Shown here: positions 1-64,000 of the stretch, piece by piece
Numbering within the stretch: the first letter of the stretch is position 1
Layout of the letters: the number at the start of each line of letters is the position of its first letter
Source of the DNA: Turnera subulata
Taxonomy: Eukaryota > Streptophyta > Magnoliopsida > Malpighiales > Passifloraceae
Length of the DNA: 64,000 nucleotides
Assembly: GCA_028386065.3 (NCBI GenBank)
Contig: JAKUCV010000249.1
Location: forward strand, 11,292-75,291
Reading direction: 5' to 3'
The notes under the pieces: generated by a model
The model's database searches: none
Told to the model about the DNA's origin: nothing
Seen by the model: the letters and a program-made list of their open reading frames with translations, nothing else
Program-made: the position numbers and the translations under genes

Positions 1-945
1 TGTAGCGGCAGGAGCTGGAGGAGTGGGTGCTGGAAGAGCTAGTAGTGGAGGAACTTCTTCTTGTGCAGGCCTCGGGGCTTCCTCGGATGGGTTCGTGTGA
101 AAAGTGGCATCGTTAATTGCCCAAAGCTTGGTGTGAGGAGTTTGAGTTCCGTCAAAGGGAGTCAGTCTTGCACTCAAACAAATATCCACAACCAGAAAGG
201 CATAGGGAAGAGGATGGTTGTTAGAAGTGTGCTCGGCCATGTGCTGGAGCACAAAGCGTGCCCAATTGATTGGAGCTCCGTGAATAATGGCGTGCAGAAA
301 TTTTTCGTCCTCAATCGTGAAGTTGGTGTGATTACTAGCTCTGGGTTTGATCACCCGAGTAAGCAAATAGAAAAGCACTCTATACTCCGGGTTGATTGAG
401 TGAATAGTTGGCCGATTGGAGCGATTACGGCGCACTTCAGTGAAGCCGAGATCAGACAACAGCTGGGTTTCATAGAGAGTAAGGAAATGATCACCTCCAT
501 AAGGGACGATGTCATCGCCCTTGACAGGTAGGCCTGCAATCTGTCCGAACTGCTCCAATGTTACCTGAAAGCGTCTCCCATTGACGCTGGCAGAGAGGAC
601 ATCACCGTCACGGTAAAGGGTTGTGTAGAAGGCGCGGATGAAGTCCGGATTGAAATGATATTGCTTCCGCGTCACAAAGTCCCAGAGACGGGATTCCCGT
701 AAGTGACGTTCAAGGTTAGCAAATTGCTTCTTCTGGGGGTAATCTTCTGGAAGATACTGAGGAGAAGCGATGGCTCGAGTTGCGTAGAAGGATTTGTAGT
801 GTGTAAGCTCATCTTTGGAACTAAACCAAATTTCTGAATTGGGCATAGAGTATTTGTGAGGAGCACTTGAGGATCCACCCTTTTTCTTGGTTTGATGTTC
901 ATGAGCAACTTGTTTGCCCTTAGAACGACGTTTGTCACCAGCCAT
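1..945 (-). CDS. Putative plant transposon protein (PF20167-type), N-terminal part, cut by window edge
   Basis: An uninterrupted reading frame of 315 codons runs from an ATG at 943-945 off the left edge without a stop. The start fits a TATA box about 115 bp upstream. Residues 1-30 are basic and low-complexity (MAGDKRRSKGKQ). The middle has the pattern of this plant family: a tract resembling NPDFIRAFYTTL, a VNGRRFQVTLEQFGQIAGLP block, and a later block around INWARFVLQHM. The end visible here is Pro/Ala/Glu rich. These proteins sit in plant LTR elements and their biochemical role is unknown. The frame has no stop or shift, unlike nearly every other coding trace in the window, so the copy is young or conserved. 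The family call is from pattern memory, not a search. Confidence 0.72.
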   Translation of the reverse strand, partial: MAGDKRRSKGKQVAHEHQTKKKGGSSSAPHKYSMPNSEIWFSSKDELTHYKSFYATRAIASPQYLPEDYPQKKQFANLERHLRESRLWDFVTRKQYHFNPDFIRAFYTTLYRDGDVLSASVNGRRFQVTLEQFGQIAGLPVKGDDIVPYGGDHFLTLYETQLLSDLGFTEVRRNRSNRPTIHSINPEYRVLFYLLTRVIKPRASNHTNFTIEDEKFLHAIIHGAPINWARFVLQHMAEHTSNNHPLPYAFLVVDICLSARLTPFDGTQTPHTKLWAINDATFHTNPSEEAPRPAQEEVPPLLALPAPTPPAPAAT

Positions 946-1056
946 TATAGAAGGAAGAAATGAAAGGAAATTTGTTGTTTGTGTTTTTAAAGGGATGAAT
1001 GGAGATGGTAATGATTGTTCAGAAGTTTACAGAGTGAGGAGTAAAAAGAGAAGCAT

Positions 1057-1070
1057 GGTTTATATAGTAA
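1057..1070 (-). promoter_or_regulatory. TATA box of the PF20167-type gene
   Basis: The minus strand reads TTACTATATAAACC about 115 bp upstream of the ATG at 945, a normal plant distance for a TATA box with a short 5' UTR. The nearest AACATCGATGTT copy of the upstream array begins about 75 bp further upstream. Confidence 0.6.
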
Positions 1071-1143
1071 GGCTCAGAAAAGTAGCCGTGGGGTAGCCGT
1101 TGCAATGCTCCAACGGCTATATTTTTTTGAAAAATATCTGTTA

Positions 1144-1669
1144 AACATCGATGTTGGCCTATGAAAAATCGATGTTTGCTGATGCTTGGTCAGCGAAACA
1201 TCGATGTTTTGCAAATAACATCGATGTTTTCAACGGTTGGCCGAAAAACCTGCATAGCTCAACGGCTATATTTTTGTACCTGCAACGGTTCAAACATCGA
1301 TGTTTTTAGAGGCAACATCGATGTTTTATGTACTCTGCCCAATTCCATGTTTAATCAAAAGGGTCAAACATCGATGTTGGTCCTCAAAACATCGATGTTT
1401 TAGGCCTTCGGAAATTTAAAGAAATTAAGAGAAATAGTGCAAGCATCAATGAGTTTTGAAGACTTACCTGAACATCGATGTTGTGATACTCAACATTGAT
1501 GTTATTACATTTTGACTGATGGCTTGATTGTTCTCTGGATGAAACATGATTATTCTTTGGATTAAACATCGATGTTGGCCTTTGAACATCGATGTTTTCC
1601 GGCCATTGGTCTAATTGCTTCAATCTGAATTGTTCAAGCATCGATGTGGATGGTAACAACATCGATGTT
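1144..1669. repeat. Array of paired AACATCGATGTT palindromes (seven pairs)
   Basis: The 12-bp perfect palindrome AACATCGATGTT or a one- to two-base variant occurs 14 times, arranged as pairs starting at 1144/1165, 1197/1217, 1293/1314, 1367/1388, 1471/1492, 1565/1585 and 1637/1658. Spacing inside every pair is 20 or 21 bp. It lies just upstream of the TATA box of the PF20167-type gene. The apparent reading frames here only translate the repeat (NIDV and TSMF words). Confidence 0.9.
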
Positions 1670-1679
1670 GTTGGTTTAC

Positions 1680-1790
1680 CAGATTTTTGTTCCCCCTGTC
1701 TTTTGGCCTTAGTGAGGGGTCCCTGCCAAACATAGTTAGACCAGTCTCAGGTCCTCAAGTTAGCAAAGATAATACACTAGTTTTAGTAAG
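1680..1790 (-). repeat. Short segment shared with 3331-3415
   Basis: Both places hold, next to AACATCGATGTT copies, a similar stretch: a TTCCCCCT block, then TTAGT(A/G)AGGGG, a CCTGC block and a CTCAAGT(T/C)AG block. It is a diverged piece of one repeat family. Its minus-strand form contains a purine block (AGGGGGAA) resembling a polypurine tract, so it may be the end of an LTR element, but no matching LTR was found beside it. Confidence 0.4.
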
Positions 1791-2233
1791 ATAACACATG
1801 TGTGACAATTTTAAGATTAGTACGATGGCCTCTGCCTCCAAGAATTATTTTCTTGGATTTCTATCGTCCCGGAATGAGGAGGTATCTCCTTGTTGTAAGT
1901 ATACCGGCTCAAGAAAATTTCTTGTCAGTTGGACTTTGGGTGCCTTTGATGCCCAAACTAATCAGACTGTGAGTCCCGTCATGAATCAATAATGCAAGTT
2001 AGGCCAGGATTTTCAACAAAGCAGATGCTTAATTATCTGAAAATTGGATGTTAGTAATAAATGAATTGGCAAGTGTCTCAAAAAGAAGAGTCTTGAAAAT
2101 CGGAGCAGTTTGGAGGGACCTTTGTCTGAAGATTTTTCAAAGATGGGTAGGGGTCACCTCCGAAACAAGCTCGGGACATTCCAGAATTTGGTAGGGGTCA
2201 CCTTCTGAGAGAAGAAGCAATATAGTTGTGTTT

Positions 2234-2243
2234 CTATAAATAG
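2234..2243 (+). promoter_or_regulatory. TATA box of a small transcription unit
   Basis: CTATAAATAG lies about 90 bp upstream of an ATG at 2330. The leader between them ends in a long A tract. Upstream, a GGTAGGGGTCACCT element occurs twice within about 70 bp (near 2140 and 2190), as in a strong compact promoter. The rest of 1790-2230 shows nothing recognisable. Confidence 0.45.
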
Positions 2244-2329
2244 GCATACGATATAGCTCATTAGACATAGAAAATTATAAACCAATTTCTGAAAGAGAGT
2301 TAAAAAAAATCAAAAGCAAAAAAAAAAAA

Positions 2330-3012
2330 ATGCCTTCCCCTTCCACTGTATTTTTTGTTGAGGGTGCAGCTGTAGGTAGGAGAAACCGATTAGCCTATAG
2401 TATTGTAAGTGAGCCGCCTGAGGAGCTGCCTATTGAACTAGGTAGAATGCCTTGCTTAGTATTTGTTGATGAGCTCTACTCCTCTAGATTTTTTTGACAC
2501 CCATGGAAGAGACTGTTTTTCTTGAGAGTCAAAGCCCACTTAGAACATCCTTCTATGGTACCGCCAATGCCACCATGTTCTTCATATCTAAAAGACTTGA
2601 AAGTTTTCAACTGGAGTCTACCCTTCAAACCTTAGAACAAGGAAGTTATTACCGTCTATCAATGACTGCTCAGAGTGCTGCACAGGCCCCTGGCTTACAA
2701 CCGACGTGGCCAAAGGTTCACCTGCTAGTGTGGAATTGCAGAGGAATCACGAGGCGCTCTGAAGACTTTGCAAGAATGTTGAGAGACTTGAAGAACCAGT
2801 ACAAGCCGAACATGGTGCTGCTCACCGAGACATTATGGCAACCGGGCGAAAACCATAGGGACATCCCTCTCCGTTTTCCATCAGTGAACCGGTTTGAAAT
2901 CCCTAGCCAGAATAACACGGGTGGAATGTGGTTTGCATGGAGCGATAGTGTGAGGGTTAATGTAGTCAGTGACCCCAATAGCTTCTCTGTAACTACTGTA
3001 CCAAATCGTTAG
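2330..3012 (+). pseudogene. Unrecognised ORF, frameshifted, fused in frame to a LINE endonuclease fragment
   Basis: From the ATG at 2330 a frame of 55 codons stops at 2495-2497, straight after a run of seven T. The +2 frame opens across the same T run and continues to 3012, so one lost or gained T in that run is the simplest break. The first about 115 residues (MPSPSTVFFVEGAAV...) match nothing I recognise. From about 2725 the same frame reads as the start of a plant L1 endonuclease domain: VWNCRG, then LLTETLW, then GGMWFAW, which correspond to the WNxRG and ETK motifs of the family. The endonuclease is cut off after about 95 residues. A polyadenylation signal follows at 3081. A remnant of an endogenous pararetrovirus or of a captured gene is possible but unsupported. 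Confidence 0.45.
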
Positions 3013-3080
3013 GAGCTAGATTATGATAATTGTAATATGTGTGTTTTAAGTTTCAGTGGCTGTACTCAATCTTTATAATC

Positions 3081-3086
3081 AATAAA
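3081..3086 (+). terminator. AATAAA polyadenylation signal
   Basis: AATAAA about 70 bp after the stop at 3012, preceded by T-rich and TGTGT sequence typical of plant far-upstream elements. Together with the TATA box at 2234 it outlines a compact unit of about 850 bp. Confidence 0.4.
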
Positions 3087-3289
3087 AGTATTTATGTTTT
3101 CAGCATGTGAATGACATAAAATTCTTCCATGTGAGTGTTCATCAAACAAGCTGGTGTTTCAATTTGATCAATTGTGCACTAACTACATGCTTAACATGAA
3201 TTGAAAGAAAACTGAATATTCTTCCTGAAACATTTAGTCATGAGCATGCAAGATTGAGTGATAAGTGCAAAATCGGACCAGAAGATGAC

Positions 3290-3321
3290 AACATCGATGT
3301 TTACTAAACAACATCGATGTT
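3290..3321. repeat. One AACATCGATGTT pair downstream of the copia element
   Basis: Two perfect copies of the palindrome start 20 bp apart (3290 and 3310). They sit beyond the 3' end of the copia coding region, next to the segment shared with 1680-1790. Confidence 0.8.
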
Positions 3322-3443
3322 CCATATTATGATTCCCCCTAGCTTGTTGCTTTTAGTAAGGGGAGTACCTGCAAAACAAAATTAGGGGAGCCTCCGACGC
3401 TCAAGTCAGTAATGTTAAATAAAATATATAAAGAATGCATAGA

Positions 3444-4340
3444 TTACATTAAGGTAGAGTCAAGTATGCCAAGTTCAGTTCGAATTCGAAAGTATGACTC
3501 TTTGTCTAAGGGTTTTGTGAAGATGTCAGCTAGTTGAGATTTTGTTTCAACAAATTCAATAGTTACATCTCCTTTAGATACATGGTGCCTAATGAAGTGA
3601 TGCCTAATATCTATATGTTTTGTTCTAGAATGAAGAACAGGGTTCTTCGTCAAGCTTATGGCACTTGTGTTATCACATTTAAGAGGCACATGACTAAGGC
3701 TTAGAACATAATCTTTTAGTTGTTGTTTCATCCAAAGAATTTGTGCACAACAACTTCCAGCGGCATTGTATTCCGCTTCGGTGGTAGACAATGCAACACT
3801 AGCTTGTTTCTTGCTAAACCATGAGACTAAGGAGCTACCTAGCAAATGACATGTTCCACTAGTGCTTTTTCGGTCTAATTTGCTGCCTGCAAAATCAGAG
3901 TCGGAATAACCTACAAGATGATGTGTAGTGCCTTTTGGATACCATAAGCCAACATTTATTGTGCCTACAAGGTATTTCATTATTCGTTTTATAGCCTTAA
4001 GATGAGACTCTTTAGGACAAGATTGAAACCTTGCACATAAGCAAACACTAAACATGATATCCGCCCTACTTGCCGTAAGGTAAAGAAGTGATCCGATCAT
4101 ACCTCGATATTTCTTAATGTCAACTTCAATACCTTTCTCATCTTTGTCTAAATGTATGGAAGTGCTCATTGGTGTGGCCATTTGCTTGGAGTTGTCCATT
4201 TCAAAGCGTTTGAGCAACTCCTTGCAATACTTGGAATGGGAGATGAATGTTCCTTCCTTCATTTGTTTGACTTGTAAACCGAGGAAAAATGTCAACTCAC
4301 CCATCATGGACATCTCAAACTCAACCGCGGTTGATATCAC
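3444..4340 (-). pseudogene. Copia reverse transcriptase C-terminus and RNase H
   Basis: The frame starts abruptly in the RT thumb region (EFEMSMMGELTFFLGLQVKQ is a hallmark block) and continues through the connection (GMIGSLLYLTASRADI) into RNase H, with GYSDSDFAG, STSGT, STTEAEY and the TKHIDIRHHFIR block before the usual ELGI ending. The whole palm, including the YVDD box expected upstream, is absent: the sequence passes from the integrase C-terminal linker (near 4340) directly to the thumb, a deletion of roughly 250 residues. Without the palm no DNA synthesis is possible. Confidence 0.88.
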
Positions 4341-4977
4341 CTATTACCGTGTCAAGGGGATGGTCTTTGGACTCTCGCCATGCTCTAGGCAACTCTTGGT
4401 TGATATCAACCGTTGTTTCTTGCATGTCTTCTTCTTCCTCATCATCCAATGACATCTTCTCAAGTGTACCTACAAGATCATCACAGAAATCCTTTCTCGC
4501 CGAGCGAGTATTATTCTCTACAAATACAATATGAGGGGACTCCTCAACACTTAAGGTTCGTTTGTTAAAAACTCTATACGCTTTGCTGCGCAATGAATAG
4601 CCTAGAAAGATGCATTCATCAGATTTTGCATCAAATTTTCCCAAATTGTCTTTTCCATTATTATGCACAAAACATTTGCAGCCAAAGACTCTAAGATGGG
4701 AAATGTTTGGCTTTCTTCCCTTGTATAATTCATAGGGCGTTTTCATGAGCAATGGCCTAATAATTGCTCGGTTCAACACGTAGCAAGCCGTACTCACTGC
4801 ATCAGCCCAGAAATACTTGGGAATGTTAGCCTCATTGAGCATAGTTCTTGCCATTTTCTCAAGACACCGATTTTTGCGTTCAATAATGCCATTTTGTTGT
4901 GGTGTCCGAGGGGCTGAGAAATTGTGCTCAATGCCATGTTTATCACAAAAAACTGAAAAATGATTGTTTTCAAATTC
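4321..4977 (-). pseudogene. Copia integrase core and C-terminal part
   Basis: Continues the integrase after an in-frame TGA at 4978-4980. It contains the catalytic Glu in QQNGIIERKNR, then the FWADAVSTACYVLNR and PYELYKG blocks and the GKDNLGKFDAKSDECIFLGY block typical of copia integrases, followed by an acidic linker. The frame ends at 4321 at the edge of the RT deletion. Confidence 0.85.
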
Positions 4978-5790
4978 TCATCCATGATCACTTCTAATGC
5001 AAGCAATTAAACAACCTTTTTCATTTTGAACTTTCTTAAGAAAGCTCTTGAATGTATCAATTGCTTCACTTTTATGAGTAAGGAATAAAGTCCAAGTGAA
5101 TCTAGTATAATCATCCACAATAACAAAAGCATAATAGTTCCCTCCAAAACTTTTAATTTGTGAGGGACCAAAGAGATCCATGTGCAAAAGTTGAAGTGGT
5201 CTAGATGTTGAGACAACGTTTTTAGAATGAAACGAAGCTCGCACTTGCTTCCCCTTTTGACATGCATCACATATGGAATCCTTCTCAAATTTAATTTTTG
5301 GAATGCCAACTACTAAGTCTTGATTAACTAGTTTGTTTATCATTTTCATATTAACATGACCTACTCTACGATGCCATAACCACTTATCATCTTCTTTGCT
5401 CATTAGACATTTTGAAAATTTTGATGAAGACTCTTCTAAGTTAACCATATAAATATTGTCAATTCTATCACCTTGTAGAATGATCTTATTATCACTAAGA
5501 CGTTCTGCGGTGCATGACTTGGAATCAAAAATCACACGATTCCCCTTATCACATAATTGACTTATGCTTAAGAGATTGTGTTTAAGACCTTTAACAAGCA
5601 AGACATTATCAATGGAGGAAGACTCATCTTTGCCAACCGAGCCAATGCCGATGATCTTTCCTTTGTTGTTGTCTCCAAAGACAATGTTTCCTGCATTTGA
5701 TGGCTTTATTTGCAAAAATTTGGATGCTTCTCCGGTCATGTGCTTAGAGCATCCGCTATCAAGGTACCAAAGTACACTTGATGCCTTCAA
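4978..5790 (-). pseudogene. Copia protease and integrase N-terminal half
   Basis: The aspartic protease signature WYLDSGCSKHMTG is near residue 10. It is followed by the GAG-pre-integrase zinc-binding region (HRRVGH ... CDACQKGK, an HHCC arrangement) and the integrase core with the first Asp in LLHMDLFGP and the second in IRSDHG. The frame is cut there by TGA, most simply a C-to-T change in a CGA codon. It lies in a different frame from gag, about 20 bp after the gag stop, so protease access would have needed recoding or the junction is damaged. Confidence 0.87.
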
Positions 5791-5809
5791 GCATACCTAC
5801 AACATCAAA

Positions 5810-7573
5810 TCAATGAGATTTAGGTACCCAAATCTTCTTGGGTCCTTGAGTGTTAGGTGCATAGTGGTTATGAGCTTCTTCTTGAGCCCAATGCCTATGC
5901 CTAGTGAAACAAACAGGAGCAATGTGTCCTATTCTATTACAATAATGACAAATGACATTTGGGTTATGCATTCTTCTAGGTTGATAGTAGTTACTATGTT
6001 TCCTATACTTATGCACATTACTCAATTTGTTTACCTTAGGTTGTACCTTAGGTTTCTTTGATTCAACTTTATATCTTTTAGGTTCATTTCTAAAACCTAT
6101 TCCATGCCTAGTAGATTGCAAGTTACCTAGCATAGAATTCAGATTTTTATGAGGAGTATTAAACTTCTTCAAGGTTGTTTCAAGTTGTTCAACTTGTTTC
6201 CTTAAAGGTATACATGACGAACATTCCTCTACACTCTTCTTTTCTAGCATCTTATTTTCATCCTTCAGCTTCCTATTTTCACATGCTAATTTTTCATTTT
6301 GTTTTTTTAAAGAGCCACAAGATACACATTCCTTAGGTGTGCCTAGAGTCTTATTTTCTTCCTTAAGATTCTTATTCTCATTAGACACATTTTCCATATT
6401 GTTTTCCAAAGTTATAACTTGTTTCTTTAAACTCTTATTAACTTTTGAAATAGAAATGAATTCACCATAAAGCTCATCAAATGCATTTTGTAACTCTTCA
6501 TATGAGACATTTTCATTTGGAGAAGTGGTACTTACCTCTTCCGGTTCTTCCCTTGCCATGAGACATAGGCTAGCCGTTTCTTCTTCATCGCTATCGGATG
6601 ATTCATCACCGGAATCGCCTCCCCATGAGATGTATGCCCTTTGCTTCTTGTAGGACTTCTTCTCCTTTCCCTCCTTTGCTTTGGGGCACTTGGGCTTGAT
6701 GTGCCCACTCTCTCCACACCCATAGCATTTGGGTGGTCCGGACATCTTTTTCCCTTTCTTTACAAATTCCTTCTTCATGAATTTGTTGAATTTGCGGATG
6801 CCAAGTCCGAGTTCCTGATCGTCATCGCTAGAGTCCGATTCAGTGAGCTCTTGCGTCTTGGAGGTGGAAGCTTTGAGAGCTATGTTCTTCTTCTTTGGTT
6901 CCTGCAAAGAGGGTTTAAGGATAGTACTTTCATAGGTTAGAAGATTACCTCTAAGACTGTCAATGGTTGTGTTCGATGTCCCGATGTTTTCATAGATTGC
7001 GTCGGCTTTTGAACGCCATTCGGGAGTGAGGCATCTAAGGACTTTTCTGACCAAGTCCTTGTCGGAGTAGACCTTCTTGAGAGCATGAAGGTTATTTACG
7101 ATTTTAGAGAATTGTTCGAACATCTCCTCTATTCCTTCGTTCTCCTTCATTCGAAAGAGTTCGTAATCTGCAGTGAGGGAGTCGATTTTGGCCTCTCGAA
7201 CTTGATCGGTTCCTTCATAGGTGAACTCCAGCTTATCCCACATTTCTTTTGCGGTTGTGCAGCAAGAGATTTTCCGGTAATCATCGGGGTTGACTGCAAA
7301 ATAGAGCATGTTGATTGATTTGGCATTGTTTTCAACAAATATAATGTCTGCAGCGTTGTACTCCTCCTCCGTCTTTGGCACTTGAATTTCACCAACTTTC
7401 TTCATCGGAATTTGCTCTCCAAACTTCATGATTCTCCAGAGAGCATAGTTGTAGGATTGGAGGAAAATTCTCATCCTCTCCTTCCAGTAGCTGTAATTAG
7501 TGCCATCAAAGAGCGGTGGACGAGTGGTTGATTGTCCTTCGAAGAGTCCTGCATAATTACTTGAAGAAGCCAT
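5810..7573 (-). CDS. Copia gag polyprotein, full length
   Basis: Intact 587-codon frame. It starts MASSSNYAGLFEGQ about 55 bp after the LTR, as in SIRE/Maximus gag. The N-terminal 200 residues carry the retrotransposon gag fold pattern (PPLFDGTNYSYWKERM, then EMWDKLEFTYEG). A first CCHC knuckle (CYGCGESGHIKPKC) is near residue 283. Residues 350-490 form long charged heptad-like coiled-coil stretches, with CVSC and CSSC pairs between them. A second knuckle (CHYCNRIGHIAPVC) is near residue 545. This is much longer than ordinary copia gag and typical of the SIRE group. It is the only complete element protein in the window and could still make capsid protein. Confidence 0.88.
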   Translation of the reverse strand: MASSSNYAGLFEGQSTTRPPLFDGTNYSYWKERMRIFLQSYNYALWRIMKFGEQIPMKKVGEIQVPKTEEEYNAADIIFVENNAKSINMLYFAVNPDDYRKISCCTTAKEMWDKLEFTYEGTDQVREAKIDSLTADYELFRMKENEGIEEMFEQFSKIVNNLHALKKVYSDKDLVRKVLRCLTPEWRSKADAIYENIGTSNTTIDSLRGNLLTYESTILKPSLQEPKKKNIALKASTSKTQELTESDSSDDDQELGLGIRKFNKFMKKEFVKKGKKMSGPPKCYGCGESGHIKPKCPKAKEGKEKKSYKKQRAYISWGGDSGDESSDSDEEETASLCLMAREEPEEVSTTSPNENVSYEELQNAFDELYGEFISISKVNKSLKKQVITLENNMENVSNENKNLKEENKTLGTPKECVSCGSLKKQNEKLACENRKLKDENKMLEKKSVEECSSCIPLRKQVEQLETTLKKFNTPHKNLNSMLGNLQSTRHGIGFRNEPKRYKVESKKPKVQPKVNKLSNVHKYRKHSNYYQPRRMHNPNVICHYCNRIGHIAPVCFTRHRHWAQEEAHNHYAPNTQGPKKIWVPKSH

Positions 7574-7610
7574 GGAAAGTTTCTCTCAAACGGTCAAGTT
7601 TTTCAGAGAG

Positions 7611-7627
7611 TTAGGCTCCGCTACCAA
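7611..7627 (-). other. Primer-binding site of the copia element
   Basis: Right after the LTR end the minus strand reads TTGGTAGCGGAGCC, a variant of the TGGTATCAGAGC site complementary to the 3' end of initiator tRNA-Met. The Tekay-like element at 49962 has nearly the same variant (TTGGTAGCGGAGC). Confidence 0.65.
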
Positions 7628-7628
7628 T

Positions 7629-9198
7629 TGTTAGAACAATAGCCCTACGCTAGAGGCGGGGTGAATAGCGTTTATCGGATTAAAACGAAATAAGCAGGAA
7701 ATAAATGCGGAATTAAAAAGATTGAAGGACACAAGCAATTTATCCTGGTTCACACACACACTACTTGTGTGGCTAATCCAGTCCTTCAAGAGACTCTCTT
7801 GAAGATTCCACTATCTACGTTAAGCTTACGGGTGCTTAACAAACCGTTTACAACCTAGGAATTCTAATCACAAAAATCCTAAACCTGAGAGTTCAAGTCA
7901 CATGAACCTCAACACTCTTGCCTGAAGATCCCTCACTTCAAGACTTCTCACACAAGAAGATATACCCTCTTCCTATGAATCTCAACAAGGGAACTAACCT
8001 CCCTTAAGGTGTATGAATACACAATTCAATCACTCAAACAAAGAACTCTCTCAAAGAGTAGATATGAGTTACAGAATTTAAGCTCTAAAAGGCAACTCTC
8101 AATCCTCCAAGGATATTGGCTCAATTAGGATTTGTAATGTATGTATGAATGAATAGCATGAATGTAGAGAGTTGATTAGTTGTGAATCAGAGCTGAAAAT
8201 GCTCAATTTGTAGCTCTGAAAAGTATATGGCCGTTTGGAATCCACTTAAGAAACACCCTTAAACAAAACATAGTGGGTGCTAAAAGTTGTCAGCAATAAC
8301 GGTCATAACATCGATGTTTAAAGGCTCAACATCGATGTTTTGTCCAGTAAATTTGAATTTTCGGACTAACGGTAACTAAAACATCGATGTTCTCAAACCC
8401 AACACTGATGTTATTTTGATTCTGTGTAAAAATCCTTTAAAGCTTCATATGAAGAACATCGATGTTTTAAAAACAACATCGATGTTATTTTGTTTCTGTG
8501 AAAAACGATTAAAGATGACCATTGAAGAACATCGATGTTATGGAATCCAACATCGATGTTTTGCTTATGTAAAGGATATTTTCAAATGCAACGGTCATGA
8601 GAACATCGATGTTTAGGAATCCAACATCGATGTTCTGAGTCTTCTGCCAATTTTTGGAAAATTTTTTGAAGGCAGGAACTTCGATGTTTGGATGGCAACA
8701 TCGATGTTATTTTGGCTCGGCAAAAACAAATTAAAACTGACCATTATGGAACATCGATGTTATGACTAATTTTAAACGCAACGGTCACTAGAACATCGAT
8801 GTTTAGGATTCCAACATCGATGCTATTAGCCTACTGCCTGTTTTGGAAATTTGTTGGAAGGCAGAACATCGATGTTTTAAAACATAACATCGATGTTATT
8901 GACACAGAAAAATAGTTTGATGTTTGAAATATGTTTATGTGATGCATGAGCAAATTTTATCTTATTTTGAGCCAATGTCCTAGAAGAGTTGAGTGTTATA
9001 CCTTGTACAATTTATGAATCTAACTCTTCTTTCTTGGCTCTTCAATTCTTGTGCTCTTTTACATTGATCCTCTCTTCTTGATTGGTTTCTTTTGCTTTGA
9101 GGATTGGTTTGACTTCATTTCAATTCATTTCTTTTTGCTTCCTGAATAGTTTGTCAATATCAAAACCTATAAGAAGCATGGAGGCAATAGTTCCAACA
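7629..9198 (-). mobile_element. Copia 5' LTR (about 1570 bp)
   Basis: The minus strand begins TGTTGGAACTATTG at 9198 and ends CTATTGTTCTAACA at 7629, giving TG...CA ends with longer imperfect terminal inverted repeats. The right half (U3) holds the AACATCGATGTT array at 8307-8897. A weak TATA-like CCATATAC (minus) near 8221-8232 lies about 80 bp downstream of the array. The left half is AT-rich R/U5 with CACACACAC/TGTGTG sequence near 7750. Confidence 0.82.
8307..8897. repeat. Tandem 72-76 bp units, each with a pair of AACATCGATGTT palindromes
   Basis: Pairs start at 8307/8328, 8379/8401, 8455/8475, 8528/8549, 8602/8623, 8677/8697, 8792/8813 and 8865/8886, plus a lone copy at 8750. Pair spacing is 20-22 bp and unit spacing is 72, 76, 73, 74, 75, 73 and 73 bp, with one 42-bp interval at the lone copy. 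Inside an LTR U3, so likely upstream promoter sequence. Confidence 0.9.
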
Positions 9199-9427
9199 GG
9201 ATAGTGTGATTTGGGTTGGATATTTATAGTTTAATGTGGGCCCACAAAGCTGACGTGTCAATTATTTAATTGACACGTCAGCATTTTCATTTCGGAAAAT
9301 TGTGGAAAAATGAAAAATGTCCCAAAAAATAACCACAAGGATGAAAAATGTCCATTTTGGAACACAAGGATGAAAAATGTTCAAACCCATAAACACAAGG
9401 ATCAAAAATATGATTGACCCAAATAAA
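9199..9427. other. Unassigned segment with a 34-bp near-perfect palindrome
   Basis: Between the copia LTR and the Athila-like LTR remnant. It contains the inverted repeat 9249-9282 (15-bp arms GCTGACGTGTCAATT, 4-nt loop) and then three or four copies of ACAAGGATGAAAAATGT at 9332-9410. It may be the end of a DNA transposon or another LTR. No coding sequence. Confidence 0.5.
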
Positions 9428-9851
9428 TTCCTAGAAGCCTTTCAACATCGATGATCAGGATATCCAACTTCGATGTTTGACGGAGTGAATTGAATTGATC
9501 ACTACTCCTAATCCGTAAGGCCAAAAATTGTGAACTTTATATCACTGGAAAGCTCAGGATGTCTACTTTCATCTCCAACCGGTTTCATGTTAATTGAACA
9601 TCTAAGGCTTCCGAAATTGGCCAAAGAGTGAACTGTGCTCAAGTTTCTGCCCGGTTTCCAATTTGGCCGAAATTGATTGTTTTCGGTAGCGAAGTGGGAC
9701 GATTTTACACCTGAAAACATAATTGTTAGTTCAAGGAATTTATTCAACAATCAAACAAAGAAGGACAGGTAAAATGTATGATTTTTATTCGAAATTATAA
9801 TAATAAAGAAGTTTTCATGCCTTTAATACTGTGTGAAATATGTGCATATCA
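9428..9851 (-). mobile_element. Athila-like 3' LTR remnant
   Basis: Nearly identical in layout to 35833-36258, including the TTCAACATCGATGA...GATGTTTG pair at 9444/9466 and the shared tract up to GTGCATATCA. In element orientation only the first about 420 bp of the LTR remain; the rest is lost at a junction near 9428. On the minus strand it begins TGATATGCACATATTTC directly after the polypurine tract. Confidence 0.8.
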
Positions 9852-9866
9852 AATACCCCCACACCT
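9852..9866 (-). other. Polypurine tract of the Athila-like element
   Basis: The minus strand reads GGTGTGGGGGTATT immediately before the LTR start, the usual form for Athila elements and the priming site for plus-strand DNA. Confidence 0.75.
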
Positions 9867-11427
9867 AAACTTTTGCTTGTCCCCAAGCATAACAAATTAT
9901 AACCATGGTGACAATGATATGCACTGATTTCTTTTCTCAACTCTGATTCAATGTGACTTGCTTATAATTAACTTGTTCCGTAGACTAAATAGAGACATGT
10001 AAATCAAAAGTAAATCAAGGCACTTCACTCAGCTAAGTTTAACAAAGAAATCGAAGATCAAATTTCCGCACAAGATTGTACTAGTCAGTCCTTCTTTGGT
10101 ATGCTCTTGATCAATAAGAGGTGTTTGAACATCCCATATGCACATCCAAGGTTTCCACTTCCACTAATAGACACAACTCTTGAACTTAAGATCATTAGGT
10201 CTTTAAGGGTTGCAATAAGGCAAGGTTGGTGTATCAACAAGGGCTAAAGGTAAACAAAGTATCTGTTGAAGTTGTGGATTTCCTTCTAAAATTGAGTTTC
10301 TTATTGCCTCATAGTGACTATGATGTTGCCTTCTGATCTCTTTTTTTTTTTGTTTTTTGTGTTTTTTATTCAATCGTAGCGATCATACGCCTGCGTTTGT
10401 TAGATTTTGATGAACCACAGCGATGACCACAATGTAGTGAAGAAATGCAAAAGACCCCCGTATGTTGGTGGGCTTAGGTGCATGACTGCAAATTTTGTTC
10501 TCCTCCTTGCAACAAGTTTAGTCATTTTTTCTTACAATGAGCAATACTAGTGATAGGTGGTTAGACATCATCAACTTAACAGATTAAAGAGTAGGATAAA
10601 TCAAGGAAAGTTATGCCGATCAAGCACATGATGGTCACTTAATTGGCTACTAAGGGGTGAAAGGTGGTTGATGTGGGTATAGAAGAAAACATTTGACCAT
10701 CATACTAGGCTCAAAGCGGTGAACTAGGGATAATGTGATCAAGGGTTGGCCAAGGTATTGATGTGGTGAAATTCAAGGAATGCCTAACTCATTTCTCAAA
10801 TCAAGGTTGTGTCTAAATTTCGCCTTAGTAAAAACGATGGATGTGTTCTAGGACTGTGCAATTAAATGCAATTGAAGCACCTCAATTAATTTTTAAAAGC
10901 TAAGAGCAAACCAAATCCTTAGGACATCTTCCTAGTGATCTTGCTTAGAAATCCAAACTTGTCTTTTATCAAACTCTTATGAGCTAGGTGACTTGAAAAC
11001 TTTTATCACAATGTCTCTTTATAAGCCATACAAGGAACAAATTCAATCCAATCAACAAAGTTCTTTTGTTTCAGACTTGATCAAGAATAATAAAGGCGTG
11101 AATGGAAAAACAAAACAAGATGCAAAACAACAAATGCAATCTTTTCCTCAATGAATTGAAATGCAATTTGAATAGAAAGAAAAATTCAAAATGTAATGAG
11201 AAAGAATAGAAGGTGAATGATAAGATGTATAACAACTAGCTTATCAAAGTATGTTTTGAAGCATCGAATATATAAATTTAGGAATTTGAGCTTAGGTATG
11301 CTTCTCTCTTTGTCGTGAAGTCATCATGCTCCTTGGTTTCTGCCACTTGATCCTCTTTCCTTCTCTTTCTTTGGGTTGCCTCCCGAACAGCACTTCTTTA
11401 ATGTCTTATAGCTGGACATGAGGTTTG
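9867..11427 (-). other. Non-coding 3' region of the Athila-like element
   Basis: About 1.56 kb between the integrase stop and the polypurine tract. No frame or domain is seen. It contains the conserved TTGCTTGTCCCCAAGC stretch beside the polypurine tract and the GGGTTGCCTCCCGAACAGC stretch near 11374-11394. T-rich run at 10341-10370. Confidence 0.6.
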
Positions 11428-12716
11428 TCATGGCATAGGCGGATTTGCTAATGACAAAATCACTTGGTCGCCAATTCTATCATCCGTTTTGAACAGCTTG
11501 AGGCGCTGTCCATTGACTTTGAATGGCTCAGATTCTCCATTGGTGATCTCCACAACTCCATGGGGAAAGCTCTGAACCACGGTGAATGGTCCGGACCACC
11601 GGGATCGAAGTTTTCCGGGAAAGAGCTTCATTCTAGAATTGAAGAGAAGTACTTTGTCTCCTAGATGGAACTTTTTCTTCAGAATATGTTTGTCATGCCA
11701 TTTCTTTGTTCTCTCCTTGTAGATGCGGGAGTTCTCATAAGCTGTAAGGCGCAACTCCTCTAACTCATTAAGCTGCAAAAAGCGTTGTTCTCCTGGTGCC
11801 TTCATGTCTAAATTGATGTTCTTGATAGCCCAATAGGCTTTGTGCTCAAGTTCAAGGGGCAAGTGGCATGCCTTTCCATACACAAGTCGGTAAGGAGTGG
11901 CTCCAAGAGGGGTCTTGTAGGCTGTCCTATATGCCTAAAGGGCATCACCGAGTTTGAGGGCCCAATCCTTGCGAGTTTGTCCTACCGTCTTCTCCAAGAT
12001 TTGCTTGATAGGTTGGAGACCTCTACTTGCCCACTTGTTTGGGGATGGTAGGATGTTGCCACCTTATGAGTGACTCCATATTTCTTCAAGAGGTCAGCAA
12101 ACTTCTTGTTGCAAAAGTGGGAACCTCCATCACATATATTGGCTCTTGGAACTCCAAATCTAGTTAATATGTTCCTTTTCAGGAACTTAGTCACCACATC
12201 AGCCGTGTTTGTTGGTGAGGCGATTGCTTCCACCCATTTTGAGACATACTCCACTCCAACTAGGATGTATTCATTTTTCCTGGAAGAAGGGAAAGGGCCC
12301 ATAAAATCAATTTCCCAAACATCAAATACTTCCACCTCTAATATGCCGATTTGAGGCATCTCATTTCTTTGAGAAACATTCCCGGTTCTTTGACATTGAT
12401 TGCATGCATCAACAAAGTGCTTGACATCCCGAAAAAGTGTTGGCCAATAAAAACTAGACTGTAACACCTTTGTTGCTGTCTTGTCAGCTCCACGGTGTCC
12501 TCCGTATGGTGAATTATGGCAGCAAGTAAGGATGTCTCGAAATTCACCATCAGGGACACATCTCCGAATCATGCCGTCACCACATCTCTTGAACAACAAA
12601 GGATCATCCCATATGTAGTACTTCAGGTCTGAAAAGAACTTCTTCTTTTGGATGTAGTCCAAGTTGGGTGGTAAAGCCCCACATGCCAAGTAATTGGAAT
12701 ATGATGCAAACCATGG
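11428..12716 (-). pseudogene. Athila-like integrase
   Basis: Starts at the insertion edge in the linker ([17 protein letters not shown]) and runs through the zinc-binding HHCC region (HNSPYGGH ... CNQC), the catalytic core with Asp in [10 protein letters not shown], Asp in NICDGGSHF and Glu in SGQVEVSN, and the C-terminal domain ([21 protein letters not shown]). The DDE triad is therefore intact. A frame change near 11985-12000 and a TAG near 11937 (a Trp position in the family) separate the two open parts 12716-11982 and 11883-11428. The N-terminal side is missing because sequence was lost at the 12717 insertion. Confidence 0.87.
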
Positions 12717-13065
12717 TGTGAATACCCGACCCAAAATCACTTGGGCCTATTCCCCTAATCCTTTCACCTTCTTCTTCGGGTCAATCCCATAATCTTGGAG
12801 TCGCTACCCGAGCTTTATTAAGGACAAAATTTGGAAAAAAACCTTGATATGACTCCTTTAGGCTACATGGTCATGGCGAACCAAAATTATGGGATCGGGG
12901 GATCGTCATAGATGGGAAGGTGTTAGGCACCCATCCATGTTGGGTCAAGACAGTGTGCGATTATGAAATGCAAGTGTGCCTGGTGCAAGTGTGCGGGTGT
13001 GGAAAGTAAAGAAAATGGGAGAAGAAGAAGATTTGGCTTGCATCCCATTGTAAGACCGAGATTAC

Positions 13066-13101
13066 CTACGTACCCGAGTGATCGGGGTCAAAGCCACGTA
13101 G
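13066..13101 (-). other. Conserved R/U5 stem-loop of the Tat-like LTR
   Basis: CTACGT and ACGTAG arms enclose about 24 bases with the GGGGTCAAAGCC block. The same structure recurs at the same LTR position at 42493-42530, 44289-44325, 58488-58524 and 62135-62170, and in reverse orientation at 18070-18106 and 24576-24612. Confidence 0.7.
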
Positions 13102-13447
13102 TTCTAAACATGGCACAAATCGGCCACTGACATCATTAAAAGCATCAGCATGTAATCAACAAAGATTAATCAAAAGAGAGGGTTTAGTGTTACCTCTTGT
13201 AGCCCTCCTCTAGCTCCTTGCAATGGGCTGAGTTCTACACCCACCTTCTTACCGCTTCTAAGCTCTATGGTTGATCCTCTTCTTGACTCTCCTTGTTGAA
13301 CCACTGCTAGTGTCTCCCATGAAAATCTTCCAGAGTTTTTGCTTTAAAGAATGTATTTCTAGGCTTAGAGAAGTAGAGTTTCTCCAAGCACACAAGGGTT
13401 ATAGGTGTGTATGTAAGAAAAGTGTCCTTTGAAATGTGTGTGAGGGG

Positions 13448-13461
13448 TCCTATTTATAGTG
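13448..13461 (-). promoter_or_regulatory. TATA box of the Tat-like LTR
   Basis: The minus strand reads CACTATAAATAGGACC. Equivalent TATA boxes occur at 44673-44684, near 58872-58884 and near 62504-62516. In the solo LTR (near 42888-42900) it is changed to CTGTAAATAGG, and in the 27 kb LTR (near 27190) to CAATAAATAAG. Confidence 0.75.
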
Positions 13462-13585
13462 CTCTGGGAAGCCTAGGGGCATGGACCTACTTAATGGTGA
13501 AGATTATACCCAAAAATCTGGTCCAAAACTGCGTAGAATTGAATTAGGAATGAAAATCGGCAAAATCGAAGATTCTGGGCACTGA

Positions 13586-13655
13586 TGACCGCCAGGTCCT
13601 GGCGGACATGGGGGCTTGACCGCCAAGTCCTAGCGGACATCCCGAGATGGCCTCC
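13586..13655. promoter_or_regulatory. Phased GACCGCC/GGCGG(T/A)C palindrome ladder in LTR
   Basis: Inverted-repeat units TGACCGCC-N6-GGCGGACA begin at 13586, 13617 and 13647 (steps 31 and 30 bp; third unit decayed). The ladder lies about 125 bp upstream of the LTR TATA box in element orientation. Confidence 0.8.
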
Positions 13656-14271
13656 ACGTCCTCCCAAATTTGTACGTTCTTTCCATTTTCGGCCCCCAAT
13701 TCCCCTAATTCAGCCCCGATTTGTTCCTACCGCGTACTCAATTCCTAATCAACCCTAACTCACTCAATTACTTGATTACTACTCCTCTAAATCATTCCAT
13801 AACTGATTGATTACACATTAGACAACCATTTGAAGCAAAATCATACAAAAAACACATTTACCAATTAAAGGGTGATTTGATTCTGATCTTCCACTAAAAT
13901 CAGAACCAAAATTAGTCTGTAAGTAAAGTGTTCATGGGCTAACTAAACTCTGGAGAATCAATTAACTTGAGCTCTCAAACCCATCCTCAATCCAAAGATA
14001 AATTGTCTCATTAAAATTGGATTAAAGACAGAAGAAAGGCCCAAGTAATGAAATAAACCTTATTATATATTCTATCCTAAGATTAAATCATCTCATTAAT
14101 CCTAGTAGTCCAATATAAAAGGCTTCAATTACTAAAATGCATTGTTTCCAGTAAGATAAATTCTTAACGTCTTTTACTCCTAGGATCAAATCATCTCATT
14201 AACCCTAAGTTCAAACATGTTTAAAACCTAAACTTTGTGGAAAATTCGTGGGTCAAATTTGGGTGTTCACG

Positions 14272-16581
14272 GATGCCCCTCGTTGATGAGTCCTTAAATT
14301 TTGAGGCAGAACAAGCCCCTTATCCACAGCTGGAAGTCTACTCTATTTCTCAAGCTCACAAGTCCATAATCAACACAGGGTCGGGTGCCGTGCCCCTAGT
14401 ATCATATACGTCTCATGCTTCTCGTATTCCCCGGTTCCCTAGTGGGTTTGAAAGAGGTGGGGCATGTCGTGCCCCCTTGCCTAGATGCGGGTACATCATG
14501 CCCCTGGTTCAATTTTCTCAAGGTGGCATGTGATGCCCCAGCATCATCTAATTATGATTTGGAAAGACGAGATCTAACATGCCCCTAGTTCAAAATCATC
14601 TTGGGCGTCTCAAACCTTGGTCCAATAGGTGGGCCCACCGCGCTCATGGGAATCAATCAATCAGAGTGGGGTAGCGTGCCCCAAGCAATTCTCAAATTCG
14701 CGCGGGGTAGCATGCCCCAGAAATCTAACTCCAAAGATGTGGTAGTATACCCCTTGCAGCCTCATTAACCCGGATCATGGGCCCGCCGTGTCCCTAATGT
14801 CATGATGTAGGTTTAACCTCAAGGTCGATGTGCCTCTATTACGCAATGTTAGTTCGACGAGTTGGAAAAATAAGGCTTTACATGCCCCCCCTTTTCGGCT
14901 AATAACTCTAGGAAATGTAAGTCTACATCAAGTGATGAATTTCCAATGTTGTCACCTTTGTTAACCCTTTACCCTCAACCAAGTCTACCTTGTCAAAAAA
15001 TTTATGTTCTACATGTGAGTGATGCATGAGCATGTCTAATTGTGTCGTCTTTCAATGCATGGGGGTGTCCCTAGTTTCTATGTGTGAGTTTTTTGATGCA
15101 AGTGTTTCCTAACTCTACATATGTGGATGCAAGTGCCATCTATCTCTTCATAATGCGTTTGGGTGCAAGTGCCCCTAACATGATGCATGAGCATTGAAAA
15201 TCATTCGAGCCAAGGTGAAAGTTAAGCAACTTGAGGAAAAAACGAATTATTCCATCAAAAATACTAAAGCTTCATGTGAAGGATTCTTACTTGACCATGA
15301 ACAATTTTTTCAAATAAGAATCCCATGAGTGGTCGACTAAAAACTTCCAGGTGCATGAAAGATCATCTTGCGAAGCGATGGGGTTGGAGGCGAGGAGACT
15401 TCGTGAGAGCAGATGAGGTTCAGGCACTCCTTTATGGCCAGTGGCTACTCTCCCTATTTTTGCCTTAACTTTTGTCTAGACCACCCTTTCAGGATTTCAA
15501 TCTAGCAGGCGTGTCCTAACTTTTGCCTAGGCCGCCCTTTCGGGTTTTCAACCTAGCGGACTCCTTTTTTCAATTCTCTCTTCTTTTCTTTTTGCCTTTT
15601 TTTTTAAGGGAGTAGCAACCACAAATCCTTAGAGGGTCACAATCGTGATGAGTCATAGGAGATATGCTTGAGAAGCAATTGAATAGGTACGTGAATGGAT
15701 AACGAGAGCTGACGGGAGACCAATTAACTACCTTGAGGAAGAAAAAGTGTGCTCGAGAGAGAGGGATGATACTTTGTCGATCTTGAGAGACGGAGTCCAA
15801 AAAATTTGCATTTGAATACCCTCGTGGCATATTTCACCTTGAGATGCAAAAAACAAATTCAATCTTGTCCAATGAACCAACCTAAAGACCGATTAGACCG
15901 GGCCTGTTGCCAGGTTACCTACGTATCTGTGGATGTGGTGTTTGATTTGAGGTGTTTGTCAAGACAATGTCTTGTGGGAAGTCAAATGTGGTAGGTTTGT
16001 AGGAGAACACTTGTCTTTTTTTCATTCATGGCTTCCTCCTGATAAAAAAAAGGTGATGAATCAATCATTTAGGCACTAAGGGTCACTTTTCTTTTCCTCG
16101 TTCTTTCTTTTTTTTTTTCTTTTCTTCATTTTTTTCTTTTTTTTTTTCCATTTTTTCCGAGGGAAATGACCCGTTTGAACATGTGCATTTAGATAAAACT
16201 CTTTAAGAAGCTAGATTCATTTTCGGGAGGCAATTCTTTTAGACAAGTGTTCAAGGTGAATGTGACGGGGTGTGTGTGGAGGTTGGAACGGATAGATGTT
16301 TGAAGGTTAACTTGGGTTTGTGTTTGAAGGCTGAAAAAGGTAAGTGTTTAGGTAGGAATGATTTACACCCACAGAATCAGGTCTTCGTAGTTCATTAGAA
16401 GGTCCTCGGGTTAAGTCAAGGGACTTTCATGAAAATTTGCTAAATTTTTATCACACAAGGATGAGGGAATAAAATTTTATTCCTTGAGAGGAACTAAAAG
16501 GTACAATTATTCAAATGTGAGTCTAATGGGATTAAACCATCACTCTTTATGAAAATTTAGACTCTCTACTCACGATTCTCA
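14272..16581 (-). other. 3' UTR of Tat-like element I with GGGGCA/TGCCCC hairpins
   Basis: Begins (plus strand) with GATGCCCCTCGTT, the complement of the polypurine tract. 14370-14800 is filled with short inverted repeats such as GGGGCATGTCGTGCCCC (14460-14476), GGCATGTGATGCC and GATGCGGGTACATC. The part 15380-15990 matches 21010-21770 of the nested element in reverse orientation (for example the GGCCTAGGCAAAAGTTAGG and GGCAACAGGCCCGG blocks), showing that the two elements are relatives. Poly(T) runs at 16105-16150. No coding sequence. Confidence 0.65.
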
Positions 16582-16641
16582 TCAACATCTATGCATAGTA
16601 GGCAATGTCAAATACTCCTTATCGATCAAGTTCTGAATGGC
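16582..16641 (-). pseudogene. C-terminal end of element I gag, cut off by the nested insertion
   Basis: Reads HAIQNLIDKEYLTLP and then a double TGA stop, matching the gag ending HKIQDLIDERLIIMP of the nested element at 20268-20310. It continues the gag frame that breaks off at 24987 on the far side of the insertion. Confidence 0.75.
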
Positions 16642-16921
16642 ATGGCTGTGAACACCCAAATTTAGCCACCTACTTTTATTCTATTGGTTTTATTATATTT
16701 TAGAGCCCAAGGTTAATTTTATTAATTGTGGACTTTAATTTGCCTTAGAAACCTAATTTTGTGGAAACAAGAGGAATAACAGAGATTCTTAGAGTGTAAT
16801 CTTTGGAATTAAGGAAAAGGAATAGAATCCTCACTTTGCGCACAAAAATCGGAATTAATAGAAAACCCGGACAAAATAGGAATAATATGAACAGTAACCC
16901 GGACCCGGCGGACATCTCACA

Positions 16922-17000
16922 AAAACCGCCAGGCCCGGACGGACATCCTTGGAAGACCGCCATGACACGGCGGTCATGTCGTGATGACCGCCACGCCATG
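16922..17000. promoter_or_regulatory. Palindrome ladder in 5' LTR of the gag-only element
   Basis: Units beginning at 16922, 16953 and 16984 (31-bp steps) with ACCGCC arms answered by GGCGGTCA or decayed arms. Same motif as in the Tat LTRs, here about 480 bp upstream of the TATA box. Confidence 0.75.
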
Positions 17001-17476
17001 TCGTTTAAGTGGTCTTATTTTGGCAACTTTCTTTGCAGCGAGCACAGCCCAATTAATTAACGATTCCGGGAGTTTCAGGGGTCCAATTGACATGAAACCA
17101 GTTGGAGAAAAAAATAGACTCATAGGGTTTCATAGTTATAAATTTCATAATATTTGGCCCAGTAGATTAAGAGCAGTAATTGATTAAATTTGGCCCAGCC
17201 GTGCAGAAATCTAGCACCGACCTAGGCCCACTATTTTTGCGATATCTCGAGCTAAAGAATTCCGATTTAGGATTTCTTTATATGGTCAGAAAGATAGAAG
17301 AATTATATAGAACTTTTAAGAAGGGCCCAAAGTTTGATTTCATCGTATACAAGGTGGAAATTGGCATGCAATTTATGGGTTACAAAACAGGCAAAGCACC
17401 GACTTAGTGAGCAAGTCAAGGATTTTGTTTCCAATCTGATCAAGGAGTCTTAAACCGACCTATGGACGAATTCTAC

Positions 17477-17488
17477 ACTATATATAGG
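17477..17488 (+). promoter_or_regulatory. TATA box of the gag-only element LTR
   Basis: CACTATATATAGG, followed by transcribed-looking sequence. The 3' LTR equivalent (near 23982-23993) reads CACTATACATAGG. Confidence 0.6.
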
Positions 17489-18069
17489 TCCATAGGGTTT
17501 ACAGAGAAGGGGGCTTCAACGTTGAGTAGTGGTAAGGCACTCAATTTATCAAATTTTCTCTCGACACACACCCTAAAGCGCGTTAGCTTGGAGAAACTAT
17601 TTAGATTTGATTTTATTCTTCAATTCCTATTGCTTTTCTCTCTTAGATCTCACATGGTTTTGCTCTAGTTGTGTTTTCTTATTAGTCTTTACAGAGAAGG
17701 AGTTGAATTCAAGGGCTTTAGAGCAATCAAGTGCAATCCCAGGGTCAAGGACGTGAAGAACTTGCGTACAAGCTCTTGCATGGTGCAGTCTCGGTAATTA
17801 GTCATATCTCGAGTTCTAGACCTTGGATTGCTGCGATCTTAGACTATCTGAAAAGATAAGAGGAAGATCTACACTTTTTCTGTTGGGCTTAGAGTCTGAG
17901 TCGATCGTTTGGTGCGCTTAAAATCAGCTTCAAGTCGACTCTAGTTTCTGTCCAGAAACTCAAGGTAAGTGTTCTAAACTCTTTTCGGTTCTAAATCGCC
18001 TTATTTACTGTTGATTCGATGCTATGATGATACTGACATGTTCTCTTGAGTGTTGTTCTAATCTAAGAA

Positions 18070-18106
18070 CTACGTGAGCTTTGAACCCGGTCGCCGGGGT
18101 ACGTAG
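18070..18106 (+). other. R/U5 stem-loop with inner CCCGGTCGCCGGG hairpin
   Basis: CTACGT ... ACGTAG outer arms and an inner CCCGG/CCGGG stem. The complementary strand contains GGTTCAAAGC, which fits the pol III B-box consensus GGTTCRANNC. The copy at 24576-24612 carries one change in the right arm. Confidence 0.7.
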
Positions 18107-18486
18107 GATGTCTCTAGTGGTGGAGACGCAAGCCAAATTATGTTTTAACCTTTTCTCTTCTCTTTTGTTTTTTTAATTCTCTGCTTTGCATGCTGTTTTG
18201 ATGATTTTATGCTGCTGGAAATCTGGTTTAGACACATGCACACATGCACCAAAACACAAGTATTCGCTTAAATTGCACATTATTTCGCCCAAGCATGGAT
18301 GGGATGCCTCATACCTTCCTATCCATGACGAACCCCTGAGTCCGGCATCTTTGCTTCGCTAATCTGGTTGCTTTGCAGGTATAAGGAGCCATTCTTTGTT
18401 TTTTCTTGAGTTTTTCCATGGTAATAAAACTTGGGTGGCGACTCCATCGTTTGTCACGAGGTGAGAAAGTTCCGGGTTCTCACAGC

Positions 18487-18502
18487 TGGCGACTCCACTC
18501 GG
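18487..18502 (+). other. Primer-binding site of the gag-only element
   Basis: TGGCGACTCCACTCGG, two bases after the LTR. Same site as in Tat-like elements I and II (TGGCGACTCCACTGGG and AGCGACTCCACTGGG), the long site typical of the Tat lineage. Confidence 0.75.
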
Positions 18503-18599
18503 ATTCGTGGGTTTAAGAAGTAATGTGCAATTTTTGCTTGAGTTTTGTGTTTTGTTATTTGTCACTTGCATGCTTGCATTCAATATGATTGTGTGTTAA

Positions 18600-18800
18600 A
18601 CCTTTACCTTAAGGGGGCGCGGCGAGTCCTTGCCCATACATACCATCATCCGTGGTGATATGGCATGCGACTTGCCTGTTACCCGCCGCGCGCGATGATA
18701 GGGAACCTTGGCCTTCGACCTCACGCGGCATCCTTATGTCACATGTAAGTAGGCTGAACCTCCCATAGCAGTTGTTTCTTAGCCCCCAACCAACCTGCAT
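18600..18800 (+). other. Conserved 5' leader of the Tat-like elements
   Basis: Non-coding. Shares blocks with the leaders at 26670-26900 and 57785-58010 (reverse orientation): a GGGGGC/GCGGCGAGTCC start, the CACATGTAAGTAGGC block, and TTAGCCCCCAACCAACCTGCATACCC. Its conservation between gag-only and pol-bearing elements suggests an RNA packaging or priming function. 18801-19200 shows only AT-rich sequence before the gag ATG. Confidence 0.6.
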
Positions 18801-19200
18801 ACCCTAGCATATCATGCATTTCAATTCGAATGATGCCGAATTTCGATGATGAATTTTTGATGCTATGCTTTTTGCTTGTGTATGTCTACTTTGCCTTGGG
18901 AATCCATGTTTGCATGCATTAAGCATCATTAACATCATATCACATTGCATGTTTTCAAAATACAAAAATTCGAACCAAAGTAATTTTCTAAAAAAAAAAT
19001 ATTTATTGTTACTTGTTTATTTTCAAAAAAAAACTGGAAATTTCAAAAATAAAAAAATTCCTTTTGCGAGTCTACTCCATAAAATTTTTGTTACATTCTC
19101 CATTATGTTTTCTCAAACACAAAATCAAAACCAAGCTTGCACTTAGAGTTTTCAATTGTCATGAACATGATTATTTTGAAATTACGTTTCCTAGGTCACC

Positions 19201-20317
19201 ATGAGTGGAAACATTGTGCAAACCGAGAAAGCCGACTTGATGAAGGAGTTGATAGCCGAATTGGACGGCGTTGATTTGAGGGCGCTCATTGATAGTGTGA
19301 GAGCAAAGAAGGTCGCATCCAATGAGGAGAACGAGGTACAATCCTCAAGGCAAGGGGCAACAAAAGCCGAATGGAAGAAGCCAATGGTTGAAGACAGGCT
19401 CAACAAGCTTGAGGAAGTGCTCAAGAACATGAAACGGAAAGAAGACGACGACAACCTTGATTGATTGGCTCTTTTCACTGAAGCAAGGCTCCCGAACAAA
19501 TTCAAGATGCCGGACTTTGGTCGGTTCGATGGAACTGGTTGTCCACATGCCCATTTGAAAATATATGTTCTACTCAATGGGAATCGGGCCGGAATTGATG
19601 GCGTAATTGTTTCAACATTCCTTAGGAGGGGTAGCCTTGAAGTGGTTATTGTCCTTGGATGACAATCGAGTGTCCAAATGGGAAGACATTTGCAAGGAGT
19701 TTGTTGACCAAGACAAGTACAACACCGAAGTGGATGTCACCAAGAGAGATTTGGAGACAGCCAAGCAAGGGGCACAAGAGACCTTCTCCTCTTTCATTGC
19801 ACGTTGGCGTGACAAGGCGGCTCTCATGGTTAATCGGCCATCCGAAGAAGATCAAGTACAAATGGTGATTAAAAACTTACAACCGGTTTATTATGATCGC
19901 ATGGTGAGCAACTATTATGCCAACTTTAAGGCTCTCATTGGGGCGGGAATTCAATTGGAAGACGCCATAACATCCGGAAGGGTCAAGGTCGCTAGTCATG
20001 CTCCACCTCAAGGGTATAATGACAACAAGATGATTGAAGTTAACAATGTAGATGCACATGCACCTCGTCGCATCGTCCCACCAAAGAGAGACTTCACTCT
20101 ATTGCCCATGCCCATTGAGGAAGTGTTCAAGAAGTGCACAAAGGATGGATTGTTGACGCCTCTAGAGCCGAAACCATATGCTAACCTCACGGTTGATCAA
20201 AGCAAATATTGTGAGTATCATCAAACTCAAGGACATACGGTGGACAACTGTGGAAGCTTACGCCATAAGATTCAAGACTTGATTGACGAGAGGTTGATCA
20301 TTATGCCGAAGCACTAA
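19201..20317 (+). pseudogene. Gag of the gag-only element (one stop, one frameshift)
   Basis: Starts MSGNIVQTEKADLMKEL. Residues 1-87 are charged and helical and end at TGA 19462. The same frame continues with LPNKFKMPDFGRFDGTG, the start of the capsid domain. A frame change near 19600-19610 leads to the main capsid part (GGVALKWLLSLDDNRVSKWEDICKEF; VDVTKRDLETAKQG; NYYANFKALIGAGIQLEDAI), which is open to 20317. Near the end is a zinc-finger-like CEYHQTQGHTVDNC (C-H-H-C), then an ending in HKIQDLIDERL. With two lesions over about 370 residues it is only mildly decayed. The unusual knuckle is shared by Tat/Ogre-type gag. Confidence 0.85.
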
Positions 20318-22380
20318 AATCGGTGGAAGTATCAAGGGTCATGTCTTAGAGAGAGTTGAATTTGAGCTATCACCTTTTAGAGTCCGAAATTCAATAAAGT
20401 AGTGATTTAATCATGTTAGACGCACTTTATTTTCAAGCATTTGAATAAACGTATTCTTTGATCTTTCCAAGAATAATAGAATTCTCATTCCCTCATTTAT
20501 GTGTGCATACATATGTTTTTGACAAACTTCATGAAAGTCCATTGGCCCAACCCGGAAACCTTTTCCAACGAACTATGGAGACCTGATCCTGTGAATATAA
20601 TCCCTACCTATCTGAATACTTGTCCAAATCACTCGGCCAATTCAAGTGTTTGTCTAACCTATCCCTTCACGAATATTAGTCTCGGCAACCAATGACTACA
20701 TCACACTTAATTCCAAGGTCACTTACCTCGAAAAAAAAAAAAAAACGACAACAAATTCAAAAATTCAAAAAAAAAAAGAAGAAAGAAAAAAAACAAAAAA
20801 ACGAGGGAGTGACCTCCAAATCTCAACTCATGTAGCCGGACTTGATTGACGAGACAAACTTCCGACCACCACAAGCCTTAGAAAAAGGACAAGTATTCAT
20901 TCCTAAATACCATTCCACCAAATACTTGCCACATTTAATTCAGACCAAAGACCCGTCACTTTTAGTCTCCCAGACACCATCAACACTTCAAACCAAACAC
21001 CTCCCACCCTATATTCATGGGTACATAGGTAACCCGGCAACAGGCCCGGTCTAATCGGTTCTTAGGTTGGTTCAATGGACTAGATTGGAGTTTGTTCTTG
21101 CTTCTCAAGATTAAATATGCCACGAGGGTATTCAAATGCTAATTTTTCGGACTCTATCCCTCAACATCGACAAAGTATCATTACTCTCCTCATAGGACTC
21201 ATATCCCGACGAATATTGATCTACCCTACAGTTCTAAATTATTGGTTGGCATACTTCCTTATCGGACTCTCAACGATCTATTGATCATTCATCGGCATGG
21301 CTCATTTTTCTCTTAACCATTGGCTTCAATAATCATGGATGTTATCCATTCGCCTCTCGAGCACAGTTTTTCCTCCCCAAGGTTGTTATCGATCTCTCGT
21401 CCGCCTCTTCAGTGGTCTCTCACGCATATCCCTTGGTTTCCTCAAGCTCATCATGATTGTATTCCTCCAAAGGCCTCGTGGTTTCTACTCCTTCGAAAAT
21501 AAAGTAGAAAAAAAAATTAGAAAAAAAGGAAGGTCCGCTAGGGTGAAAACCCAAATGGGTGGCCTAGGCAAAAGTTAGGACACGCCTGCTAGATTGAAAA
21601 CCCGAAAGGGTGGTCTAGGCAAAAGTTAAGGCAAGATTAAAAAATGGGACGGTAGCCACTAGCCATAAGGGAGTACCCATATCTCCGAACCTCATCCACT
21701 CTCAAGAAGACCTCGCGCCTCCGGCCCTGTTGTTTCGCAAGATGATCCTTCATTCACTTAGGTGTTTTTTTTAATCAACCACTCATGGGGTTCTTATTGA
21801 GAGGAAATCGTTCATGGCCATTGAGAATCCTTCACGTGAAGCTTTTGTATTTTTGATGGAGTAGCTTGCCCTTTTTTCTTAAACTGCTTTGGCTTATTTG
21901 TTTTCAAATTCTCATGACATTCATACATCATGCTAGGGGCATTCTCATACACTTTGTAAATCAAGATTATTGACGCATTCTAAGCACTAGGGGCATCCCC
22001 TTCGCATTAACATTCATCACAAAGATTTGGGGCATCCCTTTTGCATTCGTATGCACCAAGAAGATAGACGCATAATCAAAAATTAAAATAGGGGCATTCT
22101 CTTTTGCATTCTCATGCCTCAATAGGAGCGTCCTCATGCATCGTTTAGAAACTAGGGGCATCGCCATGCACTGAAATAAATCATACAGCATTGTAGAGAC
22201 ATGCTCATGCATCCACTTAGGCTTAGAACATGTTCTTCGCAAGATAAACTTGGTTGATATAAACAATAGCCTCTAGGGCTCATCATCATCTCTAAAAATT
22301 AAATTTAACTCTGAATACTTGCACAATAGATTAAGGGTGTTCCCCCACGAGTTTTATCATTTAGCTTCTTAGCTCTGAAA
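20318..22380 (+). other. 3' UTR of the gag-only element
   Basis: Non-coding. A-rich runs at 20725-20810, then 21010-21770 shared (inverted) with element I 15380-15990, then 21930-22270 with repeated AGGGGCAT(C/T) and TGCATTC(T/G)CATGC hairpin-like words. Confidence 0.6.
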
Positions 22381-22384
22381 TTCT

Positions 22385-22960
22385 TATTCATCACTCAATC
22401 ACTAGATTATATCCTCTAGGTCATTCCTTCTGAAACTTAGTCGCTTAGACTATATCCTCTTAGGATAGGCCCTCTAGGTCATCCTTTTTTTGTCACTTAG
22501 ACTATATCCTCTTAGGATAGACCCTCTAGGTCCTCCCTTTTAGTCCCATAGACTATATCTTCTTAGGATAGGCCCTCCAGGTCCTCCTTTTTCTTGTCAC
22601 TTAGACTATATTCTCTTAGGATAGGCCCTCTAGGTCCTCCCTTTCAGTCCCTTAGACTATATCTTCTTAGGAAAGGCCCTTTAGGTCCTCCTTTTTTTGT
22701 CACTTAGACTATATCCTCTTAGGATAGACCCTCTAGGTCCTCCCTTTTAGTCCCTTAGACTATATCCTCTTAGGATAGGCCCTCTAGGTCCTCCCTTTTA
22801 GTCGCTTAGACTATATCCCCTTAGGATAGACTCGCTTGTTCTTCCCTTTTAGTCGCTTAGGCTATACACTTTCCTTTCAGTCGCTAAGGCTACACCCTCT
22901 AGGTTACATTTTCATAGTCACTAAGGCTACATCCTCTAAGCAACATTTTCTAGTCTCTTC
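22385..22960 (+). repeat. About 52-bp tandem array made of three small hairpins per unit
   Basis: Units read AGTCNCTTAGACT, TATCCTCTTAGGATA and GACCCTCTAGGTC in series, eight or so copies from about 22430 to 22880, with degenerate flanks to 22960. Each piece is a 4-5 bp stem around a CTTA/TCTTA/CTCTA loop. Located in the 3' UTR, a known source of satellites in Tat/Ogre elements. Confidence 0.8.
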
Positions 22961-23140
22961 ATTTAGTCACTAGGCTACACCTTCATAAAACTTCATCATC
23001 CCTCTCCATTGGAAACACCTCAAGTAAGCATCGTCAAGCTTCTTGGTATCACAATCAAGAGCACGCCCACGTGTATTGTTTCTTCTCTAAATTTGTGTAT
23101 TCTATTGCCTTCTTTCGTGCCTAAATTCTTAGACCCTCAT

Positions 23141-23154
23141 CAACAAGGGGCATC
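23141..23154 (+). other. Polypurine tract of the gag-only element
   Basis: CAACAAGGGGCATC immediately precedes the 3' LTR. The complement GATGCCCCTCG follows the 3' LTRs of Tat-like elements I, II and III, so all use the same tract. Confidence 0.75.
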
Positions 23155-24981
23155 TGTGAACACCCAAATTTAGCCACCTACTTTTATTCTAATGGTTTTA
23201 TTGTATTTTAGAGCCCAAGGTTAATTTTATTAATTGTTGGACTTTAATTTGCCTTAGAAACCTAATTTTGTGGAAACAAGATGAATAATAGAGATTCTTA
23301 GAGTGTAAGCTTTGGAATTAAGGAAAAGGAATATAATCCTGACTTTGCGCACAAAAATCGGAATCCATAGAAAACCGGACAAAATAGGAATAATGTGAAC
23401 AGTAACCCAGACCCGGCGGACCTCTCACAACAACCGCCAGGCCCGGGCGGACATCCTTGGAAGACCGCCATGACACGGCGGTCATGTCGTGATGACCGCC
23501 ACGCCATGTCGGTTAAGTGGTCCTATTTTGGAAACTTTCTCTGCAGCGAGCACAGCCCACTTAATTAACGATTCCGGGAGCTTCAGGGGTCCAATCGACA
23601 TGAAACCAGTTGGAGACAAAAATAGACTCGTATTTCATAGTTATAAATTTCATAATTTTTGGCCCAGTAGATTAAGAGCAGTAATTGATTAAATTTGGCC
23701 CAGCCGTGCAGAAATCTAGCACCGACCTAGGCCCACTATTTATGCGATATCTCGAGCTAAAGAATTCCGATTTAGTATTTCTTTATATGGTCAGAAAGCT
23801 AGAAGCATTTTCTAGAACTTTGAAGAAGGGCTCAGAGTTTGATTTTGTCGTCTACAAGGTGGAAATTGGCGTGCAGTTTACGGGTTACAAAACAGGGAAA
23901 GTACTGACTTAGTGAGCAAGTCAAGGATTTTGTTTCCAATTTGATCTAGGAGTCTTAAACCGACCTATGGACGAATTTTACACTATACATAGGTCCCTAG
24001 GGTTTATAGAGAAGGGGGCTGCAACGTTGAGTAGTGGTAAAGCACTCAATTTATCGATTTTTCTCTCGACACACACCCTAAAGCGCGTTAGCTTGGAGAA
24101 ACTCTTTAGATTTGATTTTATTCTTCAATTCCTATTGCTTTTCTCTCTTAGATGTCACATGGTTTTGCTCTAGTTGTGTTTTCTTATTAGTCTTTACAGA
24201 GAAGAAGTCGAATTCAAGGGCTTTAGAGCAATCAATCGCAATCCCGGGGTGAAGGAAGTGAAGAACTTGCGTACAAGCTCTTGCAGCGCGCAGTCTCGGT
24301 AATTAATGATATCTCGAGTTTTAGTCCTCAGATTGCTGCACTCTTGGACCCTCTAGAAAGCTAAGAGGAATATCTACAACTTTGGTGTTGGGTTTAGAGG
24401 CTGAATTGATCATTTGGTGCGCTTAAAATCAGCTTCAAGTGGACACTAGTGTCTGTCCAGAAACTCAAGGTAAGTGTTCTAAACTCTTTTCGATTCTAAA
24501 TCGCCTTATTTACTGTTGATTCGATGCTACGATGATACTGACATGTTCTCTTGAGTGTTGATTCTAATCTAAGAACTACGTGAGCTTTGAACCCGGTCGC
24601 CGGGGTACCTAGGATGTCTCTAGTGGTGGAGACGCAAGCCAAATTATGTTTTAAACTTTTCTCTTCTCTTTTGTTCTTTTAATTCTCTGCTTTGCATGCT
24701 GTTTTGATGATTATATGCTGCTGGAATTCTGGTTTACACACATGCACCAAAACACATGTATTCGCTTAAATTGCATACTATTTCGCCCAAGCATGAATGG
24801 GGTGCCTCATACCTTCCTATCCATGACGAACCCCGAGTCCGACATCTTTGGTTCGCTAATCTGGTTGCTTTGCGGGTATAAGGTGTCATTCTTTGGTTTT
24901 TCCTGAGTTTTTTCACGGTAATAAAACTTGGGTGGCGAATCCATCAATTGTCACGAGGTGAGAAAGTTCCGGGTTCTCACA
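23155..24981 (+). mobile_element. 3' LTR of the gag-only element
   Basis: 1827 bp, same ends and internal landmarks as the 5' LTR; ladder units at 23431, 23462 and 23493 (31-bp steps). Followed by the target duplication ATGGC. Confidence 0.9.
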
Positions 24982-24986
24982 ATGGC

Positions 24987-26066
24987 ACAAGCTTCCACAG
25001 TGGTCAACTGTATGTCCTTGAGTCTGGTGATACTCACAATATTTGCTTTGATCAGCTGTGGGGTTTGCATATGGTTTCGGCTCTAGAGGCTTCAACAATC
25101 CGCTGTTTATGCACTGCTTGAACACTTCTCCAATGGGCATGGGCAATGTAGTGAACTCTCTCTTTGGTGGGATGACCACAAGGTGCATGTGCGTCCACAT
25201 TATTGACTTCAATCGTTCTTTTGTCATTATACCCTTGAGGTGGAGCATGTCTGGCAACCTTGACCCTTCCAGAGGTTATGGCATCTTCCAATTGAATTCC
25301 CACCCAATCAGAGCCTTGAAGTTGGCATAATAGTTGCCTATCATGTGTTCATAGTAAACTGGCTGAAGGTTCTTGATCACTATTTGCACTTGATCCTCCT
25401 CCGTGGGCCTATTCACCATCAAAGAGACCTTGCTGCGCCACCTTGTGATGCGCCACCTTGTGATCAAGGCCGAAAATGTTTCCTGGAACCCTTGCTTGGT
25501 TGTCTCAAGGTCCCTCTTGGTCACATCCACCTCAATGTTGTAGTTGTATTGTTTCATGAACTCCTCGCACATATCCTCCCATCGGCCAATTCGGTTCTCA
25601 TCCAAAGTCATGAACTATTTCAAGGCAACTCCGGACAAAGTTCTCTGAAGCAATTGGAGCATCATCTCAGGCCCTATCCCCAAAGGTTGCAACGTCCTTA
25701 CGTAAATCTTTAGATCGATTATGGGGCACCCGGTCCCATTGAACTTTTCCATGTCAGGCATCTTAAACTTCTTGGGTAGAGGGGCTTTAGGGAATAGTGA
25801 TAATTGATCCAAGTTCCAGTCATCTTCTCTTCTCTTTATGCTTTTCACCATGTCCTCAACGTTTTGAGCCTGTCCTTATCGGCAACCCTTAGTTCCTTCC
25901 CTTCAGCTTTTCTTGCCCCTTGCTTCGAGGATTGCCCCTTGTTCTCTCCATTAGACTCAGCATTCCTTGCTCTCACGTCGTTGATAAGTGCCCTCAAATC
26001 AACATCGTCTAACTCGATCATCAACTCCTTCATCAAATCTGCTCTCGGTCTGTACTTCTTTTCCAC
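24987..26066 (-). pseudogene. Gag of Tat-like element I, main part
   Basis: Reading the minus strand: RADLMKELMIELDDVDLRALI (N-terminal helical region), a frame change near 25850, LPKKFKMPDMEKFNGTGCP, then LDENRIGRWEDMCEEFMKQY and VDVTKRDLETTKQGFQETF, YYANFKALIG, and the knuckle CEYHQTQGHTVDHC at the insertion edge. It shares clear blocks with the nested element's gag. Frame changes near 25850, 25613 and 25300 break it. A 15-bp tandem duplication (GCGCCACCTTGTGAT, near 25437-25466) gives a repeated ITRWR. The C-terminus continues at 16641-16582. Confidence 0.83.
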
Positions 26067-26090
26067 TCAGGGTGCCCTCTAAATACGCCT

Positions 26091-26969
26091 TTCATGAAAT
26101 GAGGTTCATAGCCATCAACAATCCTAGATTTGAGCTTTGTTTTAATTTTGAAAACGGTGGAAAACTGTGATGGAATACATTCGCATAACATTTTTCTCAG
26201 TCTCCCAAAATATATATTGTATAAAGAATCAGGTTCAAAAAGGTTGTAAATTGAAAAACGAGACGCCCTAGCTCGAATTCATTTTTATGCTTTGAAAAAA
26301 TTGAATGCAAATATGAATTCCCTAAGACAAGGTAGGGCGACTGAACATATATGTCAACTGGGGTGACAACAGCAAAATTTTATCATCGGTTTAAACATGT
26401 ATACTCACACCCCTAGGGTTTGTTTACCGACTCGTTAGTTCACACTTCGCAATATAGCACCCTATGCAGAGTTAGCACGGCCAGCGCCCCTTGCCGGTGC
26501 GGGGCGGGCCCAACGAATTTTTTTTTGACTATACTCTTTTCTAGATTTTTTTATGTTTTTATGTTTATCGACATGAAAAACAAAATATTTACACTTACTT
26601 GAATTCACAACAATTAATCACTCAAATGCACATACCACTTATTGATTCATCATGCATGAGATGCTCAAGGTATGCAGCTGGTTGGGAGCCAAAAGGTTGC
26701 CGCCAGGGAATAGGCTGACCTACTCACATGTGATAAAGGATATCACGTGAGGTCCAAGGCCAATTAATCCCCATCATTGCTAAGCATCGAGAAACGGGTT
26801 CACTCAAACCACTATTGCTTAAGGAAAGTATGTAGCGGATTTGGATTCCCTCGCCCTCTTACCGTAAAGGCTTCACATCAATTGTCATGAATGCAAGGCA
26901 CTTATGATGACAAGTAAAAAGGCACACAAGATTCAACAATTGCACAAAGTCTCTTGAACCAACTACTTT
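26091..26969 (-). other. 5' leader of Tat-like element I
   Basis: Non-coding. 26670-26900 holds the leader blocks shared with 57785-58010 and 18600-18800 (CAGCTGGTTGGGAGCC, CCTACTCACATGTGATAAA, TCACGTGAGGTCCAAGGCC). 26460-26515 is GC-rich (GCCCCTTGCCGGTGCGGGGCGGGC). Confidence 0.55.
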
Positions 26970-26985
26970 CCCAGTGGAGTCGCCA
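26970..26985 (-). other. Primer-binding site of Tat-like element I
   Basis: The minus strand reads TGGCGACTCCACTGGG directly after the LTR end TATTCACA. Typical of the Tat lineage. Confidence 0.78.
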
Positions 26986-26987
26986 AC

Positions 26988-27949
26988 TGTGAATACCCGA
27001 CCCAAAAGCACTTGGGCCTATTCACCTAATCCTTTCACCTTCTTCTTCGGGTCAATCCCATAATCTTGGAGTCGCCACCCGAGTTTTATTAAGGACAAAA
27101 CTTGGGAAAAAATCAGAGTTTCTCCAAGCACACAATGCTTATAGGTGTGTATGTAAGAAAAGTGTCCTTTGAAATGTGTGTGAGGGGTCTTATTTATTGT
27201 GCTCTGGGAAGCCTAGGGGCGTGGACCTACTTAATGGTGAAGAATATGCCCAAAAATCTGGTTCAAAACCGCGTATAATCGAATTAGGAATGAAAATCGG
27301 CAAAATCGGAGATTCTGGGCACTGATGACCGCCAGGTCCTCCCGAGTTTGTGCGTTCTTTTCATTTTTGGCCCCCAATCCCCCTAATTCAGCCTCGATTT
27401 GATCCTACCGCATAATCAATCCCTAATCAACCCCGACTCACTCGATTACTTGATTACTACTCCTCTAAATCATTCCATAACTGATTGATTACACATTAGA
27501 CACCCATTTTAAGCAAAATCATACCAAAAACACATTTACCAATTAAAGGGTGATTTGATTCTGATTTTCCACGAAAATCAGAACCAAAATTAGTCTGCAA
27601 GTAAAGTGTTTATGGGCTAACTAAACTCTGGAGAATCCATTAACTTGGGCTCTCAAACCCATCCTTAATCCAAAGATAAATCGTCTCATTAAAATTGGAT
27701 TAAAGATAGATAAAAGGCCTAAGTAATGAAATAAACCTTATTATATATTCTATCATAAGATTAAATCATCTCATTAATCCTAGTAGTCCAATATAAAAGG
27801 CTCCAACTACTAAAATGCATTGTTTCCACTAAGAAAAATTCTTAACATGTTTTACTCCTAGGATCAAATCATCTCATTAACCCTAAGTTCAAACATGTTT
27901 AAAACCTAAACTTTGTGGAAAATTCGTGGGTCAAATTTGGGTGTTCATA
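26988..27949 (-). mobile_element. Tat-like 5' LTR of element I, internally deleted
   Basis: Starts (plus) TGTGAATACCCGACCC and ends GGGTGTTCATA. Only 962 bp against about 1555 bp in its partner: the R/U5 part with the stem-loop (between about 27112 and the start of the TCAGAGTTTCTCC block) is gone, and the palindrome ladder is reduced to one unit near 27325. Confidence 0.82.
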
Positions 27950-29083
27950 GTCGGTATCACAATCACTTTGGAGCCTAGTAAGTATTGCCGAAACTTCTCA
28001 ACGACAAACACCACAGCCAAGAGCTCTTTCTCCATGGTTGCATAGTTGACTTGAGCATCATCCAAGGTCCGACATGCATAGTAAATGGCAAGAACCTTTC
28101 CATCCTTTTTCTGTCCGAGCACAACACCTAGGGCATAGTCAATAGCATCATACATGATCTCGAATGGAAGTGACCAATCCGGTGGTTGCATGATTGGAGC
28201 CGAAATTAAAGCTTGTTTCAACCTGCAAAATGCATCTAGACAAGACTCATCAAATACAAATTCGACGTCTTTATTAAGGAGATTCGTCATTGGTTTTGCA
28301 ACCTTTGAGAAGTCCTTAATAAAGCATCAGTAAAATCCAGCATGTCCGGAAAACTCCTCACGGTACGGACGGAATTAGGTGGTGGCAATTTTTCTATAAC
28401 TTCTTTCTTTACTTTATCAACTTCAATGCCACGGTGTGAAACTAAATGTCCAAGTACTATGCCTTCTTCTACCCTGAAATGACACTTTTCCCAATTTAAA
28501 ACAAGGTTGGACTCTACACAACGTTGCAAAACCTTGGACAAGTTATCAAGACAGTTCTAAAACGAAGTCCACAAACCGAAAAATCATCCATAAACACTTC
28601 CATAATCGATTCAAGAAAATCATCAAATATGGCCATCATGCATCTTTGAAATGTAGCAGGTGCATTACAAAGCCCAAAGTGCATGTGTCTATATGCAAAT
28701 GTACCATATGGACATGTAAATGTTGTCTTTTCTTAATCGTGGGGATGAATAGGAATTTGAAAGAATCCTGAATAACCATCCAAGTAGCAAAAATAAGAAT
28801 GTTTAGCTAACCTTTCAAGCATTTGATCAGTAAAGGGAAGGGGAAAGTGATCTTTCCTAGTGGCTGAGTTAAGTTTCCTACAATCAATGCACATTCGCCA
28901 TCCGGTTACGATCCTAGTGGGGATAAGTTCATTATTTTCATTTTGGACAACCGTTATCCCTCCTTTCTTTGGTACAACATGGACTGGACTCACCCAATTA
29001 CTATCCGAAATCGGATAGATTATCCCTGCACTCAAAAAGTTTGAGAATTTCCCTTTTAACTACTTCTTTCATGTTCTCATTTA
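27950..29083 (-). pseudogene. Athila-like reverse transcriptase and RNase H N-terminal part
   Basis: RT starts in SAGIIYPISDSNWVSPVHVVPKKGG, then WRMCIDCRKLNSATRKDHFPLPF and LDGYSGFFQIPIHP, a TAA near 28733, then CPYGTFAYRHMHFGLCNAPATFQ and the catalytic box FMDDFSV (near 28580-28600). RT ends through CHFRVEEGIVLGH. RNase H begins FEIMYDAIDYALGVVLGQKKDGK and YATMEKELLAVVF and breaks off at GSKVIVIP where element I is inserted. Several frame changes (near 28550, 28300) make it non-functional, though catalytic residues are still readable. Confidence 0.85.
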
Positions 29084-29084
29084 A

Positions 29085-30324
29085 TCATTTTTGATGTTCA
29101 ATGCTAGGTTTGGCTCCTTCTTCCAAATGAATTCTATGCATGCAAAAACTAGGACTGATTCCAGTAAGATCATCAATGCTATATCCTATAGCTTTACGAA
29201 ATTTTCTCAAAACACACAACACTTGTTCCTCTTCTTCATGTGTCAATGCAACATTAATTATCATGGGAAAAGTAGAATTTGGTTCCAAGAAAGTGTACCT
29301 TAGTTTTGGAGGCAATTGTTTCAACTCCACTTTCGGGGCTGCTTGGTGCTTGCTATCCATTTGATTCATACTTTGTTGCAACGGTTCAGCCCCAGCTTTG
29401 CCGAAATTTTTAGGTTCGTGTCCATCTCTGATCGAGCAAATGTACTCGTGCATTTCAGATCCTAATTCATCAAAGGTTAAAAGTGTGCTAGTTTGATCAT
29501 AAAATGGTCCATCCCTATTTATTTCTTCAGCTACCAAATCTTTACAAGCATCCACTTGGTAACACATGTTTGCATTCATTTCATTCTTGGCTGCCTCCGA
29601 AATGTTGAACTCCACAATGTCGGAGCCAACCTTGAGGGTTAACTTTCCTTGTGAACAATCAATCAAGGCACCAGTTGTAGCTAAGAATGCTCTTCCCAAT
29701 ATCACTAGAGTTTGAGTGTCGGCTTCCATGTCCAAGACAGCAAAGTCTATGGGAATGGACATGTTTCCAATTTGCATAGGAATATCTTCAAGAACTCCAA
29801 TTGGATGCTTAATTGTTCGATCTGCAAGCTGCAAAAGTCATTCTAGTGGGCTTGAGTTCCCCAAAGGTTAGCTTTTCAGAAAGTGATAATGGAATCAAGC
29901 TTACACTAGCTCCTAAATCACATAGTGCTCTATCAATATGTAATGGACCAATTATGCAAGGAATAGAGAAACTCCCTAGATCTTTCCGCTTGGTTGGAAG
30001 TTTTTGCAAGATGAGAGCACTACATTTCTCCGTCATTGGAATTGTTTCAGCATCTTCTATTGCTCTTTTCTTCGAGAGGATGTCCTTAAGGAATTTGAAA
30101 TAGCTTGGCATTTGGGTGATTACTTCTGTATATGGTAGAGTTATGCAGACCTTTTTCAGCATCCCAATGAATTTATGGAATTGTGCATCAAGCTTGGTGT
30201 TCTTAGACTTCTGGGTATGGCAATGGTGGCATGTATGGTTGAACTTCCGTTTCAGCTCCGTTCTCCTTGTCTCTGGGTTGCTTGCTTGCTGCCCTTGATT
30301 CTTCTTCTTCTTTGCTAGGTACAT
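29085..30324 (-). pseudogene. Athila-like protease and protease-RT linker
   Basis: Two frames overlapping near 29815-29834. The first carries the gag-protease spacer (MPSYFKFLKDILSKKR) and the protease active site ALCDLGASVSLIPLS near residue 145. The second continues with LADRTIKHPIGVLED, VLDMEADTQTLVILGRAFLATTGALID (protease C-terminal part), and the linker up to ISPSFCMHRIHLEEG just before RT. The active-site triplet reads D-L-G where D-T/S-G is usual, so the Athila-type variant or a mutation. Confidence 0.82.
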
Positions 30325-31678
30325 CTCTGGACTTATTAGTTGGATTTGTCAACTGCTTGCCACTCCGCAAAGTGATAGCCTTACATTGCTCTTTTAGATT
30401 GATCTCCGGCTGTCCTGGCAATCTCCCTTGGCCATTCTGAAATTGTTGGGCATTTTGTGCAATCTGATTTTCATGGATTTTTTTGTGTGCCTTGATTTGA
30501 AAAATCTCCTCCATGATGGTCTTGAACATGGTGACCATATCGGGCTGAGAATTGTGTTGGTTGCCTTGGTAATGTTGTTGCCCTTGGTATGCTTGTTGGT
30601 ATGGCTTCATTGGTTGATGGTATTGGTTCCCTCCTTGCTGGTTAAAGTAGTTGGGTTGTCTATTAATGTAATTCACTTCCTTCGAATAGAGTTTTGGGCA
30701 CTCATTGAAGTGATGAGGCCCGCTGCAAGCTTCACATTTCAGAATTGTCTCCGGTGCACTTGATGATGATGCCTTTGCAAATTTTGTGTTCATCTCCTTG
30801 ATTTGATGTTGCAAGGAAGCAATGGTTGCCTCCAACATTTGCACCTTTTCAACTTGCAAAACTCCATGGTGGTTTCGGCTTGTGCTTTCAACCGCTAAGT
30901 TCTCCATTATTTAGCAAGCCTCCGGACAGAGTTTTGACATGAAGTTTCCTTCGACTATAGAGTTCATGGTGGACTGCCCGGTTGTTGTAGCTCCATCATA
31001 GAATGTGTTTAACAACACGAGAGGATGGATCATGTGAGTTGGGCATCTTCCAATGAGGTCTTGGTTTCTCTCCCATGCATCTTTGAGAGACTCGTCGGGC
31101 CTTTGCTTGAAGGTTAGAATTTCTCCTCGTAGTTGAGTGACTTTAGAAGATAGGAAGAATTTCTTCAAGAAAGCCGACTGGAGCTGGTCCCAAGTGGTGA
31201 TGCTATTCGGTGGGAGGCTAGAGAGCCATTTTTGTGCCTTGTCTCGCACCGAATATGGGAATAGGCGGAGCCTTTTTGCATCTTCGCTACACCCATTAAT
31301 CCTAAAAGTGTCACAATAAGAAAGAAAATTATGTAACTGTTGGTGAGGGTCTTCAAATGGAGTTCCAGCAAAGGTGTTTTGCTAAACCATGGAGATTAGG
31401 CTTGGTCTAAGTTCATAGTGGGCTGATTCTATGGTTGGTTGGGCTATTCTGAATCTTGGCATGCCGGCTTGGCGAGCTAATAATTCATTCATGGGCACCG
31501 TGTTGAGTTCATTTCCTTCCGCCATGGTTGGTGGGAGAGTTGATGGTTCTTCTTGTTGTTTAGATTTTGCTTTGAACAACCTTTCGGGTTCTGATGTAAA
31601 TTCGAGCCTTCGGCTTTTGGTTCGGGTGTTATGGGTCATACACCCAAAATACCTGAAACTTAGAGAAAAGGTGAACAA
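30203..31678 (-). pseudogene. Athila-like gag
   Basis: The capsid domain is readable as RLRLFPYSVRDKAQKWLSSL, then TWDQLQSAFLKKFF, then PDESLKDAWERNQDLIGRCP, with in-frame stops at about 31382 (TAG) and 30908 (TAA, at a Gln position). Beyond it lie a short coiled coil, a zinc knuckle (CEACSGPHHFNECP) and Gln/Tyr/Gly-rich sequence (YNQQGGNQYHQ type). Ends at a frame change near 30250 leading to the protease frame. Typical Athila length of about 490 residues. Confidence 0.83.
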
Positions 31679-31722
31679 GAGAAAAGGCCAGATAGATAGA
31701 ACCTAAAATTACTTGACGCTAG

Positions 31723-31741
31723 TCCCCGGCAATGGCACCAA
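31723..31741 (-). other. Primer-binding site of the Athila-like element
   Basis: The minus strand reads TTGGTGCCATTGCCGGGGA, the Athila-type site (usual TGGCGCCGTTGCCGGGGA, complementary to tRNA-Asp), with two changes, a few bases from the LTR end. Confidence 0.85.
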
Positions 31742-32636
31742 AAACTTGATGTGGTCAATCCAGCAAGTGCATAGAACCGTCGTGGTACTCAAGGTCATAT
31801 CCACAGAGACTAGGCAAGATAATAAAAGATTCAAATTATATGGCGAAGATAAATAAAGAGAAATGTTATGGGAATTAAAGATTGATAATATAGCAAATGT
31901 CGAATTAAGTGTAAAGAGATTAGAAAGCAAAAGCAATAAACAAAGTAACAAAGCAAAGATAAAAGAAAAAAGCCTAGATCATTCGGGAATTCACGGCCCT
32001 TCCATTGCCATGGATCAATGTACTATTTAAATTGAAACGTACAACCAAACACATGAATTTTGATGGGTAAAAACCTATAGTGAAACTATCCGCTCTCGCC
32101 AGTTTAGTCTCGTCTCAAAGAGTCACCTAATCACTCTCGTCAATTAGATTACCTCTAGGAGCAACGAAGCTTGTTGTTGCTACTGATTCCAGGATAACCT
32201 AAACCCTCTCAGCATTTAGATTAAAGATGGTTGATGATTTTTGGATAATAGACTTCTCCTCTTGGTACTTCACCTATTACCTAGAAGTTGCAATAAAGCT
32301 GGCCACTTCCTTAAAGCAAGAAATAAGCTCACAACAATCAACGAGTCCAATACTGAGAGCTTTTTCTTTGCCCCCGACTGCTACAGTAACAGAATAGTGT
32401 TTCCAACAAAAAATCCCCGCCGCCGCTCGGGTCTTCTCCGGCAAGAACAAGGATGGCCTGAGGAGGTAGATCCTCCCCCGTCTGAAGATCTACGTCCGGC
32501 TACACTCTTCAAGCCACCACTGAACCAAAGAAGCCAGCTGCTAGGAAGCTCCAGTTTGACGACAACGTCGAACTCACGCGCCGTGCCTCCTGCACGTGTG
32601 CCACCGCTCGCCGCCAGCTCCCCGGTAGCTGCGGCC

Positions 32637-34292
32637 ATGGGCGAAGCACCGGAGGACAAGACGGCAGCTGAGGAACCTGCTCGACACAAATCCCGACCCC
32701 GAACAGTGAGCTCCAGCCCTGTTTAACGACAACCTTCTAGAACTCGTAAAGCGGCTGCCTCTCCTCCCATAGGCGACCGGCTCCGACCACCATCACCTTC
32801 ATTATTCCAGCAGACCGAAGACTCTCCACCGGATTCTACCAACAACACTCCTCTGCCCCCTGTCTGGATCCGGTCGCCTTCTCCAACCCCCGTCCTCAAT
32901 GCCGACCAAGTGACCGGCTTCCACCCCGACCCAGCCGAGTCACACGCAACACCAGTAACCTCGGGAGCTGCTCTGCCCATCCCCTCGGGAGCCGTGCCGC
33001 TGGTCCTCTCTGGTGTTGTACCACCAGTCACCTTGCGAGCTACAACGGTGCCTACTGCAGACATGGTGACTGGTCCAACCAATTTGGTCCAACCTGCCCA
33101 ACCACCCCCTGCTGATTCCGGTTCAACCATCCCAACCGAACCCGGTTGGTTCAGACGTGTCCATGGAAGAGGCTCGTCCCAGCTATCGAGATACTCTTTT
33201 TGGTGGGTCTAATCCACTTTTTCAGTCAGATCCTTGGGAGCTAGAGGGTGAGGCAGAATATGAAGACGGAGATCTAACGGTAATGCAAGAAGACGGGATA
33301 GATAACCTAGTCTTATCTGACCATTTCAAAGCTAGGCTGGACAAGCAATGGGAAAATACAGTGGTGATCAAGCTGTTTGGGCGGTTCATTAGGTTCAAAG
33401 CCCTGCATGCCAACCTACAAACTCTTTGGCAGCCTACAGGCCCTTTCAAAATCATTGACCTAGAGAACAATTTCTACATGGTGCGCTTATGGGCGTCGAA
33501 AGATTACATCCATGCCCTGACTGATGGGCCTTGGCTCTTCTACGGCAGCATGCTGAGTGTACAACCATGGACCCCAAACTTCTAAGCTTCCACCGGCAAG
33601 ATTTCCTCGATTTTCACATGGATCTAGTTCCCTAATTTTCCCACTAATTGGTACCATTCCAAGATCCTCAGACAGCTTGGCAACATGGTGGGGTGAACAA
33701 TCAAGCTTGACGGTAACTCCACAAACCCCACTCGTGCTAAATTTGCTAAAATTGCTGTTTGTCTTGATTTCACAAAACCTTTGAAGGGAACAGTACACCT
33801 TGATGGTGAACCTTTGAAGGTACGGTATGAGGGTTTATCCAATTTATGTTTTGTTTGTGAGAAGTTCGACCACAATATCCTAGCTTGCCCGGAAGCTCCG
33901 CTTACACAGCGATCAGGGGCAGAGCCTCCACCTATCTCCACCACGACAAAAGACGAAAGGGGTGATTGGATGATTGTGTCGAGGAGGCCCGGAGGCATAC
34001 CCGACGTCAGGTTGTCGCTCCCCAGGTCCATCTGCCACCCTCCCCTACCCGCAATACATCCAACCGTTTTCATCTTCTGGATAGTGCTCGCCCTGAGGTT
34101 GCAAAGGAGGCCATACACTCCCTCCCAGCTACACCAATCCCATATAGACAGCCCACACCAAATGCCTTACCGGTGACACCAAATGTTCCTTCCCCCCTCC
34201 ACCACCACCAGTTGTTAATGAGGCCACGACCTAGCCCGAACATTTACCTACCCCCCCACACTCCAAGACTTCCTAGGGGAAGGAATCCTTAA
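32637..34292 (+). pseudogene. LINE ORF1 (DUF4283 domain and CCHC knuckle)
   Basis: A Pro/Ala/Ser-rich N-terminal region (32637-33150, broken by stops) is followed from 33157 by a DUF4283-like domain: MEEARPSYRDTLFGG, then NTVVIKLFGRFIRFKALHANL and FYMVRLWASKDYIHALTDGPW. Stops and shifts lie between 33585 and 33780. The frame reopens with VHLDGEPLKVRYEGLSNLCF and a zinc knuckle CFVCEKFDHNILAC (CX2CX4HX4C). Downstream it is Pro-rich. ORF1 proteins bind the LINE RNA. The order DUF4283 then knuckle is the plant L1 arrangement. Confidence 0.8.
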
Positions 34293-34911
34293 GAGATCCA
34301 AACCCAAGATCTCTACCCAAAATCCAAAAACATCCATGAGAAAATCCTAACCTCTAAAAATTTCGAAGCTCACCCCAAAGGAAAATCCCAGAAGGCCAAC
34401 CCTTAAAGATGTTTCTATTACCTGCCCTTACCCGACCACCTCTGATGTTGTCCACACCCCAGGACCTGTCACCTCTAGAGTCTCTTCTTCAGCCAATTAT
34501 CCCGTTATCTCCAACAACTTCAAGCAACCAACCACTACCCGGCCCCCTAAAAACCAAAACCATACGGCAGTGGTCCTTACCGAGGACTGTCACCGTATGA
34601 TCTTTTCCCCAGGTGCATCCAGCTCAGCTATGGATGTGGAACGGCCGCCGGATAGTCACTAGCATCACTGACCTTGCCAGTCATCCGGCCTGGTTTGTTT
34701 TTCATTTTGCGAGATGTCTTCGCAACAGTTTTTTATTCTATGTCTTGTATGTTTAGGGATTATTCCCTAGTGATGATTTACTTCTTAAGTACTAGTAAGG
34801 TATCTTGTCTAAGATAGGAGTCGAATTGACCTACTGACTCCTAATCATGTACTTAGCTCACGTATATTTATCAAATATACTTCTCGGTTTCGACCAAAAA
34901 GGAAATTAGCT
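34293..34911 (+). other. LINE ORF1 tail and 3' UTR
   Basis: 34293-34640 is Pro-rich broken coding sequence. 34640-34911 is AT-rich and ends TATACTTCTCGGTTTCGACCAAAAAG, the usual short 3' end of a plant LINE. Confidence 0.5.
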
Positions 34912-35151
34912 CACAATAGTCAATCAAAATTACTTTGTGAATGAATTTGCAGCAAATGGTACATCAAACCATAGCAAATTTAGGGTAAGGTGCATCCCTA
35001 TGATCTAGAATGAAAAATTAGTTCATGAATGAACTTGAAACAAAAAATGAGAAAGACTTGGTTTCCTCACCACATTCTCAAAAGAAAATGAAAGGAACAA
35101 CAACTTGACAGAATTTTGGTTTCAAGGTGTGTGTTATGTGTGTTTAGCTCC

Positions 35152-35168
35152 CACTCTTTTATAGTGCT
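35152..35168 (-). promoter_or_regulatory. TATA box of the Athila-like LTR
   Basis: The minus strand reads AGCACTATAAAAGAGTGGG. The AACATCGATGTT pairs lie about 550 bp upstream in element orientation. Confidence 0.6.
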
Positions 35169-35714
35169 TCTTCACTAGTTGGACAGCTTGGAGATGACTT
35201 ATTTTAATCTCCTATAGTCAACAAAATCGTGCTGGAAAGGGCCTGAATGTTGAAAGCATTTGCTGGTAGAGTGGTTGCAAGGTATGGGTTGCCACTTGCT
35301 TTTTCAGTCTAGCATGAATATTCCTTCTCTTTTGCATGTGCTGTTGGTTGAGCTTTCTTTCCAATAAATTATGTTGGTTTCCAGGCTGTTTTATTCTCCT
35401 TGAATGCCTTCCAGGTCGTTCAATTTAATTATCCAACAAAGCATGTGCTTCTGGTTGCCATGATGCTCTTCTAGAAGGGGTCACATGGTTGACAGCATAT
35501 GACCTGACATTTATAAGCACTTTTGGCATCCTTAGATTGCCGAATTGGACTTAGGGATATTGTACAAAGTTGTAGATAATTATTTTATCTTTCTGTCCAT
35601 ATAAAGAACTCATGATTTGGACTTGTGTAGTAGGAGTTATGATAAAAATACCGAGACTGGGCCGGTGGCCAGTGCAGAATTCCTGCACGCCTGCAAGTTT
35701 GGGCAGAAGGTATT

Positions 35715-35883
35715 AAACATCAATGTTGGAATAACTACATTGATGTTTGGTGAAGTTTAGGATGTCCAAATTTGGGCAGAAGGTCTGAAATATCGATGTT
35801 GGAATTACAACATCGATGTTTGGTGAAAAAAAGTTCCCAGAAGCCTTTCAACATCGATGATTAGGATATCCAACATTGATGTT
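35715..35883. repeat. AACATCGATGTT pairs in the Athila-like LTR
   Basis: Three pairs, partly decayed, at 35715/35736, 35789/35809 and 35850/35872. Spacing inside pairs is 21, 20 and 22 bp; the first two pairs are 74 bp apart, the same unit length as in the copia LTR. Confidence 0.8.
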
Positions 35884-36265
35884 TGATAGAGTGAATTGAA
35901 TTGATCACTGCTCCTAATCCGTTAAGCCAAAAATTATGAACTTTATATCACTAGAAAGCTCAAGATGTCTACTTTCATCTCCAACCAGTTTCATGTTAAT
36001 TGGACATTTGAGGCTTCTGAAATCGGCCAAAGAGTGAACTGTTCTCAAGTTTTTGTCCGGTTTCCAGTTTTGGCCGAAATTGATCGTTTTCGGTAGCGAA
36101 GTGGGACGATTTTACACCTGAAAACATAATTATTAGTTCAAGAAATTTATTCAACAACCAAACAAAGAAAGGTAGGTAAAATGGATGATTTTTATTCGAA
36201 ATTATAATAATAAAGAAGTTTTCATGCCTTAAATACTATGTGAAATATGTGCATATCATTCTGGA

Positions 36266-38261
36266 GAGAAAGCGCTTGAATCTGGAGAAAAGATTAATCC
36301 TTTGGATGAGACATGCACTGTTGGTGAAGGCAAAAACAAACTTCTTGTTGAGTTTATGAGATCGTTGGTGCCACCTTTGGGGAAGGATGCAAAAGAATTC
36401 TATAAGGAGAAGATGAAGGAACTAGGTGGTGTCTTGGTTCATATGAAGAACACCGATGAGGAAGATTTGGCTGCTGAGCGTGTCAATTCCAGTATTCCTG
36501 AAGTAGAACAAAGCCTGGCTGATGAAGAAGCCAAATTCGGAGAACCAAAGAGGACAAAAGAGACAGAGAAGGGCAAATGTGTTGAAATTGTTGATGAAAT
36601 CACACTTCAGATTCGAATTTCTGATCCTGAAGTAGATGCTAAGGAAGATTTGGTCCAAACTACTGAGAAGGCCAAATCTGCTGAAGAAGAGCCAAAGAAA
36701 GACCTGAATGAAGAAAAGGAAGAGAGCTTGCTGCTAGAAGGAGATTTGGCTTAACTAGAGACCAAGTCTACCACTGAGAAGGTCACTCCACACACCGAGC
36801 CAGAAAGGGAGGCAGAGAGTCAAAAACCAAATTAGATGTGCCAAATCCGAAGTTGCCAAAACATTTGGCTCAAACTCCAACCACCCAAGCCTCTAGCGCT
36901 AGACATGTCAGGCCAAGTACTCATGTGAAGACAATATTTAGAAGAGGAGGAAAGAAACTTGGAGAGATGGTTGTTGAGGTGGATTCTGATGATGATGAGA
37001 TTCACAGTGAGAACTCACCTGTCAATGAAGATTCCAAGAAGAAAAAGAGAGTTGATGAAGAGCAGGAAAGCTCTAGAGCCAAGCAGAGTGATGACAAGCC
37101 AAATGATAGTGACAAAGAGCAGAACTCAGATGAAGAAAATGAGAGCGAAAAGGAATACAAAAGGATGAAGAAGAGGATAACAGTGACGAAGACGAGGATA
37201 ACAGTGACGAAGATGATGATGCAGAATCTGACAAGGCTAAAGATGATGAAGAAAAGGATGAGGAGTCCGATAACGAAAAAGAGATTACTCTTGCACCAGC
37301 CAAAAGAAAGCTGAAAAATCTTTCCAAGTGAGGTTCCAAGAAGAGAGCTAAAAGGAAGTACTTCACTCATACTCCAACATACACAATGGAGCTTGCATAT
37401 TTTGAAGCAATTGGAGTGAAAAAATTGTTGAAGGATGCAACTCTTGAGACTTTAGCCACTTTGAAGGTCCAAGGCTATGAAGTTCTCATAAAGAACTTCT
37501 ACGATAACAAGACAGTCGAGTATGGAAACAAAGGGCAAGTTGAGTGCATCAAGACAAAGATCAAAGGAAGAAAGATCAAGGTGACCACTGAGTTGTTCTG
37601 TGAGGTGCTGAAAATCCAACCAGGGGAGATCAGATTCTATGATTCAACATCCGGAACTCCAATCAATATTCCCAAGACTCCATGTCACACCAAGCAGAAT
37701 CAGATCCTCTTCAACAGCCTTGAGTCTGACAACTACAACAATTGAAACCTAGAGATAGGGCTCTCATGTATACACTGACGTGGGTCATCATGCCAAGAAA
37801 GAACTCTCGGACCACAATCAAGAAGCTTGATCAATGGATTTTGGCTTGCCTCATCAAGAAGTCCTCCATATGCTTTGGTACTCTCATTCTTCACCATATG
37901 GCACTCTACAATAAGCAATCTCATGGTTCTCTAATCACTCTTTTGGCCAAGAAACTGAAGATTACTCCTACACTTGCTGATAAAGCCTACTGCTCTCAAG
38001 AAGATCAATTCAGAAACTCTGGCTAAGATGTCTATCAAGCCAAATCCTGATGGTGAATATGCTGTGACCAAATCTGCTGGAAAAGGTCTAAAAATTAGTG
38101 ATGTGTCAGAACAAGTGACTATTCTCAAGGGAGAGATCAGTGAGCTAAAGGATGAACTGAGCTTTAGCCGCAACCAAATGAAAAAATCTCAGAAGAAGAT
38201 CTTTGCAAAGCTCGATCGAATTGCTGCCACTCTCTCTCAAGATGCTTCAGATGATGAATGA
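36266..38261 (+). pseudogene. PF20167-type protein, broken in several frames
   Basis: The readable order is: a charged region (36302-36754, Glu/Lys rich), a stretch with SDEENESEKE and an Asp/Glu-rich block (37100-37330) interrupted by frame changes, a stop at 37329, then the domain-like part MELAYFEAIGVKKLLKDATL, GYEVLIKNFYDNKTVEYGNK and KIKVTTELFCEVLKIQPGEI (37386-37745), a shift, LDQWILACLIKKSSICFG, a shift, and a coiled-coil end (EQVTILKGEISELKDELSF) to the stop at 38261. The GRKIKVTTELFCEVL pattern is characteristic of this plant family. It is a different subfamily from the gene at 1-945. Confidence 0.65.
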
Positions 38262-39004
38262 TGCTCCAACAGATCTGATGCTTTAGGTCATGCATTGCAT
38301 TCTCCATAAGTACTCTATTTTATCTATTCTGCATAAGTATTCTACTTTATTACTACTGTTCTTATCTGGTTTCTAAGTTGAATATTTGGCTTTGCTTTGG
38401 ATATTTCGTTTTATGATGCTATCTACTTTCTCCTTTGGATCTTATCTTTTACTGATGCCAAAAAGGGGAGATGAATGCTGTTTTTTTATGTTATGTTCTA
38501 CAGATGTTGTGATATTCTGTGGAAATTTTTATGCAGGGAACAACATTTGGCTCAGTGGAACAACCAAATGTTGATAAGCTTATAATGTTAAAAATTTTGG
38601 CTGATATGAAAAGCCAAATGATTATTGCAGGAAATACTCATGAGCTTATAAATGATGTTAGTGATGATATATTTGGCTGATAGTTAAGCCAATTGATATG
38701 TTTAGAATTTCTTTGCAGGAATACTTTTGTGAAATTTGAGTGTGAAATCATACCAGTGGAATTTGTATACTGTGCTCTTATGTTGGGGGAGCTACTTGAA
38801 AAAAGCCTTTAGCATTTTTAGTGTACGATGCATATACGCAGGGGGAGCATTTGGCTGAAAAATTGAGCCAAATGAATGCGTTAAAATTTTGTCAAACTAT
38901 GCTTTAAAACAGGGGGAGTTTTGCTTATTCGGTTATCTTATTTCTAACCAGTATTTTATTTGCAAAATAGACAACATGTTTGTCATCATGAAAAAGGGGG
39001 AGAT
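38262..39004 (+). other. 3' region with serial polypurine-like tracts
   Basis: AAAAAGGGGAGAT (about 38459), TTGGGGGAGCT (38783), CAGGGGGAGCAT (38839), ACAGGGGGAGTT (38909) and the terminal AAAAAGGGGGAGATT (38992). TTTGGCTNA...AGCCAAAT inverted repeats lie near 38548-38690 and 38846-38872. No coding sequence. Confidence 0.65.
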
Positions 39005-39146
39005 TGTTAGCCTAAACGTGTGTTAAGTGCTTAATTAAGTAATTAATTAAGACTAATCTTGTTTAGTATATTTCTGATGATTATCCAATGTCTATATTAT
39101 TATTTTGATAATTAACAAACAGTATAGAAAGTCCTTGTGTGTTTTA

Positions 39147-39888
39147 GTGGTGAAATCAGGGGAAACCGGGCATTTCTGGGCATCATGACCGCCATGGCCA
39201 TCGGTGGATGGCCGCCTGGACCCGGCGGTCGTCCCGCCATGACCACCCGGCACTCCCTTGTTTCCCCGTACTTTCCTTTTTTGCTCCCGGTTTCCCCTAA
39301 TTCCTCTCTGATTTGATTCAACTGCGTAATTAACCCCTAATCAACCCAGAATCACCTCTTTTCTTGATTACTACTCCTCCCAATCATCTTCTAATTGATT
39401 GATTGCACATTAACTCTCCATTTTATGCACAATTCATACCAAAAACATATTTACTAATAAAAGATGATTTAACTCTGATTTTCTACGAAAATCAGAGCTA
39501 ACATTTGTCTACAAGTAATGTGTTTATGGGCTATTCAACTCTGGAAAGTCCATATTCCATTAACTTAGGCCCTCAAATTCATCCTTAACCTAAAAATAAA
39601 TCTTCTCATTATAATCGGGATAAAATAAGCAAGAAAGCTCAAATAAATAAAATAGGACAGTATTTTAATGAACAGGACCTTAGTATATTTTCATCCTAAG
39701 ATTAAATCATCTCATTAATCCTAAGGTTCAAACATATAAACCCCAATTCATAAAATATGCATTCCACTAAAATAAAAACCAAGTGTGCCTTAGCCAAAGA
39801 CCAAATCATCTCTTAATCTTATGGTTTGAGCGTACCCAAAATCTAAATTAGAGGAATTTTTGTGGGTCAAATTTGGATGTTCACAGTG
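39147..39888 (-). mobile_element. Truncated Tat-like LTR
   Basis: Contains the palindrome ladder (39186-39260; steps 23 and 31, one unit shortened) and the family end GGGTCAAATTTGGATGTTCACA at 39888. The TATA and stem-loop half is missing. Junction with PF20167-element LTR sequence near 39146. Confidence 0.75.
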
Positions 39889-40634
39889 AAGTACAGGTAG
39901 AACAGGATGGGGAGAAGATGGATGAGCAGAGTGATTCGGAAAAAGCAGGCTCCGGTGAGGCGATGACGATTCCGGGAAGGGGTGAAGGTCGGAGACGCGG
40001 ACCAGGGGCGGGTGTACAAGCAAGCTGATTTCTCAGGATCAAGGTAGGAGGATCAGTTTGATTTATTGCTTTTAATTGTGCAGAAGTCATATTCGAAAAG
40101 AATTATGGCACCCCAAATTTCACGCTATCACAATCAAGTGGTAGGGGAAATCAGGGGATTACCACTGGTGGCAATGGGCTCTCTCCAATCAAAATTTTTA
40201 ACCCCTTTGCTCCCATAGTGGACTATTGGACAGTGAATCAATGGACCCTAATGAGCCCAATTCAGTTGAAGTGCCAGTGGATCATAATATATCGGATGGA
40301 TCATCTTCTAAGGTTGGGTCTTCTCAGACGTATTACAGCAAGTCTGATGTTCCCTTCTCAGTGACTTCTCAAAGCATTGGCTATTTGGAAAGAAAACTGG
40401 TCTAAGCCATCAAATCGGCAAGCGTGAGTGTGTGCCGTAAGTTCAAACAGATAACAAAAATTGGCTAAGGAGAGTTACGTGAGGCTGGCACAGTCACAAG
40501 CTGTGGTTGTAGCATCCCTAACTGGGTCTTTCTCACAACAGGAGGCTGTGCATACTGTTGAGGTTGGAATGCTCTTGGATAGAATACGCCGGCGAATCCA
40601 CAGCAGCTGGTGACGACGACAAAGGAATTAGTTG

Positions 40635-42093
40635 GAAAAGAGGCTTTTGAATGGAGTGTATCTCATGGTGATGTTTAGTCTCATATCATGGAATTCTAGA
40701 GGGTTTACTTCAGAGTCAAAACGAAAACACCTGAGGACCTTGATCTTGAAGAATGGTGCAGTTTTAACATTCCTTTGTGAGACTAAATTGCAAGGCATAA
40801 CTGAGCAGTGGTGTCGCAAGATTTGGTCACCTATTAATTGAGAGTTCTTGGCAACTGATGCCGATGGTGCTTCAAGGGGCATTCTACTTCTTTGGAACGG
40901 TGATGAATTTCGGTGCTTTAGACAGAATACTAAAGCCAACTGGATTGTTGAAGAGGGTCTTTTGGTATAGGCACCAGTTCAGGTAACTTTATGCTTTGTT
41001 TATGCACTTATAGGCCTGAATCGCTGTATGTCGATGTGGGTGGAGTTGTATGACATAAAGTTTGACTACCGGTCACCTTGGATGGTAGTCAACGACTTCA
41101 GTGAGACTTTGTTACCAGCTGAAAGAAGGAGTGGAGGACTATAGGTGAGGGGAGCCCGAACGCTAAAACATTTTATGGAGTACATGAATTTGCTTGAATT
41201 GCCTTCGTAGGGCCGTTTGTTCACCAGGACGAATTCATATGCAGCTAGTAGGATTAACACGAAAATGGCAGAGCCGGATTGGAGCATCACCTTCCCGAAT
41301 TTGACGATACAGTCTACTTCTCGGGATCACTCTGATCATTTTCCAATTATTTTATCTCAAGACAAAGTTGATTAGGGTTTCAAACCTCTTCGATTCTTAT
41401 CTTATTGGTGGGAGTACCCCAAGTTTGATGAGACTATTCAAGGTATGTGGGAGGAAATTGAACATGAGCTTCTAGGGAGATTCTATCTTATCAAAAAATT
41501 ATGTAAGTTCAGGTTTGCCTTAGCTCAAAGGAATAGACATACCTTTGGGAATGTGGATAGAGAGGTGAAGGCTTTGCAAAAAAGAGTGGGCAGCTGGGAA
41601 GTTTTGTTTGAGACAAAAGATTTGACAGAAGTAGAGAAATCAGAATTGGCCAACCTGATTTGACAGAAGCAACGAGCAAGTTTATAGAGACAGAAGCTAG
41701 GGGAGGGCCATATTATTTGGGCCTGACAAAAAGGCCGAAACACCAAATTTTTTCACACAGTTGCTTGTCATCGGGTTCGGGAAAAAGCCATGCACTCGAT
41801 TACATCCCCCAGGTATCAAAAGGGAGGCGACAAAGTTCTTTGCAGAGTTGGGAACTAAGCTGGGGAACTTACAGTTTCGTATGATTGATCAGGCTACAAC
41901 CGCGGCTTTGGAGAGTCCCGCTATGATGGATGAAATAAAAGAGGCTATTTGGACATGTGACAGTTCAAAAGCACCGGATCTAGATGGCTTCAACTTATTT
42001 TTTTATAAGAAGTATTGGGAACCACTGAAAGATGATTTGTTTGATATTGTTCAGAATTTCTTTGACACTGGATTTCTTTCAAAGGGTTCAACT
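40635..42093 (+). pseudogene. LINE ORF2 endonuclease region and RT N-terminal side
   Basis: MFSLISWNSRGFTSESKRKH and LTFLCETKL carry the WNxRG and ETK endonuclease motifs. Further traces are SRGILLLWNGDE, MVVNDFSETLL, a SRDHSDHFPI end with the catalytic SDH, then ALAQRNRHTFGNVDREVKAL and SSKAPDLDGFNLFFYKKYWE (RT region 0). At least eight stops and several frame changes. 39889-40634 holds the decayed ORF1 tail and spacer with no readable domain. Confidence 0.8.
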
Positions 42094-43758
42094 TGTGGGA
42101 CTTGACCCAAGATTAGTTAGGCCTCCCCACCTATTTCTTTACGCCTTCTTCTTGACCAAAAATTCAACAATTAAAGGAGTCGCCACCTTGATTTTATTGA
42201 GCAAAATCGAGGAAAAAACCATTAGGCATTGGCCTCTTTCAAAGGCCACTTCTTAAGGGAAGGATCTTTAGTGAAACAGAGATCGTTGGATTCGGGGTTC
42301 GTCATGGATGGAAAAGTGTCAGACACATATCCATGATGGGTGAAACTTTGTGCAATTTAAGAATAATTATATGCCTTGTGAGTGTGTTTGTATTGTGTGG
42401 AAACAAAATCACATAACAGAACAATAAACAAATTTTTTTTTAAAAAAAGAATTAAAATATATTTGGGCTTGAGTCTCCACCACTAGAAACCACCTACGTA
42501 ACCCGACAACCGGGTTCAAAGCCTACGTAGTTCTTATCATAGAATAACCACAGAACTTACATCATCAAAAGCATCATTATCAGCAACAATTCGTCATCAA
42601 ACAGCAGATAAGAAGAGATCTAGGATTACCTCTTGTAGCCCTCCTCTAGCTCCTTGGTTTAGCTTGTGTTCTCCACCCACTTTCTTTTTACTCCATAGCT
42701 CAATCTTTGATCTCCTCTTGGTCTGCCCTTGCTACCTTTTCCTTGATGCTTCCCACGAAATTTCTCCAGAGTTTCTACTAATAAAACTATTTCTAGGCCT
42801 GGAGAAGTAGAGTTTCTCCAAGCACTAAGGCTTATAAGGGGTATGTGTGAAAGAGAATGTGTGTCTTTTGGATGTGAATGGGAGGTCCTATTTACAGAGT
42901 TCTGGGAAGTGCAGGGGTCGCGCACCTCTTAATGATCAAGATTATGGCCAAAAAACTAGGCCAAAACCGTGTAGAATCAAATTAGGATCGAAAATCGGCG
43001 GAAATCGCATTTCTAGGGACGCATGACCGCCATGACGGGCGGCCATCTTTGGATGGCAGCCAGGTCCTGGCGGTCATCCATGCACGACCGCCCAGGCCTG
43101 ACGGTCCACCCGAGATGACTGCCTGGCCTTCCGGGTTTCATGTGTTGTTCCCTTTTTTGGCCCCATTCTCCCCTAATTCTGCTCTAGCTTGATTTAACCG
43201 TGTAATTAACCCCTAATCAACCCAAAATATCCCATTTTATTGATTATTACACCTCCTAGACCTTCCAAGTATGATTGATACACATTCACCCCCTCATTTC
43301 ATGCAATTTCATACAAAAAATGCATTTAGCATAAAAAATTAATTTAATTCTGATTTTTGACGAAAATCAGAGTTAAGACTAGTCTACTAGAAATATGTTT
43401 ATGGGCCGATAAAATCTAGAATGTCCATACTTTATTAACCTAGGGCTCTAAATTTATTCCTAATCCAAAAATAAAACTTCTCAATATAATTGGGTTAAAA
43501 ACAAATAAAAGACCTAGATAAATAAAATAACATAGTTTATTTAAATTAGATCTTAATATATATTTTCACATTAGAATAAATCATCTCATTAATCCTAAGA
43601 CTTAATCAGATACAAATGTCCAATTTATAAAATATGTAAATTCTACTAAAATAATTCTAAATATACTTTAGCCAAAGACCAAATCATCTCATTAGTCTCG
43701 TGGTTTTAGCATAATCTAAATTAGAAGAATATTCGTGGGTCAAATTTGGATGTTCACA
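42094..43758 (-). mobile_element. Solo Tat-like LTR in the LINE
   Basis: Ends TGTGGGACTTGACCC ... GGATGTTCACA. Stem-loop at 42493-42530, mutated TATA near 42890, ladder units at 43024, 43054, 43085 and 43116 (30, 31, 31 bp). No internal sequence on either side, so a solo LTR left by recombination. Flanks CAACT and CATAT are not a perfect duplication. Confidence 0.8.
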
Positions 43759-43918
43759 CATATATCACTCTGATTCAGAAGAAAGTAGTTGCGAAAAGTT
43801 TTGATGATTATCAACCCATAATACATGGCCTATATAAGATTGTCTCTAAGCTTCTTACAGAATGTCTTAAACCGGTGATGTGCTCCTTGATAAGGCGGAC
43901 ACAATCTGTTTTTATAGC
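43759..43918 (+). pseudogene. LINE ORF2 reverse transcriptase, middle piece
   Basis: YITLIQKKVVAKSFDDYQPI then YKIVSKLLTECLKPVM and RTQSVFIA: the first conserved RT blocks of plant L1 elements. Interrupted at 43919 by Tat-like element II. Confidence 0.82.
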
Positions 43919-45511
43919 TGTGAATACCCGACCCAAAATCACTTGGGCCTATTCACTTTTCCTTTACACCTTCTTCATAACCATCATCCAACATCTTTGG
44001 AGTTCCCCACCCAAATTTTATTAAGGGACAAAAACTTGGGAAAAACCCTTCATGTGACTCCATTTAGGCAACTGGATAACGAACCAAAGATGTTGGACCC
44101 GGGGATTCGTCATGGATGGGAATGTATTAGGCACCCATCCATATTGGGGCAAAACTTTGTGCAATTAGAGGATTTTGTATGCCTTGTGCAAGTATGCAAG
44201 TGTGAGCACCAAAACACATAATAACTGAATATTAAAAAGAAATGGGAGAAGAAGAAGATTGGGCTTGAGTTTCACAACTAGAAACCACCTACGTACCCTA
44301 GCGACCGGGTTCAAAGCCCACGTAGTTCTTGACATTGCATCACAAGAGTCACATCATCATCAACATCAACATCTCAACAATAATTGGTCAGACAAAAAGG
44401 GATTAGGATTACCTCTTGTAGCCCTCCTCTAGCTCCTTGGTTTGGGTTGTGCCTCCCACACAATTTCCTCCCACTCCTCAACTCAATCTTGGAGTTCTTC
44501 TTGATTTTCCCCTTCGCTGCCTTCAATGGATGATGCTACCCACGAAATCCTGCTAGAGTTTTGCCTATGGAACTATTTCTTAAGCTTGGAGAGATAGAGT
44601 TTCTCCAAGCTTCAAAGCTTTATGAATAGTGTTTGTGTAATAAAATGTCCCTTGAAATGTGAGAGGGGGGTCCTATTTATAGTGTTCTGGGTAGCCTAAG
44701 GGCGTGGACCAACTTAATGATCAAGGTAACGGGCAAAAATTTCGGCCAAAACCGAGTAGAATCAGATTACGGGCGAAAATTGGGGAGAAAACGCGTTTCT
44801 GGGTGTGCATGACCGCCATGGCCGGCGGTCTTCCTATGGATGACAGCCAGGCCGGGCGGTCAAGGGTGGAAGACCACCCAGGCCCGGCGGTCATCCCGAG
44901 ATGACCCCCCGCGCCTACGCGTCTCACCCGTTCTTTCCTTTTTCGTTCCCGATTCTCCCCTAATTCCCCCCTGATTAACCCTTAGAATGCCCAGAATCCT
45001 CTGCTTTCTTCATTACTACTCCTCTCAATCATCTCCTAATTGACTAATTACACATTGATTCCTCATTTTAAGCCAAAATCATACCAAAAATATTCTTGCT
45101 ATTAAGGAATGATTTAACTCTGATTTTCTACGAAAATCAGAGCTAAATTTGTCTACAAGCAAGGTGTTAATGGGCTGTGCAACTCTGAAAAAAAGTCCAT
45201 ACCTTATTAAATTGGACCCTTACATTTATCTTCAACTCAAAAATAAATATAATTTGATTTAATAAATAAACAAGCCCAAATTTAGTGAGATAAAATACAT
45301 TTTAGCAATTTAGTCGTTAACATATCCTATGATTAAATCGTCTCATTAATCCTAGGCATGTAAAAGTCTTAATTACTATAACGTATAAATTTTATTAAAA
45401 TTAAACCCCATCCATGCTTCAACCAAAGACTAACTCATCAATCTTATGTTTCAAATATGTCTGGAGTCTAATCTCAATATAATTTTCATGGGTCAAATTT
45501 GGGTGTTCACA
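43919..45511 (-). mobile_element. Tat-like 3' LTR of element II
   Basis: 1593 bp. Stem-loop 44289-44325, TATA 44673-44684, ladder 44810-44910. Followed (plus) by GATGCCCCTCG, the polypurine tract complement. Confidence 0.88.
44810..44910. promoter_or_regulatory. Palindrome ladder in the 3' LTR of element II
   Basis: Units begin at 44810, 44841, 44871 and 44902 (31, 30, 31 bp). First unit TGACCGCC-ATGGCC-GGCGGTC. Located about 125 bp upstream of the TATA box in element orientation. Confidence 0.85.
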
Positions 45512-45599
45512 GATGCCCCTCGTTGGTGAGTCTTTAAAACTTAAAGACGAAGCAACGCAAGGAAGGAACAACCAATTTTGGATAACGAATGTGAGTATT

Positions 45600-45782
45600 G
45601 TGGACCAATGGTTGGAGCATCACATGCTCCACCTCGAGAATCATCTCATCCCGAGGTTTGTGATTGACTCATCTCATCTCTTAGGATTTTCCTGGTCCCA
45701 AGAGCTACCAGGAATCTTCTCATCCCGGGGTTTCTTTTGGGATTTTCCTGGTCCCTAAAGTGATTAACAAAGGATCATCTCA
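45600..45782. repeat. Hairpin-type repeats at the start of the element II 3' UTR
   Basis: CCTCGAGAATCATCTCATCCCGAGG (45632-45656) has the same AATCATCTCAT loop and paired arms as the array at 63494-64000. CCAGGAATCTTCTCATCCCGG follows. Confidence 0.6.
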
Positions 45783-46725
45783 CCTATGCCAACTAAGGAT
45801 ATTATAACCCTCCCGTGGGGATTTTGCTAACTAAGGATATTATCACCCTCCCGTGGGGATTTCGTTAACAAGGATCACCTCACCTGTGTTAACTAGGGAT
45901 ATTGTTGCCCTCCCGTGAGCATTTTGCCAACTCAGGATATTATCACCCTCCCGTGGAAATTTTGCTAACTAAGGATATTATCACCCTCCCGTGGAGATTT
46001 TGCTAACTAAGGATATTATCACCCTCCCATGGTGATTTTGCCAACTAAGGATATTATCACCCTCCCGTAGGGATTTTGCTAACTAAGGATAATATCACCC
46101 TCCCGTGGGGATTTTGCTAACTAAGGATATTATCACCCTACCGTGGGGATTTTGCCAACTAAGGATATTATCACCCTCCCGTGGGAATTTTGCGAACTAA
46201 GGATATTATCACCCTCCCGTGGGGATTTTGCTAACTAAGGATATTATCACCCTCCCGTGGGGATTTCGTCAACAAGGATCTTTTCTCCTGTGTTAACTAG
46301 GGATATTGTCGCCCTCCCGTGAGGATTTTGCCAACTAAGGATATTATCACCCTCCCGTGGGGATTTTGCCAACTAAGGATAATATTACCCTCCCGTGGGG
46401 ATTTTGCCAACTAAGGATATTATCACCCTCCCGTGGGGATTTTGCCAACTAAGGATATTATCACCATCCCGTGGGGATTTTGCCAACTAAGGATATTATC
46501 ACCCTCCCGTGGGGATTTTGCTAAATAAGGATATTGTCACCCTCCTGTGGGGATTTTGCCAACTAAGGATATTATCACCCTCCCGTGGGGATTTTGCTAA
46601 CTAAGGATATTATCACCCTCCAGTGGGGATTTTGCTAACTAAGGATATTATCACCCTCCCGTGGGGATTTCGTTAACAAGGATCATCTCACCTGTGTTAA
46701 CTAGGGATATTGTCGCCCTCCCGTG
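45783..46725. repeat. 38-bp tandem array with higher-order units
   Basis: About 24 copies of a 38-bp unit of the type AACTAAGGATATTATCACCC plus TCCCGTGGGGATTTTGCC. A variant block (TTCGTTAACAAGGATCACCT, then GTGTTAACTAGGGATATTGT) recurs near 45865, 46265 and 46670, which marks a higher-order period of about 400 bp. In a Tat 3' UTR. Confidence 0.9.
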
Positions 46726-47060
46726 AGGTTCTCATCTCATCTCGGGGGTCTTGGCATTTTCCTGGTCCCAAGAGCTAATGGGAATCATCCCGTGGTTCAT
46801 CTACATCGTCACGGTGCTCCTTTATATCGGGACAACGTCCCTGGGATATCTATCCCGCAACATCTTCGTCCACTCTTCTTTAGGGGTATCTGCCCCTAAC
46901 GACTCTCATCAATTCTACTTCTATCTTAGGGCCATCTGCCCCTAGCTACTCTCAACGGTTCTACTTTCATCTTAGGGGCACCTGCCCCTGGTCTCGGCTG
47001 GTCTAGATCGAGCATGTTCGCGGACCCTTCGGATCCTCCCTCATTCAAAGCAATCGTCCA
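46726..47060. other. Hairpin-rich 3' UTR segment
   Basis: GGGACAACGTCCC, GGGATATCTATCCC, TTAGGGGTATCTGCCCCTAA (46881-46900) and two relatives TTAGGGCCATCTGCCCCTAG and TTAGGGGCACCTGCCCCTGG. No coding sequence. Confidence 0.65.
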
Positions 47061-47299
47061 AAGAATAGGCTCATCACGTTTTCAAAAGACTCATCATTCT
47101 AAATCAAAATACACGTCTAACACTTATCATTGTAAATTCAAGTAAAAGATCATAAAATGCCCCTCAAGTGATAAATACACATGTTTTCCTCGCCTCCTTT
47201 TCATATCCCTTTTTTTCCTTCCTCTCTCAATTTTGTGGAATTTTCTCAAAAAAAATTTTTCTGGGCGAATAGTGCCTACCGGGCGGCCGTGAGGAGGGA

Positions 47300-47392
47300 T
47301 GACTGCCACTTTCTGGCGGTCTTATATGGATGACCGCCAAGTGTGGTGGTCTTCTCGTCATGACCGCCCGCGCTGGCGGTCATAGCTCCCGG
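47300..47392. promoter_or_regulatory. Palindrome ladder upstream of the antisense PMD gene
   Basis: TGACTGCC-N7-GGCGGTC, TGACCGCC-N6-GGTGGTC and TGACCGCC-N6-GGCGGTCA begin at 47300, 47331 and 47361. The last unit ends about 90 bp before the TATA box at 47472. This is internal to the element, not in an LTR. Confidence 0.8.
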
Positions 47393-47471
47393 GTCTTCAT
47401 CTTTTTTTCCCTTTTTTGGCTTTTGGGTTTGGGCTTTAGGGTTTTGTGCGAATTCCACCGACCCCAAATCG

Positions 47472-47481
47472 TTATAAATAA
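47472..47481 (+). promoter_or_regulatory. TATA box of the antisense PMD gene
   Basis: TTATAAATAA, 68 bp before the ATG at 47549. Oriented plus, opposite to the element. Confidence 0.6.
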
Positions 47482-48501
47482 AACTTTAGGTACCCAGAAT
47501 TCTCACAACTTGTCAAGCCAACCGGACTTTGTGCCTATTCGTGCTGCTATGTTCTGGGATCGTGACCATCACGTGTTCCGCTTTGGCCCTTCCATGGCAG
47601 AACTCTGTCCCAAGGTAGATGAATTCAGCGCGCTTTTGGAGGTTCAAATAGGGGAAGATATTGCCATGATCTCCCCTACCACAGTAGCTGAGCTGGAGGT
47701 TAGTTCTTTTCTGTCTCTTGACGGTAACCAATTGAAATTCTTGCTGGGCAAGGGGGAATTCATGAACTTATCTTCCATAATTGATCAATACTTTGTTAGT
47801 ACTGTATCACGCGGATATCTAGAATGCAGCCTTTCCTGGAGAAGCAGACATGACCATGCCCTAGCTTTGGTGATGGTAAGTGAATTCTTGTTAGTCACCC
47901 GTTCTGGCGCGTGCCCCCTCGGTGTTGGCGCTTTGGTGGCTATGCTCTTTAATGGCTGTAACATGGTGCCTTCTATTTTGGGCGAGACTCTTATTTGCTT
48001 GGATGCTCTGGCATCTTATCCTGGCAAGCCCTTGACTGGTTCTCCCCTCCTTCTCCAGGTATCATCCTCGATTTATTTGACATGTGAAATCGCGTTTACT
48101 CTCCCTCGCTTCTGTACGTAACTCGTGAACTCGTTTTTTTTTTTTCAGATGTGGTTATACGACCATCTCCAATTGATCGTCCCTCCAAAGTCTGGCTAGT
48201 ATACCCCTATGGACTATCATGAGTGAAACCTCATCATAGTTGTTTCTTCTACCAAAGATTGGGTGCTTTTTATGAAGGATATGGCTGACAACCAAATCTT
48301 GTGGTGTTGCCATTAGTTCCACATGCAAGAAGTCATCTTCCGCTTGCCCGGTCAGAAGGTGGTGGTCCTCCCAGGGGTTTATCGTTCTACCCAATATTAT
48401 TCGGCTAGGATAGCTAGACAGTTTGGCCGTGCTCAATTCACTCCTCCGCCTTCATGCTCGCCCCTCGACATGTTAATGGACAACCGTACCATAAAGCTCA
48501 T

Positions 48502-49341
48502 TGAAACACCCGTGTCCCAATTTAACAATAAAATCTCAAAACTTAAGGAAATTACCAAAATGCCCTTGAAACCCGGGACACGAAAATCAATATCAAAAAC
48601 ATTATCCAAAATCCTCAATAAAAAGAGATGTCATAACAACATAGTCAACCGGCTTAGCAAGCCTCAAATCAAACCCGGCATCCTGCCGAACATCATCAAT
48701 AGTAAATCCCGGCAATCAGCCGATAAAATAATCCAAAATCAAAAGTGACATCTCAATATAAATCCAATGCAGCGGAAAAGTCAAACGGAGTAAAAGTAAT
48801 AGAAATAAAACAACACGCATGCCGACCCTATGGATCCAATCCGGGAGAACAAGCACGACTACCTGCTGGGATGTCACGTCCGTACTCCGGGAAAAGAAGA
48901 AAGTGACTGCACGCTATCTAAAGTCTGAAAAAAACAACGTTGGCGATTATGTGAGTCGCCTACTCAGTGAGCAGTATATATCTAATTATGAGAGTGTGCA
49001 GATCAGGTCCGAAAGGAAAGCAGAGTAACAAGTCATGCATGCAAACATACAACAATCAGTACTAACATGCCAACACAATCAAGCATACAGTTTATTGTTC
49101 TTCATCTGTTGTGTTATAAGTTTTTCTTATTACTTTTTATTGTTCAGGGCCCCTACTGTGTGCGTCGAGCTCGGTCCCGTCTCATGAGACAACCAGGCAT
49201 AAGCCCAAATAAAAACCAGGCACGAAGCCCAACATATCCATAGAGAGAGAGAGAGAGAGACAGAGAGAAAGAGGGAGGTAGAAAGGGGGAGGTAGAAGGA
49301 GGGAGGTAGAAACCGGTCATCACAGACCCACATGCAAATCT
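48502..49341 (-). repeat. 3' LTR end of the Tekay-like element (840 bp, duplicate of 49962-50801)
   Basis: Aligns end to end with 49962-50801 with four substitutions. Contains the (GA)n tract at 49240-49270 and CCCGGGACACG. Open frames in it are repeat translations present identically in both copies. Confidence 0.9.
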
Positions 49342-49342
49342 N

Positions 49343-49827
49343 GGCTTAGGTAAGTTAGCCACAAGATCCTGCCACCATGACAGAGCATACCCAGTGAACT
49401 TGTGTGCAGCTAATCGGGCCCTCTGCTCAGGTGCACAGGTGAACTTCTCCAGAACATTCTCCACCTGGCGAAACCAATCATCAAACTCCTTAATATTACC
49501 CCCTTCACCTTTGAATTCCTTCACAGCAGACTTATCCATATATTTGTACCCACTCTCCATACCACCTGTTGCAGCAGGCGCCACCGGCTGGCCACCCTGC
49601 TGCTGCTGCTGAAACTGCTGGAACTGCTGCCACTGCAGAAAAGCCTGATACTGCTGGAACGCTGGGTTTACAACTGGTGGTACAGCATTTTGTCCTCCAC
49701 CACCTGGAGCATTATTCTCTGGTGCATTATTGTTTCCCTGACCATCGGGAATCTGCATCACCGACACATTGTCGGAGACATGAGTACCGGCGTCATCCTC
49801 AGCATTGTGCTGTCCCTCGTGATCCAT
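49343..49827 (-). pseudogene. Tekay-like gag, N-terminal 161 residues
   Basis: Begins MDHEGQHNAEDDAGTHV, Asn/Gly and Gln-rich (QFQQFQQQQQGG), then the capsid start SAVKEFKGEGGNIKEFDDWF, RQVENVLEKFTC and HKFTGYALSWWQDL, typical of chromovirus gag. It stops at the single N. No lesion is seen in the part present. Confidence 0.8.
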
Positions 49828-49942
49828 ATCGACGCCTATATGAATGCAAATGAGTCAAAAACACTTTCAAGTCATAAATCCGGAAACAGTATTAAACACG
49901 GAAAACACTTTGAAAACAAAGTTTTAAAACCAAGGATCTGAA

Positions 49943-49960
49943 GCCCGCTCCGCTACCAAG
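49943..49960 (-). other. Primer-binding site of the Tekay-like element
   Basis: The minus strand reads CTTGGTAGCGGAGCGGGC next to the LTR end GTTTCA; a tRNA-Met-type site with the same TAGCGG variant as the copia element. Confidence 0.65.
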
Positions 49961-49961
49961 C

Positions 49962-52870
49962 TGAAACACCCGTGTCCCAATTTAACAATAAAATCTCAAA
50001 ACTTAAGGAAATTACCAAAATGCCCTTGAAACCCGGGACACGAAAATCAATATCAAAAACATTATCCAAAATCCTCAATAAAAAGAGATGTCATAACAAC
50101 ATAGTCAACCGGCTTAGCAAGCCTCAAATCAAACCCGGCATCCTGCCGAACATCATCAATAGTAAATCCCGGCAATCAGCCGATAAATTAATCCAAAATC
50201 AAAAGTGACATCTCAATATAAATCCAATGCAGCGGGAAAGTCAAACGGAGTAAAAGTAATAGAAATAAAACAACACGCATGCCGACCCTATGGATCCAAT
50301 CCGGGAGAACAAGCACGACTACCTGCTGGGATGTCACGTCCGTACTCCGAGAAAAGAAGAAAGTGACTGCACGCTATCTAAAGTCTGAAAAAAACAACGT
50401 TGGCGATTATGTGAGTCGCCTACTCAGTGAGCAGTATATATCTAATTATGAGAGTGTGCAGATCAGGTCCGAAAGGAAAGCAGAGTAACAAGTCATGCAT
50501 GCAAACATACAACAATCAGTACTAACATGCCAACACAATCAAGCATACAGTTTATTGTTCTTCATCTGTTGTGTTATAAGTTTTTCTTATTACTTTTTAT
50601 TGTTCAGGGCCCCTACTGTGTGCGTCGAGCTCGGTCCCGTCTCATGAGACAACCAGGCATAAGCCCAAATAAAAATCAGGCACGAAGCCCAACATATCCA
50701 TAGAGAGAGAGAGAGAGAGACAGAGAGAAAGAGGGAGGTAGAAAGGGGGAGGTAGAAGGAGGGAGGTAGAAACCGGTCATCACAGACCCACATGCAAATC
50801 TGCATAACACTTGCCAATCTGCAAGCAAACCCGAGGGGTATCACTTCCCGCTCGAAACAACCGGTCATCAGCACACAGTAGCCTAACTTCTACTGTACAT
50901 TATCTTTATTCACAGATTAAGAGTTTATGTGTGCCATTAGCTGTGATCTAACAGGGTAGTGTGATAAAGACATCTCAATCAAATAACCGGGTCTCCGACC
51001 CACAACACATCACACAAGCACCCAAAATCACAACACATGTTATAATCCATAACAAATCCAACATCCTGTTCATAAGCACATAATACACTTAGGCACACAA
51101 TACAGATTACAGCATGTTAGCAAACAAGCATGCAACTCAAACAAACCATTCCAACGAGCTCATGCAAACAAACATAAAAAGACAAATAAAGTCACCTCAA
51201 CGACGATTGTCCTGCGGAGCCTTTCCCAAAACCGATCCACCAGCTCCCGAGGTAACACCCGTGCCTGAATACCGGCACACACAACAAATTACAAACATAA
51301 ACAACAAAGACGTGCATGCATGCAACTATATGCTCCACTGAGTTAAACCCGTCCCCGGTTAGTCGACTATGTAATTCCCGGGTCTAAACCCGACTTAATG
51401 TTCTCNNNNNNNNNNNNNNNNNNNNNNNNNNNNNNNNNNNNNNNNNNNNNNNNNNNNNNNNNNNNNNNNNNNNNNNNNNNNNNNNNNNNNNNNNNNNNNN
51501 NNNNNNNNNNNNNNNNNNNNNNNNNNNNNNNNNNNNNNNNNNNNNNNNNNNNNNNNNNNNNNNNNNNNNNNNNNNNNNNNNNNNNNNNNNNNNNNNNNNN
51601 NNNNNNNNNNNNNNNNNNNNNNNNNNNNNNNNNNNNNNNNNNNNNNNNNNNNNNNNNNNNNNNNNNNNNNNNNNNNNNNNNNNNNNNNNNNNNNNNNNNN
51701 NNNNNNNNNNNNNNNNNNNNNNNNNNNNNNNNNNNNNNNNNNNNNNNNNNNNNNNNNNNNNNNNNNNNNNNNNNNNNNNNNNNNNNNNNNNNNNNNNNNN
51801 NNNNNNNNNNNNNNNNNNNNNNNNNNNNNNNNNNNNNNNNNNNNNNNNNNNNNNNNNNNNNNNNNNNNNNNNNNNNNNNNNNNNNNNNNNNNNNNNNNNN
51901 NNNNNNNNNNNNNNNNNNNNNNNNNNNNNNNNNNNNNNNNNNNNNNNNNNNNNNNNNNNNNNNNNNNNNNNNNNNNNNNNNNNNNNNNNNNNNNNNNNNN
52001 NNNNNNNNNNNNNNNAACACAACCCGACACCACACCAATCACCACCGCCACAACATCAACCCGCAACGGCCAACACAACCACAGCCCACAACAACACAAA
52101 CACACAAACGAAACCCATCAGCATAACAGAACCCCAAAAGAACGGGAACGAAAAAGAAGAGGGGCGGCGCTTACCGGTAATCGACGGACACGGCGGCGGC
52201 GCAGGCGGTCTCGGGCTCGTCCTCAGCTGTCTTCCTCGCCCCCGTTCGTCCTCGGCGGCGTGAAGCAGAAGAGGAGGAGATGAGAGGAAGCGATGGCGGC
52301 GGTTTTCTTGTGGGTTCGTGAGAGAGGAAAGGAAGGTGAGGAAGATGGGGTGTAGGTGACGACGGGAGGAAAAGGGGAAGAGTGAAGTGAGGAGAAAGAG
52401 AAGAGGAAGAGAGGGCGAGAAGAAAAAGAAGAGAAGGGAGAAGAAGAGGAGATGAGGGCGGCGGCTAGGTAGAGAAAAGAAGGAAGAAAAAAGAAAAGAG
52501 AAGGAGAAGAGAAGAGGGGAGGGCCGGCTAGGGTTTTGACCCACCAAGCCCCAAAACGACGTAGTTTCGTTTAGCTTGGTGCGGTCAACCCCCTGGTCAA
52601 CGCGCTCAAGTGTTTTTTTTTTTTTTTAAAACACTGCCAAAACGACGTAGTTTCGGGGAAACTACTTCAAAACTTAACTCTCAACCCCGAAACCCGATTA
52701 AACTCCAACGAAAGCCGAACGCGTCATACCATCAACTTAATTCCCTTATAACCAAGGTAAAATAATTTATTTCCTTGTCCAAAAATCCGGAAATTCCTCA
52801 AGGGTAAAATTGGAATAAAAATTCCGAAAATTCCGAGAAAAATCAAATTACGAAAATTCGGGGCGTTACA
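49962..52870 (-). mobile_element. Tekay-like 5' LTR (about 2.9 kb including 610 N)
   Basis: Plus-strand ends TGAAACACCCG ... GGGGCGTTACA. Holds the (GA)n tract near 50703, the N run, a 250-bp purine-rich tract 52260-52530 (pyrimidine-rich in element orientation), and two AAAACGACGTAGTTTCG copies at about 52553 and 52636. Confidence 0.85.
51406..52015. other. Assembly gap (610 N)
   Basis: Run of N inside the Tekay-like LTR; reading frames across it are meaningless. Confidence 0.99.
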
Positions 52871-53184
52871 CTCATGCACGGATATTGGAGTCCGCCCATA
52901 AGAGTTAAAGTTCTCAATCCGAAGGCCCCCTATTCTTCCGAGGGATATCAACAATGGTTGAAGAAATACATGGGTTATTCTGAATGGATCCTCTTAGGTT
53001 ACAGGAATCGATTTTTAGTATCAATTGTTCGCTTAGAACCCGAATCTCCTAGCGACAATGAAGAGGAAGCTTAAGCATACTGGATGTTTTGCTAGGATAA
53101 ATTTTATGATATGTGTAATGCATGCAAAATAAATGTGTGAATGAACTCCCTTTTTCTTTCTTGTCCACCTTTAAACTCTTATTA

Positions 53185-54765
53185 TTAAAAGTGGGATGGA
53201 CCCTGAATTATATCACATTCTTCCCTTTTTTGAGCACAAAGAATTGGATCTATATTATACATAATATTCTTCAACTGGTCCAGGTTGACTGGCTCTCGAA
53301 ACTCATTCCTGTCCAAGTCTCTAATCTTTGTAGCACCTCTTGACATGATTTCTCTGACGATGTAGGGCCCGATCCATTTAGCCTTGAATTTGCCCCTAGG
53401 GTCATGCACGGGTTGTCTTATTTCTTTCAACACCATGTCCCCTTTCTTCAATCCTCTCTCTCGAACTCGGTTGTTGAAGGCTCGAGCTATCCTCCTTTGG
53501 TACCCTTGCACATGGTATAAGGCTGATAATCGTTTTTCATCGAGCAATGCTAACTGATCAAGTCTTTCCTGTACCCATTCTATCTCAGGAAGCTCACTCT
53601 CCCGAGCCACCCTCAAGGAATGCACTTCAAGTTCTATTGGTAATATAGCTTCCATGCCGTACATTAGAGAATTTGGGGTTGCACCCGTCGAGGATTTGAT
53701 GGAAGTTCGGTAACCCCAGAGCGCCAGTGGCAATTTTTCTGACCATTCCTTGTGTGTGGATATCATCTTTCCTAGGATAACCTTTACATTCTTGTTGGCA
53801 GCTTCCACTGCACCGTTAGCCTGGGGTCGATAAGGTGATGACCTGTGATGCTAGATACCGTAATCCTGGCACAACTTCTCCCCATTAGCTTTGAAATGTG
53901 GGCCATTATCCGATATCAGCTCGTTTGGGACACCCTAACGACAGATGATGTTGTTTAGGATGAATTTGGCCACCTTTTTAGATGTCAACTTAGCATAAGA
54001 CTCTGCCTCCACCCACTTGGTAAAATAATCAATGGCAACTAATATGTACTCATGTCCATTCGTCGCCTTTGGGGTTATCTTCCCAATGACATCAATGCCC
54101 CATGCAGAGAATGGCCAAGGTGATGACATTGGTGTCAAAGGTGATGGTGGTTTAGAATATAGCTTCCCATGGATCCGGCATGTATGACAGCATTTCACAA
54201 ATTTGGCACAATCGGCTTCCATGGTCGACCAAAAGCGTCCCAATCTCAATATTTTTCGAGCTAACATGTCTCCTCCCATATGAGGGCCCTCACCTTCCCC
54301 GTGAACTTTTCTCATAATCTTTTCGGCTTCTCCCACACCCACACACAATACATGGACCCTCGTTGCGTGCCGCTTATAAAGGCTCCCTGCACACACAACA
54401 TAACCTCTAGCCAGTCTTTTTAGAGTCTTCTTCTCAATTTCTGTAGTGCCTTCAGGGAACGTCCCATCCCTGAGGTATCCCAGGATGTCTTTATACCAAT
54501 GATCCATATCATCATCATTCATAATTTGGTTGTGTGATGGTTGATCAAGCTCTACAGCGGTGATAGCTATGACGAGAGCTACGTAGGAAGGTAAATCTTT
54601 CAAATAATTCTGGAACCAAGGTTCACCCACCCCCTTTTCCTGGTTAAAGGAAGGCTGATTCCTTTTCTGGACCATCAACGGCAAGATGATAGCGTTGTTC
54701 GACATTCCCATCATCGAGGAAAGTGTGGCCAAGGCATTAGCAAACTGATTCTCCCTCTTAGGCAC
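53185..54765 (-). pseudogene. Tat-like integrase of element II
   Basis: Begins in the RNase H-integrase linker (MPKRENQFANALATL). The zinc-binding part has GPHMGGDMLARKILRLG and CHTCRIHG. The core has the first Asp in AWGIDVIGKI and then EYILVAIDYFTKWVEAE. Two stops interrupt it (near 53937 and 53850). The second Asp (ISDNGPHF) and the Glu (NGAVEAANKN) remain readable. The end has the GLKKGDMVLKEIRQP and RGKFKAKWIGPYIV blocks and stops at 53185. The catalytic triad is intact and the lesions are few. Confidence 0.88.
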
Positions 54766-54768
54766 ATA

Positions 54769-56279
54769 CTAAAAGTCAATTTCTAAGAATAGGGAAGCTA
54801 ACATCTTTAAATGCTCGTGGTAAGGTATTAGTCTTTCCTCTTTGATCCTCCATTCTCCCTTGACTTGAAATATCACCAGAGCCAAATCCCCGAGTACCCT
54901 AATCCATTTTATCCCCATGTTCAATGCTAAACCCAAACCAATGGCACATGCTTCATATTCAGCCACATTGTTAGTAGCTTCAAATTCCAGCTTGCAGGAA
55001 ATTGGATATTTTAGGAAATTGGATATTTTACTCCGTCAGGAGATATGAGGATTACACCCGTCCCAAAACCTCGAGCGTTAGCTGCTCCATCAAAATGCAT
55101 CTCCCATATTGGTGCCTCTAAGTTCATCACCTCCTCATCAGGGAATTGTGGCTCAATTCTCTCATCTCCATCCACCGGTTGTGAAGCTAGAAAATCTGCT
55201 ACAGCTCCTCCTTTAATAGCTTTTTGAGACACGAACCGGACATCAAATTGTGATAGGATTGCCACCCTTCTGCTTGTAAGACTGCTCGGCACCGGCCTCT
55301 CCATTAGATACATGATGGGATCCATTCGGGAAATGAGCAAGACTTCAAAAGAGATAAAATAATGGCGACGCTTCTGGCAAGCCCAGGTCAAGGCCACACA
55401 AGTCTTTTCTACCACGTTGTAGTTCAACTCGTACCCATTGAACTTCTTACTGAAGTAATATATGGCGGTCTCAATGCGAGAATCTGGCAGGTATTGAGCT
55501 GACATGGCACCCATGGCATCTTCTGTGATAGTCAAATATAATAGCAACAGCTTCCCTTGCCTTGGAGGCTGGAGCACTAGAGAATTGGACAAATATCTCT
55601 TAATTTGTTTGAAAGCATCCTGGGATTTGTCATCCCATCTTACAGGAACTCCTTTCTTGAGAAACTGATGGATGGGTGCACAAATGCTAAAAAGCTGAGC
55701 AATGAAACGACTGACATACTGAATTCTTCCTAGGAAACTTCGGACCTCCTTCTCATTCTTTCGAGCCGGCATTTCTTGAATGGCCTTGATCTTGGTGGGG
55801 TCTACTTCAATGCCTCGTTCACTCACCATGAAACCTAGTAACTTTCCTGGCTGGACACCGAAGACACATTTCTGAGGATTATTTCTCTTCCCAAACTCCC
55901 GACATCTCTCGAAGAATTTTTTCAAATTAACCACATGAGGTTCTCGCGTTTCTGATTTCACAGTCATATCATCGACATAAACCTCTACTTCCTTATGCAT
56001 CTTGTCATGCAAGAGAGTAGTAGCCATCTTTTGATTTGTGGCTCCGGCATTGATTAGACCAAAGGGCATAACCTTGTAACAGATTGTCCCCCATTCGGTT
56101 CGGAATGATGTCTTGTGTTTGTCTTTCGACGCCATCTTCACCTGATTATACCCTGAAAATCCATCCATAAAGGATAACAATGCATGTCCTGCCGTGGTAT
56201 CCACCAAAAGATCAATATGGGGCAGGGGAAATTTTTCTTTTGGATAGGCCTTGTTCAAATCTCGGTAGTCCACACACAT
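54769..56279 (-). pseudogene. Tat-like reverse transcriptase and RNase H of element II
   Basis: After the TGA at 56280 the RT reads CVDYRDLNKAYPKEKFPLPH, MDGFSGYNQVKMA, MPFGLINAGATNQ and the catalytic box YVDDMTVKS, then KCVFGVQPGKLLGFMVSERG. The first RNase H (TITEDAMGAMSAQY) is followed by a second RNase H-like start (WEMHFDGAANARGFGTGVIL), the dual arrangement found in Tat elements. A break near 55011 separates the last part, MAEYEACAIGLGLALNMGIK. All catalytic motifs are visible and the lesions are few. Confidence 0.88.
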
Positions 56280-57623
56280 TCATACCTTCCCATCTTTCTT
56301 CGGAACCGGGACGATATTAGCTAACCATTCAGAGTATTCAATCACTTCCAAGAATCCGGCTTTATTCTGTTTTTCTACTTCTTCTTTCACCTTCAAGGCC
56401 CATTGGGGCTGAAGACGGCGGGCTTTTTGCTTCACGGGCCGAGCATTGGGAAATAAAGGGATCCGATGCTGAGCAATGGTCGGGTCGATTCCTGGCATGG
56501 CTTCAAAAGACCAGGCAAACATATACACATACTCTTTGATTAGAACTGTCAAGTCTTCTTGGATGGAATTTTCAAGAGCCGCACCAATCCTTGTGATCTT
56601 AGGGTTATCTTCAGTTCCCAGGTTGATTTCGATTGAATCCGGGAGTTCATTCAGCTCATTACATTCACATACATTATTCATGCAATAAATGTTATCAGAA
56701 AAAGCATCCAAGTAAGCAAAAGAGTGCCTCATTTCAATGCTACGGAATATGAATACATCATCATTTTCCATGGTTTTGGAGCAAGAAAGGCTAATGTTAA
56801 TGGATTTTTTGTCTAGTCCGTTGGCTACATCTTCGGGTTCATTCTCTAATTCAGATTCACTCTCGGAGCCTGTTGTCACGGGAGAACTCTCATCAATTGC
56901 TTCCTTGCTGATCTTGAAAACAGTACACGGTTTCTGCCATTCCCAATTCCTACCCACGTGCTCGATATCATGAACGACTCCTTGTGCAAAATCTCTTCCT
57001 CTGGCTCTTAGATCAATATCAATCATGAAACAATCTTCACTTTCAACCCGTCTCACAGAATTGATCTTCCCATTTTGGTCTTGATGGAGTAAAGTGATTT
57101 CTTCCTGATCTACCAAACTTTGCATCTCGTGGCAAATCTGGAAACATTCATTGATAGCATGCCCAATCACGTAACAGAATTCACAACACTCATTAAGTTT
57201 TGGCATCGGAGGCTGCAGCGAGTCACCTTTTACGCACTTCTTGAGCAGTTCTTCCAAAAATATCGGGAGGGGGACAAATTCTCCATTGGATTTCTCAAGG
57301 TTCGGCATCTTGAATTTCTTGGGTAATCGGGCTTTAGGGAACAAAGACAGGCGGTCCGAATTCCAATCGCCTCCTTGCCTCTTTGTGGTCTTCAACAAAT
57401 TCCCCAACCTTCGAGGCTCCTCTTCCTCTCCCTTAGATCCTTCTATCTTCACCCCACTATTTTGAACCTTTCCGCTGCTTCTCATGATGTCACGCCTTGA
57501 ATCTTGTCCCTCAATACTCCCGGGGGACCTGGTCCTTCCTCGCTCGGGTGCTGTCAATGGTTTACTCACTGCCGGTAGGGGTCCCACAGCCGTGGTCATT
57601 TTGAGGGAATCTTCTTTGCTCAT
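56280..57623 (-). pseudogene. Shortened gag with protease region missing, leading into RT (element II)
   Basis: One open frame of 447 codons. N-terminal charged region, then LPKKFKMPNLEKSNG, the first capsid block, which jumps directly to FLEELLKKCVKGDSLQPP near the gag end. The capsid body (about 250 residues in the related gags) is deleted without losing frame. A zinc knuckle CEFCYVIGHAINEC (CCHC) follows, then a long acidic region, the RT approach MPGIDPTIAQHRIPLFPNAR and the first RT block YSEWLANIVPVPKKDGKV, and a TGA. No D-S/T-G protease site is seen. Without capsid and protease the copy could not make its own particles. Confidence 0.8.
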
Positions 57624-58100
57624 GTTGCTCTAGATTGAAGGGGTAGCAAAGGATAAAGGTTCCGGGTACCCAAAGGGGGTTCCATGGTTTCTTTTTAGGG
57701 CGTGTAGGGATGAAAAGGGCACTCAATTCACATTTACTTGAATAATAATCACCCAAAATGCACATAACAATTATTGATTTATTATGCGTGAGAAGCTCAG
57801 GGTATGCAGCTGGTTGGGGGCTAAAAATACTACCGCTAAGGAATAGTTTGGCCTACTCACGTGTGATAAATGATATCGCGTGAGGTCCAAGGCCCATTAA
57901 TCCCGATCGTTGAATGAGCAGCGAGAAACCGGTTCACACAAGCCACTATCGCTTAAAAAAAGCATTGTAGCGGACTTGGATCCCCTGGCCCTCTTACAAT
58001 AAGGGCTTCACAACATTTATCATGCAAGGCACTTATGATGACACATTAAAAGGCATACAAAATTCAATAATTGCACAAAGTTTCTTGAATCCTCAAAATC
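57624..58100 (-). other. 5' leader of Tat-like element II
   Basis: Non-coding; shares with 26670-26900 and 18600-18800 the blocks CAGCTGGTTGGGGGC, GCCTACTCACGTGTGATAAA and GCGTGAGGTCCAAGGCC. Confidence 0.6.
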
Positions 58101-58116
58101 CCAGTGGAGTCGCTAG
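58101..58116 (-). other. Primer-binding site of Tat-like element II
   Basis: The minus strand reads CTAGCGACTCCACTGGG after the LTR end TATTCACA; one or two changes from the TGGCGACTCCACTGGG of element I. Confidence 0.72.
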
Positions 58117-58117
58117 T

Positions 58118-59688
58118 TGTGAATAACCGACCCAAAATCACTTGGGCCTATTCACCCTTCCTTTACACCTTCTTCATAACCATCATCCAACATCTTTGGA
58201 GTCGCCACGCAAATTTTATTAAGGGACAAAAACTTGGGAAAAACCCTTCATGTGACTCCATTTAGGCAACTGGATAACGAGCCAAAGATGTTGGACCTGG
58301 GGATTCGACATGGACGGGAAGGTGTTAGGCACCCATCCATGTTGGGGCGAAACTTTGTGCAATTAGAGGATTTTGTATGCCTTGTGCAAGTGTGCAAGTG
58401 TGAGCACCAAAACACATAATAACTGAATATTAAAAAGAAAGGGGAGAAGAAGAAGATTGGGCTTGAGTTTCCACCACTAGAAACTACCTACGAACCCCGG
58501 CGACCGGGTTCAAAGCCCACGTAGTTCTTGACATTGCATCACAACAGTCACATCATCTTCAACATCAACATCTCAACAATAATTAGTCAGACAAAAAGGG
58601 ATTAGGATTACCTCTTGTAGCCCTCCTCTAGCTCCTTAGTTTGGGTTGTGCCTCCCACACAATTTCCTCCCACTCCTCATCTCAATTTTGGAGTTCTTCT
58701 TGATTTTTCCCTTTGCTGCCTTCAATGGATGATGCTACCCACGAATTTCTGCCAAAGTTTTGCCTATGGAACTATTTCTTAAGCTTGGAGAGATAGAGTT
58801 TCTCGAAGCTTCAAAGCTTTATGAAGAGTGTTTGTGTAATAGAATCTCCCTTCAAATGTGAGAGGGGGGTCCTATTTATAGTGTTCTGGGTAGTCTAGGG
58901 GCGTGGACCAACTTAATGATCAAGGTAATGGCCAAAAATCTGGGCAAAAACCGAGTAGAATCAGATTACGGGCGAAATTCAGGGTCTGGGTGTGCATGAC
59001 CGCCATGGCTGGCGGTCATCCTATGGATGACAGCCAGGCCGGGCGGTCATGGGTGGAAGACCGTCCAGGCCCAGCGGTCATCCTGAGATGACCGCCCGCA
59101 CCTACGCATCTCACCCGTTCTTTCCTTTTTCGGTCTCGATTTTCCCCTAATTCCTCCCTGATTAATCCTACCGCGTAATTAACCCCTAGACTGCCCAGAT
59201 TCCTCTGCTTTCTTGATTACTACTCCTCTCAATCATCTTCAAATTGACTAATTACACATTGATTCCTCATTTTAAGCCAAAATCATACCAAAAACATTCT
59301 TGCTATTAAGGAATGATTTAACTCTGACTTTCCACGAAAATCAGAGCTAAATTTGTCTGCAAGCAAGGTGTTAATGGGTTGTGCAACACTAAAGAAAAGT
59401 CCATACCTTATTAAATTGGACCCTTACATTTATCTTCAACCCAGGAATAAATATAATTGGGTTTAATAAATAAACAAGCCCAAATTTAATGAGATAAAAT
59501 ACAATTTAGCAATTTAGTCCTTAACATATCCTATGATTAAATCGTCTCATTAATCCTAGGCATATAAAAGTCTTAATTACTATAACGTATAAATTCTACT
59601 AAAATTAAACCTCATCAATCTTATGATTCAAATATGTCTGGAGTCTAATCCCAATATAATTTTCGTGGGTCAAATTCGGGTGTTCACA
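58118..59688 (-). mobile_element. Tat-like 5' LTR of element II
   Basis: 1571 bp. Stem-loop 58488-58524, TATA near 58872-58884, ladder units at 58997, 59028, 59058 and 59089 (31, 30, 31 bp). Differs from the 3' LTR at scattered sites and short indels (for example 30 bp missing near 58975). Confidence 0.9.
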
Positions 59689-59693
59689 ATAGC

Positions 59694-60607
59694 CGGGAGG
59701 AATATTCTAGATTATGCCCTTGTAGTTTCTGAGGTGGTCCATTCTCTAAAGACTTCCAGAGTAAAAGCAGTGATGCGGAAGCTTGATTTTGGGAAGGCTT
59801 ATGATTTTATTTCCTGAGATTACCTCTTGACGTCATGCGAGGATGGGCCTTGGGGTTAAATCCATAGCTTGGATCAGGGAGTGCTTACAGTCCTCCAACC
59901 ATTCGGTACTTACTACAGTTCGCGGATGACACCCTACTTTTTCCCCGCCCATAATGATTCTTTGCTTAATCTCAAGAGGGTTCTTAGATGCTTCGAGCTT
60001 CTATCGGGGTTGAGTATTAATTTCCATAAAATTGGGCTGGCAGCTTTACATATGTCTGATCAAGAGGTTGAGTGTCTGGTTGGTAGACTTCTATGCAAAC
60101 CAGAAAAACTTCCTTTAAAGAACTTGGGTTTGTCGCTAGGGGCAAACATGAGATTAGCCAGACATTAAGAGCCGGTTTTGTAGAAATTCCAAACCAGATT
60201 ACATTCATGGAATGGTAGGTTTCTATCTTTTGCTGGCCGAGTAGTACTATTGCGATCAGTGTTGTCCTCCGTCCCCTTACATTACCTTTCTTTTTTCAAG
60301 TTGTCGAGTGCAGTTGCAGAAAAAATAGGTGAAGATCTGGAGACAATTTCTGTGGGGTGGCATGGGTGACAAGAGGAAGTTATGGTTATTGCTTGGAATA
60401 AAATTGCAATCTCGAGAAGTCAAGGTGGTGTGGGCGTTGAGGCTTTTCTAGCAAAGAATCAAAGCTTGCTCATTAAATAGTTATGGCGGTATACCACTTG
60501 AGAAAGCCATTTTTGGCATAATATAATACGAGAAAAGTGTGGTGTGTCAGCTCCACCCATGGCGCTCAAATTTGCACTTGCAAAGGCCTCTCCCTCCTGG
60601 TCCCATA
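59694..60607 (+). pseudogene. LINE ORF2 reverse transcriptase, C-terminal side
   Basis: RNILDYALVVSEVVHSLKTS and KLDFGKAYDFIS follow directly on the piece ending at 43918. A deletion removes the catalytic FADD region or leaves only QFADD-like traces near 59920. Then LKRVLRCFELLSGLSINFHK, NLGLSLGANMR, FAGRVVLLRSVLSSVPLHYL and NQSLLIK. Several stops. Confidence 0.8.
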
Positions 60608-61786
60608 TGTTTGCCCAAAAAGGCTAAGAAGGGTGTTGAATTAGTTTTTCCTCTTTTTCAGATTTTCTGAAGATTTGGCTCATCACTTAAGCCAAATGTG
60701 AAACTAAATAGAAATGCAATAATGAGGGTAGAAAAGTAAAAGACACGGGCAATTTATAGTGCTTTCCCACGCAGGAGTACATCCACTACCTAATGGTCCT
60801 CCTTTAGGATTTCTAACTATCCACTAGCTTGGCTTTTGCAGCCGAGCCAAATAACCTATGGTACATAGGTTTTTTCAGGCTTAACTTGCCAAACCTAACC
60901 CAAAGCTGAACCTAGCTTTGTCTGCCCAACAAGATTAACCCCTAATCCTGCTGATTACAACCTCTCAATGATCAAAGCTTCAAGAGTGACTCATTCAAGA
61001 AGTTACACAAATTCGCACAAAGATTCTCTTATAAGGTATGCTCTTTTTCACAACTTAGAATCTCTTGAATGGCTAGGTTAAATTGTTGTGAAGCTTCAAT
61101 CTTCTATTTATAAATTCTAAGGATAGGGAGGAGTGTTCTCCAACGGCTAGATAGCTCCTAGGTGGTGCACAAGTTGACTTCTTTCTTCAATTAAGAACTG
61201 TCAATGTTTGGCTGTTGGCTGAACCAAAACTGGTAATTACTTGGGCATAAATTGTTTATTAATCTTCAAAAAGTATCCCCAAAAATGGAAGTGAGGGCCA
61301 CCAGATCTTCAAGGCATGAAAGAGGATGTGAGGACCACTTTTTTGAACTTTTTCTGACCCTTGGTGACCAAGTAAATCCGTTACTTTAGTTGCTTTAAAG
61401 ACAACTACTTTACCACAACTCCAACTACCCAAACAGTGACCGTTTGGTCTGATAGAAAAGCCACGATGAAGCCAAATCTTCATGGTATTTGGTTTCTGCG
61501 AGAAACCAAATTTTTTCTGCAAATGCTTAAAACACACAAGGACTTTCCACAATTTTTGTTGATGATGACAAACATGTTGTCTATTTTGCCAACAAAACAA
61601 TGATTAGACAAAAAATAACAGAATAAGCATGCTCCCCCAATTTTAAAGCATAATTTGAAAAAAAAATTTGACGCATTCATTTGGCTCAATTTTTGAGACA
61701 AATGCTCCCCCTACGTATATGCACCGTATACTAAAAATTGGTAAAAGCTTTTTTTTAATAGCTCCCCCTGCATAAAAGCACAGTAT
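60608..61786 (-). mobile_element. PF20167-type element, 3' region and LTR part, reverse orientation
   Basis: 61530-61786 matches 38780-39140 in reverse complement: the CAACATGTTTGTCATCATC block, the ATACG(C/T)AGGGGGAGCATTTG block and GAAAGTCCTTGTGTG. A deletion relative to that copy removes the polypurine tract and LTR start. 60608-61500 is LTR-like, with GGCTAAGAAGGGTGTTGAATTAG near its end and TGTTTGCCC at the border. Contains three GCTCCCCC tracts (61630, 61703, 61762). No coding sequence. Confidence 0.6.
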
Positions 61787-63374
61787 TGTGAATACCCGAC
61801 CAAAAATCACTTTAGCCTATTCACCTAATCCTTTCACCTTCTTCCTCGGGTCAATCCCAAGACATTGGTGTCGCCACCCAATTTTATTAAGGACAAAACA
61901 TGGGAAAAACCTTCATGTGACTCCTTTAGGCTACATAGTCATGGCGAACCAAAGTCATGGGATCGGGGGTTCGTCACAGATGGGAAGGTGTTAGGCACCC
62001 ATCCTTGTTGGGTCGAGACTATGTGCAATTACAAAATGCAAGTGTGCCTGGTGCAAGAGTGCAACTGTGGAAAATAAAAGAATGGGGGAGAAGAAAGAGA
62101 TTTGGCTTGCATCCCGTTGTAAAACTGAGACTACCTATGTACCCGAGTGACAGGGGTCAAAGCCACGTAGTTCTAAACATGGCACAAATTGGCCACTTAC
62201 ATCATCAAAAGCATATAATCAATCAAAAGAAGGTTTAGTGTTACCTCTTGTAGCCCTCCTCGAGCTCCTTGCAATGGGTTGAGTTCTACACCCACCTTCT
62301 TTCCACTTCTAAGCTCAATGGTTGATCCTCTTTGACTCTTCCTTGTTGGACTACTGTTGATGCCTCCCACGAAATTCTTCCAGAGTTTCTGCCTAAGAAT
62401 GTATCTATAGACTTGGAGAGGTAGAGTTTTCTCCATGTACTCAAGGCTTACGGGTGTATGTGTGAGAAAGATTCTGTATCCCCCTGAAATGTGTGTTAGG
62501 AGTTCTATTTATAGTGCTCTGGGAAGCCTAGGGGCGTAGACCTGCTTAATGGTGAAGATTATTACCTAAACTCTAGTCTAAAACCGCGTAGGATCGAATT
62601 AGAAATAAAATCGAAGAAAATCGGGGGTACTGGGCACCTATGACCGCCACTGCCGCCAGTCATGCTTTGGATGACCACTAGTACCATCGGTCATGTGAGG
62701 AGGACCACCAGGTGCTGGCGGTCGTCGCGAAAGGACTGTCGGTCACCCCGTGTGTCACTCGTTCTTTCCTTTTTTTGACCCCCAATCCCACTAATTCAGC
62801 TCTAACTTGATTCTACCGCGTAATTAACCCCTAATTAACCCAAAATCACTCAATTACTTGATCCCTACTCCCCTAAATCATTCCAAGATTGATTAATTAC
62901 ACAATATACCCATTTTAGGAAAAATCATACCAAAAACACAAAAATCTACTTAAATGATAATTTAATTCTGATTTTTCACGAAAATCAGAGCTAAAATTAG
63001 CCTGCAAGAAATGTGTTATTGGGCTGGATAAACTCTAGAGAATTAACTTGGACCCTTAAACCCATTTCTAACCCAAAAATAAATCATCTCAATATAATTG
63101 GGTTAAAAACAACTGAAAGAGCCGAAGCAAAGAAATGGAATGCATTTTAATGTAAATAAACCTTATTATATCTTTTACCCTAAGAATAAATCATCTCATT
63201 AATCCTAAGGTTTAAGTGCACAAAGGTTTAGATTTTAAAAATACATTAATTCTACTAAATTAAATTCTTATCATGCCTTAACTCAAAATCAAATCATCTC
63301 ATTAACCTCAAGTTTGGGCATGTTTGGAATCTACTTTAAGTAAAATGTTCGTGGGTAAAATTTGGGTGTTCACA
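61787..63374 (-). mobile_element. Tat-like 3' LTR of element III
   Basis: TGTGAATACCCGACC ... GGGTGTTCACA, 1588 bp. Stem-loop 62135-62170, TATA near 62504-62516, ladder units at 62641, 62672, 62702 and 62733 (31, 30, 31 bp). Confidence 0.87.
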
Positions 63375-63493
63375 GATGCCCTTCGTTGATGAGTCCTTAG
63401 GGACTAAGGACGAAACAATGTAAGAAAGGAACAACCAAATTTGAATGATAATGTGTAGTGTTTGTGCCAAATTTTGGAGCATCCCATGCCCCT

Positions 63494-64000
63494 CTTCAAG
63501 AATCATCTCATCCTGAAGTTTTAAGGGACTGACCCTCAGTTTCTGGGTATCATCGCATCCCAGGTTTTCGGGAATCATCTCATCCCGGGGCGATAGAATC
63601 ATCTCATCTATCGGGTCGTTAACAAGGAATCATCTCATCCTTGTCGGCTAGATTCTACTTGGGAATCATCTCATCCCAAGCTATGGTTTCCGGGAATCAT
63701 CTCATCCCGGGGCGGTAGAATCATCTCATCTATCGGTTTGTTGACAAAGAATCATCTCATCTTTGTCGCCTGGATTCTGTTTGGGAATCATCTCATCCCT
63801 GGTTATGGTTTCCGGGAATCATCTCATCCCGGGCGATAGAATCATCTCTTCTATCAGGTTGTTGACAAGGAATCATCTTATCCTTGCCGGCTGGATTTTG
63901 TTTGGTCTTGTGGGAATCATCTCATCCCAGGTTTCTGGGAATCATCTCATCCTAGGGCAATAGAACCATCTCTTCTAACGGGTTTGTTGACAAGGAATCA
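63494..64000. repeat. Hairpin array with constant AATCATCTCAT loop and covarying arms
   Basis: At least twelve units, each a constant AATCATCTCAT flanked by complementary arms that differ between units: GATAG/CTATC (63592-63612), ACAAGG/CCTTGT (63622-63644), CTTGGG/CCCAAG (63658-63680), CCGGG/CCCGG (63690-63710), GACAAAG/CTTTGTC (63743-63767). The set repeats with a higher-order period of about 120 bp and runs off the window. Confidence 0.88.

Follow-up and report, generated by a model that had tools for sequence, protein, structure and literature searches.

A lattice of alternating half-sites before TATA boxes in LTR and antisense-gene promoters of Turnera subulata retrotransposons

Three classes of retrotransposon promoter in the Turnera subulata genome, those of B-type LTRs, of A-type LTRs and of an antisense gene, carry the same ladder of short half-sites that alternate in orientation. 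The arrangement of these sites indicates that the ladder is probably a conserved cis-regulatory module, placed at LTR and antisense promoters and recognized by a sequence-specific and probably oligomerising binder. A sequence-only reading of the 64,000 bp stretch analysed here (the window, from contig 224 of a 518.7 Mb plant assembly, rich in Ty3/gypsy LTR retrotransposons) had proposed that such an array lies upstream of a TATA box and is common to LTR promoters and an antisense-gene promoter; this was borne out, and the arrangement recurs in other elements of the genome.

Retroelements and half-site arrays in the window

Element B occupies the minus strand and is bounded by a 5′ LTR at 58118-59688 and a 3′ LTR at 43919-45511 (with TGTGAA...TTCACA ends); the target-site duplication of the element is ATAGC. 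Its internal minus-strand features are an open frame at 57629-56280 that has no Pfam match and is called gag by its position, an RT/RNase H region at 56279-55011 and an integrase at 54768-53935, the latter two identified by domain matches. RT and RNase H precede integrase on the coding strand, which is the Ty3/gypsy order. As for aRH, the additional RNase H that Ogre and Retand elements have between RNase H and integrase, visual inspection shows RNase H-like motifs in broken frames at 54.2-55.3 kb, and the frames searched gave no Pfam match to it. Element A (16647-24981, plus strand) has its 5′ LTR at 16647-18484 and its 3′ LTR at 23155-24981, with target-site duplication ATGGC, and its single internal open frame of at least 200 residues matches gag; it is possibly a non-autonomous element that retains the lattice in its LTRs. 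The other B-type LTRs are located at 12.7-14.3, 27.1-27.9, 39.2-39.9, 42.1-43.8 and 61.8-63.4 kb, and the window's seven B-type LTRs are all in minus-strand orientation. A Ty1/copia element at 3444-7585 (minus strand; gag, integrase and RT domains) is unrelated to the arrays, and next to the LTR at 61.8-63.4 kb a tandem array with a period of 122 bp begins at 63563.

The ladder consists of half-sites that alternate between the orientations R (GGCGGTCA) and F (TGACCGCC), and its most complete common form reads R-F-R-F-R-F-R in the direction of the TATA box. Since the half-sites alternate and are mostly 14-18 bp apart, like-oriented sites recur every 30-31 bp; 230 of the 275 like-oriented steps within chains measure 30 or 31 bp, in a search that itself restricts the spacings. 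The modal spacings are 16,15,16,14,17,14 in B-type LTRs, 18,15,16,14,16,14 in antisense-gene promoters and 16,15,16,15,16,15 in A-type LTRs. The full form is present in 27 of 48 B-type, 5 of 10 antisense-gene and 4 of 4 A-type arrays, and it has exactly the modal spacing in 19, 3 and 3 of them, respectively. Because the spacing within palindromes (14-15) is so close to that across linkers (mostly 16-18), the palindrome is one of two alternating dyads. A-type LTRs are treated as a class of their own because a gapped alignment of nine LTRs put their array elsewhere than the B-type array.

All eight arrays of the sequence-only reading were recovered at their starts by a relaxed scan and direct reading, with two amendments: the array given as 16922/16953/16984 is present and is better read as 16923/16954/16985, and the “fourth unit” placed at 43116, 44902, 59089 and 62733 proved in the lattice scan to be a single half-site, not a palindrome. 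The lattice scan places minus-strand lattices at 44810..44909 and 58997..59096 (3′ and 5′ LTRs of element B, respectively) and at 62623..62740 (B-type LTR 61787-63374), a shortened minus-strand lattice at 13586..13655 (B-type LTR), and plus-strand A-type lattices at 16907..17007 and 23415..23515 (5′ and 3′ LTRs of element A). The minus-strand lattice at 43024..43123 belongs to a B-type LTR in which no intact TATA box was found. The lattice of the antisense-gene promoter (47282..47382, plus strand, inside the minus-strand element B) has the form RFRFRFR with spacings 18,15,16,14,16,14; between it and the 3′ LTR of element B there are 38-bp tandem repeats at 45764-46736. Two degraded arrays were absent from the earlier list: a damaged lattice in a B-type LTR fragment (39186..39247, minus strand), whose units at 39186/39209 are a 23-bp step apart, and a remnant with one recognisable half-site (27324..27346, end approximate, minus strand) in the B-type LTR at 27.1-27.9 kb, which has lost nearly all of its array in comparison with its ~94% identical relative at 13.4-14.3 kb.

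Exact TGACCGCC-N5-7-GGCGGTCA units occur only twice in the window, compared with none in 100 shuffles, and units with at least 12 of 16 arm matches occur 30 times, compared with 2-7 times in ten block shuffles. The lattice scan of the window finds nine arrays, and the same scan with a reversed-letter motif finds none. Genome-wide the exact palindrome has 1807 occurrences and its reversed-letter control has 0. A chance origin of the arrays was rejected on the basis of these shuffles, reversed-motif controls and genome-wide counts.

Position before TATA boxes and occurrence across the genome

A TATA box is present in four of the seven B-type LTRs of the window, in each case at lower coordinates, with 128-140 bp separating it from the proximal unit centre. 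These minus-strand TATAAATA boxes are at 44674..44681 and 58873..58880 (3′ and 5′ LTRs of element B), 13451-13458 (LTR with the shortened lattice) and 62506-62513 (LTR 61787-63374). At 47.3 kb the array stands before a gene that is on the plus strand within a minus-strand element, and the TATAAATA box of this antisense-gene promoter is at 47473..47480 on the plus strand. In the plus-strand LTR pair at 16.9/23.4 kb, TATAAAT stands ~130 bp past the array in a context unlike that of the other TATA boxes, and a box in the same context as those (CACTATATATAGG, or CACTATACATAGG in the second copy) stands ~470 bp past it. Among the 48 B-type arrays the distance from the TATA box to the proximal unit centre is 135-140 bp in 36 and 128, 166, 166 and 237 bp in four more, and eight have no TATA box within the stretch examined. 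The box is at 86-100 bp in 8 of 10 antisense-gene arrays and at 165 bp in the A-type loci L002 and L007.

We fetched 50 places among the matches listed of the 1807, picked by one exact unit and by list position; L003 and L004, which are the same places as parts of L044, were dropped before the counts. LTR-like sequence or an antisense gene was present at 49 of the 50 fetched places, nine of which precede antisense genes, and the sole unclassified place (L023) is upstream of a TATA box. In the window, a single element has the array both in an LTR (44810) and at its internal antisense promoter (47282), and such arrays are also paired in loci L025, L032, L042, L043 and L044.

Two further samples were chosen without the palindrome. 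The first is 18 kb beside the window; to the right of the window, a lattice at L045:1238-1326 immediately precedes an antisense gene (matches from L045:1424), with a box that is TATA-like but altered. This gene presumably belongs to the element whose LTR is at 61.8-63.4 kb. A second lattice, in an LTR, is at L045:6350-6466, and the scan found no lattice in L046, which is also sequence beside the window. The second sample came from a search with LTR sequence that adjoins the ladder and excludes it, which gave 1788 first-look candidates; we scored 40 of these and fetched 30, the window's own copy included. All 30 fetched copies, close relatives only (93-100% identical), have a chain of at least three half-sites; 21 of them keep at least seven, 19 of these at the modal spacing. 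L076 has seven or more half-sites with altered spacing, and in L074 (G000:C224:212551-212830 region) the LTR lattice at 1812-2095 has grown in register to 19 half-sites.

Spacing and half-sites among LTR copies and antisense-gene promoters

That the arms mutate and the step hardly does had been taken as a sign of selection; among LTR copies this did not hold up, and among the diverged antisense-gene promoters it fared better. In an alignment of 45 B-type LTR copies (L037:208 was too short and was dropped), the diversity of the ladder is 0.279, compared with 0.26-0.32 in its surroundings. Indels of 1-3 bp number 8 in the ladder where 14.7 would be expected from the rest of the alignment (Poisson p 0.045), a shortage that base composition may explain in part. 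Deletions near one unit length are common in the ladders of these copies, and the larger single-copy indels have many sizes, some of them (5, 16 and 26 bp) out of phase by roughly half a turn. Losses of 31 bp and 34 bp are carried by several copies; one-base gains and losses are also shared among copies and co-occur in two of them. In a comparison of close copies (the two element-B LTRs of the window together with 29 of the 30 that were fetched) variation is 0.120 in the half-sites, compared with 0.087 between them, and 0.179 upstream. Small indels per 100 bp in these copies are 2.0 in the ladder, 4.7 upstream, 8.3 around the TATA box and 0.8 downstream, the last of which is depressed by the search itself, as it had matched the downstream sequence. 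We rejected a strong constraint on the step among related LTR copies, in which neither the step nor the half-sites give more than slight signs of special conservation; the step among these copies largely reflects shared ancestry, and the caveat of the earlier reading, that the step might simply descend from one ancestral sequence, thus largely applies to close LTR copies.

These LTR data are what might be expected of a neutral tandem repeat, in which an old duplication of ~31 bp in one ancestral promoter was copied along with the elements, and in which shared descent and the gain and loss of whole units would produce the regular step under no selection: the array is as diverse as its surroundings, deletions near the unit length are common, close copies do not conserve the half-sites, and the lattice of L074 has grown in register. 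The antisense-gene promoters, however, argue against it. Comparison of ten copies of the antisense gene gave dN/dS values of 0.11-0.59 for the 36 of 45 pairs with estimable dS (the other nine pairs were left out), with dS reaching 0.87 or more in 33 of the 36, so the gene has evolved under purifying selection while its silent sites came near saturation. Despite this divergence, five disjoint pairs of antisense promoters (L044/L032, L042/L043, L039/L025, L019/L036 and window/L029, picked after their spacings had been seen) have two one-base spacing differences over 365 bp of lattice, a count that omits whole-unit losses. The number of spacing changes expected in these pairs is 18.8 at a dS of 1 (P 1.3e-6), calculated from an indel:substitution ratio of 13 per 252 in three LTR pairs in the window, and 9.4 if that ratio is halved (P 0.0045). 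In addition, the half-sites of antisense promoters are 0.93-0.94 identical and the sequences between them 0.53-0.65, a difference that is inflated by site finding.

The array also precedes two kinds of promoter whose flanks hardly align. The 120-bp downstream flanks of antisense and LTR arrays have a mean alignment score of 17.1, compared with 15.0 when shuffled, and 12% of the sampled flank pairs lie above the 99th percentile of the shuffles. The full lattices of the two classes nevertheless differ in length by a mean of only 1.1 bp, and half-site identity between classes is 0.77, a value inflated because the sites were found by motif similarity. Regularity is likewise favoured by the chain finding, which permits only certain spacings and turns large changes into broken chains. 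Where neighbouring sequence no longer aligns, the lattice is still retained with its spacing, and we consider it unlikely that a neutral repeat accounts for this. The idea that the antisense promoter is a captured whole LTR promoter was rejected, as its 120-bp downstream flank is near the shuffled level; only the array itself may thus be of common origin, and there may be a slight residual similarity.

The antisense gene, candidate binders and related elements

The antisense gene of element B (47537-48502/52865-53071, plus strand) sits between integrase and the 3′ LTR. Its first exon-like part (47537..48142) is DUF7745/plant-mobile-domain-like by its relatives, and the window's own frame had no Pfam match in the family search. 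The second part (48149..48502), found by tblastn with the second exon of L039, continues at 52865..53071 beyond an interruption between 48502 and 52865. Two direct repeats of 840 bp, at 48502-49341 and 49962-50801, are 99.5% identical and have a single N at 49342 between them; they start exactly at this interruption and are either a nested insertion or an unmerged assembly overlap, and 610 N at 51406-52015 mark an assembly gap within the interrupted gene. Integrase-side frames run opposite to the antisense gene in L044 and L043. DUF7745 (PF24924) is matched by six of the seven frames taken from copies in better condition and the PF10536 plant mobile domain by two (5.3e-5 and 0.0017), all below the curated cut-offs and with a best E of 1.3e-5, so that the predicted protein weakly resembles DUF7745 and plant-mobile-domain proteins. 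The Pfam search recognised no DNA-binding domain in these seven frames and no TRP28/PF04195 at E up to 1, and sequence comparison found no solved structural relative of the protein.

It is conceivable, though doubtful, that the lattice is bound, at the LTRs and at the antisense gene's own promoter, by this plant-mobile-domain-like protein, by itself or together with a partner from the host; in our view a binder from the host would be likelier than one from the element. The lattice could instead be a silencing platform that is bound by a host repressor or silencing protein and marks host recognition, not a need of the element. The direction of any effect is not readable from sequence, and silencing involves MAIN and MAIL1, which are related plant-mobile-domain proteins (PMC5418596), but a purely harmful site should be lost by the element and this one has been kept before two promoters, so we regard such a platform as improbable. 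Mirrored arm positions show no covariation (odds ratio 1.31, p 0.23) in 121 of the 172 units (the other 51, chosen by exact match, were left out), and 10 of 30 double arm changes are compensated, which is about the chance level. This speaks against hairpins and, together with the unpaired half-site with which the chain often starts, makes it very improbable that the units, inverted repeats though they are, are kept as structures in element RNA or DNA, even though the genomic RNA includes both the 3′ U3 and the antisense-promoter region.

Given an array before TATA boxes at two promoters and the lack of covariation between mirrored positions, the lattice is best read as a set of protein-binding sites. 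The least changed positions in the same 121 units are A3 and C4 of TGACCGCC and G1, G5 and G2 of GGCGGTCA, and the most changed are the first T and the last A. The spacers of 6 and 7 and linkers of 8-10 are looser than those of many dimer sites. The helical phasing proposed earlier, at three turns per step, holds only approximately: the 31-30-31 order has a mean of 30.67 bp, or 2.9 turns at 10.5 bp/turn, and by arithmetic a period of 30-31 bp is 2.86-2.95 turns, with a drift of ~17-51 degrees per step. Like-oriented sites would therefore lie near one DNA face. We infer protein binding, cooperativity and co-regulation from the sequence. A sequence-specific, probably oligomerising protein would occupy the alternating half-sites, usually up to seven, of one copy upstream of the TATA box in the LTR (U3) promoter and of a second copy upstream of the promoter of the antisense gene, which lies between pol and the 3′ LTR. 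Both promoters may be controlled by one protein assembly, whose presence on both copies would link the element's sense transcription with production of the antisense protein.

Foamy virus Tas, a proven transactivator, acts at the LTR and at an internal promoter. The likeness, an LTR and an internal promoter under one DNA-binding protein, is one of analogy and not membership, since the internal promoter runs in sense there and in antisense here, and the binder here is only putative. The BII boxes of Tnt1 are tandem repeats of ~31 bp in U3, and they resemble the lattice in being repeated boxes upstream of the TATA box in an LTR. Tnt1 is a Ty1/copia element, unlike the Ty3/gypsy element B, and to our knowledge it has no antisense gene and no second promoter with the same array. 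LTR boxes of the Tnt1 promoter bind defence-induced DNA-binding factors (PMC3316501); for the lattice such binding is predicted.

Element B resembles Tat-lineage Ty3/gypsy elements (Ogre, Retand, Grande) in that an antisense gene lies between its pol and its 3′ LTR. Grande gene23 has its own upstream promoter and a nuclear product (PMC7264820), the plant mobile domain is present in many Ogre elements (PMC6317226), and such domains in gypsy elements were already known (PMC6317226, PMC5418596). Vicient found TRP28/Transposase_28 in 97% of recently active Retand clusters (PMC11963269). Retand differs in the TRP28 domain of its antisense ORF, whereas the frames here match DUF7745 and the plant mobile domain weakly; because none of the seven frames matched TRP28 (PF04195), we did not file the element as Retand. 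In PMC11963269 and PMC7264820 the role of the antisense gene in Tat-type elements is described as unknown and a regulatory role is merely proposed. No array common to LTR and antisense promoters was found in the available parts of the Tat-lineage descriptions (PMC7264820, PMC6317226, PMC11963269), and in the literature outside subscription we found no title or abstract opening that describes one. What is new relative to the known kinds of element is the array common to both promoters, a sharing that may already be in print.

The lattice is a promoter module defined by its sequence and present well over a thousand times in this one plant genome. Its presence at both promoters offers a concrete handle on the function of the antisense gene, since it supplies a defined DNA probe for a common binder, and with this probe one can ask whether the antisense protein is the binder at both. 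If it is, the retrotransposon would carry a self-regulating switch between genomic RNA and an antisense regulator, with the lattice as their common operator.
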